Shown: piece by piece, positions 1 through 64,000 of the stretch
Position numbering within the stretch: the stretch's first letter is position 1
Layout of the letters: each line of letters begins with the position of its first letter
NCBI GenBank assembly: GCA_905221615.1
Contig: CAJNDT010002868.1
Span: forward strand, 62,001-126,000
Direction of reading: 5' to 3'
DNA length: 64,000 bases
DNA from: Symbiodinium sp. CCMP2592
Taxonomy: Eukaryota > Sar > Dinophyceae > Suessiales > Symbiodiniaceae
Made by a program: the position numbers and the translations under genes
Notes under the pieces: model-generated
Databases searched by the model: none
Told to the model about the DNA's origin: nothing
What the model saw: the letters and a program-made list of their open reading frames with translations, nothing else

Positions 1-112
1 GGCATCGGAAAGCGGTGGCGCGGAACCGAGGCCTGCAAGGGGGCGCGTGGAGAGGCAGACAACTGAGACCAAAGTCACAAAGACAATTAGACATGAATCA
101 CAAGCCAGTCAC

Positions 113-768
113 CATCAGACATCATCATCGGCGTCATCTTCATCACCATCACCGTCGCAATGATCGTCATCTTCATCGTCATCACCATCATCATCATCAG
201 CATCATCGTCGTCATCGTCATCATTTTCGTCATCTTCATCGTTATCATCCAGCATGTCAGCATCATCATCATCGTCATCCTCCTCTTCATCTTCATCTTC
301 GTCATCATCATCATCATCATCACCATCATCATCTTCATCAAAATCATCATCACCAGCGCCAGCGCCAGAGCCAGAGCCAGCGCCAGCACCAGCACCAGCA
401 CCGGCACCGGCACCGGCATCAGCACCATCACCATCGTCATCAACAACATCAGCATCATCATCATCATGATCATCGTCATCCGTCTCATCATCATCCTCGT
501 CCCCTTCATCTTCATTTCCATCTACATTTTCATCGCCACCGTCGTCATCATTGCATGCAATGCCGCACCTATCGTGATTATCGCCATGATCGTCACCACC
601 GCCACCACCACCACAACCAGGACACACCACTACACAGCACTATACGCCACCGCAACACCACTGACCACCGCACCACCACACCGTCACACGGTCACACCGT
701 CACACCATCACCCCGTCACCCCGTCACGCCGTCACACCGTCACACCGCATCACCATCACCGCCACCAC

Positions 769-801
<33 letters not shown>

Positions 802-910
802 AATCATCCAATTCATCATCCTCCAGATCCCCAGCTTCAGTATCAGTGTGTGTTGGACTGTCCTCAACTTCATACTCATCCTCCTGGTCCACCGCCACAG
901 CACTCTTCAG
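113..910. repeat. Compound microsatellite (ATC/CAT, CCAGCG, GTCACACC, GCC units)
   Basis: About 113-510 is an imperfect CAT/CGT trinucleotide tract interrupted at 357-420 by CCAGCG/CCAGAG hexamers. About 600-760 is an ACCGTCAC-type minisatellite, and about 760-800 is a GCC run. Every frame stays open here because the repeat lacks stops in several phases, giving His-rich, Ser-rich or Asp-rich translations, so I call no gene. Confidence 0.9.
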
Positions 911-2698
911 GACTTGAGGTATGTCAGAGTTTTGGCTCAGCGTTTTTCAGGGGTAGGCGTCCTTGGGTTTTGCCTACGATGTCAGTTTCTGGAGCTTCTT
1001 TTGTGTTTAGGCTGTGGCTCCCTCATGGGGGCGGTTTGGGCTGCATTGTTGTCAGTGCCAGGATTGCGGCTTTCGGGTGCACGGGTTGGAACCTTTATGT
1101 GCTCGAGGGCTTTGGGGTTCGAAGCGCGCTTCGGGATACAATCCTGAGGCCTTCCGAAGGCCCGAAAATGTCCTGAAGCTTGAAAGCCCTAGAGTTTCTG
1201 GTTCCAGCTGTTGAGGCATCCTTAACTGGAACCCAGGTGTAGATGGTTCCTTTGTTTGGCTGACGTCCGAAAACTCCCAGACCCATCCCCCATCTGCAGT
1301 CGCCGGGATTTGTCGCTCTCGGTGTTGACGCTGGCAGCACCGGCCTATGCCGAGGCATTCGACGGGTTTGAGGATTGTCCGTCTGCGATGTTCGGATTGG
1401 GGTTCAGGGTTAAGGAGATTTGAAGGATGCAAAGCGCCGGACATGATGTGTCAGCCTGGTTTTAGGGATTTTAGGGAAGATCTTAGCAGCAGCTCAACCC
1501 ATTTCCGTTTCCGAAAGCTATTCGACCCCGTCCCCTTGATCTTCCTCGGCCGTGCCGACGGCCGACATGCAACGCTTCTGCCGGCCAGGGCTCTTGGCTT
1601 TGGGGCGGTTGAACAGATGTTTGAAGCATGATCTTACGCCCTCAATCCCTTAGAGTCACGCCCGATTCCGGGGGTCGTCTTGCCTTGGGAAAGCCTTGTT
1701 TGCAAAGCACTTTGTGGGAGCACTGCGCCCTCCACACGAACGCGGCCTTTACAACCCGGAGCTTTGAATGTAACAAAGGCATAGCGGTTTGCGTTTAGGG
1801 CTTGGACCGCTTTTTACCCAGAATCGTCCTCACGTCAGCTATGCCAGGGCAGGGTTTAATCAGGATACAACTTGAGGCAATCTTGCTTTCCTAGGCACCA
1901 ACCGGATGAACCGAATCTCGTCCGGGCAGGAAGTCGCACCGACGATTCAGGCAGGAAGTGTGTGTGGGAAACTTTCGCTCAATGCAGTTTGTGAAGTCAA
2001 AGGCATAAGCTCACACCGTGCCCCAAAACCTGAACCTTAAACTCCAAACCCCAGCTGTTTCTATGAGCAAACTCTGAGCCCCAAATCGGACACCCGAACG
2101 AGGCACCCTGATTTGACTGGCTTGAGTGGCAGGTTCCCGATATTTCCTTTTGAGGTTAGGGCCGCCGGATGCAGTCTTTGATGTTCTTCTTGCAGTTTTC
2201 GGACGGATGGTGCCAGCAAGGATCTCGCCCCGGCGTCCACTCTGGATGAAAGTTGCTACCCAGTCACTCCTTGATCCCGTGCAGCGAGTCCAGGGTTAAA
2301 GGGCAAGCTAAGTTCAGGTAACGTGAGGTTACGACACGAACTCGGATTTGAGCTGTAGGAGAGGATGCCCGTTCCATGCTAGGGCTGCTACAGCTTACTG
2401 AAGTGATGATGGACTCAAACTTAAACCCTGACCTTGAGCTCACATTCCTAACGCCTGAACCCTTCTATCCTTGAGGCCGCCTTGGGTGTTTGGTACAACG
2501 GTTCAGTTCGAGATTCGAGTTGCAACCCTAAGCCCCCTCCACCTTCGAGTTGGATGACGGTATGAGGCCTGAGCAAAATGTCCGGTCAACGCGCCCTCGA
2601 GCCCTGAACCTCGGAACCAATCCAAAAGGGCCGGAACTCGGAGACTCGCAAGCCTCAACGTAGGGTGTAGTTACTTCCGCTTCAGACTGCCCGAATGC
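911..2698. other. Spacer DNA with degenerate telomere-like words, no gene seen
   Basis: No convincing coding region is visible. The stretch is rich in short words such as aaccctgaac, gggttcaggg and ccctaagc, which are degenerate forms of a CCCTAAA-type repeat. The same texture recurs at 45.6-49.2 kb and 59.4-64 kb. The few open frames (for example 2528-2800 minus) have no recognisable domain. Confidence 0.6.
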
Positions 2699-3151
2699 CA
2701 CAACTGGAAAGGCTTCCACTGACCCGCCTGCCTTCTGTAGATGACTTATGTGCTGAATGTACTTGTCAGATTGCGGCAAAAGTGCAGAAAGCGAGTGCAT
2801 ATGCCCTCATGAACATGACTGTTAAATGAAAACAATCGGTGGACACACCTAAAACCTGCCTCAGAAAACAGAAATCCATTTCGCTAATCTTGCTGGCTCA
2901 GGGGCCCAGCTTTTTTGCAGGTACATCCGACTGGCCAAGTCGGATATCCCATCTGCAACCGTAGCTTCGTTGCACACGGTAGGTCGCAGATGCCGTGTGC
3001 CCCTGCAAACTTAAAAACGAAAGGAGCAAGAAAACAAGAAAAATCCATGGGTCAAAGCATGAGCCTACAAAGGTTTGCAAACAGAAAAACCTAAGAAAAA
3101 TGGACATGTGAGTGCAGGTTTGTCGCATGTACAGCAGAATAACACAAACAG
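2699..3151 (-). repeat. Terminal direct repeat, 3' copy (453 bp)
   Basis: It matches 45113-45565 over 453 bp in the same orientation. The only difference I saw is A at 2748 against C at 45162. It lies just beyond the last ORF of the minus-strand retroelement, like an LTR or the pseudo-LTR of Penelope-like elements. It does not have obvious TG...CA ends. The flanks on both outer sides are spacer DNA. Confidence 0.9.
2914..3009 (-). ncRNA. Predicted pseudoknotted RNA fold in the terminal repeat
   Basis: Four helices are visible by eye. An outer 8-bp stem pairs 3002-3009 with 2914-2921. An 8-bp stem pairs 2993-3000 with 2972-2979. A 7-bp helix pairs 2986-2992, inside that stem's loop, with 2950-2956, making an H-type pseudoknot. 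An 8-bp hairpin (atccgact/agtcggat) spans 2925-2945. All four are perfectly paired within 96 nt. The strand follows the element's transcription direction. I could not match it to a hammerhead or a complete HDV-like ribozyme, so no activity is assigned. The same fold occurs at 45328-45423. Confidence 0.55.
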
Positions 3152-3165
3152 GCCCCCGAAGGGGC
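3152..3165 (-). other. GCCCC-UUCG-GGGGC hairpin at the internal/terminal-repeat junction
   Basis: Read on the element strand, a 5-bp GC stem closes a UUCG tetraloop, a very stable RNA hairpin. It abuts the terminal repeat, whose first base on this strand is 3151. It could serve as a 3' end or RT-recognition structure; that role is inference. Confidence 0.45.
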
Positions 3166-3226
3166 ACAGAAGCTTCAAGGTGCACGTTTTTTGCGACGGT
3201 TCCCAATCATCGTAATAGCAGCAAGC

Positions 3227-3598
3227 CTATTCACGTCTACGCTTCTTGATGGCTCTCTCACTGCGGTCAATAACCTGGTGGTAATAGCATCGGCAATGAT
3301 TGTGACCTTCGTCTGCTCGAGCACATACCCGGCCACAGTTCGTATGAGAGCACAATCCTGAGCATCGTGACATCCTTTGTTGAAAATCCGAAGAATCACG
3401 TAGGATTTCGACAACACGAAGCATCAACCGAATAAGGTCCTGTGGATGGATGTCATTAGAGCGAAGAGCATCGAGGGCATCGGCAGCTGATGTTTGCACA
3501 ATATCCTCCAAATTGTCATCGCTGGCTCGCCTCGACCCTGGTTCATAGCGAAGAGTACGACGACCACTGGACGACATGATTACACACTGAGACTTCAA
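3227..3598 (-). CDS. Small Cys/His-containing basic protein of the retroelement, unknown
   Basis: This 123-residue ORF is the last one before the 3' terminal repeat. Its middle has a hydrophobic stretch (HPQDLIRLMLRVVEIL) that looks helical. Its C-terminal third is rich in Cys and His (CSGLCSHTNC, CGRVC, HNHCRCYYH) and could bind zinc. It ends in a basic tail, KKRRRE. A better start may be the Met at residue 8 (MSSSGRR). I recognise no family. The size and basic Cys/His character would suit nucleic-acid binding, but that is inference. Confidence 0.45.
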   Translation of the reverse strand: MKSQCVIMSSSGRRTLRYEPGSRRASDDNLEDIVQTSAADALDALRSNDIHPQDLIRLMLRVVEILRDSSDFQQRMSRCSGLCSHTNCGRVCARADEGHNHCRCYYHQVIDRSERAIKKRRRE

Positions 3599-3727
3599 TA
3601 GGCTTGAGCACTGTACATCAGCACGAAAGAGGACAATACCTAGGCCAACATGTCAAGACTCGCAGGACAAGGACACCATTTATTCTCATGTGGCGTGATC
3701 CACTCAAGTCAAGGTCGTATCTACACT

Positions 3728-4360
3728 TTACAGTGGGTGAACAATGCGGCGCACATTAAGATCATCGATGAAAGCCGATCCAATACGCACTCGATCTTCA
3801 TTGGAGTGATGAATCCATTCCACATTTGCATGGCGCACTTGGGCAAGACGCCAAAGCTGCTGAATATTGAAGAATGTGCGATCGCCAACCAATCGGATAA
3901 TAGTGTAATCCCATTCTTTGCATACGGACGCAAACACCACAATGTGAGGTAATGCGGGAGCTTCACACGTGATCGGCGTGTACACGCTGGGTCCTTGCAT
4001 AAAGAACTCCCATACTTCAGCACGAAGATCCATACCTTCTGTTCTGCATTGTGTAACAAACTGTTCAAGATCATACATCGTATGGAATCCATGTCTGCGA
4101 AGAGTAACATCCAGAGTCTCAAGTGGATCTAGTGGTGGAAATGTGAAGAAGAAAATAATATGGCGTCGGGTGCTGATGAAAGTCAGCACTTTCTCTGTCA
4201 GAACAGTAAGTTCCCACATGGCGTCGAGGAAATGTCTACAACCTTCAGAAGGCACTACGAAAACATTCGGGCTCACATCCTGCAGTAAAAGAAGGACAAC
4301 ATGTTGATTGCAAAAGCAACAAAAACTCATGAGCTCGCATAACGAACCGCAATACAGCAT
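3728..4360 (-). CDS. Hypothetical protein of the retroelement
   Basis: The ORF has 210 residues. The first ~28 are hydrophobic and Cys-rich (including VVLLLLQD), so translation may start later or be joined from another exon. The rest looks like a normal globular protein (QPVEGC-like turns, FPPLDPLETLDVTLRRHGFHTMYDL as alternating helix signal, many aromatic residues). I recognise no domain. It lies on the same strand between the ubiquitin-like ORF and the small basic ORF, 30 bp downstream of the former, so it is probably part of the retroelement transcript. Confidence 0.45.
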   Translation of the reverse strand: MLYCGSLCELMSFCCFCNQHVVLLLLQDVSPNVFVVPSEGCRHFLDAMWELTVLTEKVLTFISTRRHIIFFFTFPPLDPLETLDVTLRRHGFHTMYDLEQFVTQCRTEGMDLRAEVWEFFMQGPSVYTPITCEAPALPHIVVFASVCKEWDYTIIRLVGDRTFFNIQQLWRLAQVRHANVEWIHHSNEDRVRIGSAFIDDLNVRRIVHPL

Positions 4361-4390
4361 TTATTTCCTTGATCAGCACACTGCTCAAGT

Positions 4391-4723
4391 TCACCACGAT
4401 GATTCGTGTGGCCAGGTTCTCACAAATTGAACGGCCTGCGTAGTATGCGGGAAGGCAGCAACTCGAGAAATCGAAGATGTGAATGGTAAATGTTGACCAA
4501 ATTGCCTTAATTGGAAGGCGTTCAAACGGGGTGGAATCCCCGTACGGTTCGCAAGCTCATCGCACACCTTCCTCTTCAGGTCATCAATCGTAGAATCTGT
4601 AGGCAAAGAGAGCCAGAAACCCATCTCACGTCCGCCAGAGCATATATCCGGAGGTACAACAAGTGGAATCCTGACCATCGGAGCTGGGGCCGGAAGGGCC
4701 GCCATACTTGCTGTTCGCTTCAT
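4391..4723 (-). CDS. Ubiquitin-like domain protein
   Basis: The chosen start (MKRTASMAALP) gives 110 residues; the open frame extends further upstream to 4837. Residues ~18-95 have a beta-grasp look: IPLVVPPD as strand 1, FWLSLPTDSTIDDLKRKV as strand 2 plus the start of the ubiquitin helix, then TGIPPRLNAFQL and FGQHLP, equivalent to the ubiquitin GIPP...L...G..L segment. No C-terminal GG is present, so conjugation is unlikely and it is better read as a ubiquitin-fold domain. A ubiquitin-like ORF is unusual cargo for a retroelement. It shares strand and tight spacing with the neighbouring element ORFs. Confidence 0.55.
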   Translation of the reverse strand: MKRTASMAALPAPAPMVRIPLVVPPDICSGGREMGFWLSLPTDSTIDDLKRKVCDELANRTGIPPRLNAFQLRQFGQHLPFTSSISRVAAFPHTTQAVQFVRTWPHESSW

Positions 4724-4846
4724 CTTACAAATTGAGCCGTAAGAACCTTCGAAGTGTGATGCTGCTAGGATGCACAACATATGTCTGCGACTCAGAAGTT
4801 GCAAGCAAGTTCGGGACAACAGTTTTGTCTTCCACATACGTCCGGC

Positions 4847-5434
4847 TTACATGATGTGACGAGAGCCTCCAAGTGAAACAGTGGTGCTTGATCTTGACCT
4901 AGACCTCGACCGAGATCTCTCACGGACCTCCGATTCACTCATGGATCTGCTTCTCCGAGCAGCAGGAGCAGTCTGTTGCCGTCGACGGGGCAGTGCACCA
5001 CGCTGTTGAGGATCCGAAAGAGTCGATCCATCCATGACTGTCGGTGCAGCGTCACTCGAAACAGCTCCAAGAGAAGCATCCGGATGAGAGGGAGACGGAG
5101 AGAAAGGAAAACGACCAGAAGCAGAGAAGGACACAGGAAGGGGAGGAGGAAAAGCAGGAGGGGGAGGAGGAGGAGGAGGAGGGAGGGGAGAAGGAGAAGG
5201 AGAGGGGGCAAGAAACGAAGACAACGAAGGCACAGAAGACACAGGGACAGAGTGGGAGGGAGCGCCAAGATGTTGTGCAACAAGGGCATCTGCATCGTTC
5301 TGAATCCGGCGTCGAAGATGAGAAAGAAAGACTGCCCTCTGGCGGCGATCTCCCAAGATCTGAAAAAGAGCCGTGACTTGATCTCCATCCAGACTGCTGA
5401 TTATGTCGTTGCAGCTCAGCAAAGAGCCAGACAT
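4847..5434 (-). CDS. Pro-rich and Arg/Ser-rich protein of the retroelement
   Basis: The start MSGSLLSCND gives 195 residues; the frame is open to 5488. The first ~60 residues look folded and helical (LDGDQVTALFQILGDRRQRAVFLSHLRRRIQ). A Ser/Pro stretch with a run of ten prolines follows, and the tail holds RRSRSMSES and RSRSRSRS dipeptides. That layout (small helical domain, proline linker, RS tail) is seen in RNA-binding or splicing-related proteins. I know no exact family. The purine-rich plus strand opposite also stays open, but the N-terminal domain favours the minus reading. Confidence 0.5.
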   Translation of the reverse strand: MSGSLLSCNDIISSLDGDQVTALFQILGDRRQRAVFLSHLRRRIQNDADALVAQHLGAPSHSVPVSSVPSLSSFLAPSPSPSPLPPPPPPPPPAFPPPLPVSFSASGRFPFSPSPSHPDASLGAVSSDAAPTVMDGSTLSDPQQRGALPRRRQQTAPAARRSRSMSESEVRERSRSRSRSRSSTTVSLGGSRHIM

Positions 5435-5545
5435 TGATACGTTGACAGCGGTGCATAAGTACTTGAACCAACGTCTGCCAAGACTCACATTTTTGCAAAC
5501 TTATGCACACAATTGGACAGAACATTGGCGGACACTTTTTTAACC

Positions 5546-6156
5546 TCAAAGCCACCTATATGACTCTAACATGCGCGACGGGAAATTCGCACGCCGAGAA
5601 CGTAACTTGGTGAAGTTGGCACCAACATGTCTCGATACACATGAGCTGGTATGTACAAGAAGGCTTCAATCAAGAACCGTGGCAAACTCGTAATCGCATC
5701 AGAAACTTGATATGTCGCAATGTCAGAGTACGACACTGCACTGACAGGCACAGGAAAGACTCACTGCATCGTGGAAGAAGATGTGTAAAATTGAAGGTAG
5801 CAGAGTCATTGGACAGTCCATGGTAATTGTGTGCTTGAAAACATCGTCCCATCCCATGTATCAACCATCGCTGCCACTGGATGTGCTGCTGGCTTCGGCA
5901 AGAATCGGGATTGTCACATCTCTGTGTGCTGACATGCACACTGCTACGTACCATAAGAAAAGAGAATATGCAGAATCGGGGCGCATCCTCCATCCAAACA
6001 TCACGAAACTGGCAAAGGGTCATGGTCTATCGAGTGGTGGAGCATACTTCTTGAGCACATGCAGCAGAATTGTCTGAAAACATGCAGGCCACCCAATGCC
6101 AAGAGAGTGAGAGACATACGATGCGAGTGCACGAAGCGAACCTAAGACAGACTTTT
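5546..6156. other. Retroelement stretch without a convincing gene
   Basis: Between the Pro/RS-rich ORF and the dioxygenase, all minus-strand frames are broken by stops. Short open blocks exist (5566-5751 and 5670-6023 minus, 5781-6077 plus), but none shows a recognisable domain. It could be untranslated spacer or contain introns of a neighbouring ORF. Confidence 0.4.
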
Positions 6157-7242
6157 TTATGCGTCCAATGACATGTCACTCAGACATTGCTCGTCGGAAT
6201 CGTCGGCATCACGATCAGAGAAAGAAACAACAAAGGAAGAGCAAGAAGACCCAGGAAAGGAGGAGCAAGACCAAGACCGCAGAGAGGAGGAGCCGGAGGG
6301 AACAGAGGACACAGGGAAAAGACCAAAAGAAACCGACGAAGACACGAGGGAGGCAACAGAGGAGGCAGGAGAAAGAGACAACAGCGGAGGACGAGCAGAC
6401 GGACGAGGAGGAACAGACAGAAGAGGAAGAGAGGAAGAAGGAGAAGGAGCCGACGAAGACAAGGAACGACCAGGCGAGGAGAAGGGAAAGGCAGACAAGG
6501 ACAAAAGAGGAGAAGAAAAGAGAGGACCAGAGGGAGCAGACAAGGAAAGAGAGGAACGTACAGGAACACGAAGACCAAGAAAAAGCGCAAGGGAAAGACA
6601 TGAGGCATGGGGTGAAACGGGAACATGTTGCTTGACACAGAAAAGAACCATCATGATGCGAGTTCCAGTGAAAGGCATGGTGGCATGAATCACATTTCCA
6701 TCAAAGCAGCAAGGTTGTCTGACATCCAAGAGTCTGCCTTTCAAGTGAGCACCATGCGATGCAACATTGCAATTGAAATCATCAACTGTATATGTAAAGC
6801 GACCTCGGTCATCCACGACAAATAATTCTCCACCTGTCCAATCTCCAATGGCCCAGCCAATACTTGGGCCATGGTTGTTTGAATCTTTGTGTGGGATAGT
6901 CCGGACATTGCGATTGATCTGTATACTGGTAACTGCCAAATCCGAGAATTGGGGAGTATAATGTAGCATTCGGACAATCAACTTAGTAAGGCCAGGGAAC
7001 CGGAATGTGTTCTTTGTAAACTGCAGTCTTCCTCGAGACTGCACGCCAGAATACAAGCCAAGCAATATCTGATCTGCATGTGCTTGGTCTGCAGATCGCA
7101 CCTTCTTTCGACTGTAACTCAACCACATCCGTCGAGGAATACCATCAAGAATACGGAATAGATAGGCAGCCAACTCATCCAATGACTGAAAATTGAAACC
7201 ATCCGCATCTACATCAAAAGGGCTACGCTCTATGGTCGTCAT
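6157..7242 (-). CDS. 2OG-Fe(II) dioxygenase-like protein (copy A)
   Basis: 361 residues. The double-stranded beta-helix signature is clear: HKD at 118-120 (iron-binding H and D), Asn123 shortly after, GDWTGGELFV at 133-142, the distal His at 186 in DGNVIHATMPF, and Arg195 in FTGTRIMMV, the usual 2-oxoglutarate anchor. All key residues are present, so it may be active. Residues ~210-361 are a Ser/Pro/Leu-rich low-complexity tail encoded by pyrimidine-rich sequence. The HxDxxN pattern recalls TET/JBP-type thymine or cytosine oxygenases and also prolyl-hydroxylase-like families; I cannot choose between them. Dinoflagellate DNA contains 5-hydroxymethyluracil, so a base-modifying role is an attractive inference. 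It lies on the retroelement strand, downstream of RT. Confidence 0.8.
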   Translation of the reverse strand: MTTIERSPFDVDADGFNFQSLDELAAYLFRILDGIPRRMWLSYSRKKVRSADQAHADQILLGLYSGVQSRGRLQFTKNTFRFPGLTKLIVRMLHYTPQFSDLAVTSIQINRNVRTIPHKDSNNHGPSIGWAIGDWTGGELFVVDDRGRFTYTVDDFNCNVASHGAHLKGRLLDVRQPCCFDGNVIHATMPFTGTRIMMVLFCVKQHVPVSPHASCLSLALFLGLRVPVRSSLSLSAPSGPLFSSPLLSLSAFPFSSPGRSLSSSAPSPSSSLPLLSVPPRPSARPPLLSLSPASSVASLVSSSVSFGLFPVSSVPSGSSSLRSWSCSSFPGSSCSSFVVSFSDRDADDSDEQCLSDMSLDA

Positions 7243-7478
7243 GTTGACATGGGACTGAGCAAAAGTTCGGCACTCAAGACGAAATGATGCACAGGTCGCT
7301 GCAATGCATTAGCAACTTGAGACTGCAAACCCTAGCATCCGGACTGTTTAGTTTTCAAGCGTACGGTCCACGGCGGAGTGCAACACTCAGAATGTGGGCA
7401 AGCGATTGATCTTATTCACTCTGTAGCCGGAAGAAAACAAGCGAAGACATCCGGGGGTGAGGAGGCAACAGCGGTCAC

Positions 7479-9129
7479 TTATGCATCAGATGTCCAAAAG
7501 ACAGCAGTGCCGACTAAGACACTCCGACTGGAACGAAACATCCAACGACCATCCTGGCTGTGAATCAAATCGCCGAAATGTCCGAATGTTTGATCGGAGG
7601 CGTTAACAGCCTTGAAATGATTGTGTTGCCTCACAAAGGTCCAACCTAGCGCCGCACATGTGCGAGAATCAACTTGCTTTCCTCCGAAGCGGCGAGCCCC
7701 CAACATCGAATTTCTCATAGCGATCAAGTGCTCCGGCTGGGATCCGTCAAGCTTTGGAAGCCGAATAGCAGGTTTCGGCCAAGACATGCGGCCATAAAAG
7801 CCGGTAGATGGGACCCATGTGCGGTCCGCCCTGTCGAAGAATGATGGTCTCACAACTTCCTGATTGATGATCGAGGCCAAATCCTGAGGGACTGTGTTGT
7901 GAACAAAGGGCACAGCGAAACAGGTGGCAGGATCATCCGGAAGCCTCGTTGTTGAAATAAGGAAAACTCCCTGCGGAGCTTCATGTGAACCATCATCAGC
8001 AAGGCCCGTGTCCGGGTCCGTGTTTCCCGGGAACAACCAATAAGATCCACGGCCGGCCTGGAGATCTTCTCGAACAAACGGACGAAGGCGAGACACGGAT
8101 GATAGAATACGGGCGAGGCTCTGAATTTGCTTTTTGGCATCCGGGCCCATAGCAAAGTAATCCTGGGCATCCGACCATGAGTAGTTGGCATGATGGTCGG
8201 CTCCTGCCAAAATGGTAGCTATCCATCTCTCCTGGAGATCAAAGGGTCCAGTCGGAAGGACTGGAACAACAATTTCAGCCGCACTTTTGATACGATTGAC
8301 GTCCTTCATGATTGTAGTCCGGTAATGTAACAACACCCGTTCAATTTCAGACCAATGCTTCTTCTTTTCTTTTTCGGAGGTGGTGGGATCGAAATTCCAC
8401 ACATTCATTCCTGCAACAGTCCGAATGGTATAGAACTGGGGCCACATCGAGTGTTGAACATCAGGCCTGTCCAACTTTGTAGGCTCCAGAAATTGGACCC
8501 AGATCGGTGGTCCTGAAGAGGGCTGAACACAAACCCATTCAGTCGAGGGAGCTGGAAGCTCCGGTCCATCCGGGACTGCATACTTGTCAAGGCTGGCGTC
8601 AACAATAGCAAGCTGAGCAGAAGATGACGGCTTGTCTTCAATAGGTAGGCGTTCATCACCGGCCAGCTGACGACGCTTTCTTGGGAGAGGCGGGCACGGC
8701 TTCAAAACCGGGCTCCTTGAACGATCGTCCCGATTATTGCCAAACAACCGAACAGAGGTCAGGCTTTCAATAACCCGATTTGCCATACCTTCGTCATGAA
8801 TCTGAATAGACTGGGCCGAAGATCCACTACCTTCAGTGAGAGTCAGAAAAGGCGACGGGGGAGGAGCTCGGGGAACCGCGGCATCCACATGTACTTGAGG
8901 GAGCGAAGGAGTCGAAGAAGAAGGAAGCAGGTGGAGCAGGAAGAGCGCGGCGGCCTCCGGAAGCGCTTCCGGTCGGCTGTGCCCATTCTGGAAGTGTGTC
9001 TGGCGGTGCAAGGGCTCGGTTCACCTCTTGTGCAACCCTCTTTCGAATATACATGTCCACGGAGCCACTTACAGGGCCAGGAGGGCCCGAGGACTTCGGG
9101 AACAAATTGAGACTGTCTTCCGCGGACAT
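7479..9129 (-). CDS. Large unknown retroelement ORF with a probable +1 frame change (copy A)
   Basis: The main frame (9011-7479) encodes up to 510 residues. Its well-behaved part starts near MANRVIESL (8786) and runs to the end, with charged, aromatic-rich globular sequence such as HNTVPQDLASII and WVPSTGFYGRMSW near residues 370-415. A second frame starts at 9129 (MSAEDSLNLF) and contains MYIRKRVAQEVNRALAPP, which looks like a genuine N-terminus. It overlaps the main frame in a Pro/Ser-rich stretch around 8930-8960. Joining them needs a +1 shift or an unseen intron. Both duplicated copies have the same arrangement, so a random sequencing error is unlikely. I assign no function; the HNTVPQ...I...VRPS segment faintly resembles ADP-ribosyl-transfer folds, which I do not rely on. 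Confidence 0.55.
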
Positions 9130-9266
9130 TGTCGAGTTTACAGGAAGCTACAGAATATACAAGGCACAAAAGCTCTCGAGCAAAGGATACATGGCAAGCA
9201 ACCAGCTCAATGGCACATGGACTGAGACACTGTGCAAGCGCGGGCAACAACGAAGGCAAAGTCTGT

Positions 9267-10179
9267 TTAAACTGCAGTCGGGCGAGCGCGAAGATTGTTA
9301 AACTGTAGCCTAACACGTTTCAGAATGGGGTACATCATCAACGGATCGAATCCCTGTCGTACATAGGACTGTAGAAGCTGATCAAGATCGGCCTCACGTT
9401 GCTCCAACGGCCAAGAGGCACGTGCAATCAAGTGAGCTCTGGATCGAAAGCTGCTTAACAGTGTCCGTGTGTTGGCGGCAGAGTTGGGGTGTAAGAACTT
9501 CCAGGTCTCAACAGGTTGGACATACTGTACTCGTAGTTCCTGTACATCCACATGAAAACCCCAGAAAAGATCTCCATCCTCATACTCAAGTACGATGGGC
9601 GGTATGTATACATCCTGGTGCAGAAACGCTTGCACAGCAGCATAGTTGGCCTGGCGATCAAGAATCAAGCTCATCCGATTGTCCACGTATCGAACCACAA
9701 GGCCGAAGGTTGGCAAGCGAGAAGACTCTAACAGACATTTTCCAAAGTACATGTGCTCGTATAGGCTTACCACGGCATGGCAAGCTGCCGGAGAGAAATG
9801 GCTTCCCATCGGTGCACCTCGGATTTGTTGAATGGCCTGCTGACCCACCATGAATAGATTGAACTTGAAAGACACTTGTACAGCCTCCAGAAATAGGTCC
9901 ATTGGGACGGCAACTCGTTTGTCATTCAACAGGCAATGCCGACCACGGATAGTTTTCATAACCGACATGTTGTTTTCCAAGTCCACAGTCACCACAACGC
10001 CTTTCAAGGAATGATCAAGATCCGCATCCGAGACGTCGTAGAAACGACAAAGCAATATGCGAAAGGTAATCATGAACCGCTCCCTTGGAATGCTCACGAA
10101 AAAACCTGACAAGTCTTGATTGTGCATGGCAAGCTTCTGTCTGTCTTGATCAGAGCTGTGACATCGCTTCTCAAAGAAA
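9267..10179 (-). CDS. Reverse transcriptase, palm and thumb half (copy A), cut by the transposon
   Basis: The frame is open from the transposon edge (FFEKRCHSS...) to the stop at 9267; the Met at 10127 is not a real start. Counting from that Met, motif A is DLSGFF (Asp5), motif B is RGAPMGSHFSP (103-113) and motif C is YVDN (147-150), followed by FWGFHV as the downstream palm/primer-grip region. The MGSxxSP form of motif B is typical of Penelope-like RTs. Motif C has Asn in place of the second Asp. The fingers and GIY-YIG nuclease are encoded at 41553-43489; the reading phase at both transposon edges agrees exactly. As it stands the gene is disrupted by insertion. Confidence 0.9.
10177..10179. 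other. Target-site duplication AAA, left (copy A)
   Basis: The AAA just before the left TIR is repeated at 41550-41552 just after the right TIR. Removing one copy and the element restores the RT reading frame, which supports a 3-bp duplication, the size made by CACTA/CMC transposons. Confidence 0.75.
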
Positions 10180-10211
10180 CCCCTAAGACTATCCTAGACT
10201 GTTTTTTGCCG
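10180..10211 (+). repeat. Left terminal inverted repeat (copy A)
   Basis: 32 bp matching the reverse complement of 41518-41549 with three mismatches. The outer 14 bp (CCCCTAAGACTATC) are identical. It does not begin with CACTA. Confidence 0.85.
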
Positions 10212-10216
10212 CGAGC

Positions 10217-10556
10217 CGAAAAACTAACTATATAGTTAAATTTTTTTTGTCTACACTATATCTTATTTTTTTTGTCTATAGTTAGTTTTCGTAGGTTGTG
10301 AACGAGAGACATAAACTAACTATTATAGACAAAAATCTGTCTATAGTTAGTTTTTGTCGGCGCCACCATAAACTAACTATTATAGTTAGTTTTTTCCCCC
10401 CGGAAACTAACTATAGTTAGTTTCTGGCCGGCGGAAAGTTCGACCAAACTTCGGGTTCCCGGCACAAACACCCCACAGCAAACTTCGACCAAACTTCGGG
10501 TTGCCCAAGAGCAAACTTCGACCAAACTTCGGGCAAACTTCGGGTTGCATTTTCCA
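10217..10556. repeat. Subterminal repeat cluster (copy A): AACTAACTATAGTTAGTT palindromes and AAACTTCGACC units
   Basis: About 10217-10432 holds several near-perfect palindromes built on actaactata(t)agttagt. About 10436-10556 holds repeats of caaacttcgaccaaacttcg followed by ggttcccggcacaa. The same two motif classes occur at the right end (41124-41480). Clustered subterminal motifs are where CACTA-type transposases or their partner proteins bind; that role here is inferred. Confidence 0.7.
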
Positions 10557-10591
10557 GGATTTGTTTGATCTTATTATTAACTTGACAGGCA

Positions 10592-11340
10592 ATTCTTCAG
10601 ATGTTTCTGGCGAGCTGCGATCATTCTCAAGGTTTTCTTTTTGTCTGATCTTAGACCCTAAACCCCTCAGCCCTAAACCCTAAACGAAAGGTAATTCTTC
10701 AGATGTTTCTGGTGTGCTGCGATCATTCGGTTTCTTTTTGTCTGATCTTAGCAGGAAAGGTAATTCTTCAGATCTTTCTGGTGTGCTGCGATCATTCTCA
10801 AGGTTTTTTTGTCTCATCTTAGCAGGAAAGGTAATTCTTCAGATCTTTCTGGTGTTGTGCTGCGATCATTCTCAAGGTTTTTTGTCTGATCTTAGCAGGA
10901 AAAGTAATTCTTCAGATCTTTCTGGTGTGCTGCGATCCTTCTCAAGGTCTCTTTTTGTCTGATCTTAGCAGCTGGAAGAAAGGTAATTCTTCAGATTTTT
11001 CTGGTGTGCTGCAATCCTTCTCAAAGTTTCTTTTTTTGTCTGATCTTACCGGGACAAGTAATTCTTCAGATCGTTCTGGTGTGCTGCGATCCTTCCCTAG
11101 GTTTCTTTTTGTCTGGTCTTAGCAGGAAGAAAGGTAATTCTTCAGATCTTTCTGGTGTGCTGCGATCATTCTCAAGGTTTCTTTTTTTGTCTGCTGATTT
11201 TAGCAGGGAAGATAACTCTTCAGATCTTTCTGGTGTGCTGCGATCCTTCTCAAGGTTTCTTTTTGTCTGATCTTACTACCAGGAAGAAAGGGAATTCTTC
11301 AGATTTTTCTGGGGTGTGTTGCGATCACTTTTGTTACCAT
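10592..11340. repeat. Tandem array, ~70-75 bp unit, about ten copies (copy A)
   Basis: Each unit reads approximately ggtaattcttcagatctt, then tctggtgtgctgcgatc, attctcaaggtttctttt and gtctgatcttagcagg. Units differ by point changes and small indels. The embedded ccctaaaccc words lie in the first unit. ORFs over it are repeat artefacts. The repeated cttagcagg could resemble splice acceptors but I see no exon between units. Confidence 0.85.
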
Positions 11341-11504
11341 TTTTTCAACAGGAAATCCAGTCCACAGCAACACAACGATTCTTCCTCAAGAAACGAGAGT
11401 CCGAGTAGCTGTGCTTCGGTCGGCCATGCAAAGTTTTCACTCCAAGTATCCCTCAGCGAAGTAGTAGTACCGTCATATTACAGCTTCTTCTTCACGAAGG
11501 GCTA

Positions 11505-11665
11505 GAAGAGGGCTGCTTCGAGTGAGGAGGGCTACAAGAGGGCTACTTCGAGTGAGGAGGGTTGCAAGAGGGTTGCTGAGAGGGCTGCTTCGAGTGAGGA
11601 GGGCTACAAGAGGGCTACTTCGAGTGAGGAGGGTTGCAAGAGGGTTGCTGAGAGGGCAGCAAAAA
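11505..11665. repeat. Tandem repeat of GAGGGCTACTTCGAGTGAGG-type units (copy A)
   Basis: Two long units, each made of shorter gagggctacttcgagtgagg and agggttgcaagagg blocks. The short motif is a relative of the GGGATACTTTGAGAGA motif, which appears in the opposite orientation in the right half of the transposon. Confidence 0.8.
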
Positions 11666-11888
11666 AAAGTACTGTTGAAGAAAGCAACCAGGAGAGGATG
11701 TGCTGGTGTTGTTGTCGTTGGAGTTGTTGTTGGCTGTTCCAACCCCAACAATCGCTAGCACTCGACTTCACAAACCCTGGCGAAAGCCACAACCTTAGGA
11801 TAAATCCCAAAGCCCCAACCCTACAATGCTTTCTACAGATCCTTCCAGTGTTCTTCTTTTTGCTCCGATCAAGCCTCGTGCTCACGAA

Positions 11889-11941
11889 AATGCCTTAGGC
11901 ATTCGTCCTCTGATCTCGCCAGAAGAATGCCTTAGGCATTC
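11889..11941. repeat. Two direct copies of a GAATGCC-TTA-GGCATTC hairpin
   Basis: The block aatgccttaggcattcgtcc plus tctgatctcgccag occurs twice in tandem (unit ~36 bp). Each copy can fold into a 6-7 bp stem with a TTA loop. The second copy overlaps the stop codon of the transposase gene, so it could be a 3'-end structure for that minus-strand transcript. Confidence 0.5.
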
Positions 11942-14309
11942 GTCCTTTGATCTCGCCAGATCATGCTCAGGGCCAACCGGTAACGTCTGAGCATCTTGTT
12001 GACAGCATAAGGCCCAACATTCCCCTTCAGGGACATGGAAGCGAGTCGCTGCACCTTCTGTTGGAGGTCCTCGCCGACAAATGCCCATACCTCAAGGTTT
12101 CACTTCCACGTGTTTTAGCACACGTTCTTATTGTAATTATGCTTGAAAAAGGTGACAATGCTTGTTATTATGATGCTCGTCTGCCGACAAGGGACGGTTC
12201 TGGGATTTAAGACAGATGCGAGCAGACAGGCATGCTGTAGCTGGTGTGCTTTCGAAGTTAGAGTGAAGTACAGTTTGCCGTGCTCTGCAAAGTGCCTCGC
12301 AAGATCACTCTGAAGTACCAGCATATCGGAGCATGCTTGATTAAGCTCATCAGCATCCTCGTCCTCCATCGAAGTCTGGCCCTTCGTCTCCGTCAGCTTC
12401 CTTTCCATGAAAACGTTACTTTTCAAGAGAAGTGTGATCTTCTTGTGAAGCTCAAGCTCATTACTGCAATATGTTGTCCATAGTGCCAACAGCACCTCCC
12501 CAAAATATCGCAGTTCGCCTGCTTTTCCTCGGAGCTTTGGCCCACCGGTTTTTCGTACGAACATGGTTAAACGGCTCATCGATCTGAACCTCACAGCTGT
12601 TTGATGCATCCGATAATACTCGCGAATGAATCGCCAACAGGCTGCTAAGTTGTCTTCTGGACTTCCTTCATTCATGACCTCGAAGACAAGGAAAGACATC
12701 ACAGATCCGAATTGGACGGCATCCGTCCCCAAGAACTTACAGTGCATGTAGTCTGCACAAATGTTGCATGCAGACACACCAGGAATCGAAAATATAGGGT
12801 TGCGGCTTCGTCCAGCCCAAGCATGCCAGGCATCTGGTCGCCACATCGTTCCTCGCCATGCAGCCCCAACCTGAAAGTTGCTCCAAGTCGTAAGTCCACT
12901 CAATGTCGTCCGGCACATGCTGCACGGCATGCTCTTGTTGTTGTAGTTTGGTAGCTGCAGAAACTGTGTAAAATAATCTAAATCGCCAATCAGCGACCAA
13001 ACCACTCCAAAAAACCCACCAGCTAGTGGTGTTCCAGCTCGCTCGAGTTGGATCGAGCCTTCGGGAAACCTCATGTCGCGACTGCTTTGAACTTCAAAAT
13101 GAAGGCAGAGCGAGAGAGCGAGAGAGAGAGAGAGAGAGAGTGGTTGAGAATACTATAAATATTCACATGACGAAAACCTCTAGTTGGGATCAGGCAAGGT
13201 GGCAGGGCGATTATCAATAAGACTGAAGGAACAAATCAAACATACGAATTTTGTCTTCTGTGCCTGTTGCCCTTGTGGTCGGTCAACGGCCATAGCCCAG
13301 ACCAGAGAGCAGTAAATGACCATGCCAAAATCTTCCAGAGGTTTCGCATAGTGGCATACGGGCCATTCTTAACATCGGTTTTCTCTACCAGTCCCATCGA
13401 CCAGAACTGTGTCGACTTCGTTTCAGTCTTGCCCAGCAAGCTTGCCCATGACACGTTGACGAGCTTCTTGGACCACTGCTTTCCAATCCCAGCGATGGGA
13501 ACCTCGTCGCCGTGAACCGAAATAGGAATCGCCTTTTTGATGTTGCGATGCAGCAGCGGGTGATTTTCCCAAGCCGGGTGGGAGTGAGATCGCATGCGAT
13601 CCCAGAACTTTGTACGTGTACCCTCGTCGCTGGCTACATTGCGAAAGAAAGCCTCATTCTCATGCTCGAACATTGAAGCGAACAGCTCATGAGGTAACAA
13701 TACCTCTTGTGTATGTTCACCTGCGGGGTTTGCAAAGTGGAGCTTGGTTTTGTATGTTTCGGCGACGGCAATATTCGGCTCCACCCGCCTCATAAGGTCG
13801 CTGTAGCACTTGTTGCTGAACTTCCCATAGGAGCCTATGCTAGCCAGTTGTGTAATATCTCGAAGGCACTGGGAAGTGGATGAGGTCGGCTCCTCACCGT
13901 GCTCCTGCAAAGTTGAGTGGATATCTTGCCTTGCGGCTTCAGCAAGGCTCTGTAAAAGCTGTGGGCTCATATCGCCCCAGCAGAACAACTCCAAAAGCTT
14001 CCGGCCCAAACGAGAGTTGGGGCTCACAGCTTTGGTCCTCGTATCTGCATCCGAGGGCGGCAGCTCCCCACCGCGAGGAACAAAATCATCATCATCATCA
14101 TCGGTGGTTGCGATGCCCTCCTCATATGAAGCAGGCACATAAGCTCCAGCTGCTCGTAGTCTTTGCCGAATACCACCTCGGAGTCTTTTCGCTCCTCCTG
14201 ACGATGCTGCTGCCGGGGATGAATGCCTCTTCTTCTGGTGACCAGAAAAACCCCTGCCAGCCATCACTCCTACACACCACCTGCCGGTCCTAGGACATTT
14301 TCGTGGCAC
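11932..14309 (-). CDS. Tnp2/CACTA-like transposase, three exons (copy A)
   Basis: Exon 1 is 14309-13246, exon 2 13084-12196 and exon 3 12090-11932, with introns 13085-13245 (GTATGT...AAG, containing a (CT)n tract) and 12091-12195 (GTCCCT...GAG). The exons sum to 2112 nt, a 703-residue protein with no frame break. Exon 1 has a basic N-terminus, an acidic DDDDDDD run (~70-76) and HGDEVP (266-271), the HGD motif of Tnp2-type transposases. Exon 2 has GDLDYF, a CSMC zinc pair, and CNICADYMHC, equivalent to the DxMH block. Exon 3 encodes VWAFVGEDLQQKV and a basic C-terminus. HGD, CxxC and DxMH in this order fit Transposase_21 (Tnp2), known from CACTA elements. The 3-bp target duplication agrees. 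Intron joins are my inference from phase and consensus. Confidence 0.8.
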
Positions 14310-15083
14310 GTAGTAATCTCATTTGTGCTGTATATAGTCGTAGCAGATAGTAGTCGCATGTTTTATCGAATAATAGGACCAATAACTGCTGCAATAAATA
14401 ACAGTATCACTCGACATCAAGGTCGCTGGGGATGGGGTCTCGTCGGGGATCTTTGTTGATGCCTGTTCATTTCGGGATAGGGTTTTGTCGGTGAACTTTT
14501 TTTATGGCTACTTTATTAGTGTCGTCAACAAAGCCTGAGCATCGGCAAAGGGCATCTTCGGAATTGCACTGAGAAGGATCATCCTCGCATATTTATGATA
14601 CTACCTCTGATTCTCGTTCTGATTATTATGTTTATACACTCCAGGAATCCCTCTTTGTTTGCATTCTTCTTCTGGATAGTGTAATTTTATGCCTGACACG
14701 ATTATTATGATAGCTATTCCAATCATAATACTAATCCTGCACTCAAGAACCCCTCTCTGAATATGAATATATAGAAAGCTTCTTATATAGTAGTTGTTGG
14801 TGAAGTTTTCGCCATAATAAGCTTCGGCACTGTCTCTGTTCGCGCTTTTTTTGTCCAACTCACGAAAGCACGAGTGCGAGATCAGAGAAAGCCCAAAATC
14901 GTCATGGACGACCCCCCCCCTTGTGCAGCTAGCTGTCAAATAATAATTGGTTGCCCCAGGAGCCCCGACCCAATAAATCTAAACCCATTATAAGTCCTGT
15001 GTAAGGCTTTGAAAACAAGCCGGAAGTAGCCAGCACTCCAGAGAATCATCCACGACACGGCTCGACATACGAAGATCGCGATC
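14310..15083. other. AT-rich gap between transposase and next gene (copy A)
   Basis: I see no gene. The stretch is AT-rich with ttattat words and lies upstream of the minus-strand transposase start, so it should hold that gene's promoter. Dinoflagellate promoters lack a reliable TATA signal, so none is marked. Confidence 0.4.
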
Positions 15084-17747
15084 TCACTTTGTGGCCTTGA
15101 CAACGGCTTTGCCGTTTGCGAGCAACTCGTGGTGGGCCAACGTCTGCTTGGCGACAAATGTCATGAACTTGTCGAAATTGTCTTTTGAAACAGGTTGCGA
15201 ATCAGGCATCTCCTTCCAGGCCAGGATATGGCGGCATTCGCCGAGCATCTTCTGGCTCTCAACGTAGGCCTTCTTGAGCTTGTCATACACGTCCGACGAC
15301 TCCTGAGGAAGCCTCAGTCAAGCATAATTTGGAAGATTGTCGCGAGCTTTATTAGTAATAGGGCTAAACCCACAAACCTCAAAACACCGAAACCTAAAAC
15401 CTCCAATACACCCCAAACAAAACCCTAAAACCCTTTTCTTGGAGGGATGCCTGGAGGGATACTTGGAGTGATGATGGATGATGGGTTGTGACGGCAGCGA
15501 AACGGCGGGATGATATGTGGAGTAGTTTCCTGGAGGGCTACTTTGAACGAGACCTGGGTAACTTCGATGAAGTGTTTCGAGAACTCAGCGACACTTGGAG
15601 GGCTACTTTGAGAGATACTTTTGAGTGAGGGGTTGTGATGTAGTTCTGACCAAGAAGATAATAACATGCCTGGATTGTGCATGGCAATCAGCAAACAAGA
15701 CCCCCTTTTGTCTATCCTACGACACGGGACAGTTCAGGATTCTTCCCTGCGGTGTTGTAAACATCAAACATCATGTTATACAAAAGATGTCGGGTAGCTT
15801 CTTCAAGAGCCTCATGGTCTCGCCACCCAAGCGGATCTGTGTGGCCACCGCCTTCTCCAAGAAGGCCGCCATGGGCTTCGGCAGCTTCTTGCCAGGCTCA
15901 ACCACCAGGGCATCGGTACCCTTGTAGGGCATGCTCCAATCGAGCTTGTCGAACATTGCCTCCAGCATGTCCGCTTGCTGCTGGGTGCCCTTGGCCTGCT
16001 TCGTGTAGCCCAGGCTGCTCTCTTGTCCGGTTTCAACACCAGCTGTCATTTTGCGGAATGAGTAGAAACACGTTCCGTCCTTGGACTTGAACTCGGTGAC
16101 CTCTCCAGCCTCAATTGCTGCATTCATAGCCTCAGCTGCAGCAACAAACAACAGCAGCAACAGCGATCACAACAACAACCACAGTAGCAACGACCAGCAC
16201 CAGCAGCACAGGGATAGTTTTTTTTCAGGTGTTGCAGTTTTCAGGGCTGTTGTTGGTTCGGGGATAAAGAAAGAGTGGAATAACAAGGTTTAAGGGTTGT
16301 TTTCGTTTATTAAGGCTAGCATCATCGTTGCGGTGTTGTTATTATTGTTATGACGACAAATGGAGCAGAAGCAGAATGCTTTCGGCTCGAGGTTGTTAAA
16401 GGATGTAAGGTTTAGGGCTCAGGTTTCTTTTGGGGAATAATACAGCTTTAGTACCTTTGTGGGTGTATTAGTAATGTAGCAGAAGCAGAATGCTTTCGGC
16501 TCGAGGTTGTTTAAGGATGTAAGGTTTAGGGCTCAGGTTTCTTTTCGCGAATAATACAGTTCTAAAACTTAGTGGGTGTATTAGGAATGTAGCAGAAGCA
16601 GAGCGGTTTCGGCTCGAGGTTGTTAAAGGATGTAAGGTTTAGGGCTTAGGTTTCTTTTCGCGAATAATACAGCTTTAGTACCTTTGTGGGTGTATTAGTA
16701 ATGTAGCAGAAGCAGAATGCTTTCGGCTCGAGGTTGTTTAAGGATGTAAGGTTTAGGGCTCAGGTTTCTTTTCGCGAATAATACAGTTCTAAAACTTAGT
16801 GGGTGTATTAGGAATGTAGCAGAAGCAGAGCGGTTTCGGCTCGAGGTTGTTAAAGGATGTAAGGTTTAGGGCTTAGGTTTCTTTTCGCGAATAATACAGC
16901 TTTAGTACCTTTGTGGGTGTATTAGTAATGTAGCAGAAGCAGAGTGCTTTCGGCTCGAGGTTGTTTAAGGATATAAGGTTTAGGGCTCAGGTTTCTTTTC
17001 GCGAATAATACAGTTCTGAAACCTTAGTGGGTGTAATAGGAATGTAGCAGAAGCAGAGCGGTTTCGGCTCGAGGTTGTTTAAGGATGTAAGGTTTAGGGC
17101 TCAGGTTTCTTTTCGCGAATAATACAGTTCTAAAACCTTAGTGGGTGTAGTCCCCGAGTGTATTTTAACAAAAGAAAAAACATTGCTTTGTTGAGACATG
17201 GCACTGACTCCGAGTTTCCGAAGAAAAGTCCTCGCATGACGAGCTTGGTGTAGCTCTCCTTGCCATCGGTGCCGAACTTTTTCTCCCAAACTCGTTTCGC
17301 CTCGGTGAATAACGGCTGGTCGTCAATCAAGCTGTACCGCCCGGTCTTGGGGTTCCTCTTGAACAAGGTGTTGATAATCTCCGTGCGGAATTGGCGAGGG
17401 GATTCTTTCTGGTTGGCAGCATTATCATACAAGTCAACCACATATGGTGGTAAACTCCCTGCCAACCTCATCTTCGTGAATTTTTCCGCTTTCCCTTTGT
17501 CTCTCTTCGAGTCCGTGGATGAGCCCGCACCGTTGTCCTCTTCGGCCGACTGGTCGTCCCACATGTTGTCCTTGTCCATGGACGACTTCTTGATGCCCTC
17601 GACGGCATCCTTCAATGTCGTGGGCCCGGCACCGGGCTTCTTCTTGATGACTGGGCCACCACTCTTGCCGGGCTTGCTGTTCTTCTTGATGAAAATCTTC
17701 TTGCTCTTCTTCTTCATAACAACAGCAGCCGAGGGTCGCTTCATCAT
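15084..17747 (-). CDS. Lys/Pro-rich N-tail protein of a dinoflagellate repeat family, three exons (copy A)
   Basis: Exon 1 is 17747-17205 (starts MMKRPSAAVVMKK), exon 2 about 16130-15792, exon 3 about 15302-15084. These lengths are all multiples of three and give 366 residues. Exon 1 has a basic tail (KKIFIKKNSKPGK), then a conserved block (EKFTKMRLAGSLPPYVVDLY, then PLFTEAKRVWEKKFG and MRGLFFGN). Exon 2 continues AMNAAIEAGEVTEFKSKDG and exon 3 ends with CRHILAWKEMPDSQPV. I recall this layout as very common in Symbiodiniaceae proteomes, function unknown. Intron 1 (16131-17204) is GT-AG and contains a tandem array. The exon 2 donor that keeps the frame is GA (CCC|GACATC), a non-standard donor reported in dinoflagellates; this join is less sure. 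It is cargo of the transposon. Confidence 0.65.
15441..15625. repeat. Dispersed GGAGGGATACTTGGAG / GGGCTACTTTGAGAGA motifs (copy A)
   Basis: Several short copies of ggagggatRcttggag and ggagggctactttgagagat lie within the intron between exons 2 and 3 of the Lys/Pro-rich gene. They are in the orientation opposite to the many copies at 37.3-41.1 kb. Confidence 0.6.
16355..17155. repeat. Intronic tandem array, ~113 bp monomers in a 227-bp two-unit pattern (copy A)
   Basis: Units carry tgtagcagaagcagaatgc, ttcggctcgaggttgtt, aaggatgtaaggtttaggg and cgcgaataatacag. Two monomer types (ending tttagtacctttgtggg or tctaaaacttagtggg) alternate, so the repeat period is 227 bp (starts at 16476, 16703, 16930). 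It sits wholly in intron 1 of the Lys/Pro-rich gene. Confidence 0.85.
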
Positions 17748-17889
17748 TGTTGTTGTGCAGCAGGAGAGGAGGAGCCGAACAAGGATGGGAGTCAATAAGA
17801 AGCCTGTCGCAACTCTCAAAAAGCTTCGATGGCAGGAGAAGGCGGCAAGTCATCCATTATTGTCATCCATATACAATCATCACTGCACA

Positions 17890-18215
17890 AACTTCGCTGA
17901 AACTCCGATTTGGCACACCGAACTTTACTCGAAACTTCTTCGAAACTTCGACCCCGTACGACCACCGTATATCGAAGTTTGGTCGAAGTTTCGTCGAAAC
18001 TTCGACTTACTAAGTCGAAGTTTAAGTCGAAGTTTTAGATAGGCTAAGTCGAAGTTTTGATATATCAATAGTGTTACCTCTCGAGTAAGTGTGCAAAGAT
18101 AAGTCGAAACTTCGACTTACACAACTTAAACTGCGACCAAACAGCGGCCAAACTTCGACCAAACTGCGGCTTGTGCTAAGTCGAAGTTTCGACGAAACTT
18201 CGACCAAACTTCGAT
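17890..18215. repeat. AAACTTCGAC/GTCGAAGTTT motif cluster (copy A)
   Basis: Many copies of aaacttcgac and its complement gtcgaagttt lie in both orientations, so it can fold into many hairpins. The motif matches the subterminal repeats of the transposon ends, but here it lies internally between two cargo genes. Confidence 0.75.
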
Positions 18216-18480
18216 GTTTGGCTGGCTGATCATGATCGAAAACCAAAGCTCTCGAGCTGCGACATGTATGTTTCCGACCTCCTAAATGTCTGATCACTCA
18301 AGCAGACCCTCAATCGCACATAGCTATTTTGGGCTTCTGGTGGTTGTCGTCAGCCATCAAAACTCGGATGTGGTGCGACGACCGGTCACTGTTGAATCGT
18401 GATAAGCCGCCACCAAAATCATCCGATATCGTCCACAGCAGGAGGTTGCTGCCACCAGGGTTCATCCCCAGGTGCTCGTC

Positions 18481-20885
18481 TCACTTCCTCGGGTACTTTG
18501 CATCGAAGCATTTCCCTGCCTCGTGATGGGCTTCTTTGGCTTTCCCACGAGCTGCCGCCAGCAATGTGGGATCATTCTTTTGGTCGCCTTTCGGCTTGTG
18601 CACATCGAAGGCCTTTCTGTATGCACTTGTCACGGCCCGGTGTCGCAGCACAGATCGTGATGGCTGCTCCACCCCATCATTCCTCTCGCCCTTGCCGTCC
18701 TTCTTCTCCTCGTCCTCGTATTCATCGTTGGCACGACCATCCTCCTCCAGGATGGGGTCATCCTCGAAGCCATCGGCCTCCTCCTCGGGAGACTCCTCGC
18801 ACCAGGACTCGTCCCACCACCACCACTCGTGGCTGCCATGGGAAGCCTGCTCATCGTTTGCCTGCTGATCATCCACAGCCTTGCACGAATTTTCTATGTT
18901 AAACAAGAATGGGGCTTCAGTCTATAATAATGTGGATGATGATGTAGGAAAAGACTAAGGGTTTAGGGGTTTAGGGGGTTATCTTTTTGGAGGTATGTCG
19001 TTGTTGTTGTTGTTGCCGAACATGCAAGAAAGTGCAAAACCCAATCAGGAATGCTGTTGCGGGTCCTAGAAATACAGATACAAGCTTCTGGGTTTTAGAT
19101 ATGAAGATAGTCGAGGTTGTGGCTTTTCATATTGTTTCTCAAATACTCAACTTGAGTAGTGGATTCCGCAGCAAAACAAACATGACTCTGAAACTCAGCT
19201 CAAAGAACCCCGCTGCTGTCCTCCGCGATCTGTCGCTGCTTCTTCATCGGCTGTTTTGGCTTGTTGCCCGCCAATGTCCCATCATCGAAAATAGTGCTCT
19301 TGCCCCTCTTCAGGATGCCAGCCGGCCTTTTTTTCGGTGCCTCCTTCGGCTCGTCGGGATGCTTGCCTTTCTTGGCCTTCGTCGGCTTCTCGCTTGAACC
19401 CTTGGTTTCTTTTGCACTCGGCTTCTTCTTCACGGCTTGGTTGTAGGTCTTCCTCAAAGTAGCCTTCTCATCCTCATTGGCGGGCCTCGTCTTGCTTCGA
19501 ATCCGTCGAAGCAAATCCTCCTCAGAGGCATCCATGAGCACAGGCTTCTTGTTCTTGGCCGCCGAAGCCGACGATGGAGTCGACTTCTTGGTCCCTGTTC
19601 GCTCGTTGGCCCCAGCCTTCTCCAAATAATATTTGCAAAAGAAGTAAGGCTTGTTGTATTTGGCTCCGATGGACCATCGGTTTCTATTCTTATACACTCG
19701 AGGCACGAAAGCAAGAAAGGATACACCATCGTAGCATCCCTCGTGGTACTACCATGCAACAACTCGCGACTTTGTATTCGCTCTTGGCATCTGTGCACTC
19801 TAGGAATTGTTTTTTTGCAGGGATGACTCGAAGCTTTACCACGACGAAAAGGAGCACGAACAACCACAATAAAAAATCATCGTCATCATCATCGTCATCA
19901 TCCTCTAGGGTCTTGTTCGGGTATTATTGTTATTTCCAGCTCGAAACCCACACCTGCTTGTCCACGGTGTTCTTCTTCATCTTCGCCTTCTTCTTCTCGG
20001 TCTTCTCGGCTGCCGGCTCCTCCTCAAAAATCTCCTGGATAGTTGGGCCTGCAGCAGTTGATGAGGCAGCTTCCGCCGAAGACGCCTCTCTCAGCACCCT
20101 GTGCTCGCTACCCCGCCCCTTAGTAGCACCACCAAAAATCCTGAGCCCTGGCACCACGAAGCCATCGGAGCTCGCATCATCGTCTGCATTCTTCTCGTCC
20201 TCGTCGTGCTCCTCAGAAGACGACCGAATCGGATGGGCACCCAAAATCTGGTCCAGCATCTGCATCGGATTATCCGTCTCTGGCTCCTCGGTGGGGGGCG
20301 ACTCGTCGGCCTGAGCAGCAACAGTAGTAGTAGTAGTACCACCAGCAGCCGCACTCGTTGTTTCGCCGCCGCTGCTGCCAAACGAATTCTGGGTGCTCAT
20401 AGCCGGCTCCACATCTTTCATCATAGCCAAGAGCTTGCCTCGTTTTTCGGGGATGGCTTATTCTTCAGTATACCAAACAAAAGTAAACGGTTGCAATAGG
20501 AATCCCGAAACGGAAAAGCGCCGATTAAAAGCCAAATCGCTGATGACTCTCATCTCGCTGTCGCTGAACCTGCGGTGGGCACGATCAAGAAGTCCACGGT
20601 CACATTTCAATGACCTCAAATGGGATAGGCCCATACGGATGTTCTCGGACACGGAATCGATGAGGGCGGAGTCCTCCAGCTTCGTAGCATTAATCGAACT
20701 TTTCGCATGGCAGGCCTCCAAAGCAAGCTTGACTTTCGATTTGTGCAAAATACCGTTGGTTGCTTTGGCAAGAATCCCACTGTACAATCGGTCCAATCGT
20801 ACAATCCATGAAACTGGTGCTGCCGACTTCCAGCTCACATTCACTGGTGGTGCCACCAACTTGTGTAGGTGACGGGACTGCATCG
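18481..20885 (-). CDS. Multi-exon cargo gene, truncated at the contig end (copy A)
   Basis: Four coding blocks in transcription order are about 20885-20458, 20430-19930, 19706-19200 and 18906-18481. The first block lacks its start because the contig ends at 20885; copy B (36418) supplies it. The blocks encode, in turn, a globular helical region, a Ser/Thr/Glu-rich disordered region, a Lys-rich region (KKPSAKETKG and KKRPAGILKRG), and a strongly acidic region ending in YRKAFDVHKPKG. See the copy B entry for detail. Exact splice sites are not resolved. Confidence 0.5.
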
Positions 20886-20985
20886 NNNNNNNNNNNNNNN
20901 NNNNNNNNNNNNNNNNNNNNNNNNNNNNNNNNNNNNNNNNNNNNNNNNNNNNNNNNNNNNNNNNNNNNNNNNNNNNNNNNNNNNN
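20886..20985. other. Assembly gap of exactly 100 N
   Basis: A gap of exactly 100 Ns is a common placeholder for unknown size. The flanks are the two ends of a nearly identical 15.3 kb segment, so the contigs may truly overlap and the gap may not exist. Confidence 0.99.
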
Positions 20986-21596
20986 TCAAAGCCACCTATA
21001 TGACTCTAACATGCGCGACGGGAAATTCGCACGCCGAGAACGTAACTTGGTGAAGTTGGCACCAACATGTCTCGATACACATGAGCTGGTATGTACAAGA
21101 AGGCTTCAATCAAGAACCGTGGCAAACTCGTAATCGCATCAGAAACTTGATATGTCGCAATGTCAGAGTACGACACTGCACTGACAGGCACAGGAAAGAC
21201 TCACTGCATCGTGGAAGAAGATGTGTAAAATTGAAGGTAGCAGAGTCATTGGACAGTCCATGGTAATTGTGTGCTTGAAAACATCGTCCCATCCCATGTA
21301 TCAACCATCGCTGCCACTGGATGTGCTGCTGGCTTCGGCAAGAATCGGGATTGTCACATCTCTGTGTGCTGACATGCACACTGCTACGTACCATAAGAAA
21401 AGAGAATATGCAGAATCGGGGCGCATCCTCCATCCAAACATCACGAAACTGGCAAAGGGTCATGGTCTATCGAGTGGTGGAGCATACTTCTTGAGCACAT
21501 GCAGCAGAATTGTCTGAAAACATGCAGGCCACCCAATGCCAAGAGAGTGAGAGACATACGATGCGAGTGCACGAAGCGAACCTAAGACAGACTTTT

Positions 21597-22682
21597 TTAT
21601 GCGTCCAATGACATGTCACTCAGACATTGCTCGTCGGAATCGTCGGCATCACGATCAGAGAAAGAAACAACAAAGGAAGAGCAAGAAGACCCAGGAAAGG
21701 AGGAGCAAGACCAAGACCGCAGAGAGGAGGAGCCGGAGGGAACAGAGGACACAGGGAAAAGACCAAAAGAAACCGACGAAGACACGAGGGAGGCAACAGA
21801 GGAGGCAGGAGAAAGAGACAACAGCGGAGGACGAGCAGACGGACGAGGAGGAACAGACAGAAGAGGAAGAGAGGAAGAAGGAGAAGGAGCCGACGAAGAC
21901 AAGGAACGACCAGGCGAGGAGAAGGGAAAGGCAGACAAGGACAAAAGAGGAGAAGAAAAGAGAGGACCAGAGGGAGCAGACAAGGAAAGAGAGGAACGTA
22001 CAGGAACACGAAGACCAAGAAAAAGCGCAAGGGAAAGACATGAGGCATGGGGTGAAACGGGAACATGTTGCTTGACACAGAAAAGAACCATCATGATGCG
22101 AGTTCCAGTGAAAGGCATGGTGGCATGAATCACATTTCCATCAAAGCAGCAAGGTTGTCTGACATCCAAGAGTCTGCCTTTCAAGTGAGCACCATGCGAT
22201 GCAACATTGCAATTGAAATCATCAACTGTATATGTAAAGCGACCTCGGTCATCCACGACAAATAATTCTCCACCTGTCCAATCTCCAATGGCCCAGCCAA
22301 TACTTGGGCCATGGTTGTTTGAATCTTTGTGTGGGATAGTCCGGACATTGCGATTGATCTGTATACTGGTAACTGCCAAATCCGAGAATTGGGGAGTATA
22401 ATGTAGCATTCGGACAATCAACTTAGTAAGGCCAGGGAACCGGAATGTGTTCTTTGTAAACTGCAGTCTTCCTCGAGACTGCACGCCAGAATACAAGCCA
22501 AGCAATATCTGATCTGCATGTGCTTGGTCTGCAGATCGCACCTTCTTTCGACTGTAACTCAACCACATCCGTCGAGGAATACCATCAAGAATACGGAATA
22601 GATAGGCAGCCAACTCATCCAATGACTGAAAATTGAAACCATCCGCATCTACATCAAAAGGGCTACGCTCTATGGTCGTCAT
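21597..22682 (-). CDS. 2OG-Fe(II) dioxygenase-like protein (copy B)
   Basis: The protein is identical to copy A at 6157-7242: HKD at 118-120, His186, Arg195, with a Ser/Pro-rich tail. No amino-acid difference was noticed. Confidence 0.8.
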   Translation of the reverse strand: MTTIERSPFDVDADGFNFQSLDELAAYLFRILDGIPRRMWLSYSRKKVRSADQAHADQILLGLYSGVQSRGRLQFTKNTFRFPGLTKLIVRMLHYTPQFSDLAVTSIQINRNVRTIPHKDSNNHGPSIGWAIGDWTGGELFVVDDRGRFTYTVDDFNCNVASHGAHLKGRLLDVRQPCCFDGNVIHATMPFTGTRIMMVLFCVKQHVPVSPHASCLSLALFLGLRVPVRSSLSLSAPSGPLFSSPLLSLSAFPFSSPGRSLSSSAPSPSSSLPLLSVPPRPSARPPLLSLSPASSVASLVSSSVSFGLFPVSSVPSGSSSLRSWSCSSFPGSSCSSFVVSFSDRDADDSDEQCLSDMSLDA

Positions 22683-22918
22683 GTTGACATGGGACTGAGC
22701 AAAAGTTCGGCACTCAAGACGAAATGATGCACAGGTCGCTGCAATGCATTAGCAACTTGAGACTGCAAACCCTAGCATCCGGACTGTTTAGTTTTCAAGC
22801 GTACGGTCCACGGCGGAGTGCAACACTCAGAATGTGGGCAAGCGATTGATCTTATTCACTCTGTAGCCGGAAGAAAACAAGCGAAGACATCCGGGGGTGA
22901 GGAGGCAACAGCGGTCAC

Positions 22919-24569
22919 TTATGCATCAGATGTCCAAAAGACAGCAGTGCCGACTAAGACACTCCGACTGGAACGAAACATCCAACGACCATCCTGGCTG
23001 TGAATCAAATCGCCGAAATGTCCGAATGTTTGATCGGAGGCGTTAACAGCCTTGAAATGATTGTGTTGCCTCACAAAGGTCCAACCTAGCGCCGCACATG
23101 TGCGAGAATCAACTTGCTTTCCTCCGAAGCGGCGAGCCCCCAACATCGAATTTCTCATAGCGATCAAGTGCTCCGGCTGGGATCCGTCAAGCTTTGGAAG
23201 CCGAATAGCAGGTTTCGGCCAAGACATGCGGCCATAAAAGCCGGTAGATGGGACCCATGTGCGGTCCGCCCTGTCGAAGAATGATGGTCTCACAACTTCC
23301 TGATTGATGATCGAGGCCAAATCCTGAGGGACTGTGTTGTGAACAAAGGGCACAGCGAAACAGGTGGCAGGATCATCCGGAAGCCTCGTTGTTGAAATAA
23401 GGAAAACTCCCTGCGGAGCTTCATGTGAACCATCATCAGCAAGGCCCGTGTCCGGGTCCGTGTTTCCCGGGAACAACCAATAAGATCCACGGCCGGCCTG
23501 GAGATCTTCTCGAACAAACGGACGAAGGCGAGACACGGATGATAGAATACGGGCGAGGCTCTGAATTTGCTTTTTGGCATCCGGGCCCATAGCAAAGTAA
23601 TCCTGGGCATCCGACCATGAGTAGTTGGCATGATGGTCGGCTCCTGCCAAAATGGTGGCTATCCATCTCTCCTGGAGATCAAAGGGTCCAGTCGGAAGGA
23701 CTGGAACAACAATTTCAGCCGCACTTTTGATACGATTGACGTCCTTCATGATCGCAGTCCGGTAATGTAACAACACCCGTTCAATTTCAGACCAATGCTT
23801 CTTCTTTTCTTTTTCGGAGGTGGTGGGATCGAAATTCCACACATTCATTCCTGCAACAGTCCGAATGGTATAGAACTGGGGCCACATCGAGTGTTGAACA
23901 TCAGGCCTGTCCAACTTTGTAGGCTCCAGAAATTGGACCCAGATCGGTGGTCCTGAAGAGGGCTGAACACAAACCCATTCAGTCGAGGGAGCTGGAAGCT
24001 CCGGTCCATCCGGGACTGCATACTTGTCAAGGCTGGCGTCAACAATAGCAAGCTGAGCAGAAGATGACGGCTTGTCTTCAATAGGTAGGCGTTCATCACC
24101 GGCCAGCTGACGACGCTTTCTTGGGAGAGGCGGGCACGGCTTCAAAACCGGGCTCCTTGAACGATCGTCCCGATTATTGCCAAACAACCGAACAGAGGTC
24201 AGGCTTTCAATAACCCGATTTGCCATACCTTCGTCATGAATCTGAATAGACTGGGCCGAAGATCCACTACCTTCAGTGAGAGTCAGAAAAGGCGACGGGG
24301 GAGGAGCTCGGGGAACCGCGGCATCCACATGTACTTGAGGGAGCGAAGGAGTCGAAGAAGAAGGAAGCAGGTGGAGCAGGAAGAGCGCGGCGGCCTCCGG
24401 AAGCGCTTCCGGTCGGCTGTGCCCATTCTGGAAGTGTGTCTGGCGGTGCAAGGGCTCGGTTCACCTCTTGTGCAACCCTCTTTCGAATATACATGTCCAC
24501 GGAGCCACTTACAGGGCCAGGAGGGCCCGAGGACTTCGGGAACAAATTGAGACTGTCTTCCGCGGACAT
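22919..24569 (-). CDS. Large unknown retroelement ORF (copy B)
   Basis: Same layout as copy A, including the same break between the frame starting at 24569 and the frame starting at 24451. One Thr/Ala change (LLHYRTA against LLHYRTT) is visible. That both contigs share the frame break argues against a base-calling error. Confidence 0.55.
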
Positions 24570-24706
24570 TGTCGAGTTTACAGGAAGCTACAGAATATAC
24601 AAGGCACAAAAGCTCTCGAGCAAAGGATACATGGCAAGCAACCAGCTCAATGGCACATGGACTGAGACACTGTGCAAGCGCGGGCAACAACGAAGGCAAA
24701 GTCTGT

Positions 24707-25619
24707 TTAAACTGCAGTCGGGCGAGCGCGAAGATTGTTAAACTGTAGCCTAACACGTTTCAGAATGGGGTACATCATCAACGGATCGAATCCCTGTCGT
24801 ACATAGGACTGTAGAAGCTGATCAAGATCGGCCTCACGTTGCTCCAACGGCCAAGAGGCACGTGCAATCAAGTGAGCTCTGGATCGAAAGCTGCTTAACA
24901 GTGTCCGTGTGTTGGCGGCAGAGTTGGGGTGTAAGAACTTCCAGGTCTCAACAGGTTGGACATACTGTACTCGTAGTTCCTGTACATCCACATGAAAACC
25001 CCAGAAAAGATCTCCATCCTCATACTCAAGTACGATGGGCGGTATGTATACATCCTGGTGCAGAAACGCTTGCACAGCAGCATAGTTGGCCTGGCGATCA
25101 AGAATCAAGCTCATCCGATTGTCCACGTATCGAACCACAAGGCCGAAGGTTGGCAAGCGAGAAGACTCTAACAAACATTTTCCAAAGTACATGTGCTCGT
25201 ATAGGCTTACCACGGCATGGCAAGCTGCCGGAGAGAAATGGCTTCCCATCGGTGCACCTCGGATTTGTTGAATGGCCTGCTGACCCACCATGAATAGATT
25301 GAACTTGAAAGACACTTGTACAGCTTCCAGAAATAGGTCCATTGGGACGGCAACTCGTTTGTCATTCAACAGGCAATGCCGACCACGGATAGTTTTCATA
25401 ACCGACATGTTGTTTTCCAAGTCCACAGTCACCACAACGCCTTTCAAGGAATGATCAAGATCCGCATCCGAGACGTCGTAGAAACGACAAAGCAATATGC
25501 GAAAGGTAATCATGAACCGCTCCCTTGGAATGCTCACGAAAAAACCTGACAAGTCTTGATTGTGCATGGCAAGCTTCTGTCTGTCTTGATCAGAGCTGTG
25601 ACATCGCTTCTCAAAGAAA
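24707..25619 (-). CDS. Reverse transcriptase, palm and thumb half (copy B)
   Basis: Protein identical to copy A. In contig B this half, the intact transposon and the GIY-YIG/fingers half at 41553-43489 are all in one contig, so the disrupted pol gene is directly supported here. Confidence 0.9.
25617..25619. other. Target-site duplication AAA, left (copy B)
   Basis: Matches AAA at 41550-41552. The pre-insertion site reads tcaaagAAAgcgtgt on the plus strand, which is continuous RT coding sequence on the minus strand. Confidence 0.8.
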
Positions 25620-25651
25620 CCCCTAAGACTATCCTAGACTGTTTTTTGCCG
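25620..25651 (+). repeat. Left terminal inverted repeat (copy B)
   Basis: Same 32 bp as 10180-10211; pairs with 41518-41549. Confidence 0.85.
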
Positions 25652-25656
25652 CGAGC

Positions 25657-25996
25657 CGAAAAACTAACTATATAGTTAAATTTTTTTTGTCTACACTATA
25701 TCTTATTTTTTTTGTCTATAGTTAGTTTTCGTAGGTTGTGAACGAGAGACATAAACTAACTATTATAGACAAAAATCTGTCTATAGTTAGTTTTTGTCGG
25801 CGCCACCATAAACTAACTATTATAGTTAGTTTTTTCCCCCCGGAAACTAACTATAGTTAGTTTCTGGCCGGCGGAAAGTTCGACCAAACTTCGGGTTCCC
25901 GGCACAAACACCCCACAGCAAACTTCGACCAAACTTCGGGTTGCCCAAGAGCAAACTTCGACCAAACTTCGGGCAAACTTCGGGTTGCATTTTCCA
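25657..25996. repeat. Subterminal motif cluster, left end (copy B)
   Basis: AACTAACTATAGTTAGTT palindromes followed by caaacttcgaccaaacttcg repeats, as in copy A. Confidence 0.7.
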
Positions 25997-26031
25997 GGAT
26001 TTGTTTGATCTTATTATTAACTTGACAGGCA

Positions 26032-26780
26032 ATTCTTCAGATGTTTCTGGCGAGCTGCGATCATTCTCAAGGTTTTCTTTTTGTCTGATCTTAGACCCTA
26101 AACCCCTCAGCCCTAAACCCTAAACGAAAGGTAATTCTTCAGATGTTTCTGGTGTGCTGCGATCATTCGGTTTCTTTTTGTCTGATCTTAGCAGGAAAGG
26201 TAATTCTTCAGATCTTTCTGGTGTGCTGCGATCATTCTCAAGGTTTTTTTGTCTCATCTTAGCAGGAAAGGTAATTCTTCAGATCTTTCTGGTGTTGTGC
26301 TGCGATCATTCTCAAGGTTTTTTGTCTGATCTTAGCAGGAAAAGTAATTCTTCAAATCTTTCTGGTGTGCTGCGATCCTTCTCAAGGTCTCTTTTTGTCT
26401 GATCTTAGCAGCTGGAAGAAAGGTAATTCTTCAGATTTTTCTGGTGTGCTGCAATCCTTCTCAAAGTTTCTTTTTTTGTCTGATCTTACCGGGACAAGTA
26501 ATTCTTCAGATCGTTCTGGTGTGCTGCGATCCTTCCCTAGGTTTCTTTTTGTCTGGTCTTAGCAGGAAGAAAGGTAATTCTTCAGATCTTTCTGGTGTGC
26601 TGCGATCATTCTCAAGGTTTCTTTTTTTGTCTGCTGATTTTAGCAGGGAAGATAACTCTTCAGATCTTTCTGGTGTGCTGCGATCCTTCTCAAGGTTTCT
26701 TTTTGTCTGATCTTACTACCAGGAAGAAAGGGAATTCTTCAGATTTTTCTGGGGTGTGTTGCGATCACTTTTGTTACCAT
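26032..26780. repeat. Tandem array, ~70-75 bp unit (copy B)
   Basis: Same array as 10592-11340 with one G/A change in a unit near 26355. Confidence 0.85.
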
Positions 26781-26944
26781 TTTTTCAACAGGAAAGCCAG
26801 TCCACAGCAACACAACGATTCTTCCTCAAGAAACGAGAGTCCGAGTAGCTGTGCTTCGGTCGGCCATGCAAAGTTTTCACTCCAAGTATCCCTCAGCGAA
26901 GTAGTAGTACCGTCATATTACAGCTTCTTCTTCACGAAGGGCTA

Positions 26945-27105
26945 GAAGAGGGCTGCTTCGAGTGAGGAGGGCTACAAGAGGGCTACTTCGAGTGAGGAGG
27001 GTTGCAAGAGGGTTGCTGAGAGGGCTGCTTCGAGTGAGGAGGGCTACAAGAGGGCTACTTCGAGTGAGGAGGGTTGCAAGAGGGTTGCTGAGAGGGCAGC
27101 AAAAA
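26945..27105. repeat. Tandem GAGGGCTACTTCGAGTGAGG repeat (copy B)
   Basis: Same as 11505-11665. Confidence 0.8.
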
Positions 27106-27371
27106 AAAGTACTGTTGAAGAAAGCAACCAGGAGAGGATGTGCTGGTGTTGTTGTCGTTGGAGTTGTTGTTGGCTGTTCCAACCCCAACAATCGCTAGCA
27201 CTCGACTTCACAAACCCTGGCGAAAGCCACAACCTTAGGATAAATCCCAAAGCCCCAACCCTACAATGCTTTCTACAGATCCTTCCAGTGTTCTTCTTTT
27301 TGCTCCGATCAAGCCTCGTGCTCACGAAAATGCCTTAGGCATTCGTCCTCTGATCTCGCCAGAAGAATGCC

Positions 27372-29751
27372 TTAGGCATTCGTCCTTTGATCTCGCCAGA
27401 TCATGCTCAGGGCCAACCGGTAACGTCTGAGCATCTTGTTGACAGCATAAGGCCCAACATTCCCCTTCAGGGACATGGAAGCGAGTCGCTGCACCTTCTG
27501 TTGGAGGTCCTCGCCGACAAATGCCCATACCTCAAGGTTTCACTTCCACGTGTTTTAGCACACGTTCTTATTGTAATTATGCTTGAAAAAGGTGACAATG
27601 CTTGTTATTATGATGCTCGTCTGCCGACAAGGGACGGTTCTGGGATTTAAGACAGATGCGAGCAGACAGGCATGCTGTAGCTGGTGTGCTTTCGAAGTTA
27701 GAGTGAAGTACAGTTTGCCGTGCTCTGCAAAGTGCCTCGCAAGATCACTCTGAAGTACCAGCATATCGGAGCATGCTTGATTAAGCTCATCAGCATCCTC
27801 GTCCTCCATCGAAGTCTGGCCCTTCGTCTCCGTCAGCTTCCTTTCCATGAAAACGTTACTTTTCAAGAGAAGTGTGATCTTCTTGTGAAGCTCAAGCTCA
27901 TTACTGCAATATGTTGTCCATAGTGCCAACAGCACCTCCCCAAAATATCGCAGTTCGCCTGCTTTTCCTCGGAGCTTTGGCCCACCGGTTTTTCGTACGA
28001 ACATGGTTAAACGGCTCATCGATCTGAACCTCACAGCTGTTTGATGCATCCGATAATACTCGCGAATGAATCGCCAACAGGCTGCTAAGTTGTCTTCTGG
28101 ACTTCCTTCATTCATGACCTCGAAGACAAGGAAAGACATCACAGATCCGAATTGGACGGCATCCGTCCCCAAGAACTTACAGTGCATGTAGTCTGCACAA
28201 ATGTTGCATGCAGACACACCAGGAATCGAAAATATAGGGTTGCGGCTTCGTCCAGCCCAAGCATGCCAGGCATCTGGTCGCCACATCGTTCCTCGCCATG
28301 CAGCCCCAACCTGAAAGTTGCTCCAAGTCGTAAGTCCACTCAATGTCGTCCGGCACATGCTGCACGGCATGCTCTTGTTGTTGTAGTTTGGTAGCTGCAG
28401 AAACTGTGTAAAATAATCTAAATCGCCAATCAGCGACCAAACCACTCCAAAAAACCCACCAGCTAGTGGTGTTCCAGCTCGCTCGAGTTGGATCGAGCCT
28501 TCGGGAAACCTCATGTCGCGACTGCTTTGAACTTCAAAATGAAGGCAGAGCGAGAGAGCGAGAGAGAGAGAGAGAGAGAGAGTGGTTGAGAATACTATAA
28601 ATATTCACATGACGAAAACCTCTAGTTGGGATCAGGCAAGGTGGCAGGGCGATTATCAATAAGACTGAAGGAACAAATCAAACATACGAATTTTGTCTTC
28701 TGTGCCTGTTGCCCTTGTGGTCGGTCAACGGCCATAGCCCAGACCAGAGAGCAGTAAATGACCATGCCAAAATCTTCCAGAGGTTTCGCATAGTGGCATA
28801 CGGGCCATTCTTAACATCGGTTTTCTCTACCAGTCCCATCGACCAGAACTGTGTCGACTTCGTTTCAGTCTTGCCCAGCAAGCTTGCCCATGACACGTTG
28901 ACGAGCTTCTTGGACCACTGCTTTCCAATCCCAGCGATGGGAACCTCGTCGCCGTGAACCGAAATAGGAATCGCCTTTTTGATGTTGCGATGCAGCAGCG
29001 GGTGATTTTCCCAAGCCGGGTGGGAGTGAGATCGCATGCGATCCCAGAACTTTGTACGTGTACCCTCGTCGCTGGCTACATTGCGAAAGAAAGCCTCATT
29101 CTCATGCTCGAACATTGAAGCGAACAGCTCATGAGGTAACAATACCTCTTGTGTATGTTCACCTGCGGGGTTTGCAAAGTGGAGCTTGGTTTTGTATGTT
29201 TCGGCGACGGCAATATTCGGCTCCACCCGCCTCATAAGGTCGCTGTAGCACTTGTTGCTGAACTTCCCATAGGAGCCTATGCTAGCCAGTTGTGTAATAT
29301 CTCGAAGGCACTGGGAAGTGGATGAGGTCGGCTCCTCACCGTGCTCCTGCAAAGTTGAGTGGATATCTTGCCTTGCGGCTTCAGCAAGGCTCTGTAAAAG
29401 CTGTGGGCTCATATCGCCCCAGCAGAACAACTCCAAAAGCTTCCGGCCCAAACGAGAGTTGGGGCTCACAGCTTTGGTCCTCGTATCTGCATCCGAGGGC
29501 GGCAGCTCCCCACCGCGAGGAACAAAATCATCATCATCATCATCGGTGGTTGCGATGCCCTCCTCATATGAAGCAGGCACATAAGCTCCAGCTGCTCGTA
29601 GTCTTTGCCGAATACCACCTCGGAGTCTTTTCGCTCCTCCTGACGATGCTGCTGCCGGGGATGAATGCCTCTTCTTCTGGTGACCAGAAAAACCCCTGCC
29701 AGCCATCACTCCTACACACCACCTGCCGGTCCTAGGACATTTTCGTGGCAC
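27372..29751 (-). CDS. Tnp2/CACTA-like transposase, three exons (copy B)
   Basis: Exon 1 is 29751-28688, exon 2 28524-27636 and exon 3 27530-27372. Coding sequence and protein match copy A. The only difference seen is two extra bases in the (GA)n tract inside intron 1 (28525-28687), which does not affect the protein. The tract reads as (CT)n on the coding strand, just upstream of the acceptor, and probably serves as its pyrimidine tract. Confidence 0.8.
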
Positions 29752-30526
29752 GTAGTAATCTCATTTGTGCTGTATATAGTCGTAGCAGATAGTAGTCGCA
29801 TGTTTTATCGAATAATAGGACCAATAACTGCTGCAATAAATAACAGTATCACTCGACATCAAGGTCGCTGGGGATGGGGTCTCGTCGGGGATCTTTGTTG
29901 ATGCCTGTTCATTTCGGGATAGGGTTTTGTCGGTGAACTTTTTTTATGGCTACTTTATTAGTGTCGTCAACAAAGCCTGAGCATCGGCAAAGGGCATCTT
30001 CGGAATTGCACTGAGAAGGATCATCCTCGCATATTTATGATACTACCTCTGATTCTCGTTCTGATTATTATGTTTATACACTCCAGGAATCCCTCTTTGT
30101 TTGCATTCTTCTTCTGGATAGTGTAATTTTATGCCTGACACGATTATTATGATAGCTATTCCAATCATAATACTAATCCTGCACTCAAGAACCCCTCTCT
30201 GAATATGAATATATAGAAAGCTTCTTATATAGTAGTTGTTGGTGAAGTTTTCGCCATAATAAGCTTCGGCACTGTCTCTGTTCGCGCTTTTTTTTGTCCA
30301 ACTCACGAAAGCACGAGTGCGAGATCAGAGAAAGCCCAAAATCGTCATGGACGACCCCCCCCCTTGTGCAGCTAGCTGTCAAATAATAATTGGTTGCCCC
30401 AGGAGCCCCGACCCAATAAATCTAAACCCATTATAAGTCCTGTGTAAGGCTTTGAAAACAAGCCGGAAGTAGCCAGCACTCCAGAGAATCATCCACGACA
30501 CGGCTCGACATACGAAGATCGCGATC

Positions 30527-33188
30527 TCACTTTGTGGCCTTGACAACGGCTTTGCCGTTTGCGAGCAACTCGTGGTGGGCCAACGTCTGCTTGGCGACAA
30601 ATGTCATGAACTTGTCGAAATTGTCTTTTGAAACAGGTTGCGAATCAGGCATCTCCTTCCAGGCCAGGATATGGCGGCATTCGCCGAGCATCTTCTGGCT
30701 CTCAACGTAGGCCTTCTTGAGCTTGTCATACACGTCCGACGACTCCTGAGGAAGCCTCAGTCAAGCATAATTTGGAAGATTGTCGCGAGCTTTATTAGTA
30801 ATAGGGCTAAACCCACAAACCTCAAAACACCGAAACCTAAAACCTCCAATACACCCCAAACAAAACCCTAAAACCCTTTTCTTGGAGGGATGCCTGGAGG
30901 GATACTTGGAGTGATGATGGATGATGGGTTGTGACGGCAGCGAAACGGCGGGATGATATGTGGAGTAGTTTCCTGGAGGGCTACTTTGAACGAGACCTGG
31001 GTAACTTCGATGAAGTGTTTCGAGAACTCAGCGACACTTGGAGGGCTACTTTGAGAGATACTTTTGAGTGAGGGGTTGTGATGTAGTTCTGACCAAGAAG
31101 ATAATAACATGCCTGGATTGTGCATGGCAATCAGCAAACAAGACCCCCTTTTGTCTATCCTACGACACGGGACAGTTCAGGATTCTTCCCTGCGGTGTTG
31201 TAAACATCAAACATCATGTTATACAAAAGATGTCGGGTAGCTTCTTCAAGAGCCTCATGGTCTCGCCACCCAAGCGGATCTGTGTGGCCACCGCCTTCTC
31301 CAAGAAGGCCGCCATGGGCTTCGGCAGCTTCTTGCCAGGCTCAACCACCAGGCCATCGGTACCCTTGTAGGGCATGCTCCAATCGAGCTTGTCGAACATT
31401 GCCTCCAGCATGTCCGCTTGCTGCTGGGTGCCCTTGGCCTGCTTCGTGTAGCCCAGGCTGCTCTCTTGTCCGGTTTCAACACCAGCTGTCATTTTGCGGA
31501 ATGAGTAGAAACACGTTCCGTCCTTGGACTTGAACTCGGTGACCTCTCCAGCCTCAATTGCTGCATTCATAGCCTCAGCTGCAGCAACAAACAACAGCAG
31601 CAACAGCGATCACAACAACAACCACAGTAGCAACGACCAGCACCAGCAGCACAGGGATAGTTTTTTTTTCAGGTGTTGCAGTTTTCAGGGCTGTTGTTGG
31701 TTCGGGGATAAAGAAAGAGTGGAATAACAAGGTTTAAGGGTTGTTTTCGTTTATTAAGGCTAGCATCATCGTTGCGGTGTTGTTATTATTGTTATGACGA
31801 CAAATGGAGCAGAAGCAGAATGCTTTCGGCTCGAGGTTGTTAAAGGATGTAAGGTTTAGGGCTCAGGTTTCTTTTGGGGAATAATACAGCTTTAGTACCT
31901 TTGTGGGTGTATTAGTAATGTAGCAGAAGCAGAATGCTTTCGGCTCGAGGTTGTTTAAGGATGTAAGGTTTAGGGCTCAGGTTTCTTTTCGCGAATAATA
32001 CAGTTCTAAAACTTAGTGGGTGTATTAGGAATGTAGCAGAAGCAGAGCGGTTTCGGCTCGAGGTTGTTAAAGGATGTAAGGTTTAGGGCTTAGGTTTCTT
32101 TTCGCGAATAATACAGCTTTAGTACCTTTGTGGGTGTATTAGTAATGTAGCAGAAGCAGAATGCTTTCGGCTCGAGGTTGTTTAAGGATGTAAGGTTTAG
32201 GGCTCAGGTTTCTTTTCGCGAATAATACAGTTCTAAAACTTAGTGGGTGTATTAGGAATGTAGCAGAAGCAGAGCGGTTTCGGCTCGAGGTTGTTAAAGG
32301 ATGTAAGGTTTAGGGCTTAGGTTTCTTTTCGCGAATAATACAGCTTTAGTACCTTTGTGGGTGTATTAGTAATGTAGCAGAAGCAGAGTGCTTTCGGCTC
32401 GAGGTTGTTTAAGGATATAAGGTTTAGGGCTCAGGTTTCTTTTCGCGAATAATACAGTTCTGAAACCTTAGTGGGTGTAATAGGAATGTAGCAGAAGCAG
32501 AGCGGTTTCGGCTCGAGGTTGTTTAAGGATGTAAGGTTTAGGGCTCAGGTTTCTTTTCGCGAATAATACAGTTCTAAAACCTTAGTGGGTGTAGTCCCCG
32601 AGTGTATTTTAACAAAAGAAAAAACATTGCTTTGTTGAGACATGGCACTGACTCCGAGTTTCCGAAGAAAAGTCCTCGCATGACGAGCTTGGTGTAGCTC
32701 TCCTTGCCATCGGTGCCGAACTTTTTCTCCCAAACTCGTTTCGCCTCGGTGAATAACGGCTGGTCGTCAATCAAGCTGTACCGCCCGGTCTTGGGGTTCC
32801 TCTTGAACAAGGTGTTGATAATCTCCGTGCGGAATTGGCGAGGGGATTCTTTCTGGTTGGCAGCATTATCATACAAGTCAACCACATATGGTGGTAAACT
32901 CCCTGCCAACCTCATCTTCGTGAATTTTTCCGCTTTCCCTTTGTCTCTCTTCGAGTCCGTGGATGAGCCCGCACCGTTGTCCTCTTCGGCCGACTGGTCG
33001 TCCCACATGTTGTCCTTGTCCATGGACGACTTCTTGATGCCCTCGACGGCATCCTTCAATGTCGTGGGCCCGGCACCGGGCTTCTTCTTGATGACTGGGC
33101 CACCACTCTTGCCGGGCTTGCTGTTCTTCTTGATGAAAATCTTCTTGCTCTTCTTCATAACAACAGCAGCCGAGGGTCGCTTCATCAT
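30527..33188 (-). CDS. Lys/Pro-rich N-tail family protein, three exons (copy B)
   Basis: Exon 1 is 33188-32649, exon 2 about 31573-31235, exon 3 about 30745-30527. One Lys codon is missing from the KKKSKK run relative to copy A. One exon 2 residue differs (Gly against Ala before LVVEPGK). Otherwise as copy A. Confidence 0.65.
31798..32599. repeat. Intronic tandem array, 227-bp two-unit pattern (copy B)
   Basis: Same array and same unit order as copy A at 16355-17155. Confidence 0.85.
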
Positions 33189-33329
33189 TGTTGTTGTGCA
33201 GCAGGAGAGGAGGAGCCGAACAAGGATGGGAGTCAATAAGAAGCCTGTCGCAACTCTCAAAAAGCTTCGATGGCAGGAGAAGGCGGCAAGTCATCCATTA
33301 TTGTCATCCATATACAATCATCACTGCAC

Positions 33330-33660
33330 AAACTTCGCTGAAACTCCGATTTGGCACACCGAACTTTACTCGAAACTTCTTCGAAACTTCGACCCCGTAC
33401 GACCACCGTATATCGAAGTTTGGTCGAAGTTTCGTCGAAACTTCGACTTACTAAGTCGAAGTTTAAGTCGAAGTTTTAGATAGGCTAAGTCGAAGTTTTG
33501 ATATATCAATAGTGTTACCTCTCGAGTAAGTGTGCAAAGATAAGTCGAAACTTCGACTTACACAACTTAAACTGCGACCAAACAGCGGCCAAACTTCGAC
33601 CAAACTGCGGCTTGTGCTAAGTCGAAGTTTCGACGAAACTTCGACCAAACTTCGATGTTT
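33330..33660. repeat. AAACTTCGAC/GTCGAAGTTT motif cluster (copy B)
   Basis: Same as copy A at 17890-18215, with both orientations present. Confidence 0.75.
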
Positions 33661-33921
33661 GGCTGGCTGATCATGATCGAAAACCAAAGCTCTCGAGCTG
33701 CGACATGTATGTTTCCGACCTCCTAAATGTCTGATCACTCAAGCAGACCCTCAATCGCACATAGCTATTTTGGGCTTCTGGTGGTTGTCGTCAGCCATCA
33801 AAACTCGGATGTGGTGCGACGACCGGTCACTGTTGAATCGTGATAAGCCGCCACCAAAATCATCCGATATCGTCCACAGCAGGAGGTTGCTGCCACCAGG
33901 GTTCATCCCCAGGTGCTCGTC

Positions 33922-36418
33922 TCACTTCCTCGGGTACTTTGCATCGAAGCATTTCCCTGCCTCGTGATGGGCTTCTTTGGCTTTCCCACGAGCTGCCGCC
34001 AGCAATGTGGGATCATTCTTTTGGTCGCCTTTCGGCTTGTGCACATCGAAGGCCTTTCTGTATGCACTTGTCACGGCCCGGTGTCGCAGCACAGATCGTG
34101 ATGGCTGCTCCACCCCATCATTCCTCTCGCCCTTGCCGTCCTTCTTCTCCTCGTCCTCGTATTCATCGTTGGCACGACCATCCTCCTCCAGGATGGGGTC
34201 ATCCTCGAAGCCATCGGCCTCCTCCTCGGGAGACTCCTCGCACCAGGACTCGTCCCACCACCACCACTCGTGGCTGCCATGGGAAGCCTGCTCATCGTTT
34301 GCCTGCTGATCATCCACAGCCTTGCACGAATTTTCTATGTTAAACAAGAATGGGGCTTCAGTCTATAATAATGTGGATGATGATGTAGGAAAAGACTAAG
34401 GGTTTAGGGGTTTAGGGGGTTATCTTTTTGGAGGTATGTCGTTGTTGTTGTTGTTGCCGAACATGCAAGAAAGTGCAAAACCCAATCAGGAATGCTGTTG
34501 CGGGTCCTAGAAATACAGATACAAGCTTCTGGGTTTTAGATATGAAGATAGTCGAGGTTGTGGCTTTTCATATTGTTTCTCAAATACTCAACTTGAGTAG
34601 TGGATTCCGCAGCAAAACAAACATGACTCTGAAACTCAGCTCAAAGAACCCCGCTGCTGTCCTCCGCGATCTGTCGCTGCTTCTTCATCGGCTGTTTTGG
34701 CTTGTTGCCCGCCAATGTCCCATCATCGAAAATAGTGCTCTTGCCCCTCTTCAGGATGCCAGCCGGCCTTTTTTTCGGTGCCTCCTTCGGCTCGTCGGGA
34801 TGCTTGCCTTTCTTGGCCTTCGTCGGCTTCTCGCTTGAACCCTTGGTTTCTTTTGCACTCGGCTTCTTCTTCACGGCTTGGTTGTAGGTCTTCCTCAAAG
34901 TAGCCTTCTCATCCTCATTGGCGGGCCTCGTCTTGCTTCGAATCCGTCGAAGCAAATCCTCCTCAGAGGCATCCATGAGCACAGGCTTCTTGTTCTTGGC
35001 CGCCGAAGCCGACGATGGAGTCGACTTCTTGGTCCCTGTTCGCTCGTTGGCCCCAGCCTTCTCCAAATAATATTTGCAAAAGAAGTAAGGCTTGTTGTAT
35101 TTGGCTCCGATGGACCATCGGTTTCTATTCTTATACACTCGAGGCACGAAAGCAAGAAAGGATACACCATCGTAGCATCCCTCGTGGTACTACCATGCAA
35201 CAACTCGCGACTTTGTATTCGCTCTTGGCATCTGTGCACTCTAGGAATTGTTTTTTTTGCAGGGATGACTCGAAGCTTTACCACGACGAAAAGGAGCACG
35301 AACAACCACAATAAAAAATCATCGTCATCATCATCGTCATCATCCTCTAGGGTCTTGTTCGGGTATTATTGTTATTTCCAGCTCGAAACCCACACCTGCT
35401 TGTCCACGGTGTTCTTCTTCATCTTCGCCTTCTTCTTCTCGGTCTTCTCGGCTGCCGGCTCCTCCTCAAAAATCTCCTGGATAGTTGGGCCTGCAGCAGT
35501 TGATGAGGCAGCTTCCGCCGAAGACGCCTCTCTCAGCACCCTGTGCTCGCTACCCCGCCCCTTAGTAGCACCACCAAAAATCCTGAGCCCTGGCACCACG
35601 AAGCCATCGGAGCTCGCATCATCGTCTGCATTCTTCTCGTCCTCGTCGTGCTCCTCAGAAGACGACCGAATCGGATGGGCACCCAAAATCTGGTCCAGCA
35701 TCTGCATCGGATTATCCGTCTCTGGCTCCTCGGTGGGGGGCGACTCGTCGGCCTGAGCAGCAACAGTAGTAGTAGTAGTACCACCAGCAGCCGCACTCGT
35801 TGTTTCGCCGCCGCTGCTGCCAAACGAATTCTGGGTGCTCATAGCCGGCACCACATCTTTCATCATAGCCAAGAGCTTGCCTCGTTTTTCGGGGATGGCT
35901 TATTCTTCAGTATACCAAACAAAAGTAAACGGTTGCAATAGGAATCCCGAAACGGAAAAGCGCCGATTAAAAGCCAAATCGCTGATGACTCTCATCTCGC
36001 TGTCGCTGAACCTGCGGTGGGCACGATCAAGAAGTCCACGGTCACATTTCAATGACCTCAAATGGGATAGGCCCATACGGATGTTCTCGGACACGGAATC
36101 GATGAGGGCGGAGTCCTCCAGCTTCGTAGCATTAATCGAACTTTTCGCATGGCAGGCCTCCAAAGCAAGCTTGACTTTCGATTTGTGCAAAATACCGTTG
36201 GTTGCTTTGGCAAGAATCCCACTGTACAATCGGTCCAATCGTACAATCCATGAAACTGGTACTGCCGACTTCCAGCTCACATTCACTGGTGGTGCCACCA
36301 ACTTGTGTAGGTGACGGGACTGCATCGAATCCATGTAGTCCTCGATCGGCTTCTGTATATCCTGAACTGTCAAGTCCGGGTTCGCACGAGCCCGCTTCGC
36401 AGCACTGCCACTCGCCAT
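33922..36418 (-). CDS. Multi-exon cargo gene of unknown function (copy B, complete start)
   Basis: Coding blocks are 36418 to ~35905, ~35880-35372, ~35147-34641 and ~34347-33922. Block 1 starts MASGSAAKRARANPD with a short basic motif, then a helical globular region (KLVAPPVNVSWKS, RLDRLYSGILAKA, IRMGLSHLRSL) and a basic end. Block 2 is disordered, rich in Ser, Thr and Glu. Block 3 starts with an aromatic patch (NRWSIGAKYNKPYFFCKYY) and is then Lys-rich. Block 4 is acidic with a WWWWDESW run and ends KCFDAKYPRK. All lie on one strand with 150-290 bp between blocks, which suits introns, but splice sites are not certain and blocks 3-4 could be a second gene. I recognise no family. Confidence 0.5.
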
Positions 36419-36912
36419 AACGATGCTATTATTATGTATTCAAAACCCTTGTTTGATTGCAAAACCCCCCGTACTAATGATAGGCACTGAAAGAATAAGC
36501 TCTGGATGTAGTGAGTTCATGCACTACTCGAATAATAAACCATAGAGGTTGCTCTATCACGGTTCCACATACATGCTCGCATCCTTCGCTGCGAAGAAAA
36601 CCTGGGCCCAATGAACATCACGAAGTGGCTTCTGTCTGTCTGTCGAAGCTCCCCAGGAATCTCTCAAAGTAGCAGCCACAATACGATTATCTTTTGAGGT
36701 AGCACTAGCCTTTCAAATATTTCTTTTTACTATCTCTGGAAGTACCACTCTCGATCTTTCTGAATGAACAGTGCTATTTCCATATGTTTTGTCTTTGTGT
36801 CTATGACATTTGGCTTTATCCTGATATCTCCAAAGGTAACACTTCTAACTCTCTTCTTTCTTCGTCACAACTCACGGTAACAATGCTTTGCAGCTCTGAT
36901 CATGCACGACAC
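36419..36912. other. Noncoding gap upstream of the four-block gene
   Basis: AT-rich with no convincing ORF. It may hold the promoter of the minus-strand gene that starts at 36418. Confidence 0.4.
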
Positions 36913-37287
36913 TCACTCCGGACGGGACCTTGTTTTCCTGGCTTCTCGCGAGGCTGCTAGAATCATCGTGTCGAGCTCGGACATGTCCAGCTCACCAATA
37001 ATAGGGCCCCCCTCGGGCAATATCGTCTTGTTGTCGTCGTCCTCAGCAGCAGCAGCAAAGGCGGTGTCCTCGTCCTGGCCAAAGCGAGTCCTGTTGTCGT
37101 CGTCGGATGATTCCTCCGTGTCGTCGGCCTCCTTCTCCTCGGCCCGCTTTTGTTTTTTAATAGGAGGTCCTCCATAGTCACGACCACCATCCAGAAAAAC
37201 ATATTCACCTCCATGGCCACCAGCATGGGCAGCTCCTCCAAGCCTTGGTCGAGAAAGGACGGCACCCCGCACAAAAGCATGATGCAT
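36913..37287 (-). CDS. Acidic protein or exon with a candidate nuclear localisation signal
   Basis: Open for 124 residues. It contains a Gly/His-rich start, PPIKKQKR (basic cluster, possible nuclear signal), a strongly acidic EESSDDDN stretch, and ends ASREARKTRSRPE. Codon use and composition resemble the other cargo exons. The Met start is uncertain, and it could be an exon of a longer gene. No family recognised. Confidence 0.4.
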   Translation of the reverse strand: MHHAFVRGAVLSRPRLGGAAHAGGHGGEYVFLDGGRDYGGPPIKKQKRAEEKEADDTEESSDDDNRTRFGQDEDTAFAAAAEDDDNKTILPEGGPIIGELDMSELDTMILAASREARKTRSRPE

Positions 37288-37299
37288 TTCTCAAAAGCT

Positions 37300-38215
37300 C
37301 ACTGAAAACCTCCCTCAGGGTTTTATCCCTCCGATATCTTCCAGTTTATCTCTCCAAGAAGCATCCCTCCAAGTATCCCTCAGAAGCTGATTGTCTCCGA
37401 TACCTTCTTATCTCTCCGAGCATCCCACACAGTATTGATACGAGTGTGTTTTATTGTTATCTCTCAAAGTATCCGTCGAAGTCCCAGGCAAGTACTTCCC
37501 GTCAGATTAGCTCTAGTACTACTAGTCTTGGGGATAATAATAATGAGGAAATCATATTGTCGTCCCTCCAAGTAGTATCCCTCCGAGCAGCTCTGATCTC
37601 TCAAAGTATCTCTCCAAGCACCCCTCGGAGTAGCTTTGAATATAAACACGATCTCTCAAATCTCTCAAAGTAGCCCTCATGTCTTCTTAATAAAGAATCT
37701 CTAAAGGCACCCTCATCAATGTATATATGCACATGAATACATGTTTCCGTAACATATATATATATATGTTACACATTATTGTAATACTACTAGGAGGCCC
37801 AGGGTCTCCTCGCAGACTGGGTTACTCTGAGGGGTGCTTGGAGAGATACTTTGAGAGAGGCTTTGAGATACATAGGTATATACACAAACACATATTATAC
37901 ACATATAAATATATACATGTATATACACACACATGCACATTGGCTTTTAATATAACAAGCGATCTCTCAAAGTACCCCTCATGTCTTCTTAAAGCATCTC
38001 TCAAAGCACCCTCAAAGTATCCCTCACAGGCCCAGCATCCCTCCTCGGAGTAAGACCCCTCACAGTACCCCTCATGTCTTCTTAAAGCATCTCCACAGGC
38101 ACCCTCAAAGTATCCCTCAAAGGCTCATTCAAAATGTCTCTCCAAGCATCCCTCGGAGTAGCTTTATTAAAAACGATCTCTCACAGTATCCCTGGAAAGA
38201 TCTCTCAAAGTATTC
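37300..38215. repeat. Dispersed TCTCTCAAAGTATCCCTC motif field with AT microsatellites
   Basis: Many copies of ctctcaaagtatccctc, ctccgagcatccctc and close variants lie about 20-60 bp apart. A (TA)n stretch lies near 37755 and TATATACA words near 37880-37930. No gene is seen. Confidence 0.75.
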
Positions 38216-38337
38216 TTATCTCTGCAACAAGTATAAAAATAAACAGCTTGCCGTCCAGATTCTTCGCCGCCGCGGGGGGTGGATAGGGTGGTGGCCTCGG
38301 GGGTTTTGTTGCCATGGTACTACCACTGCTACTGGTA

Positions 38338-38358
38338 CTACTGCTATTATTGCTTCTG

Positions 38359-38389
<31 letters not shown>

Positions 38390-38783
38390 AGCACTACTAC
38401 TACTACTAACAGTAGTAGTACTATTTGTTTGCAGCCCGGATTCGAGGGCAGCAGCGGCTGCTTCTTCCCTTCGGGAAGAAGCTTCGGCTGCGACTTCGCC
38501 GTTTTTGGCCTTGGGTGGGGGACTAGAAGAAGTAGTAGTAGGAGTAGTAGCAGTAGTAGTAGAAGTAGTAGTAATAGTAGTAGTAGTAGTAGTAGTAGTA
38601 GTAGCAGTAGTAGTAGTAGTAGTAGTAGTAGTACTAGTACTAGTAGTAATAGTTGGTAGTAGTAATGCTGCAACTACTACTACAACTACTACTAGTGCCA
38701 TCCGGATTCAATTCCTCAGCCGCTTTCGCCGGCGGAGCCGCTGGCTGTTGTGTCCTGCTGCTGCTGGTACTATACCGCACCCA

Positions 38784-38819
<36 letters not shown>

Positions 38820-38845
38820 GACGACTACTACTACTACTACCCAGC
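38338..38845. repeat. Inverted trinucleotide tracts (CTA)n and (TAG)n
   Basis: (CTA)n tracts are at ~38360-38407, ~38668-38692 and ~38784-38838; a long (AGT)n tract is at ~38525-38655. CTA and TAG tracts are complementary, so the stretch can form long hairpins. Between the tracts are short non-repetitive blocks that could be exons of the RRM gene (minus strand: SPPPKAKNGEVAAEASSRRE and QQPAAPPAKAAEELNPDG). Confidence 0.8.
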
Positions 38846-39616
38846 AAGCCGCCTCCACCATGGTGGCGGCGGTTGCTGTGGAGGCCGAGGGCGGCGAGGA
38901 GGAGGCACCACCACACCACGAGGCACTGCTGGCCTCCCACCACCAGGTAAAAAAACTTGGCTGCCAGAAGAAATGCTGCCACCACCACCACCATATAAAC
39001 ATGGGCCAGCAGCAGCAGCGGCAGGAGGTGCTCGAGGAGGAGGTGCTGCTGCTGGTTGTTTTGCCCCGATGCCCGCCGACATAGAAGGATGCCCTTGCCG
39101 GGCATTGGCCTGCGACACTGCAAGCGGGTGTCGGGAGCACATACGTACCCCATTTAAGGCTTGTATAGCGGCGAGGAGTGCCTCCTGAGACTTGAAGGAT
39201 AGGAATGCGGAACACATCTTATCCGGTCTGTATTGGCCGGTTCGCACCAGTTGCACTCGCACGCAGTCACGAAGCCCAAGCCGCTGCAGATTTTCGAAGA
39301 TACTGGAGGACGTCGTCAAAAAGTCCAGGTTTCTTACGTAGCATCGGAAACAGTCGAGGTTGGCCATGGAAGTGGCTACAAAGTCCTTTCTACTACTACT
39401 GTGCTGTTGCTGCTGCAGTTGGTGCTGCTTTTGCTGCTGCTGCTGTGTGCTGCTGTGTGGAACACTGTTTTTTCTGTGCTGTTGTTGTGCTGCCGCTCTG
39501 AAGCTGCTTGCTGCTGCAGTAGTGTGTTGTTGTGTGCCCCTACTTAAGCTGTCTGCTGTGGTGCTGCTTGCTGTGGACGGTGTTTGCTGCAGTGTGTTGT
39601 TGTTGTGTGTTGGCAC
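38837..39616 (-). CDS. RRM RNA-binding protein with Gln-rich N-terminus
   Basis: 259 residues in the open block. Residues ~1-80 are Gln/Ser/Thr-rich. Residues ~91-172 form one RRM: RNP2-like CYVRNL at 92-97, SIFENLQRLGL as helix 1, RNP1-like KMCSAFLSF at 133-141, SQEALLAAIQALNG as helix 2, and a final strand near PLAVSQA. Residues 180-259 are Ala/Gly/Pro-rich. The 3' side runs into trinucleotide tracts that may be introns, so the true C-terminus may lie further left. RRM proteins bind RNA and act in splicing or mRNA fate. It is cargo of the transposon. Confidence 0.7.
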   Translation of the reverse strand: MPTHNNNTLQQTPSTASSTTADSLSRGTQQHTTAAASSFRAAAQQQHRKNSVPHSSTQQQQQKQHQLQQQQHSSSRKDFVATSMANLDCFRCYVRNLDFLTTSSSIFENLQRLGLRDCVRVQLVRTGQYRPDKMCSAFLSFKSQEALLAAIQALNGVRMCSRHPLAVSQANARQGHPSMSAGIGAKQPAAAPPPRAPPAAAAAGPCLYGGGGGSISSGSQVFLPGGGRPAVPRGVVVPPPRRPRPPQQPPPPWWRRLAG

Positions 39617-39839
39617 TGTTGTTGCTGTTGTTGCTGGCTTCTTCTTCTTGCCCTAAGACAAAAGGCCTGAAGCCAGCAGACCTGCCGGGACTGGCTGCTT
39701 CCTCCGAACTACCATCTTCCAGATCCATACCGTATCCCTCCAAGTAGCAACTTCCTTTATTTGTGCTTCTCTTTCAGACTACAAACTCTCAAAGCATCCC
39801 CCTGCTTCTTGTTCCATCGGACTATAATAAGAAGCTCTC

Positions 39840-40345
39840 AGAGCATCCCTCGGATTCTGTTTCTTTTTCTTCGGGCCTGAGACATCTCTCAAAGTATCCC
39901 TCATCAAAGTTTGTTTCCTTCCGGCTATAAGCTCTCAAGGCATCCCTCAGTTTCTGTCTCTTTCTTCGGGCCTGAAACAACTCTCAGAGCATCCCTCGGA
40001 TTCTGTTTCTTTTTCTTCGGGCCTGAGACATCTCTCAAAGTATCCCTCATCAAAGTTTGTTTCCTTCCGGCTATAAGCTCTCAAGGCATCATCCCTCAGC
40101 TTCTGTCTCTTTCTTCGGGCCTGAAACAACTCTCAGAGCATCCCTCGGATTCTGTTTCTTTTTCTTCGGGCCTGAGACATCTCTCAAAGTATCCCTCATC
40201 AAAGTTTGTTTCCTTCCGGCTATAAGCTCTCAAGGCATCCCTCAGCTTCTGTCTCTTTCTTCGGGCCTGAAACAACTCTCAAAGTATCCCTCAAAGTCTG
40301 TCTGTTTCCTTCGGGCTAAAAGCTCTCAAGGTATTATCCCTCATT
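39840..40345. repeat. Tandem repeat, 146-bp unit, about three copies
   Basis: Units contain ctctcagagcatccctcgg, ttcttcgggcctgagacat, ctctcaaagtatccctcat and ttccttccggctataagc. Two successive units are offset by 146 bp; one has a 3-bp insertion. The units embed the same TCAAAGTATCCCTC motif found across this side of the transposon. Confidence 0.85.
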
Positions 40346-40421
40346 AACCCCTACTCTACAACTCCCGGCGCTTTGTTTTCTTCCTCCGGGCAGCAGCTGC
40401 TTTCGGATTTCCGGGGGGCCC

Positions 40422-40784
40422 TCACTTCTTACCCGGCTTCTTCATTTTGCCCTTCATCGCCTTCATCGCCTTCATCGCTTTCGTGGCCTTCATCGCCTTC
40501 ATCGCTTTCATGGCCTTCGTCGCCTTCATCGCTTTCATGGCCTTCATCGCCTTCATCGCTTTCATGACCTCGTCGTTCTTCGGCTCCTCCGAGCTTTTCT
40601 CCTCCTTCTTGTTGTTCTCCTCCTTCTCGTCGGTCACGGTGGTGGTCTTCGCCAAAGCTGGATCCCACTCCCAAATCTCGGAGATGGCATCCGTTGTATC
40701 GACGATCTTTTTCAATCTGTATTGGCCCCACACCTTTGTCCACTTTTTCACCCAAGTGGATGAAATCGTGTTGGACCTTTGCAT
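40422..40784 (-). CDS. KAM-repeat basic-tail protein or exon
   Basis: 120 residues. The first ~50 look folded and Trp-rich (WVKKWTKVWGQYRLKKI, AISEIWEWDP), followed by an acidic/Lys linker. Residues ~74-110 are repeats of MKAMKA/MKATKA, ending MKGKMKKPGKK. Lys-Ala-Met repeat tails are, from memory, frequent in Symbiodiniaceae proteins and resemble basic chromatin-protein tails. The start Met is plausible but an upstream exon is possible. It is the first gene inside the right end of the transposon. Confidence 0.55.
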   Translation of the reverse strand: MQRSNTISSTWVKKWTKVWGQYRLKKIVDTTDAISEIWEWDPALAKTTTVTDEKEENNKKEEKSSEEPKNDEVMKAMKAMKAMKAMKATKAMKAMKAMKATKAMKAMKAMKGKMKKPGKK

Positions 40785-40924
40785 GATGATGGCGGCAGAA
40801 AGTGGCGTCCTAGGAAGATGTCCTAGTGTGAGGCGATAACAGCAGCGGCAGTGTTGGCATTGTTTGTGGAGGGATACAAGAGGGCAGAGGGCTACTTAGA
40901 GGAGGGGACGTGCTGATGTTGTTG

Positions 40925-41080
40925 TCGTTATCTCTCCGAGCATCCCTCACAGTATTATTGATAATAAGCATCCCTCACAGTATTGATAACGAGTTATCTC
41001 TCCGAGCATCCTTGGTAGTATTGATGATGCTACGGGTGTGTTTTGTTGCTATTATCTCTCAAAGTATCCCTCGTCGAAGT
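40925..41080. repeat. Further ATCTCTCCGAGCATCCCTC motif copies
   Basis: Four to five copies of the dispersed motif, same orientation as at 37.3-38.2 kb, just inside the right subterminal region. Confidence 0.65.
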
Positions 41081-41123
41081 CCCAGCCAACAAAACTTCAA
41101 CTCAAAAACATCGGAAACTAGGC

Positions 41124-41517
41124 ACAGCAAACTTCCACCAAACTTCGGGTTCCCGGCACAACAAACTTCGACCAAACTTCGGGTTCCCGGCACAACAAAC
41201 TTCGACCAAACTTCGGTTTCCCGGCACAAACAACCGACGGAAACTTCGATCAAACTTCTGTTTACACCCCAGATCACAACCCGAAACTTCGACGCAGTTT
41301 CGTCGAAAGTTCGGGTTGCTGGGCCCCCACAAAACTAACTATATAGTTTGATTTTTGCCTATAATAGGCAAAAAACAAACTATATAGTTAGTTTTTGCCG
41401 CAAGATATATATCTTCTTTTTTTGGACTATAGTTAGTTTTCGTAGGTTGCGAAAACAAGCCACAAAACTAACTATATAGTTACCTCTTGTTTTTTCGTAG
41501 GTTGTGAAAATAATCTA
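41124..41517. repeat. Subterminal motif cluster, right end
   Basis: About 41124-41310 has AAACTTCGACCAAACTTCGG / GTTCCCGGCACAAC repeats (four units). About 41331-41490 has AACTAACTATATAGTT-type palindromes and two tcgtaggttg(c/t)gaaaa blocks, also present near the left end. It mirrors the left-end cluster. Confidence 0.75.
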
Positions 41518-41549
41518 CGGCAAAAAATAGCCTAAGATAGTCTTAGGGG
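41518..41549 (-). repeat. Right terminal inverted repeat
   Basis: The reverse complement begins CCCCTAAGACTATC and matches the left TIR at 29 of 32 positions. Followed by AAA (41550-41552), the target duplication. Confidence 0.85.
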
Positions 41550-41552
41550 AAA

Positions 41553-43489
41553 GCGTGTATGTTCTGCCAAAGCAAGATTGCATCGTTGTAAGATCGGGTG
41601 TGAGGACACACCTCAGCAACAAGCATCTCTGTGACTCGCGCCATCACAACCAAGAACTGGCGAGCCGGGTGAGAGGCAAAACTAACGATTGGCCTGCCTC
41701 CTTTCCATTCTTTCTTGAACTTGGGGAGAATGTAAGCCGATGACACACGGGCAGCACGAGATCCAAAACGGAAGGGAAAGGATTCAAGAATCCGAGGTGG
41801 CACTGCATGTTCCATCTGAACCATAATCGTCGAAGGATTTAACGACAATGGCTTGAAGACCGATTCAGCAGTAAAAGTGTTCTGGAGCATCATCCAATAC
41901 TTCACAGGGCAAAAAACATGCGCATGCGAGCCTTCATGATCTCGGACATGCCACACCAATCCTTTGGTCCTTTTTCGCAACTCACGAACCTGATCAACCG
42001 ACCAATGTGTTCCGACGTGTTGTGAGTGCATCTTCCATGCCTTCTGCCACACACTTCGAATATCAATAGTCGGATAATGCATCAAGCCATGATGATCGAT
42101 CCAATGCCTCACGTCTTCAAGAAACATCGTCCAATGATCCGTAGCGTTCATGAATACCGGATTGGAGCAACTGGACTGGGCCAACTGAGTCAAATCAGGT
42201 GGCAGGGTCAGCAACGTGGCAGAAGAAGCAATGTGACCCTGGACAACAGTCAGGTGTGGATGACGTCGAAGAAGTTCATGGCAGCAACATGTGACACCAG
42301 CCTTTTGCGGCTCCTCATGCGGGTCCCACGACTGCAAGATTGGTTTATGCGAAAACAACACATCTTTGATTTTAGGGTGACTTTTGGCAACAAGCGAGGT
42401 CGCTGGAATGTGGTACGGCAGCAGTCGATCCGTCGATACATCCAAAATATCTCCCAACATGCCACGAACCAAGCGTTTGAAGCCTACTTCAGGCAACAAG
42501 AACGGAGTGGAAAGGGGGCGGCATGTAGTTGGGCACCTCAACTGTCGAAATTGCAGCACAGTGTTCAATCTGGACCTGCAGATCGTCTCATAGAACGGGT
42601 CACCCAGATGAGTGGCCATCCTGAATAATCTGTAGAGAAAATCCGAGTCAACTCGGTTGCTGCGCAGATATTTTTGGGCAAGAAAGGACTTCAACCCGTC
42701 AGAAGCTAAATCGAACAGAATCTGATAACTGTATACGATGTTCTGAACAATGTGTGTCGAACGAAAGACCGAAGGAGTCAATCCAGTGAGCTGGAAATTC
42801 CGACGTCGAAAGCGTCGAAAAGTTCTCCATGAAGTCACAAATCTGCGAACACATCTGACTGGATCCGAGTTGGCAATCTGTGCATGTTTTGCTCTGACAA
42901 GAGAGCGAACCCAAGGAGCATTAAGGCGAGGCTGTAGCAAATTGATAAATGTCTGTTCAATTGTGTGCAAACAATCGACCTGTGGGACATGCATGATCAA
43001 CAGAGGAATGGCCATGTGATAATTCTGTCGTCGATAATGCCAAAACAGCGAAAGTTCACCACACACTGACTTGCCGGCCCGGATCTGTTGGAATTTCCCC
43101 CATCTTGTACGCTCACGGTCGCCCAGTGTTTGGGATGATGATCCGACATACATGAATTTCTGTAACTCAGGCTGGAGAAAGATGCGACAATAAATCACCG
43201 ACTGCGTCTGAAAGAATTTCCAGGTGTAGCTGGAGCATTTTAAACGTAGCTGAGAGGTCAATGGCGACTGTACAAGCCCGAACTCACAAGCAAGCAAAAG
43301 GAGTTTTCCACGGATCCAAATAACAATGTCCATGCACTGTCGTCCGAACATGGTAGGTGTCTCGTAGAGACCTTGGAAAAATAAATAAGCATTCCGAAGT
43401 AAATCCACTTCACTTCGGTGCCGTTTCCACCAACCTTGTGGCGGATTGCCGCTGCGATACATGTCCCTGGCATCCAGTATGGCCTGTAG
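41553..43489 (-). CDS. Retroelement pol, 5' half: GIY-YIG nuclease plus RT fingers
   Basis: From the first Met (43462) residues run MYRSGNPP to NIHAF, where the transposon interrupts the gene. GIY-YIG residues are VIY (89-91), YVG (105-107), an Arg in DRERTR (115-120), Glu169 in TIEQTFINLL and Asn181: all five catalytic-core positions are present in the right order. RT finger motifs begin near residue 577 (YILPKFKK, then GGRPIVSF). The palm continues at 10179/25619 in the same phase. GIY-YIG nicks target DNA and RT copies the element RNA in Penelope-like elements; an N-terminal nuclease is the permuted (Chlamys/Naiad) order. The frame is continuous with ORF1 upstream apart from one UGA, so it is probably made by readthrough, with nine codons between the stop and this Met. 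Confidence 0.85.
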
Positions 43490-43492
43490 TCA
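43487..43492 (-). promoter_or_regulatory. UGA-CUA stop-codon readthrough signal between ORF1 and pol
   Basis: ORF1 ends GTG GCT TGA and the next codons, in the same frame, are CTA CAG GCC. No other stop follows until pol is interrupted. UGA followed by CUA is the best-known efficient readthrough context in eukaryotic and viral mRNAs. In-frame placement between a gag-like ORF and pol strongly suggests regulated readthrough. A downstream stem-loop was not evident. Confidence 0.7.
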
Positions 43493-44878
43493 AGCCACAA
43501 GAATTGTTCCGGCAGCAAGAATACGGAGCAGAGAATTCGCCTTAAGCTTGGGAATATCACGGATGGGTACACCCCAGTTGGCAACAACCTGATCCAATTC
43601 GGCCTGTTCATTGGAAGGAAGGTCCGCATGCCATCGTTGGACATGAGCTGTCCATGTCTGGAGCTTCTGTCGATTGTTCTTGCTCAAGTTCAATCCTTCA
43701 ATCCAGGTCGATACTTCTTTGTCCGACTTGCAAGCCTTCCAACTGCGACTCAAGAAGTGACGTTTGCTTGGATCCGCGAGAACAATCTTCACAACCTGTC
43801 CAACATGCGATGATGTTCCATACTCAGGCTGAGGAGCAGAACTCGAATTTCCTGGGCTGCGACCCTGGGTCTCAGCTTCATCGGGCTCAACATTCAAAGG
43901 TTCTGCATGATTCCCCGATGGTTTGCCTTTCTGGAATGCCTGCATGAGACTAGTTTTGGGCTCAGCCGTCTGACCACGAAGAAGGCGAGTTGCACCATCC
44001 GGAACTTTCTGAGCTGAGGGCGCGGACTCCGTCACACGTCCTGGGGGGCTTTCTTCAATCGGCAACGTTTTCTGAACTGCAACCTCTTGATTAGAAGAGC
44101 GGGAGGGGGAAGCATTCTCAAAATTCGCAAGTTGTTGTTGAAGAATCTGGATCTGATTTGCCATGGCTGCCTTCTCTGTGTCAACAGAGGCCTGAGGATA
44201 CAGACCTAGCATGTAGTCAACAACCTTCTGTGCCAACAAGTGTGTGGCCTGCGACTTGGAATCCGAACCGCTGCTCTTGGAAGCGGGGTCACTGGTACCA
44301 AGCACAATAGAAGCAAGCTCATCCAAGTCGACTTCTTCATCTCTCAGCTTTCCAAACAAGGCGTGGCAAAATACAACTTCACCGATCGACTTGAAGCCTG
44401 CGAAGAAAGTCGGTTTTCCTTCGGCAATATGGCGCACCCAATACGAATTCCAACCTTGATAGAGCAACGAGTGAAGCGGTATCATATGGGTCGGACATCC
44501 ATCAATCTGCTTTCGAACTGTCCAGTCAGTCTTCTTTACCCAACGAGCCAAGTTCAAGCCTGCAATACAACGGGAGTCCAAATAGTTCGGATTCTGGCAA
44601 AACTCAGCGGGCATCATCGGGCCGAAAACTCTCGGGGAGTTTGCAGCAGGTGGGGATGGGAGACCTGGAATGCGGGGGGTTGGCGAAATGTTCATAATCT
44701 GAGCAACACGTGGATTGGGTTGCCACGTGAGGTTCTGTGGCTGAAGCACTGCCAGTCTGTTCACTGGTGGGGCAGGTCGGGGTGCGGGGTGCTGCCAACT
44801 CTCAGGGGTAGGTGGGACCAAAGCAGGCAAGGAGGAGCTCCAGAAAGGGTTGCGGCGGGGGGAGCGTTCACGATCCAT
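43490..44878 (-). CDS. Retroelement ORF1 (gag-like)
   Basis: I start it at MDRERSPRRNPF (44878), giving 462 residues; the open frame extends upstream to 45007. The N-terminal ~90 residues are Pro-rich with a basic RERSPRR start. Residues ~95-200 look globular (AEFCQNPNYLDSRCIAGLNL, HSLLYQGWNSYWVRH). A short predicted coiled coil (AAMANQIQILQQQLANFE) follows near 240-258, then a Ser/Pro-rich linker. The C-terminal ~90 residues are a second folded domain (SRSWKACKSDKEVSTWIEGL). I see no CCHC knuckle. First-ORF position, coiled coil and frame link to pol suggest a structural or RNA-binding protein, but no family is recognised. Confidence 0.65.
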   Translation of the reverse strand: MDRERSPRRNPFWSSSLPALVPPTPESWQHPAPRPAPPVNRLAVLQPQNLTWQPNPRVAQIMNISPTPRIPGLPSPPAANSPRVFGPMMPAEFCQNPNYLDSRCIAGLNLARWVKKTDWTVRKQIDGCPTHMIPLHSLLYQGWNSYWVRHIAEGKPTFFAGFKSIGEVVFCHALFGKLRDEEVDLDELASIVLGTSDPASKSSGSDSKSQATHLLAQKVVDYMLGLYPQASVDTEKAAMANQIQILQQQLANFENASPSRSSNQEVAVQKTLPIEESPPGRVTESAPSAQKVPDGATRLLRGQTAEPKTSLMQAFQKGKPSGNHAEPLNVEPDEAETQGRSPGNSSSAPQPEYGTSSHVGQVVKIVLADPSKRHFLSRSWKACKSDKEVSTWIEGLNLSKNNRQKLQTWTAHVQRWHADLPSNEQAELDQVVANWGVPIRDIPKLKANSLLRILAAGTILVA

Positions 44879-45112
44879 GGCGGGATATGAGAACAACACC
44901 TGACTGCAGAGCTCAAGCCGGAATGATCTCCAGATGCAACTCCGGAATGCGACTCCGATCTGATTTCCAGAAATGTGATTTCCACTCAGTGATCTCCACT
45001 TGAACATGTTGTGAAACGGAACTGATTTCCGGAGCTGCTAACACAAGAACCCCGGTGGGCCGGCAACTTCGCCGTATAGCGACAAGGCCCTCGTGAGGGA
45101 GCTCTTGCCGAA

Positions 45113-45565
45113 CACAACTGGAAAGGCTTCCACTGACCCGCCTGCCTTCTGTAGATGACTTCTGTGCTGAATGTACTTGTCAGATTGCGGCAAAAGTGCA
45201 GAAAGCGAGTGCATATGCCCTCATGAACATGACTGTTAAATGAAAACAATCGGTGGACACACCTAAAACCTGCCTCAGAAAACAGAAATCCATTTCGCTA
45301 ATCTTGCTGGCTCAGGGGCCCAGCTTTTTTGCAGGTACATCCGACTGGCCAAGTCGGATATCCCATCTGCAACCGTAGCTTCGTTGCACACGGTAGGTCG
45401 CAGATGCCGTGTGCCCCTGCAAACTTAAAAACGAAAGGAGCAAGAAAACAAGAAAAATCCATGGGTCAAAGCATGAGCCTACAAAGGTTTGCAAACAGAA
45501 AAACCTAAGAAAAATGGACATGTGAGTGCAGGTTTGTCGCATGTACAGCAGAATAACACAAACAG
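45113..45565 (-). repeat. Terminal direct repeat, 5' copy (453 bp)
   Basis: Same length and nearly the same sequence as 2699-3151. On the element strand it precedes ORF1. The immediate flanks differ from the other copy (internal side ttgccgaa, outer side taaaccat). Confidence 0.9.
45328..45423 (-). ncRNA. Predicted pseudoknotted RNA fold, 5' terminal repeat copy
   Basis: Same four helices as 2914-3009. In this copy the fold would lie near the 5' end of the element RNA, upstream of ORF1. Confidence 0.55.
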
Positions 45566-48500
45566 TAAACCATCAACCCCCTCAACCCTGGACTCAGGGA
45601 AGATCAACCCGGTAGTAGGTTCAGCATCTTCCTTTGGTTTCGGGTCTACGGAGTCGGAAAACCTTAATCTTTTGGTCTGAGTGTTTTGCAAGCAGATCTT
45701 CGAATCGGCCGCGGAGCTTTCGGTGGTCTTGGTTTAGGCGAGCCTTGTGATGTTAGGACCAGCCCAACCGTAGTCCTGAGCTGCGCGACTTCTGCAGACG
45801 TCCCCGATGAAGCTGCAGCGTGTTGTTGTGGACGCGGGGAGCCAAGAGAAGATTTCAAAAGGTGCAAGAGGGGCAGCCGCTTGTGCTGAGTTTCCTTCTT
45901 TCCATGTCACGATGTAGTTCTGCCTCAGAAATGTTTGGGAATTGCGAAGATAGCTTGAACTACATTACATGCTCATGAGCAACTCCCGTCAAACCAAAGC
46001 AGACCAAAACAATAATTAGTACCTGAAGTCGCCCTTGAATGCTCAGATCGGGAACGATGAGCAGATGGAGAAGGAGTTGAAGTTCTGGTGCGGAGCTGCC
46101 GGCATGAAGGCCCACTGTGGCTGTAGTCGTGCTGATAGGCTGGGAGTGATGCAGGTTTCGGTACGTTTTGTTCTCGGGCCATGGGTTCAGAGAATCTAGG
46201 GAGTGTTTGGCAAGTGTACGAGTTTTCCTTGCTTTCTATGCGGCCTTGGAGGCTGAGCTACACCCCCAAAGGCCCTGGAGCCAAAAACAGAATCACGGTC
46301 TCGACATCTGCAAGCGGCCGCAGAGAGAGATCGTTGTTCTCAAGCGCAGAAGCAGACTCACAAAAATACCGGTAGCAACAGTAGCATATGCCACACACCC
46401 CGGTCGTGACACGAATGAGAAGAGCATGAAGAGCATAGCTGTGTAATTGTTATCATGATCGTCAGCATCATGAGCATCATCGTAAACATGCTCCCCAGCT
46501 ATGCCTGCCGACCCCAGCATCGGATGTCGCTAGGCTTGCAGCTTTGGCAAACCCTGAACCCTAAACCTTTCCACTTCTAAAGCCACAAAATGCCACTTCT
46601 AAAGCCACAGAACCCAAATCCTTAAGTAATCCCGAAGCAAGCCCCAATCCCTAAACCTCCAAACGTTGAGCCCACGGGCATCCGGCTCTTCCCGATGGAA
46701 GTGTTGACCCGGGAGTTGGCGGTCTCTGGGTCGTTCATAATTCTATACATACGTCTAAATCCGAGGCGATCGTGGGGTTCCCGAAGGGTTCATGTCGGCG
46801 AGCTAGGATGTTTATGGTAGTTTGGGATTGAGGCTTTCTGGGTTCAGACTTTACGGCTTAGTCTCGGGTTTTCTGGACCTCAAAATCCTGAACAGTCTGC
46901 AGGTGCTCAGTGACGGACCAGGCTGGCTGTATGTGGTAGCTTTTTTTCTTGGCTTTGAGGATCTAGACAGTTTTGGGGGATGTCTATGGGCTTCTGCTAA
47001 GGATGTAACCTGCAGTCATTGGATTGAAGTAATCCTCCAGAAGTCCGCATGTTTACCGGATGCTTTGTGCTTCTGTAACCCATGTTTTGGGTCTTCTGGG
47101 TTTTGCAGAGCTTGTGGAGCCACCACACATCACGCCGGCACCCGACCCTGAACTCTCAAGGTCTCTGAACCTACGTCCAAAAAAAGACCAGGAGGGATCT
47201 GAATCTGCGGCCCCGAGCCCCCACAAGCTTTTGGCGAGGCGCGGACGGACAGCGCTCCGTGTTGGTGGGTTACTTGTCCCAGCGCCCAAGTATGCACTTC
47301 TGGGACGTCGTGCAGGGCTAGAAGCGAAAAACGACGAGCGAATCACGCAACTCACACACTAGGACTGGGATTTGGGAGATTCGTGTTTGGGTGATTGAAG
47401 GCTTCTCCTCTTCGCCTCTCCGAGGAAAGAGCCGGGTGCGTTCGCGATCGAGCTCAAGGCACAGGGTTTGCTACGAGTGGTTTGGGCTTAAGGCGCTTAA
47501 GGCGCTTAAGGCTTGAGGTTGAGGGATTTGCGGTTGCAGAGAGTTGAGGGGCTTGGTTGTCGCAGATTTGGAAAGTCATGTCGCTTTCATGGTTCATACA
47601 GTTGGAGTCGGAGGCTTGTCTGTTGGGTCCAGGCTTCATTCAAGCCACGCAGTAAACGGCCAAGCAGTCGACAGACTGGGAGAACCTTGAGCTTCAAGGT
47701 CTCAAGCCCTCAACAGCGTTCTGGATGAATGAATCGAAGACAGCAAAGAAAAGCCCCGACATCTCGTGACACGCAAGTTCCAGCAGTGAGACCCAAGCCC
47801 TCCAGTTCAGCCTTTAGGGATCGATTCCAGGATTCAGGGTTTTCCACCACCCAAGCTCCAGCGTCTGAGTACAGGGCGATTTGGGGCTCAGGGTTTAAAC
47901 CCGGACTGCCACGAACTATGCCCCAAGATGCCCGAATTGTCGAAAGAGCACGCTGCGATCCTGCGCAGATCGATCCCAGTGTCCTGACGCGCAAGAGACC
48001 TAGCCTGCTGAACTACTCCGTGCCTGGCTCGGAAGGGTTTATCGAGGCTTCGGGGCTCAAGATCTGCGGGTGTATCGGCTTCGATGGGTGGGACTTAGGG
48101 CAACAGATTCTCCCAAACCCATGAAACACGAGGGATTGAGATCACCAACGTTTTCGCAGGATTTCATTGCCAAAGTGTTCAGGCACAGGTCCTGCAGACG
48201 TTGAAATGGAGGACGTCAGGGCTCGGATTGCCAATTCCGACCCCCAACCGTCAACTTCCCTTAAGTCCCTACGAGCCCGACATCGACCTCAAACCTTCCA
48301 CCTCGAAAGGCCCAACAAACCCGCTGACGAAGTGTAGCGCCGTAGGTGATGCAGCCTACTGTGAATGCCTTGTGCTTCACGCAAGTCTCTCAGCCCGATA
48401 CGGCAGGGGCCCTCGACACCACTACAAAGTACCGCCAGCGCAGCCTTTTCATTCTTGTATTACGTGTGTCTTCAGGACATAGGATCTCGCTTAGAGTTTT

Positions 48501-49300
48501 CGGCTTGAGTGCTTGGGGTTTCATGCTGCAGCTTCGCGCTCGATTGAATCGTTTTCGGTTTCCGGCTGGTCTTGCGTGCCGAGCTTGGGCGCAGCGATTA
48601 CGATTGTTCGGATCGGATCTATCATACACTTGACTTGCCTTCGCTTGGATCTGTCATCATGCCCGACACAAACCCAACCCTAAAGGCCCTAAAACCTCAA
48701 CATCGGCTCAACATCCCTGTGGTAATCGGAACCATGCATGCCTTAATCTGAAAATCCACACTCCCAGAGCTTTCAAGTCCTACCCAGGCCGTAAGTTATG
48801 CAGAGTTTAGGGCTTCGGGCTAAGGGTTTAGGGTACCACACAAGATCCAAGCTTTATGGACGCACAGCCTCAAGGCCAGGACACTCAGAGCCAGGCAGGC
48901 TGCGCATGGAAGCCACCTGAACCATGAATTTGAGGGCTTAGGGTCTAAGGTTTCAGGGTTTAGGGCGGGGATCATGGCTGATAGGCTGCATGAAAGCTCT
49001 TGGTTCGCATCCCAGACCCCCGGGAAAACACTCCGTGCCAAAGTGCCCGCAGCCTGACAGAGAGCCATCAGACCCTCATCAAAACCGTGGGACACAGTAA
49101 GATCGTGTTTGCAGATCGGATAAGATCCCTATTTACATTTCTTTAGACCCCATAAGATCCTCTGTAGCAGTCGGCACGACGGGAAAATCCGTTGAATGTT
49201 CGCTGGGCAAGCCCAGGTCTTCGACATGTATGCCCGCGTCGAAGCCTCCCCAGGCGGCATTTGGCATTGTTTGTGTATGTTCGTGGGGCCCGTCTTTTTT
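45566..49300. other. Spacer DNA with degenerate telomere-like words, no gene seen
   Basis: I find no supported gene in 3.7 kb. Words such as aaccctgaaccctaaacc (46551), agggtttagggtacc (48820) and tcagggtttagggcg (48953) are scattered throughout in both orientations. Open frames are short and without domain signal. Confidence 0.55.
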
Positions 49301-49310
49301 CCTACCCCCT

Positions 49311-49525
49311 AAGGCTTTTTTACCACCCCCCCATCTTTAAAGCCACCCCCTAGAGCTTTTTTCCCCCGCTCTGTAAAAGCTTGTTCTTGACCTCCCCGGG
49401 CAGCTTTTTATCCACCTTATGCAAAGCCCTTATTCAACCCCCGACAGCCGGTTTTCGACCTCGAAAAGCTTTTTGTTGACCCTCTCCGTCTCCTGTTCAA
49501 CCCCCGTCCTCTTCAATTTGACCCC
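49311..49525. repeat. Inverted-array left arm: AGCTTTTT-N-TCCACCCC units
   Basis: About nine degenerate ~22-bp units, for example ggcttttttaccaccccc, tagagcttttttccccc and cagctttttatccacc. The reverse complement of the same unit makes up 59090-59340. The best match is cccctagagctttttt, present near-identically in both arms. Confidence 0.7.
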
Positions 49526-49580
49526 TTCTGAATCGACCCCGAATGTCTTCCAGCAGAGGGCCTTTTTTCAGCAGTGATTC

Positions 49581-51590
49581 TTGTTCTACGTACCCCAGCG
49601 GGGGCACGTCTTTGAAATCCTCTATCAGCAGGTTGACTCGGTGCTGTGGGCGCAAACGAACACTGGGCCTTGGGCATCGTGGGCAAACATGCAAGCGCCC
49701 AGACCGGCCAGGCAAGTGAGGCCTTTCTTGATGGTGAAGCTCTTGCAGAGAAGTGAGATTCTGCCTCTTTACGCGTACACATGGCCGAAATCTGCTCTGA
49801 AGGAATGCATGCTCCGAAGTGGAGCGAGCACTGCAGATGCGTTCCAGGATGTGCAGACCGTAGCGAGCTTCAACGCGCGAGGAAACGACAGCCAGCACCT
49901 TCTGGCCGAGTGGCCAGCAGCAGCTATCGGGCAAAGAGGTTCCTACATATTACACTTCGAAGGGGTGCATTCGTTGATGGTTGTAGGAGCGACAGCGACC
50001 TGGTGCTGTGGTCTTTGGACGGTCCTGGGTCCAGTTGAGTTTGCAGAGTCCTTTGCCATGTTGCAGCACTTACAAGTGCACCGCGTCGTGAATGTAGGCT
50101 ATGCCGCGCAATGGAGCATGCGCCAGGACTACTTAGGCGGAAGCAATCTGCGGCAGGGCACAGCTGAGGGACCGCTCGAGTCGCAAGTGCGGCGTGGTGC
50201 TGCAAAGCAGGCAGCGTCGGAGCTTGGAACTTGTCTACCAGTTAAGGACGACCGTGTTATGATAGTGCAGCCTTCGTGGCTTCAGCTAATCCTCGAGGGC
50301 AAGAAAACTATGGAATTGAGAGGCCGCCGCGCAAAGTGTGGTTGGGTCTGGCTTGCCCAGAAGAGCAGTATCATGGGTCGTGCGCGCATAGCCGCTTGCC
50401 AGAGGATCAGCCTGGCCACATTCTTGAAGTATCGTTCTGCCCCCCGCGTCCACCAACCTGGCCAACCCTACAAGAAAACGTTTGCGCTATGGCTGACAGA
50501 TGTTGCGGCGCTTGCCAAGCCGGTCCGCTTCTTCAAGCCCTTCGGGGTCGTTGGTTGGGGGCGTGTGCGCTACCACCGCGACACAGAAAAGAAGCCGTGC
50601 AATCCAAGCATTGGAGGACTGTGCAACATCGGCAACACTTGTTTCATCAACTCCGTGCTCCAGGCGTTGTTTCACATGCCTTGCGTGAAAGATGTACTGG
50701 ACAGCAGCCAAAGAACGTGTGGGTCAGAAGAGTGCGCTTGGTGCCTGCTGCGACGCACCTTGCAAGCCCGGGACCGTGGCTGCGCTGACCGGCATTGCAT
50801 GGAGGCGTGGGTTCCGTGGCTCAGCCGATACCACTTGGATGCGGGCGGCAGACAGCGCGCTTCTTTTCGCCCATGCGCTGTCCAACACATTGTTGGAGCA
50901 GCAGGACCGGTGCACCTGTTACTGTCTTTCAGGGTCCTTTGGTTTTGCCAGAATGTGTTAAGCGACGTCAAACGCATGTCGAACAAACGAACCATGTGAT
51001 TTCGCGTTCATGTTGGGCAAGTGTGTGCAGGAGCGGCCATGCTGCAACCGTACGGTCTTTGGTGTGAAGCTGCGACGTGAAGCCCAGCATTCCTGCCCTA
51101 ATGCTCAATGCTCCGAGAGCAGCAAGCCCTCGTGTCGTGTCGACATGGAACCTGGTCAGTGCTCATGGTGGAAAGTGATGCCGCCAAAGAGTCCAAGCTG
51201 TCAGATCTATTGGTGCGGTATCTGGAACCACAGCAGTTGTCTCTGCGCTGTGAGTCGTGCAAGGCCGCAAGGACTGGAAATCTGCACGTTTCCATTGAGG
51301 GTTTGTCAGAAGCAGTTCTTTGTGGACTTACAAGAGCTGGTGCAATAACCGAAGATGGTGTGCAACTACGTCATCACAGCCCCATTGACTGCGAGGCAGA
51401 GCAGCAAGTTGGAGGCGAAGAATGTGGTCTCGTGGCACTCGTGGAGCATGTCAGTGGGGAGGCTGGTGAGTCGCGGTCAGGCCATTTCGTTACGTGGGCC
51501 AAAGAAGGGACTGGATGGAAATGCTGCGACGATGCAATCGTCAAGCTTCACCCGAAGCTACCGAGAACAGTTCCTTCGAACGTCGTCTTA
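49581..51590 (+). CDS. ASCH domain plus USP-type ubiquitin hydrolase, several exons or decayed
   Basis: The first open block (49581-50999) has an unassigned N-terminus. It continues with an ASCH-like domain (~225-335: VMIVQPSWLQLILEGKKTM, then GWVWLAQKS) and the USP Cys box GLCNIGNTCFINSVLQAL (Cys354). The frame then changes near 50855 (into a frame reading LLFAHALSNTLLEQQ) and again before 51108. The later block has the USP zinc pair CESC and the His box SGHFVTWAKEGTGW (His126 of that block) followed by DDAIVKL. Cys and His catalytic residues are both present. USPs remove ubiquitin from proteins. Changes of frame could be unmarked introns or real frameshifts, so I cannot say whether it is functional. 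The start is not certain. Confidence 0.65.
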
Positions 51591-51779
51591 GCGTTCTACT
51601 CCAAACGGCAAGCCGCTGCGCGCGAAGCCAGGGAGTTGAAAGCACCCTCTGCGGGCCAGACTCAGACTATCCGCGCATCTCAGGAACCATCCGCTCAAGT
51701 CGCAGAGTCAGTTGAAGCGTGCGCAAGCACGCCCAGAAGCAGGCAAGCTCGCGAAACTGCCGAAATGCCGCAGGGCTTG

Positions 51780-53945
51780 CTGCCTCAAGACAGCGACGGC
51801 CATCTTCAGTTTGAAGCTTCCGTCGCGGCATTGCTGGAAACATACGAGTCCGGTGAAGATTGCGCGCCGACGCTAGCGTCCTTGCCTTTGTATTCTTGCG
51901 AAGTTCTTGATCCTTCCTGGAGCGACTTGCGTGGTCGACTTGACAGATGCTTGCAAGAATATGTGCAAGGCAAGATCGTGGCGGCCGACGCTGTCTATCT
52001 GGCGACCCCCATCTGGAGGACAACTTTTTTCCTTATCGCAGTCCTGCTAGAGGCCTGGTCGCGAACGACAGGATTGCCGACCCTCTTTTACATCGATTCC
52101 TTCTTCGCGCTGTTGGCCAGCTTGTTGAACAAGCAAGTGAGTTATAATGTTGCAGGCTTCGATGTGCGAGCAAGATACTGGGCCGTCGGCACGGCGTCGC
52201 CGGGCTCCGGCAAAAGCCCGGCTCTGGATCCCATGAAGGAGGCGCTGTTGGAGGTTTTGCGGGAAGACCCCGACCTCGCGCCGGGCGGGCCCGGTGACGG
52301 TTTCCACGTGCAACCGGTGGGCACCCATGCTGCCGCTGTAGACAGACTTCGATTCACAGGAGGTTACCAATTTATCGGAGCAGGGGAAGGAGGCCCGGTT
52401 CTGTGCCCAGCATGGGCGTCCTCTTCGACATGGACTCAAGGAACGCACATTAACTGGCAAAGATATTTGGACGGAGCTACAGGTACGGTTGCAAAAGATT
52501 AGAAAGGTTGGTGTAGGTAGGTGGGAGCCTGGCGGGTCTTTACGGTCAGATTCTGTTCTAAAGATGAACATATGTATTCAGGTGGTCCAGTTCCCTGGGA
52601 AACAGCAGTGGAGCGACAGGCACGTCGACGCAGTGCAGCCGCGGAAGAGCACGATGTCAATGTCGTCGATGAAACAAACGTGTCCGTCGTCATTCTCCAG
52701 CAATGGTCCTTGCTGCCCACGTGGTGGGCAGCTTCAGAAGAAAAGTGCAGCATCGGCCTGGCTGGGCGCTTTGTTTTTTCCTTTGCTGCTGCCGGCGAGC
52801 CTGGGCCTCCGCAAACAGCACAGTTTGGACAGCAGGTTGCCCTGCCTATCCTGAAACGCATCTTCCGAATTGTGCTGCGAACCTTGGGGCCACACTCTCC
52901 ACTGCCCACCGACAGCCCTCTGCTGAGCTGGGTCGCAGACGCCGAAGGATTGCAGGCCGTGTGCGAGTTTCCGGCTGCTGTGTTCTGATCTAACCAAAAC
53001 TCTCGACATGGACGAGACCTTTGCGTCTTGTGTCAACAAGTCTGGCTACTGGCTGACGACTATTGCTTTTTGGACAAGCGTCCTGAGCCAGGTCTGGCCG
53101 TGCGCAGCAGGCGGCCGAGACGATGTCGTTCTACATGCACATGTGCAGCGTGACTCGTTGAAGCTTGCCGTGGAGTTCTATACTTCCAGGTTTTTGCAAG
53201 GTGCAGCAGTGCTTTCTTCAGATGTGCGCGGTCGCACCTGGGTCAGGAAGCGGCCGCCTTGCATCGCCAAAGCGAGCCAGCGGTGGAACCTCGCTGCATT
53301 GCTGCTTCTCAAGAGTTCGTGCGGCGTCAGCATAACAGCAGCCGTGGCCCAAAGAGCAGGCCCGATGTTCCGCGGCCTTGCAGCAAGCCCCGGAACGGCG
53401 ACCCGCGCAGCAGCGGAAGCGGCTTATGTGGAAGCCCTGGAGTATCTGCGCGTGCGGGGGTTTGGGGTTGTGCAGCCAGCCCTCGACGGCAAGCTCCCTG
53501 TGTTCCTGAAGAGACACTATCAGTCTTTGCCGCAGTCTTCCAGAGAGCAGCTGGCCCAAGCGCACGTGCCAGGAACCGTGTTTGGTTTGCATATTGCAGA
53601 AGCAAGTTGCGCTCGCCCAGGCGCCGACGCAGCAGCATTCTCAGTCGGCTTGGCTGCGCCCGACGCAGCAGCCCCCGTGGGCAGCTTGGCTACGGTCGCG
53701 CTCTCGGAGGACAACACCGAAGTCATTGGAAAGACAACAAGCAGCTCCGACAGCAAGCCGCGAAATCGGCAAGCTTCTGCAGCAGGCAAACTCGCGGGCA
53801 TTTCGGCTGCAAGCATTCCAGACAAGGCTGGTAAGGTAAGGATTGCCCCAGTTCGTCAACGCCTTGTGAAGCGGCGGAAGAAGCAACAGTGCGTGATGCT
53901 CGCGAACAAGACCGCGACGAAGACCTGGGCGCGACCTGGGAGGTA
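51780..53945 (+). CDS. DUF3987-like P-loop ATPase region, at least two introns
   Basis: This continues in frame from the USP block, so it may be the same protein. The first exon ends at 52482 and has LPTLFYIDSFFALLASLL and a Walker A-like GTASPGSGKSPALDP. A clean GT-AG intron (52483-52581, phase 1) leads to GGPVPWETAVERQA, ETNVSVVILQQW and RFVFSFAAAGEPG. Those blocks fit DUF3987, a helicase-like family found in phages, bacteria and some protists. A further intron around 52960-53105 is needed to reach DDVVLHAHVQRDSLKLAVEF and RFLQGAAVLSSDVR. The tail (53590-53945) is Ala/Ser-rich and low complexity. Role unknown; a DNA-linked ATPase role is family inference. Confidence 0.5.
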
Positions 53946-56413
53946 ATCCACCAGGGCCCGGTGGACATGTGCATCCAGAGCTACACGAGCTTTCGAGAAG
54001 CAGTGGAGCAGGTACTAGGCTTGAGCAAAGACGCAGGCATCTATGAGTTCCACGGTCTGGGGCTGGAGCGTGGTGTACGCAGATTGAAAGGCGCGTGCCT
54101 GAAGCCTGCAAAGGATGCAGGCAGCGGGTGCGTGCAGAATTTGGCTTTGAGGCCGGGCGGCCGAGTCTGAAGGTTCGCACGAGGGGCAAGCATGGGGAAC
54201 TTGCGAAGCCAACTGGTGGATCTCTGTGGACAGTGGCCGAGGAAGTGGCGATCCGCAGAAGCTGTAAAGATGCAGAAACCCTCACGAGTGTGAATGTTCG
54301 CCAGTGTCTGAAGCAGGCGGGGCTAAACCTTCGATGCGAACCACGGCAGCTTCACCAATGGGTGACAAGACAAAAAGTCAAGCTAGGAGTGCAGACGAAG
54401 CGAGGGCCAACGTCTGTTCGGGCAGGGGAACTACAAATTGCGGCGGCCTCTTTCCTGCTCAAAGATCTTGGAACGTGGGAAACGCTGCCTTTGCATAAGC
54501 TCTTCGTCTTGCAGGATCCAGCACCTACCTTCAATGAAGAGCGTGTCTGCGTCGCGTGGACTTGCCCAGGCATGCTGCGGCGGGCTCGTGCCGCGCAAGG
54601 AAAGGTGATCAAGCTGGCCATCGACGGAAAGCAAGGCATCCTCATCAACGACTATACCGTCGTGACCGTCAGTTTTCTGGTGTGCAGTGAGCAGGTCAGA
54701 CCGACAAGACAAGGCGGTGCCAGGACAGGCAGTCGCCAGAACGCTCACACCCTGACCCAGGAGCCGTTAGCCCAGGCGCTCATGAACACGGAAAAGGAAG
54801 CCAACGTTTCGCAGTTCCTACGCACGCTGGAAAACGTGGCTAGCGAATGCTGCGGCCTTGACCTAAGCTACCAGGTCTGGCAAGTCCACAAATACTACGC
54901 CACAAGCATCGAGGCGTCCCGCATCAATGTATTCCCTTGTGCACGACCGTGCGATGACTACCCACATATGCGGAGAGCATCGCATATAGCGTGCTCGCGA
55001 GCCTGCTCTCGCCGAAGATTCCGTCGGAGCCTTAGAAGTTCTTAGAAGCCAAAGTCACGAGGTCGACCGAGCTACTTTAAAGACTATATAGGGTTGCGCT
55101 ACGTCGCTACGTCGGATGTGCATGCTCTCCGAGTGTTTGACGGGGTCTAGCTGTTGTCACACCAAGGCAGAACAGTTCCGCAGCAGAGGACGAAAGCAAT
55201 GCAAGGCAGGTCCGGCAACCCCTTCCCTTCTGTGTGCGTGCGAAGAGTCTAGAGTCTAGAGAAGTCAAATTGATGTCACACAGCGCAAAGACTGCGTGTC
55301 TTCTGCAGGCGGTCGAAGCCAGCCGAGACGAAGTCTTTGCAGCTGCTGGAGAGAGTGATTCAACTGAGTCGGTTCTTGCAGACTGTTGTTCTGTTTGATG
55401 CGGTGTGGCAACTAACTTTTTCGTGGTTGGAGACCGTCAGCAAGAAAGCCGCGACCTACTTGAAGCAGACGTACTTTCACAAAGTGCCAGTCTCGAGCCT
55501 TCGCAAGCAGATGCATGTAGGGCAGCCGGTGGGGAAGTCCGAGGATGCCAGTTGCTGGTTCGCCGGCTTCTGGGCAGGCGTAACTGGCACATACCCAGGA
55601 ACTGGGTCCGGGACTCAGTCACTGGAGAGCTTTCACGCATACTGGCAGGCGCAGGTCCGGTCCAAGGTAAGGACAGCTCCACCGACATATTCCGAGCAAT
55701 GGAAGATTTGTACGAGACCGACTGGTGCAAGAAGTTCATGTGGGAGGAGGCGCGAAGCTTCTTGACGTGGCCAGACCGTCCCGCGCTGGACCTCTTAAAC
55801 AGCACCATGCTGCGTACTGCTGGACGGTCGCCTGCGGCAGACTTTTGGGACCAGCGGGCGAAGAAGCTGACGGGTCTGCATACTCATTTCAAGATCTGGC
55901 GCCGCACAGACAAGGCCAAGGGCCAGGACGGCATAACGACTTTCTGGGTCACGCGGTGCCAACGCCACCAGGACCAAATGCCTGCTGATGCAAGCGTCGA
56001 CCAATCCACCGCCGAGACTTTTGCAGACCTGCTGACCCTGGAGGGCACAGAACTGCAGCGGCTGCTGACCAGGTGCGGTGTGGCAGAGGGAGACGCAAAC
56101 AAGCAGCGGCTGAATGCGAATGCGCTCGACAAGCTCCTGGGCGTACACTGCGCGCCTGGCCGATTCCCTCTGGCCGCGTGTGCGACGTCGGCTGCAAACC
56201 CCACTGCCATCCACGCTCTGCACATGCATCGAGTTCATGCAGCACGCAGAGTGCGAACACATTGTCTTCGTGAAGGCGTTGGAAGGGGGTGCAGATGCAG
56301 AGAATCTGAATGAGGTTCCTATCCTGCGAAAAAGAGGACGTAAGCCCAAGCGGAAGGCAGACGCGGAGATGAAGTCTGCATCTACGGCAAAGCGTCGCAG
56401 GCAGCAGAAGTAA
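53889..56413 (+). CDS. MULE-like transposase with SWIM zinc finger, several exons
   Basis: Blocks in order are 53889-54130 (EQDRDEDLGATWEV), 54095-55010 (KGCRQRVRAEFG, SLKVRTRGKHGEL, then the DDE core start KVIKLAIDGKQ with Asp at residue 177 and HKYYATSIEASR, RPCDDYPHMRRA), 55337-55665 (LFDAVWQLTFSWLE, GTGSGTQSLESFHAYWQ), ~55670-56110 (IFRAMEDLYETDW) and 56114-56413. The last holds CTCIEFMQHAECEH, a CxC...CxH SWIM finger, and a basic end RKRGRKPKRK. SWIM after a MULE catalytic core is typical. The second catalytic Asp is expected near HKYYA and may be replaced by Tyr, which would inactivate it. Exon joins are not resolved. Confidence 0.6.
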
Positions 56414-57055
56414 GCGCCGGTGCCATGAAAAAGTTGTTACCGCTGAGACAGCCTCGCCAACTCCCGCCCAAGCATACCCGAAATCACACACGAGCGTTGT
56501 GTTCGCAAGCGTGTAATCCTTTTCGAAGTCCAGCATGCGAGCGTCGGTTGTTCTTTTGAGCGCTCAAGCTTGCTTGTAAGCAGTATGCATGAATCCTCTC
56601 CAGACTCATCATGCGAGCGTTGAATTTGCGACTTGGCGGACGGGGTCCGCGGCCGTAGGATAAGCCTGCCTCTCCAAACCCATCATGCGAGCATCGTGTT
56701 GCACATGGGGAGGCCGTGCCCTCCCAACCCTTCCGGTTTCCTTTGTCGATCCTTACCCTCCTTTAAAAGAAAGTGCAAATGTCTTGTGCCCTGATCACTT
56801 TGCCTCAAATGTGTGCCCGACGGGCCGAGCCGGCCTGTACGTCTTCGAATGCCTACAAGCCACTCGGTTTTAAGGTTGGACATAGGGTTTCAGGAAGAGT
56901 TCCTGGCCATGATTCATTATCGAATTCAAAGGTCATGAGATACAAATTCAAGCATGGAGATTCATAACCTGCTTCGGCCAGTGTGCCGAACGACCCCACG
57001 AACAGGGCGAGGCAGCTCTTTACAAAGAGCGGAATGCCTCTGCCGTCCCACTGTA
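56414..57055. other. Noncoding region downstream of the MULE-like gene
   Basis: No gene is seen. Repeated phrases such as catgcgagcgt(t/c)g and cccatcatgcgagcatcgtgttg occur at ~56530, 56610 and 56685 and again at 58250, 58655 and 58945, so the segment belongs to the repeat family described next. Confidence 0.45.
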
Positions 57056-58990
57056 CCCCACGTGCATCCACTTGCATGTCTGTTTCACGTATCACTTGCA
57101 TGTATCCAGGTTCTACCAGAGTACTGATCGACAGCTGTGCGCCTGAGCTCTTTACAACGAGCGGAATGCCTTTGCCGTCCCACTGTACCGCACGTGCTTC
57201 CCATGCATACATGTCGCGGTCCATGGGCCTATAGATTAAAATTTTCGTAAACATTCAAGCTTGAATCTTGCCTTCCGAGGTGGCTCTGTGCGCTCGGAAG
57301 AGTCCGAGGATGTGTCGGGTGGAGCTCGGGGCGAAGGGGACAGATGTGAAGGTGAACCTGGAGCGGAGTTTGAAGATGATGAGGAGCTTGCTGGTGCGGA
57401 TGATGCGGCGTCTGCTGGTATGGATTACGCAGAGCCTGGGGACGCACATGTACCGAGTGTTTCCTAGAAGGTCTTGGCCACATTGTAATGAGTGTGGGAC
57501 ACGTGCGTGTCGAACTTCTGCTACATGCGCATTAATTAGACATGTCCCTCCGAGCTTCAACTCAGGCTTGCCCTGCGCGGACACTTGCGCAACCACGACG
57601 TCTCAGCCCGTTGCTTGCGTGTGTACATACATGCGCAAGTCCCTTTCCCAAGAACCCGCGGTTAGAACAGTTGTGGCTTCCAAGTTGAGTTTCTTCATCG
57701 TCGGACCCCAGTGCGACGCCGGCGCGGCGACACAAAGATTGCATGTACCATGCATGCGTTGAAGTGTATATAGGTATGTGCAGGAATGAACGACTGTGTG
57801 CATTGCCACCAGCCCAGGACACTTGCAGATCAGCCCCAAGAGCCAAGCCACAGCTCGAAAGGAACTCTATTGAATGAAATGCAGAAAGTATAGGGCGACT
57901 CGGAAACAAGGTTTATCGACCAGGATCTGCAGGAGAGGAAGGATTTGCATCTTGTCTATGACTTCCAGGATCTGGGTGTGGAGCGTGGTGTGCGCAGATT
58001 GAAAGGTGCATAACGCAGAGATTGCACGTATCTTGCATGCGTTGCAGTGTATATAGGCATGTGCAGGAATGAGCTACTATGTGCATTGCTAGCAGCCCAG
58101 GACACTTGCCGATCAGCCCCAGGCGCCAAGCCAAAACTCGAAAGGAGCGCTACTGAATAAAGGGCAGAAAGTAGGGCTACTTGTGCCAACTGTGTGGAAG
58201 CAACGGCATGGATCCATCCGATGTGTAATGTAATCGATGGAGAGTTCCTTACCAAACCAAACATGTGAGCATCGTGTTTGCACGTGGCAAGTTGAAACAC
58301 TGATGTGACACATCCACTTGCATGTCTGTTTCACGTATCACTTGCATGTACAGCTGTGCGCCTGTAGTAAACAACACTGCTGCGAGACTATGTTCCTAAA
58401 CGTCTTGCGAGCCGGATACACGCCCAGATTACATTGCAGCGTTTGGGCGACCGCCAACCCCCCGACTTCAGCCGACTTCCCAAGCCAGCAGCCCAGGACA
58501 CTTGCCGATCAGCCCCAGGCGCCAAGCCAAAACTCGAAAGGAACGCTACTGAATAAAGGGCAGAAAGTAGGGCTACTTGTGCCAACGGTGTGGAAGCAAC
58601 GGCATGGATCCATCCGATGTGTAATGTAACCGATGGAGGATTCCTTACCAAACCAAACATGTGAGCATCGTGTTCGTACGTGGCCTGTTGAAACACTGAT
58701 GTGACACATCCACTTGCATGTCTGTTTCACGTATCACTTGCATGTATCCAGGTTCTACCAGAGTACTGATCGACAGCTGTGCGCCTGTAGTAAACAACAC
58801 CGCTGCGAGACTATGTTCCTAAACGTCTTACGAGCCGGATACACGCCCAGATTACATTTCAGCGTGGGGGCGACCGCCAACCCCCCGACTTCCCAAGCCG
58901 CGCAAGTTTGCCTCACAACATATGCGAAGCTTTCCTTGGCGAACCCATCACGCGAGCGTTGTGTCCGCAAGCCTGCAAGCTTGCTGATTG
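57056..58990. repeat. Degenerate tandem repeats, including a ~396-bp unit
   Basis: 58090-58425 and 58486-58850 are near-copies offset by 396 bp: aggacacttgccgatcagc, gatccatccgatgtgtaat, accaaacatgtgagcatcg, cgcctgtagtaaacaacac. The second copy has an extra tatccaggttctaccagag block that also occurs at 57103. Earlier partial copies are at 57056-57190 (gcggaatgcctYtgccg) and 57740-58090. Small ORFs over it repeat with the unit and are not supported as genes. Confidence 0.75.
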
Positions 58991-59089
58991 AGATGCAGTA
59001 CCCTAAACCCAGACTGGCGAGGACTCGAGTATAAGGTACTGTGATACTCCATTGTCCATGGGCCAAGATCGGGCCTCGGATGGCCAGAA

Positions 59090-59340
59090 AGAAGTTTGTC
59101 GGGGGTACGGAGGTACAAGTGTTCCAAGGATGGAACAGAAGCTGTCAGGGGTGGACGAGGAGCCGCTGGGGTGGATTAGAAGCTGTCCGGGGTGGACTAG
59201 AAGCTGTCCGGGTGGAAAAGAAGTTGCCCGGGGCGGAAAAGAAGCTCTAGGGGGGTGGAATAAAAGCCAAGGGGTGCAAAAAAGCTTTCGGGGGCTGGAA
59301 AAAAGCTGCGTCCTATGTTCGTGCTCAAAGCAAAAAGCTG
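59090..59340. repeat. Inverted-array right arm: GGGGTGGA-N-AAAAGCT units
   Basis: About ten units such as ggggtggactagaagctgt, gggcggaaaagaagct and gggggctggaaaaaagctg. They are the reverse complement of the 49311-49525 array. Confidence 0.7.
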
Positions 59341-61619
<2,279 letters not shown>

Positions 61620-61830
61620 CTAGATCTGGATCTTGATCTAGATCTATACCTGAATCAACCTATCTAACTGTCTATCTACCTATCTATCTACCCACCTATC
61701 TATTTATGTATCCATCTGTCTATCTTTCTACCTGTCCATGCATCCATCCATCCATCCATCCATCCATCCATCTGTCTAGCTGTCTACGTGTCTATCTGTC
61801 TATCTATCTGCCTGTCTATCTATCGAAACT
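61620..61830. repeat. TCTA/TCCA/CTGT tetranucleotide microsatellite
   Basis: Imperfect tatctacc, tctatctg and an almost perfect (atcc)n run at ~61741-61770. Confidence 0.9.
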
Positions 61831-64000
61831 TGCGTACACACACACACTTTACTTTATCCAGAAGCGAGTATCCGGACTTTGGAGCAAACGACATGCCAGT
61901 TGACGAACTTTATGCTTTCTGCTAGGTGCGTCAGCACACCGTCTCAAGATTTCAAGCCGATCACTCTATAAAGTTTCAATTGCTGTTTTCTGATGCCAAC
62001 CCGTGGCCTGGCCTCACGCCCGCGAAAACTCGAAGAGATGGGGAACTTTAGTTTCATAGGCAGCATATACACGTTAAAGACCACAACTGGAAACCTCTTC
62101 AACCCAAGCCCCGCGTCAAGAAGGGCCGAAGCTCGGATCCCTCCAGGCGCCAGATGCCGTACCCCAGGAAAGGTTTTTGCTTTGCTTTTCCTTTTGCTCA
62201 CGCGCAGGTCCCGGCCTTCAACCCCACGGTGAAGTTCTACAAGCGGATCGGAGACCTCCAGGAGACGAGGGTCCCGCCTGTTCTTGTTTTTTCCTCGGAA
62301 TCCGGAAGCCTTCCTTTAAAGCTCCCGTTTGCTCTCAGAGCCGAGTTCTGTGCGCTGAAAAGCATGCAACACAGGCTTCAAAAGCTGGTGTCACTATGAA
62401 CACAGCTTCTTTCTGTGCATGTACTTGCATTCGCCCTTGAACATAAAGACGCCCAAACCCAAAGCCTATACTCCCCAACCCTGAACTCCATACCCCGTCA
62501 GGCAGGTCCTACCAACAGTCTCAGACCCCCAGCCCGGATCGCAGGAAGCCACCTACAACGAGGCGGAGGAGGCCCCCATCCAGAAGTTCTCTGTGCTCCT
62601 GCAGAGCAAGGCACGCCCGAGTTTCCATCCACATACGGCCAGCAGCCAAACTAATCGGATTACTACTTGCAGCCTTCTTCTGATGACGCTTCTAGAATTG
62701 TCACTACAGTTACACAGTTTTCGGCTGGCCTTAGGGCTTGACGACTGAAGCTTCGGATTTCCTGCAGTTTCGGTTTCGTCGTTGAGTCTAAAGGCTAGAG
62801 ATAGCAGCAGAGTGTGGGAGCTGCATCCTATCAGACCTGCCAGGCAGGGTGCACGGAGGAGTTGTTTCCGAGACTCTGCGGTCAGCCCTCGCCGGTTAGT
62901 TGAGCATTGCTCTAGGAAAGCTCCTCCCAGACGGCCCGAATGCCTGAACCCTGAAACTTGAACCCCAAAGTCCAAGCATCAGAAGTCGGAGAAAGGAACC
63001 TGGGCCCAAGCTGCTGCTTTGCCCCGTGCCCGATTATCGCGTTAAGGCCAGGTTTCGGGTTTCCAGAAGGTTCCGGGCTCAGATTTTATGCATCATGTCA
63101 GAACTAGTGTTAAGAGAAAGTAGTGCGGCTTTGAGGCTCGGCGTTGCCGGGTCTTGTCGAGGTTTGTCCTTCAAGGGCTTCAGGTGTTAATTTGTGGATT
63201 CAGACTTCCTGTTTGTGTTCTCAGGTTTCGGGTGTGGTCTCCGGCCAGGTGCTTGGGCATGGCTTTACGGTCAATTGAGCATGAGGGTCTTTAGTCTAGG
63301 GGTTGGGGCACGCCAACACTATGGGCTTCAGCATTCACCGTGTCGCATGGGACCTGTTCATGGTGTGTGGACGAAGAGCAGGAAAAAATAAGTTTTTCAA
63401 TTGAAACAGTGAGTGACGGGTTCCGCGTCGGCAGCCCAGAAGAACAAGAGACGCAGAAGCAAGTAAGCAGAGTTGTATGCATAGGGAGACTCCTCACTGC
63501 GGAGCTGCGACTGCCAATTTGCACAGATCATCGCCTCGCGCTGATCCTGCACCCGAACCCCAAAGTCCATGTTAGTCCTCGCCCCAGCAACGCGACCGGG
63601 ACGAGTTTGTGAACCTCGTCTTCGCTTCCTCGAATCCACAGCAGGCGGCATTACGGGGCTTCGATGCAAAACGTGTAGAGTTCTTTCATTGTCGTTTCAG
63701 CGGGCTTGAAGTTAAAGCCGAGATTCTATGAACACTGGGTCCACAATCTCACGCCTACGGAGGTTTGGGCCAAAGCCAGGTCTTCCGCTTGCTGCTGAGC
63801 TCTCTCGACCAGATCTGGAAGCGTGCTCCCTGAATCGGAGCTCCGAACCCTGAACTCCAAATCGTCAACCTCAGGCTCCAAGCCTAGGGCTTAGAGAAGC
63901 TGCCTGTGGCAGGTGGCCACAGCTGCAGGCAAGGCCATCGATCTTGCCCTTGAGGCAACCCGGATGTCTTTTCAATGCTCACAAGCCATGAAGCTCATCA
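61831..64000. other. Spacer DNA, no gene seen
   Basis: No supported gene to the window end. Degenerate words (ccctgaactcc, cctgaaacttgaacccc, tccgaaccctgaactcc) are frequent. Confidence 0.5.

Follow-up and report, generated by a model that had tools for sequence, protein, structure and literature searches.

The window analysed here is a stretch of 64,000 nucleotides of Symbiodinium DNA, in which a 453-bp sequence occurs twice in direct orientation, at 2699-3151 and again at 45113-45565, with 99.78% identity between the two; this pair of repeats bounds a chain of minus-strand ORFs, as the first-pass annotation had described. In the direction of its genes, the element successively comprises ORF1, pol (GIY-YIG-like nuclease, CxC linker and reverse transcriptase, RT), ORF3, a putative dioxygenase (ORF4), an RS-rich ORF, a ubiquitin-like ORF, ORF8 and ORF9, all on the minus strand like the repeats themselves.

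Interval and intruding sequences

The same annotation viewed positions 2699 to 45565 as one element of about 11.5 kb. A unit of this size is real, i.e., 42,867 - 15,929 - 15,440 = 11,498 bp once the intruders are removed, and copies free of interruption are about as long, e.g., C426 (179,678-191,198 when both repeats are included, ~11.5 kb), but the 42.9 kb also contain a nested transposon and a duplicate. The former, foreign to the element, is a 15.93-kb DNA transposon (25620..41548) splitting pol, with terminal inverted repeats (TIRs) of ~31 bp, imperfect and starting CCCCTAAGACTATC, and a 4-bp target-site duplication (TSD), GAAA. A match to MIR834 (Rfam) at 38330-38633 corresponds to an inverted repeat within this transposon and was discarded. 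As for the duplicate, positions 5546-20885 and 20986-36327 (15.34 kb each) share 99.88% identity, with exactly 100 N in between (scaffold gap, 20886..20985), and most likely represent unmerged contig ends and not biology; because of it, the window is counted twice among the RT loci. Both stretches sit inside the two 453-bp repeats, as they would if the whole 42.9 kb were a single giant element with a genuine 15.9-kb stretch and tandem duplication. Yet, this appears very improbable considering that copies C421 and C426 lack both stretches and are continuous over the transposon insertion point, where the 4-bp site is present once, and that the duplication adjoins the 100-N gap with the geometry of a contig suffix equal to a contig prefix.

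Coding capacity

ORF1 (43493..45037), identified as an ORF under selection, encodes a protein of 505 aa from its ATG in the position of a gag. Homologues (27-28%) lie upstream of RT in a distant pol family, namely one of 925 aa, where 7 of the 14 distant ORF1 matches stand 0.9-2.7 kb upstream of an RT match; this pairing was based on 27 of 52 distant RT places plus one further RT match, the other 25 being on other contigs.

Pol is split into an N-terminal part (41546..43489), with a GIY-YIG-like nuclease, the CxC linker and RT fingers motifs (AYILPK.KK..GRPIVS) recognised by residue alignment, and a C-terminal part (24710..25619; near-identical assembly copy at 9270-10179) with RT motifs A (NQDLSGFF), B (GAPMGS) and C (RYVDN). 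In C421, it is a single ORF of 949 aa with the nuclease upstream of RT, an order also found in families of 925 and 916 aa. Throughout the domain, the Tyr, Arg, Glu and Asn positions of the nuclease find their counterparts in I-TevI (1ln0; E 0.57), and among nine nuclease relatives weak Pfam matches were obtained to GIY_YIG_2 in two (best E 0.065) and to GIY-YIG in one (E 0.32); the Glu is absent from one of the nine (P0058), and a competing model, Tox-ART-HYE1, matches one with a better E of 0.0063. In the linker, Cys355 and Cys357 (P0002 numbering) are invariant in 12 of 12 sequences. Respective to RT, the best RVT_1 match in relatives (E 9.2e-6, 25.9 bits) is below the cut-off of 29.6, and a profile of 13 RT cores matches the RVT_1-type RTs of the genome only at E 0.006 or worse. 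While motif C of RTs is commonly YxDD, the element departs from it with YVDN, and RYVDN accounts for 57 of the 59 motif-C-like matches in the retrieved relatives. The motifs AYILPK.KK..GRPIVS, NQDLSGFFxSIP, GAPMGS and RYVD are presumably akin to those of Penelope-like elements (PLEs).

ORF3 (22922..24460; assembly copy at 7482-9020) covers here residues 75-556 of an ORF of 559 aa in intact copies, and no homologue was found in the genome outside the element family. ORF4 (21600..22748; assembly copy at 6160-7308) looks like a TET/JBP-type 2OG-Fe(II) dioxygenase domain followed by a Ser/Pro-rich tail, judging from its residues: in an alignment of 18 sequences, some of them truncated, the successive positions of the HxD...H...R signature are kept in 17, 17, 14 and 15. 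A Tet_JBP Pfam match exists in 2 of 18 sequences (best E 0.0056); the window protein itself gave none, and five further dioxygenase relatives matched no Pfam model. Downstream come a Pro-rich/RS-rich ORF (4850..5500, from the ORF list), the ubiquitin-like ORF (4394..4846), so called from fold resemblance only, ORF8 (3731..4360), of which the C-terminal 116 aa (MYDLEQF...) are conserved, and ORF9 (3230..3652, coordinates computed from locus L009), of 116 aa from MSSSGRR with a Cys/His cluster (CSGLCSHTNCGRVC...HNHCRC). For the ubiquitin-like ORF, one of three distant relatives weakly matches PI3K_rbd (E 0.07), which we take to be a ubiquitin-like fold.

When the pol, ORF4 and ubiquitin-like proteins of the family itself were scanned whole with Pfam at E<=5, no family was matched, be it RT, GIY-YIG, dioxygenase or ubiquitin. 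PDB searches starting from pol and from the dioxygenase retrieved no structure of either enzyme, and the AlphaFold models of dioxygenase and pol (mean pLDDT 45.8 and 36.0) are both too poor for fold comparison. In the nuclease comparison, the amicoumacin kinase 6sum (E 0.082) scored no worse than I-TevI; this and the other PDB matches were judged due to chance. As such, all the domain calls, drawn from conserved residues and from weak matches in relatives or sub-domains, are putative. Of the initial claims, the permuted order of GIY-YIG and RT agrees with the residue alignments, a dioxygenase-like signature is kept and a conserved ORF does occupy the place of the ubiquitin fold, but no Pfam model endorses these names in the proteins of the family itself, and “ubiquitin-like” continues to denote a resemblance.

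A conserved mobile cargo

In one Symbiodinium genome, 129 RT matches were reduced to 67 loci after dropping second fragments of one copy, distant families (28-32%) and the fragmentary C244, C820 and C2369; the lists for dioxygenase, ubiquitin-like ORF, ORF3 and ORF1, restricted to the near family with one row per copy, comprise 67, 63, 68 and 65 rows. Downstream of RT, ORF3 is present at 62 of the 67 loci, the dioxygenase at 63 and the ubiquitin-like ORF at 59, all three occurring together at 55 with order and strand kept, and 53 of the 63 dioxygenases lie 1.9-2.2 kb beyond the RT match. ORF1 is found upstream of RT at 57/67.

All seven ORFs tested evolve under purifying selection (median dN/dS about 0-0.16), namely pol RT (0.048; 27 copies), ORF1 (0.162; 10 copies), ORF3 (0.105; 24 copies), ORF4 (0.136; 15 copies), the ubiquitin-like ORF (0.139; 16 copies), ORF8 (0.065; 13 copies, against 0.823 for a wrong-frame, i.e., overlapping-frame, control) and ORF9 (about 0; 11 close copies). 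The samples correspond to 27 of the 28 loci L041-L068 for RT (L063 was dropped for a stop, and the window's own two were left out), 24 of 28 loci for ORF3, 10 of 13 five-prime loci for ORF1, and 13 of 14 and 11 of 13 three-prime loci for ORF8 and ORF9, respectively. Pairs were kept with dS <1.5 and >0.05 (>0.02 for ORF8 and ORF9); as they share copies, they are not independent.

The accessory ORFs had been proposed to belong to the mobile unit, with copies ending after RT as the observation that would tell against it; the dioxygenase and ubiquitin-like ORF, both under purifying selection, in fact follow RT on the same strand at nearly all loci. The proposed set was too short, since ORF8 and ORF9 likewise change in the manner of protein-coding sequence. 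That the downstream ORFs are instead host genes, trapped once between element fragments, could draw on further dioxygenase-like and ubiquitin-like matches elsewhere in the genome (roughly 24-50% identity). The co-location counts contradict it, as do the selection acting on cargo ORFs across copies, the terminal repeats enclosing them and a piece resembling ORF3 (by eye and alignment) after RT in gene models of S. microadriaticum and S. natans (P0005, P0006), so that we regard it as a most implausible origin. The few relatives bearing a species name come from Symbiodinium microadriaticum, S. natans and Durusdinium trenchii; viral contigs scanned with RT and dioxygenase alignments yielded nothing confirmed.

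Terminal repeats, affiliation and mode of insertion

The terminal repeats are 408-467 bp long with fixed ends in the copies read. At the 5' end, the LTR-like repeat was delimited by comparison among copies; it starts in other copies with TGTTTGTG, i.e., at position 45564 here, and base 45565 is probably flank matching by chance. The 3' repeat is preceded by a palindrome, GCCCCTTCGGGGGC, and ends with ...CCAGTTGTG. The two repeats of one copy share 98.5-100% identity (9 copies, over 263-453 bp), while those of other copies share 76-98% with the window's repeat. By eye, no TSD was seen at the 9 copies with both flanks readable, and at the only empty site that could be read, which lies within a Copia ORF, insertion had removed 8 bp. 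Few copies appear 5'-truncated, because ORF1 keeps the gag position at most loci. One head-to-head pair (C1247), one head-to-tail (tandem) pair apparently sharing a repeat (C686) and one solo-repeat candidate (C1113, L035) were recorded.

PLEs usually carry one or two genes, and their pseudo-LTRs are often accompanied by TSDs, tails and truncations, or by further copies in tandem or inverted arrangement. The PLEs with an N-terminal endonuclease (EN+), Chlamys and Naiad, reportedly described by Craig et al. in Mol Biol Evol in 2021, have a GIY-YIG nuclease, a CxC motif, then RT, with an insertion-in-fingers domain common to telomerase; they are not known to carry a canonical hammerhead, are essentially single-ORF and have pseudo-LTRs and complex tandem or inverted insertions. 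Like them, the element exhibits a GIY-YIG-like nuclease upstream of RT, a CxC between the two and direct terminal repeats, and Rfam searches found no hammerhead (E<=1 in the window, E<=5 in L012 1480-2150) and no ribozyme of any kind; unlike them, it has eight ORFs, fixed repeats, few 5' truncations, a YVDN motif C and a dioxygenase. The element is real as a mobile unit, with an unusual cargo and unusually fixed repeats; from these motifs and this domain order, it is rather likely an autonomous multi-ORF retrotransposon of the Chlamys/Naiad-like branch of PLEs in a dinoflagellate. A DIRS affiliation was set aside, the repeats being simple direct ones with no tyrosine recombinase match in the ORFs scanned.

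The element was also said to be the largest and most complex of its kind, which it is not, since Terminons, the giant Athena-class PLEs found in bdelloid rotifers, attain 40 kb and contain many ORFs (PMC6431247). Terminons are endonuclease-deficient, some with stand-alone GIY-YIG-like ORFs, telomeric, mostly 5'-truncated and provided with hammerhead motifs (PMC6431247, PMC5408684), and their accessory ORFs are named DEDDy, GDSL, Rep, coiled-coil and transmembrane; the word “dioxygenase” is absent from the main text of PMC6431247. In both systems, a single mobile unit joins an RT of the PLE class to numerous accessory ORFs, although the present one, of 11.5 kb, has its GIY-YIG-like nuclease in pol and few 5' truncations. 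EN+ Penelope of Adineta vaga shows pseudo-LTRs of ~190-220 bp, some TSD-less insertions, solo pseudo-LTRs, inverted repeat copies and tails, the copy described having one ORF of ~842 aa with a C-terminal nuclease (PMC3846280); terminal repeats, lack of visible TSD and a solo-repeat candidate are thus shared, whereas the element is multi-ORF with an N-terminal nuclease.

A rival reading, which we hold to be unlikely, is a new class of integrase-less LTR retroelement, working as an LTR element though with an RT that would share its ancestry with PLEs and telomerase: true LTRs would arise by strand transfer, and the PLE-like RT and GIY-YIG-like nuclease would insert the finished dsDNA at a break. 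Repeats that have fixed ends and hardly differ within a copy, the gag position of ORF1 with few 5' truncations, the 8-bp deletion without visible duplication and the solo-repeat candidate would all suit it. However, the ORFs scanned have no RNase H or integrase Pfam match and no TSD was seen, so what defines Gypsy, Copia or BEL elements is wanting; no LTR-type primer site appears by inspection, the 5' junction beginning with TTCGGCAAGAGC and not TGG; and the tandem pair appears to share its repeat. As ordinary bdelloid Penelope has both TSD-less insertions and solo pseudo-LTRs (PMC3846280), these two traits cannot separate PLE from LTR readings. It is likewise doubtful that a PLE-lineage element became truly LTR-type, with gag-position ORF, accessory genes, repeats regenerated per insertion, GIY-YIG cleavage and target deletion replacing integrase, and its own TET/JBP-type enzyme rewriting methylation; if true, such a lineage would form a bridge between PLEs and LTR elements.

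For the preferred PLE affiliation, full-length RNA from the 5' repeat would be packaged with ORF1, the nuclease would cut AT-rich DNA and RT would copy the RNA. Because the two repeats within a copy hardly differ, whereas repeats from separate copies do, the second repeat would arise during that single event, either through template switching or because RT reads around a circular or dimeric RNA, and the insert would be sealed with no target duplication and a small target deletion. Target-primed insertion does not typically give fixed ends and so few 5' truncations, which counts against this affiliation. ORF3 and the small ORFs may be helper proteins. The dinoflagellate host group has heavy CG methylation; the putative ORF4 enzyme would most likely oxidise a methylated base, either in the DNA of the element (5mC or a T derivative) or in its RNA (m6A), whereby new copies might escape or reshape host methylation.

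Related associations exist in other retroelements. Orchid Ty3/Gypsy elements of 25 kb have an AlkB-type 2-ODD ORF demethylating m6A in vitro (PMC9289625), i.e., they too are repeat-bounded with an added 2OG-Fe(II) dioxygenase ORF, unlike here of AlkB and not TET/JBP-like type, with a Gypsy RT and in plants. SymbioLINE-Dnmt and SymbioDIRS-Dnmt3 of Symbiodinium are likewise dinoflagellate retroelements that have acquired a DNA-methylation enzyme, in their case LINE and DIRS elements with cytosine methyltransferases (PMC5890265); the words Penelope, TET and dioxygenase are absent from the main text of that paper. Among the open-licence PMC papers listed by literature searches, none had a title or abstract opening on an element of this type. 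The present data suggest that the endonuclease-bearing PLE branch can hold conserved multi-gene cargo with well-defined terminal repeats, a point of relevance to repeat formation and insertion in PLEs. With the selected TET/JBP-like ORF, the DNMT-carrying LINE and DIRS elements (PMC5890265) and the orchid Gypsy RNA demethylase (PMC9289625), the idea of a contest between element and host over methylation becomes directly testable in a dinoflagellate retroelement. That the host is a dinoflagellate agrees with the spliced leader of this group, which matched exactly at 429 sites, while its reversed sequence, used as a control, matched at none.

The interrupted copy in the window

The window copy is bounded by two terminal direct repeats of 453 bp (2699-3151 and 45113-45565), which the first-pass annotation had described as near-identical and which are indeed 99.78% identical to each other. 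Two intruders lengthen the interval between them. On the one hand, two stretches of 15.34 kb (5546-20885 and 20986-36327; 99.88% identity) are separated by a scaffold gap of exactly 100 N (20886-20985), where the end of one contig equals the start of the next, like an overlap never merged; the 15.34-kb duplicate is most likely a contig-end duplicate, foreign to the element. It also inflates any copy count taken from this contig. On the other hand, a DNA transposon of 15,929 bp (15.93 kb; 25620-41548) is nested inside pol and is likewise foreign to the element; it exhibits an imperfect TIR of about 31 bp, CCCCTAAGACTATC, and a 4-bp TSD, GAAA, and pol is uninterrupted at the insertion point in two other copies of the same genome, C421 and C426. 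Within the transposon lie an RRM-bearing ORF (38840-39652), several ORFs that matched no Pfam family and a tandem array of seven units of about 113 bp each (31803-32593). With both intruders subtracted, the net element measures 11,498 bp and the length of about 11.5 kb proposed from the first reading is therefore correct. The window copy is nonetheless damaged, with pol split by the transposon and an ORF3 matching only residues 75-556 of 559. Outside the repeats, an ORF matching the start of UCH (ubiquitin carboxyl-terminal hydrolase; 49578-50996, E 2.9e-7) is probably a host gene.

Copies, gene order and coding status

All copy counts across the genome are lower bounds, as the search scores the best candidates only. 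Queried with the terminal repeat, the genome returned at least 53 matches, many of them paired about 11.0-11.5 kb apart (contigs C426, C508, C4913, C1566, C2223, C5001, C3223, C402, C421, C4579, C686 and C543), with some pairs closer (C1721, 9.7 kb; C3335, 10.7 kb) or more widely spaced (C3857 and C1913). From the matches to the C-part of the reverse transcriptase (RT), at least 129 in number, 67 loci were taken as the near family. Downstream of RT, ORF3 is found at no fewer than 62 of these 67 loci, the dioxygenase at 63 or more (53 of the 63 sitting 1.9-2.2 kb past the RT match) and the ubiquitin-like ORF at 59 or more. In line with the first-pass view that these ORFs belong to a single element, the trio is preserved in the same order and on the same strand at at least 55 of the 67 RT loci. 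A dioxygenase without upstream RT occurs at four of 67 near-family dioxygenase loci, and a ubiquitin-like ORF without upstream dioxygenase at two of 63. ORF1 lies upstream of RT at a minimum of 57 of the 67 loci, 54 of these within 4 kb. ORF3 has at least 83 matches in the genome, each of at least 60% identity, and a piece resembling it follows RT in gene models from Symbiodinium microadriaticum and S. natans (P0005 and P0006).

Median dN/dS over copy pairs (Nei-Gojobori, custom script) was 0.048 for the RT C-part (27 copies), 0.065 for ORF8 (13), 0.105 for ORF3 (24), 0.136 for the dioxygenase (15), 0.139 for the ubiquitin-like ORF (16), 0.162 for ORF1 (10) and about 0 for ORF9 (11, close copies only), against 0.823 for the control, a long overlapping frame.

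Two arrangements stand apart. On C686 (45782-68000), two copies lie head to tail, apparently with one terminal repeat in common; on C1247 (197-10983), two truncated copies lie head to head in near mirror symmetry, either a PLE-type (Penelope-like element) inverted insertion or a sequencing palindrome.

Encoded proteins and probable place among Penelope-like elements

In C421, pol is one open frame of 949 aa, and the N-terminal region retains VIY...YVGS...R...E...P.LN. A profile of nine relatives matched the I-TevI nuclease chain 1ln0 across the domain (E 0.57), an unrelated kinase scoring better in the same search (E 0.082). Among the nine, Pfam returned GIY_YIG_2 in two (best E 0.065), GIY-YIG in one (E 0.32) and Tox-ART-HYE1 in one (E 0.0063). 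Judged from the alignment, the N-terminus appears GIY-YIG-like, as the catalytic positions align though the scores are weak. The segment between nuclease and RT has a Cys-x-Cys, a His and additional residues that do not vary across 12/12 diverse sequences. RT motifs are present, namely AYILPK.KK..GRPIVS, NQDLSGFF.SIP, GAPMGS and RYVDN, the latter accounting for 57 of 59 motif-C-like matches among retrieved relatives. RVT_1 was matched in relatives (best E 9.2e-6; 25.9 bits vs. a cut-off of 29.6) and was not found by Pfam scan in the near family's own pol protein. The species-named relatives are from S. microadriaticum, S. natans and Durusdinium trenchii.

PLEs with an N-terminal endonuclease (EN), i.e., Chlamys and Naiad, are defined by the order nuclease-CxC-RT, which is also the order in this pol. 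The element had further been considered the largest of its kind, wrongly so because the Terminons, as outlined in PMC6431247, are PLEs that can reach 40 kb and also bear accessory ORFs. Unlike the window element, Terminons are characterised there as EN-deficient, telomeric and mostly 5'-truncated (PMC6431247; PMC5408684). The combination of features in the window element is new.

As to the accessory ORFs, in an alignment of 18 dioxygenase sequences, some of them truncated, the HxD, distal His and Arg are kept in 17, 17, 14 and 15. Tet_JBP was matched in two of the 18 (best E 0.0056); profile scans gave no Tet_JBP match for the window protein and no match at all for five further relatives. At other places in the genome there are more divergent dioxygenase-like matches (24-41% identity), many within ORFs of 1,000-3,800 aa, e.g., the TET/JBP-like matches of about 30% identity on C5277, C4986 and C493, and such an enzyme may be carried by other mobile elements too. 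The label "ubiquitin-like" denotes a resemblance, together with one PI3K_rbd match in a relative.

Ends, insertion and a related family

In the copies read, the terminal repeats begin with TGTTTGTG, finish near CCAGTTGTG and span 408-467 bp, except on C543, where the 3' repeat is shortened to 366 bp; C1113 bears a solo-repeat candidate of about 330 bp. The two repeats of a same copy are 98.5-100% identical (nine copies; 263-453 bp aligned), while those of other copies diverge by up to 24% from the window copy. By eye, a GC-rich palindrome, GCCCCTTCGGGGGC, precedes the 3' repeat in most copies read, with variants on C1721 and C3335. Inspection by eye of the nine copies that have both flanks showed no target duplication. 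The C426 copy interrupts a Copia polyprotein. Its two flanks, joined and used as query, gave 40 genomic matches, of which 27 align 198 query bases to 205-206 genomic bases, and eight bases, TTTTTATC, are lost from the filled site (two empty-site matches read, at this one insertion site). Insertions without TSD are on record for other PLEs, as noted in PMC3846280.

The layout fits a probable cycle in which full-length RNA would be packaged with ORF1, AT-rich DNA would be cleaved by the GIY-YIG-like domain and the RNA would be reverse-transcribed; an Anolis PLE protein cleaves both strands with a preference for AT-rich DNA (PMC11167929). The second repeat could arise via template switching, or via reading round circular or dimeric RNA. 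Few copies are 5'-truncated, which suggests that insertions are usually completed. The presence of a TET/JBP-like oxidase suggests a putative control of methylation on new copies; most of the Symbiodinium genome is described as CG-methylated (PMC5890265), and an orchid precedent is reported of an element-encoded enzyme acting on m6A in RNA (PMC9289625).

The dinoflagellate spliced leader has 429 exact matches in the host genome vs. 0 for the reversed control. The genome also holds a second pol family of 925 aa (on C191, C4914, C51 and others), with an RT 28-29% identical, which has probably been active recently given 98-100% identity at 52/52 scored places. Members occur in pairs on one strand (C1562, 12.5 kb apart; C3168, 13.3 kb apart) and several have an ORF1 homologue upstream of RT. 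On C174 (183951-184334), a ubiquitin-like match (32%) located 10 kb downstream of an RT of this family may represent related cargo, or chance.
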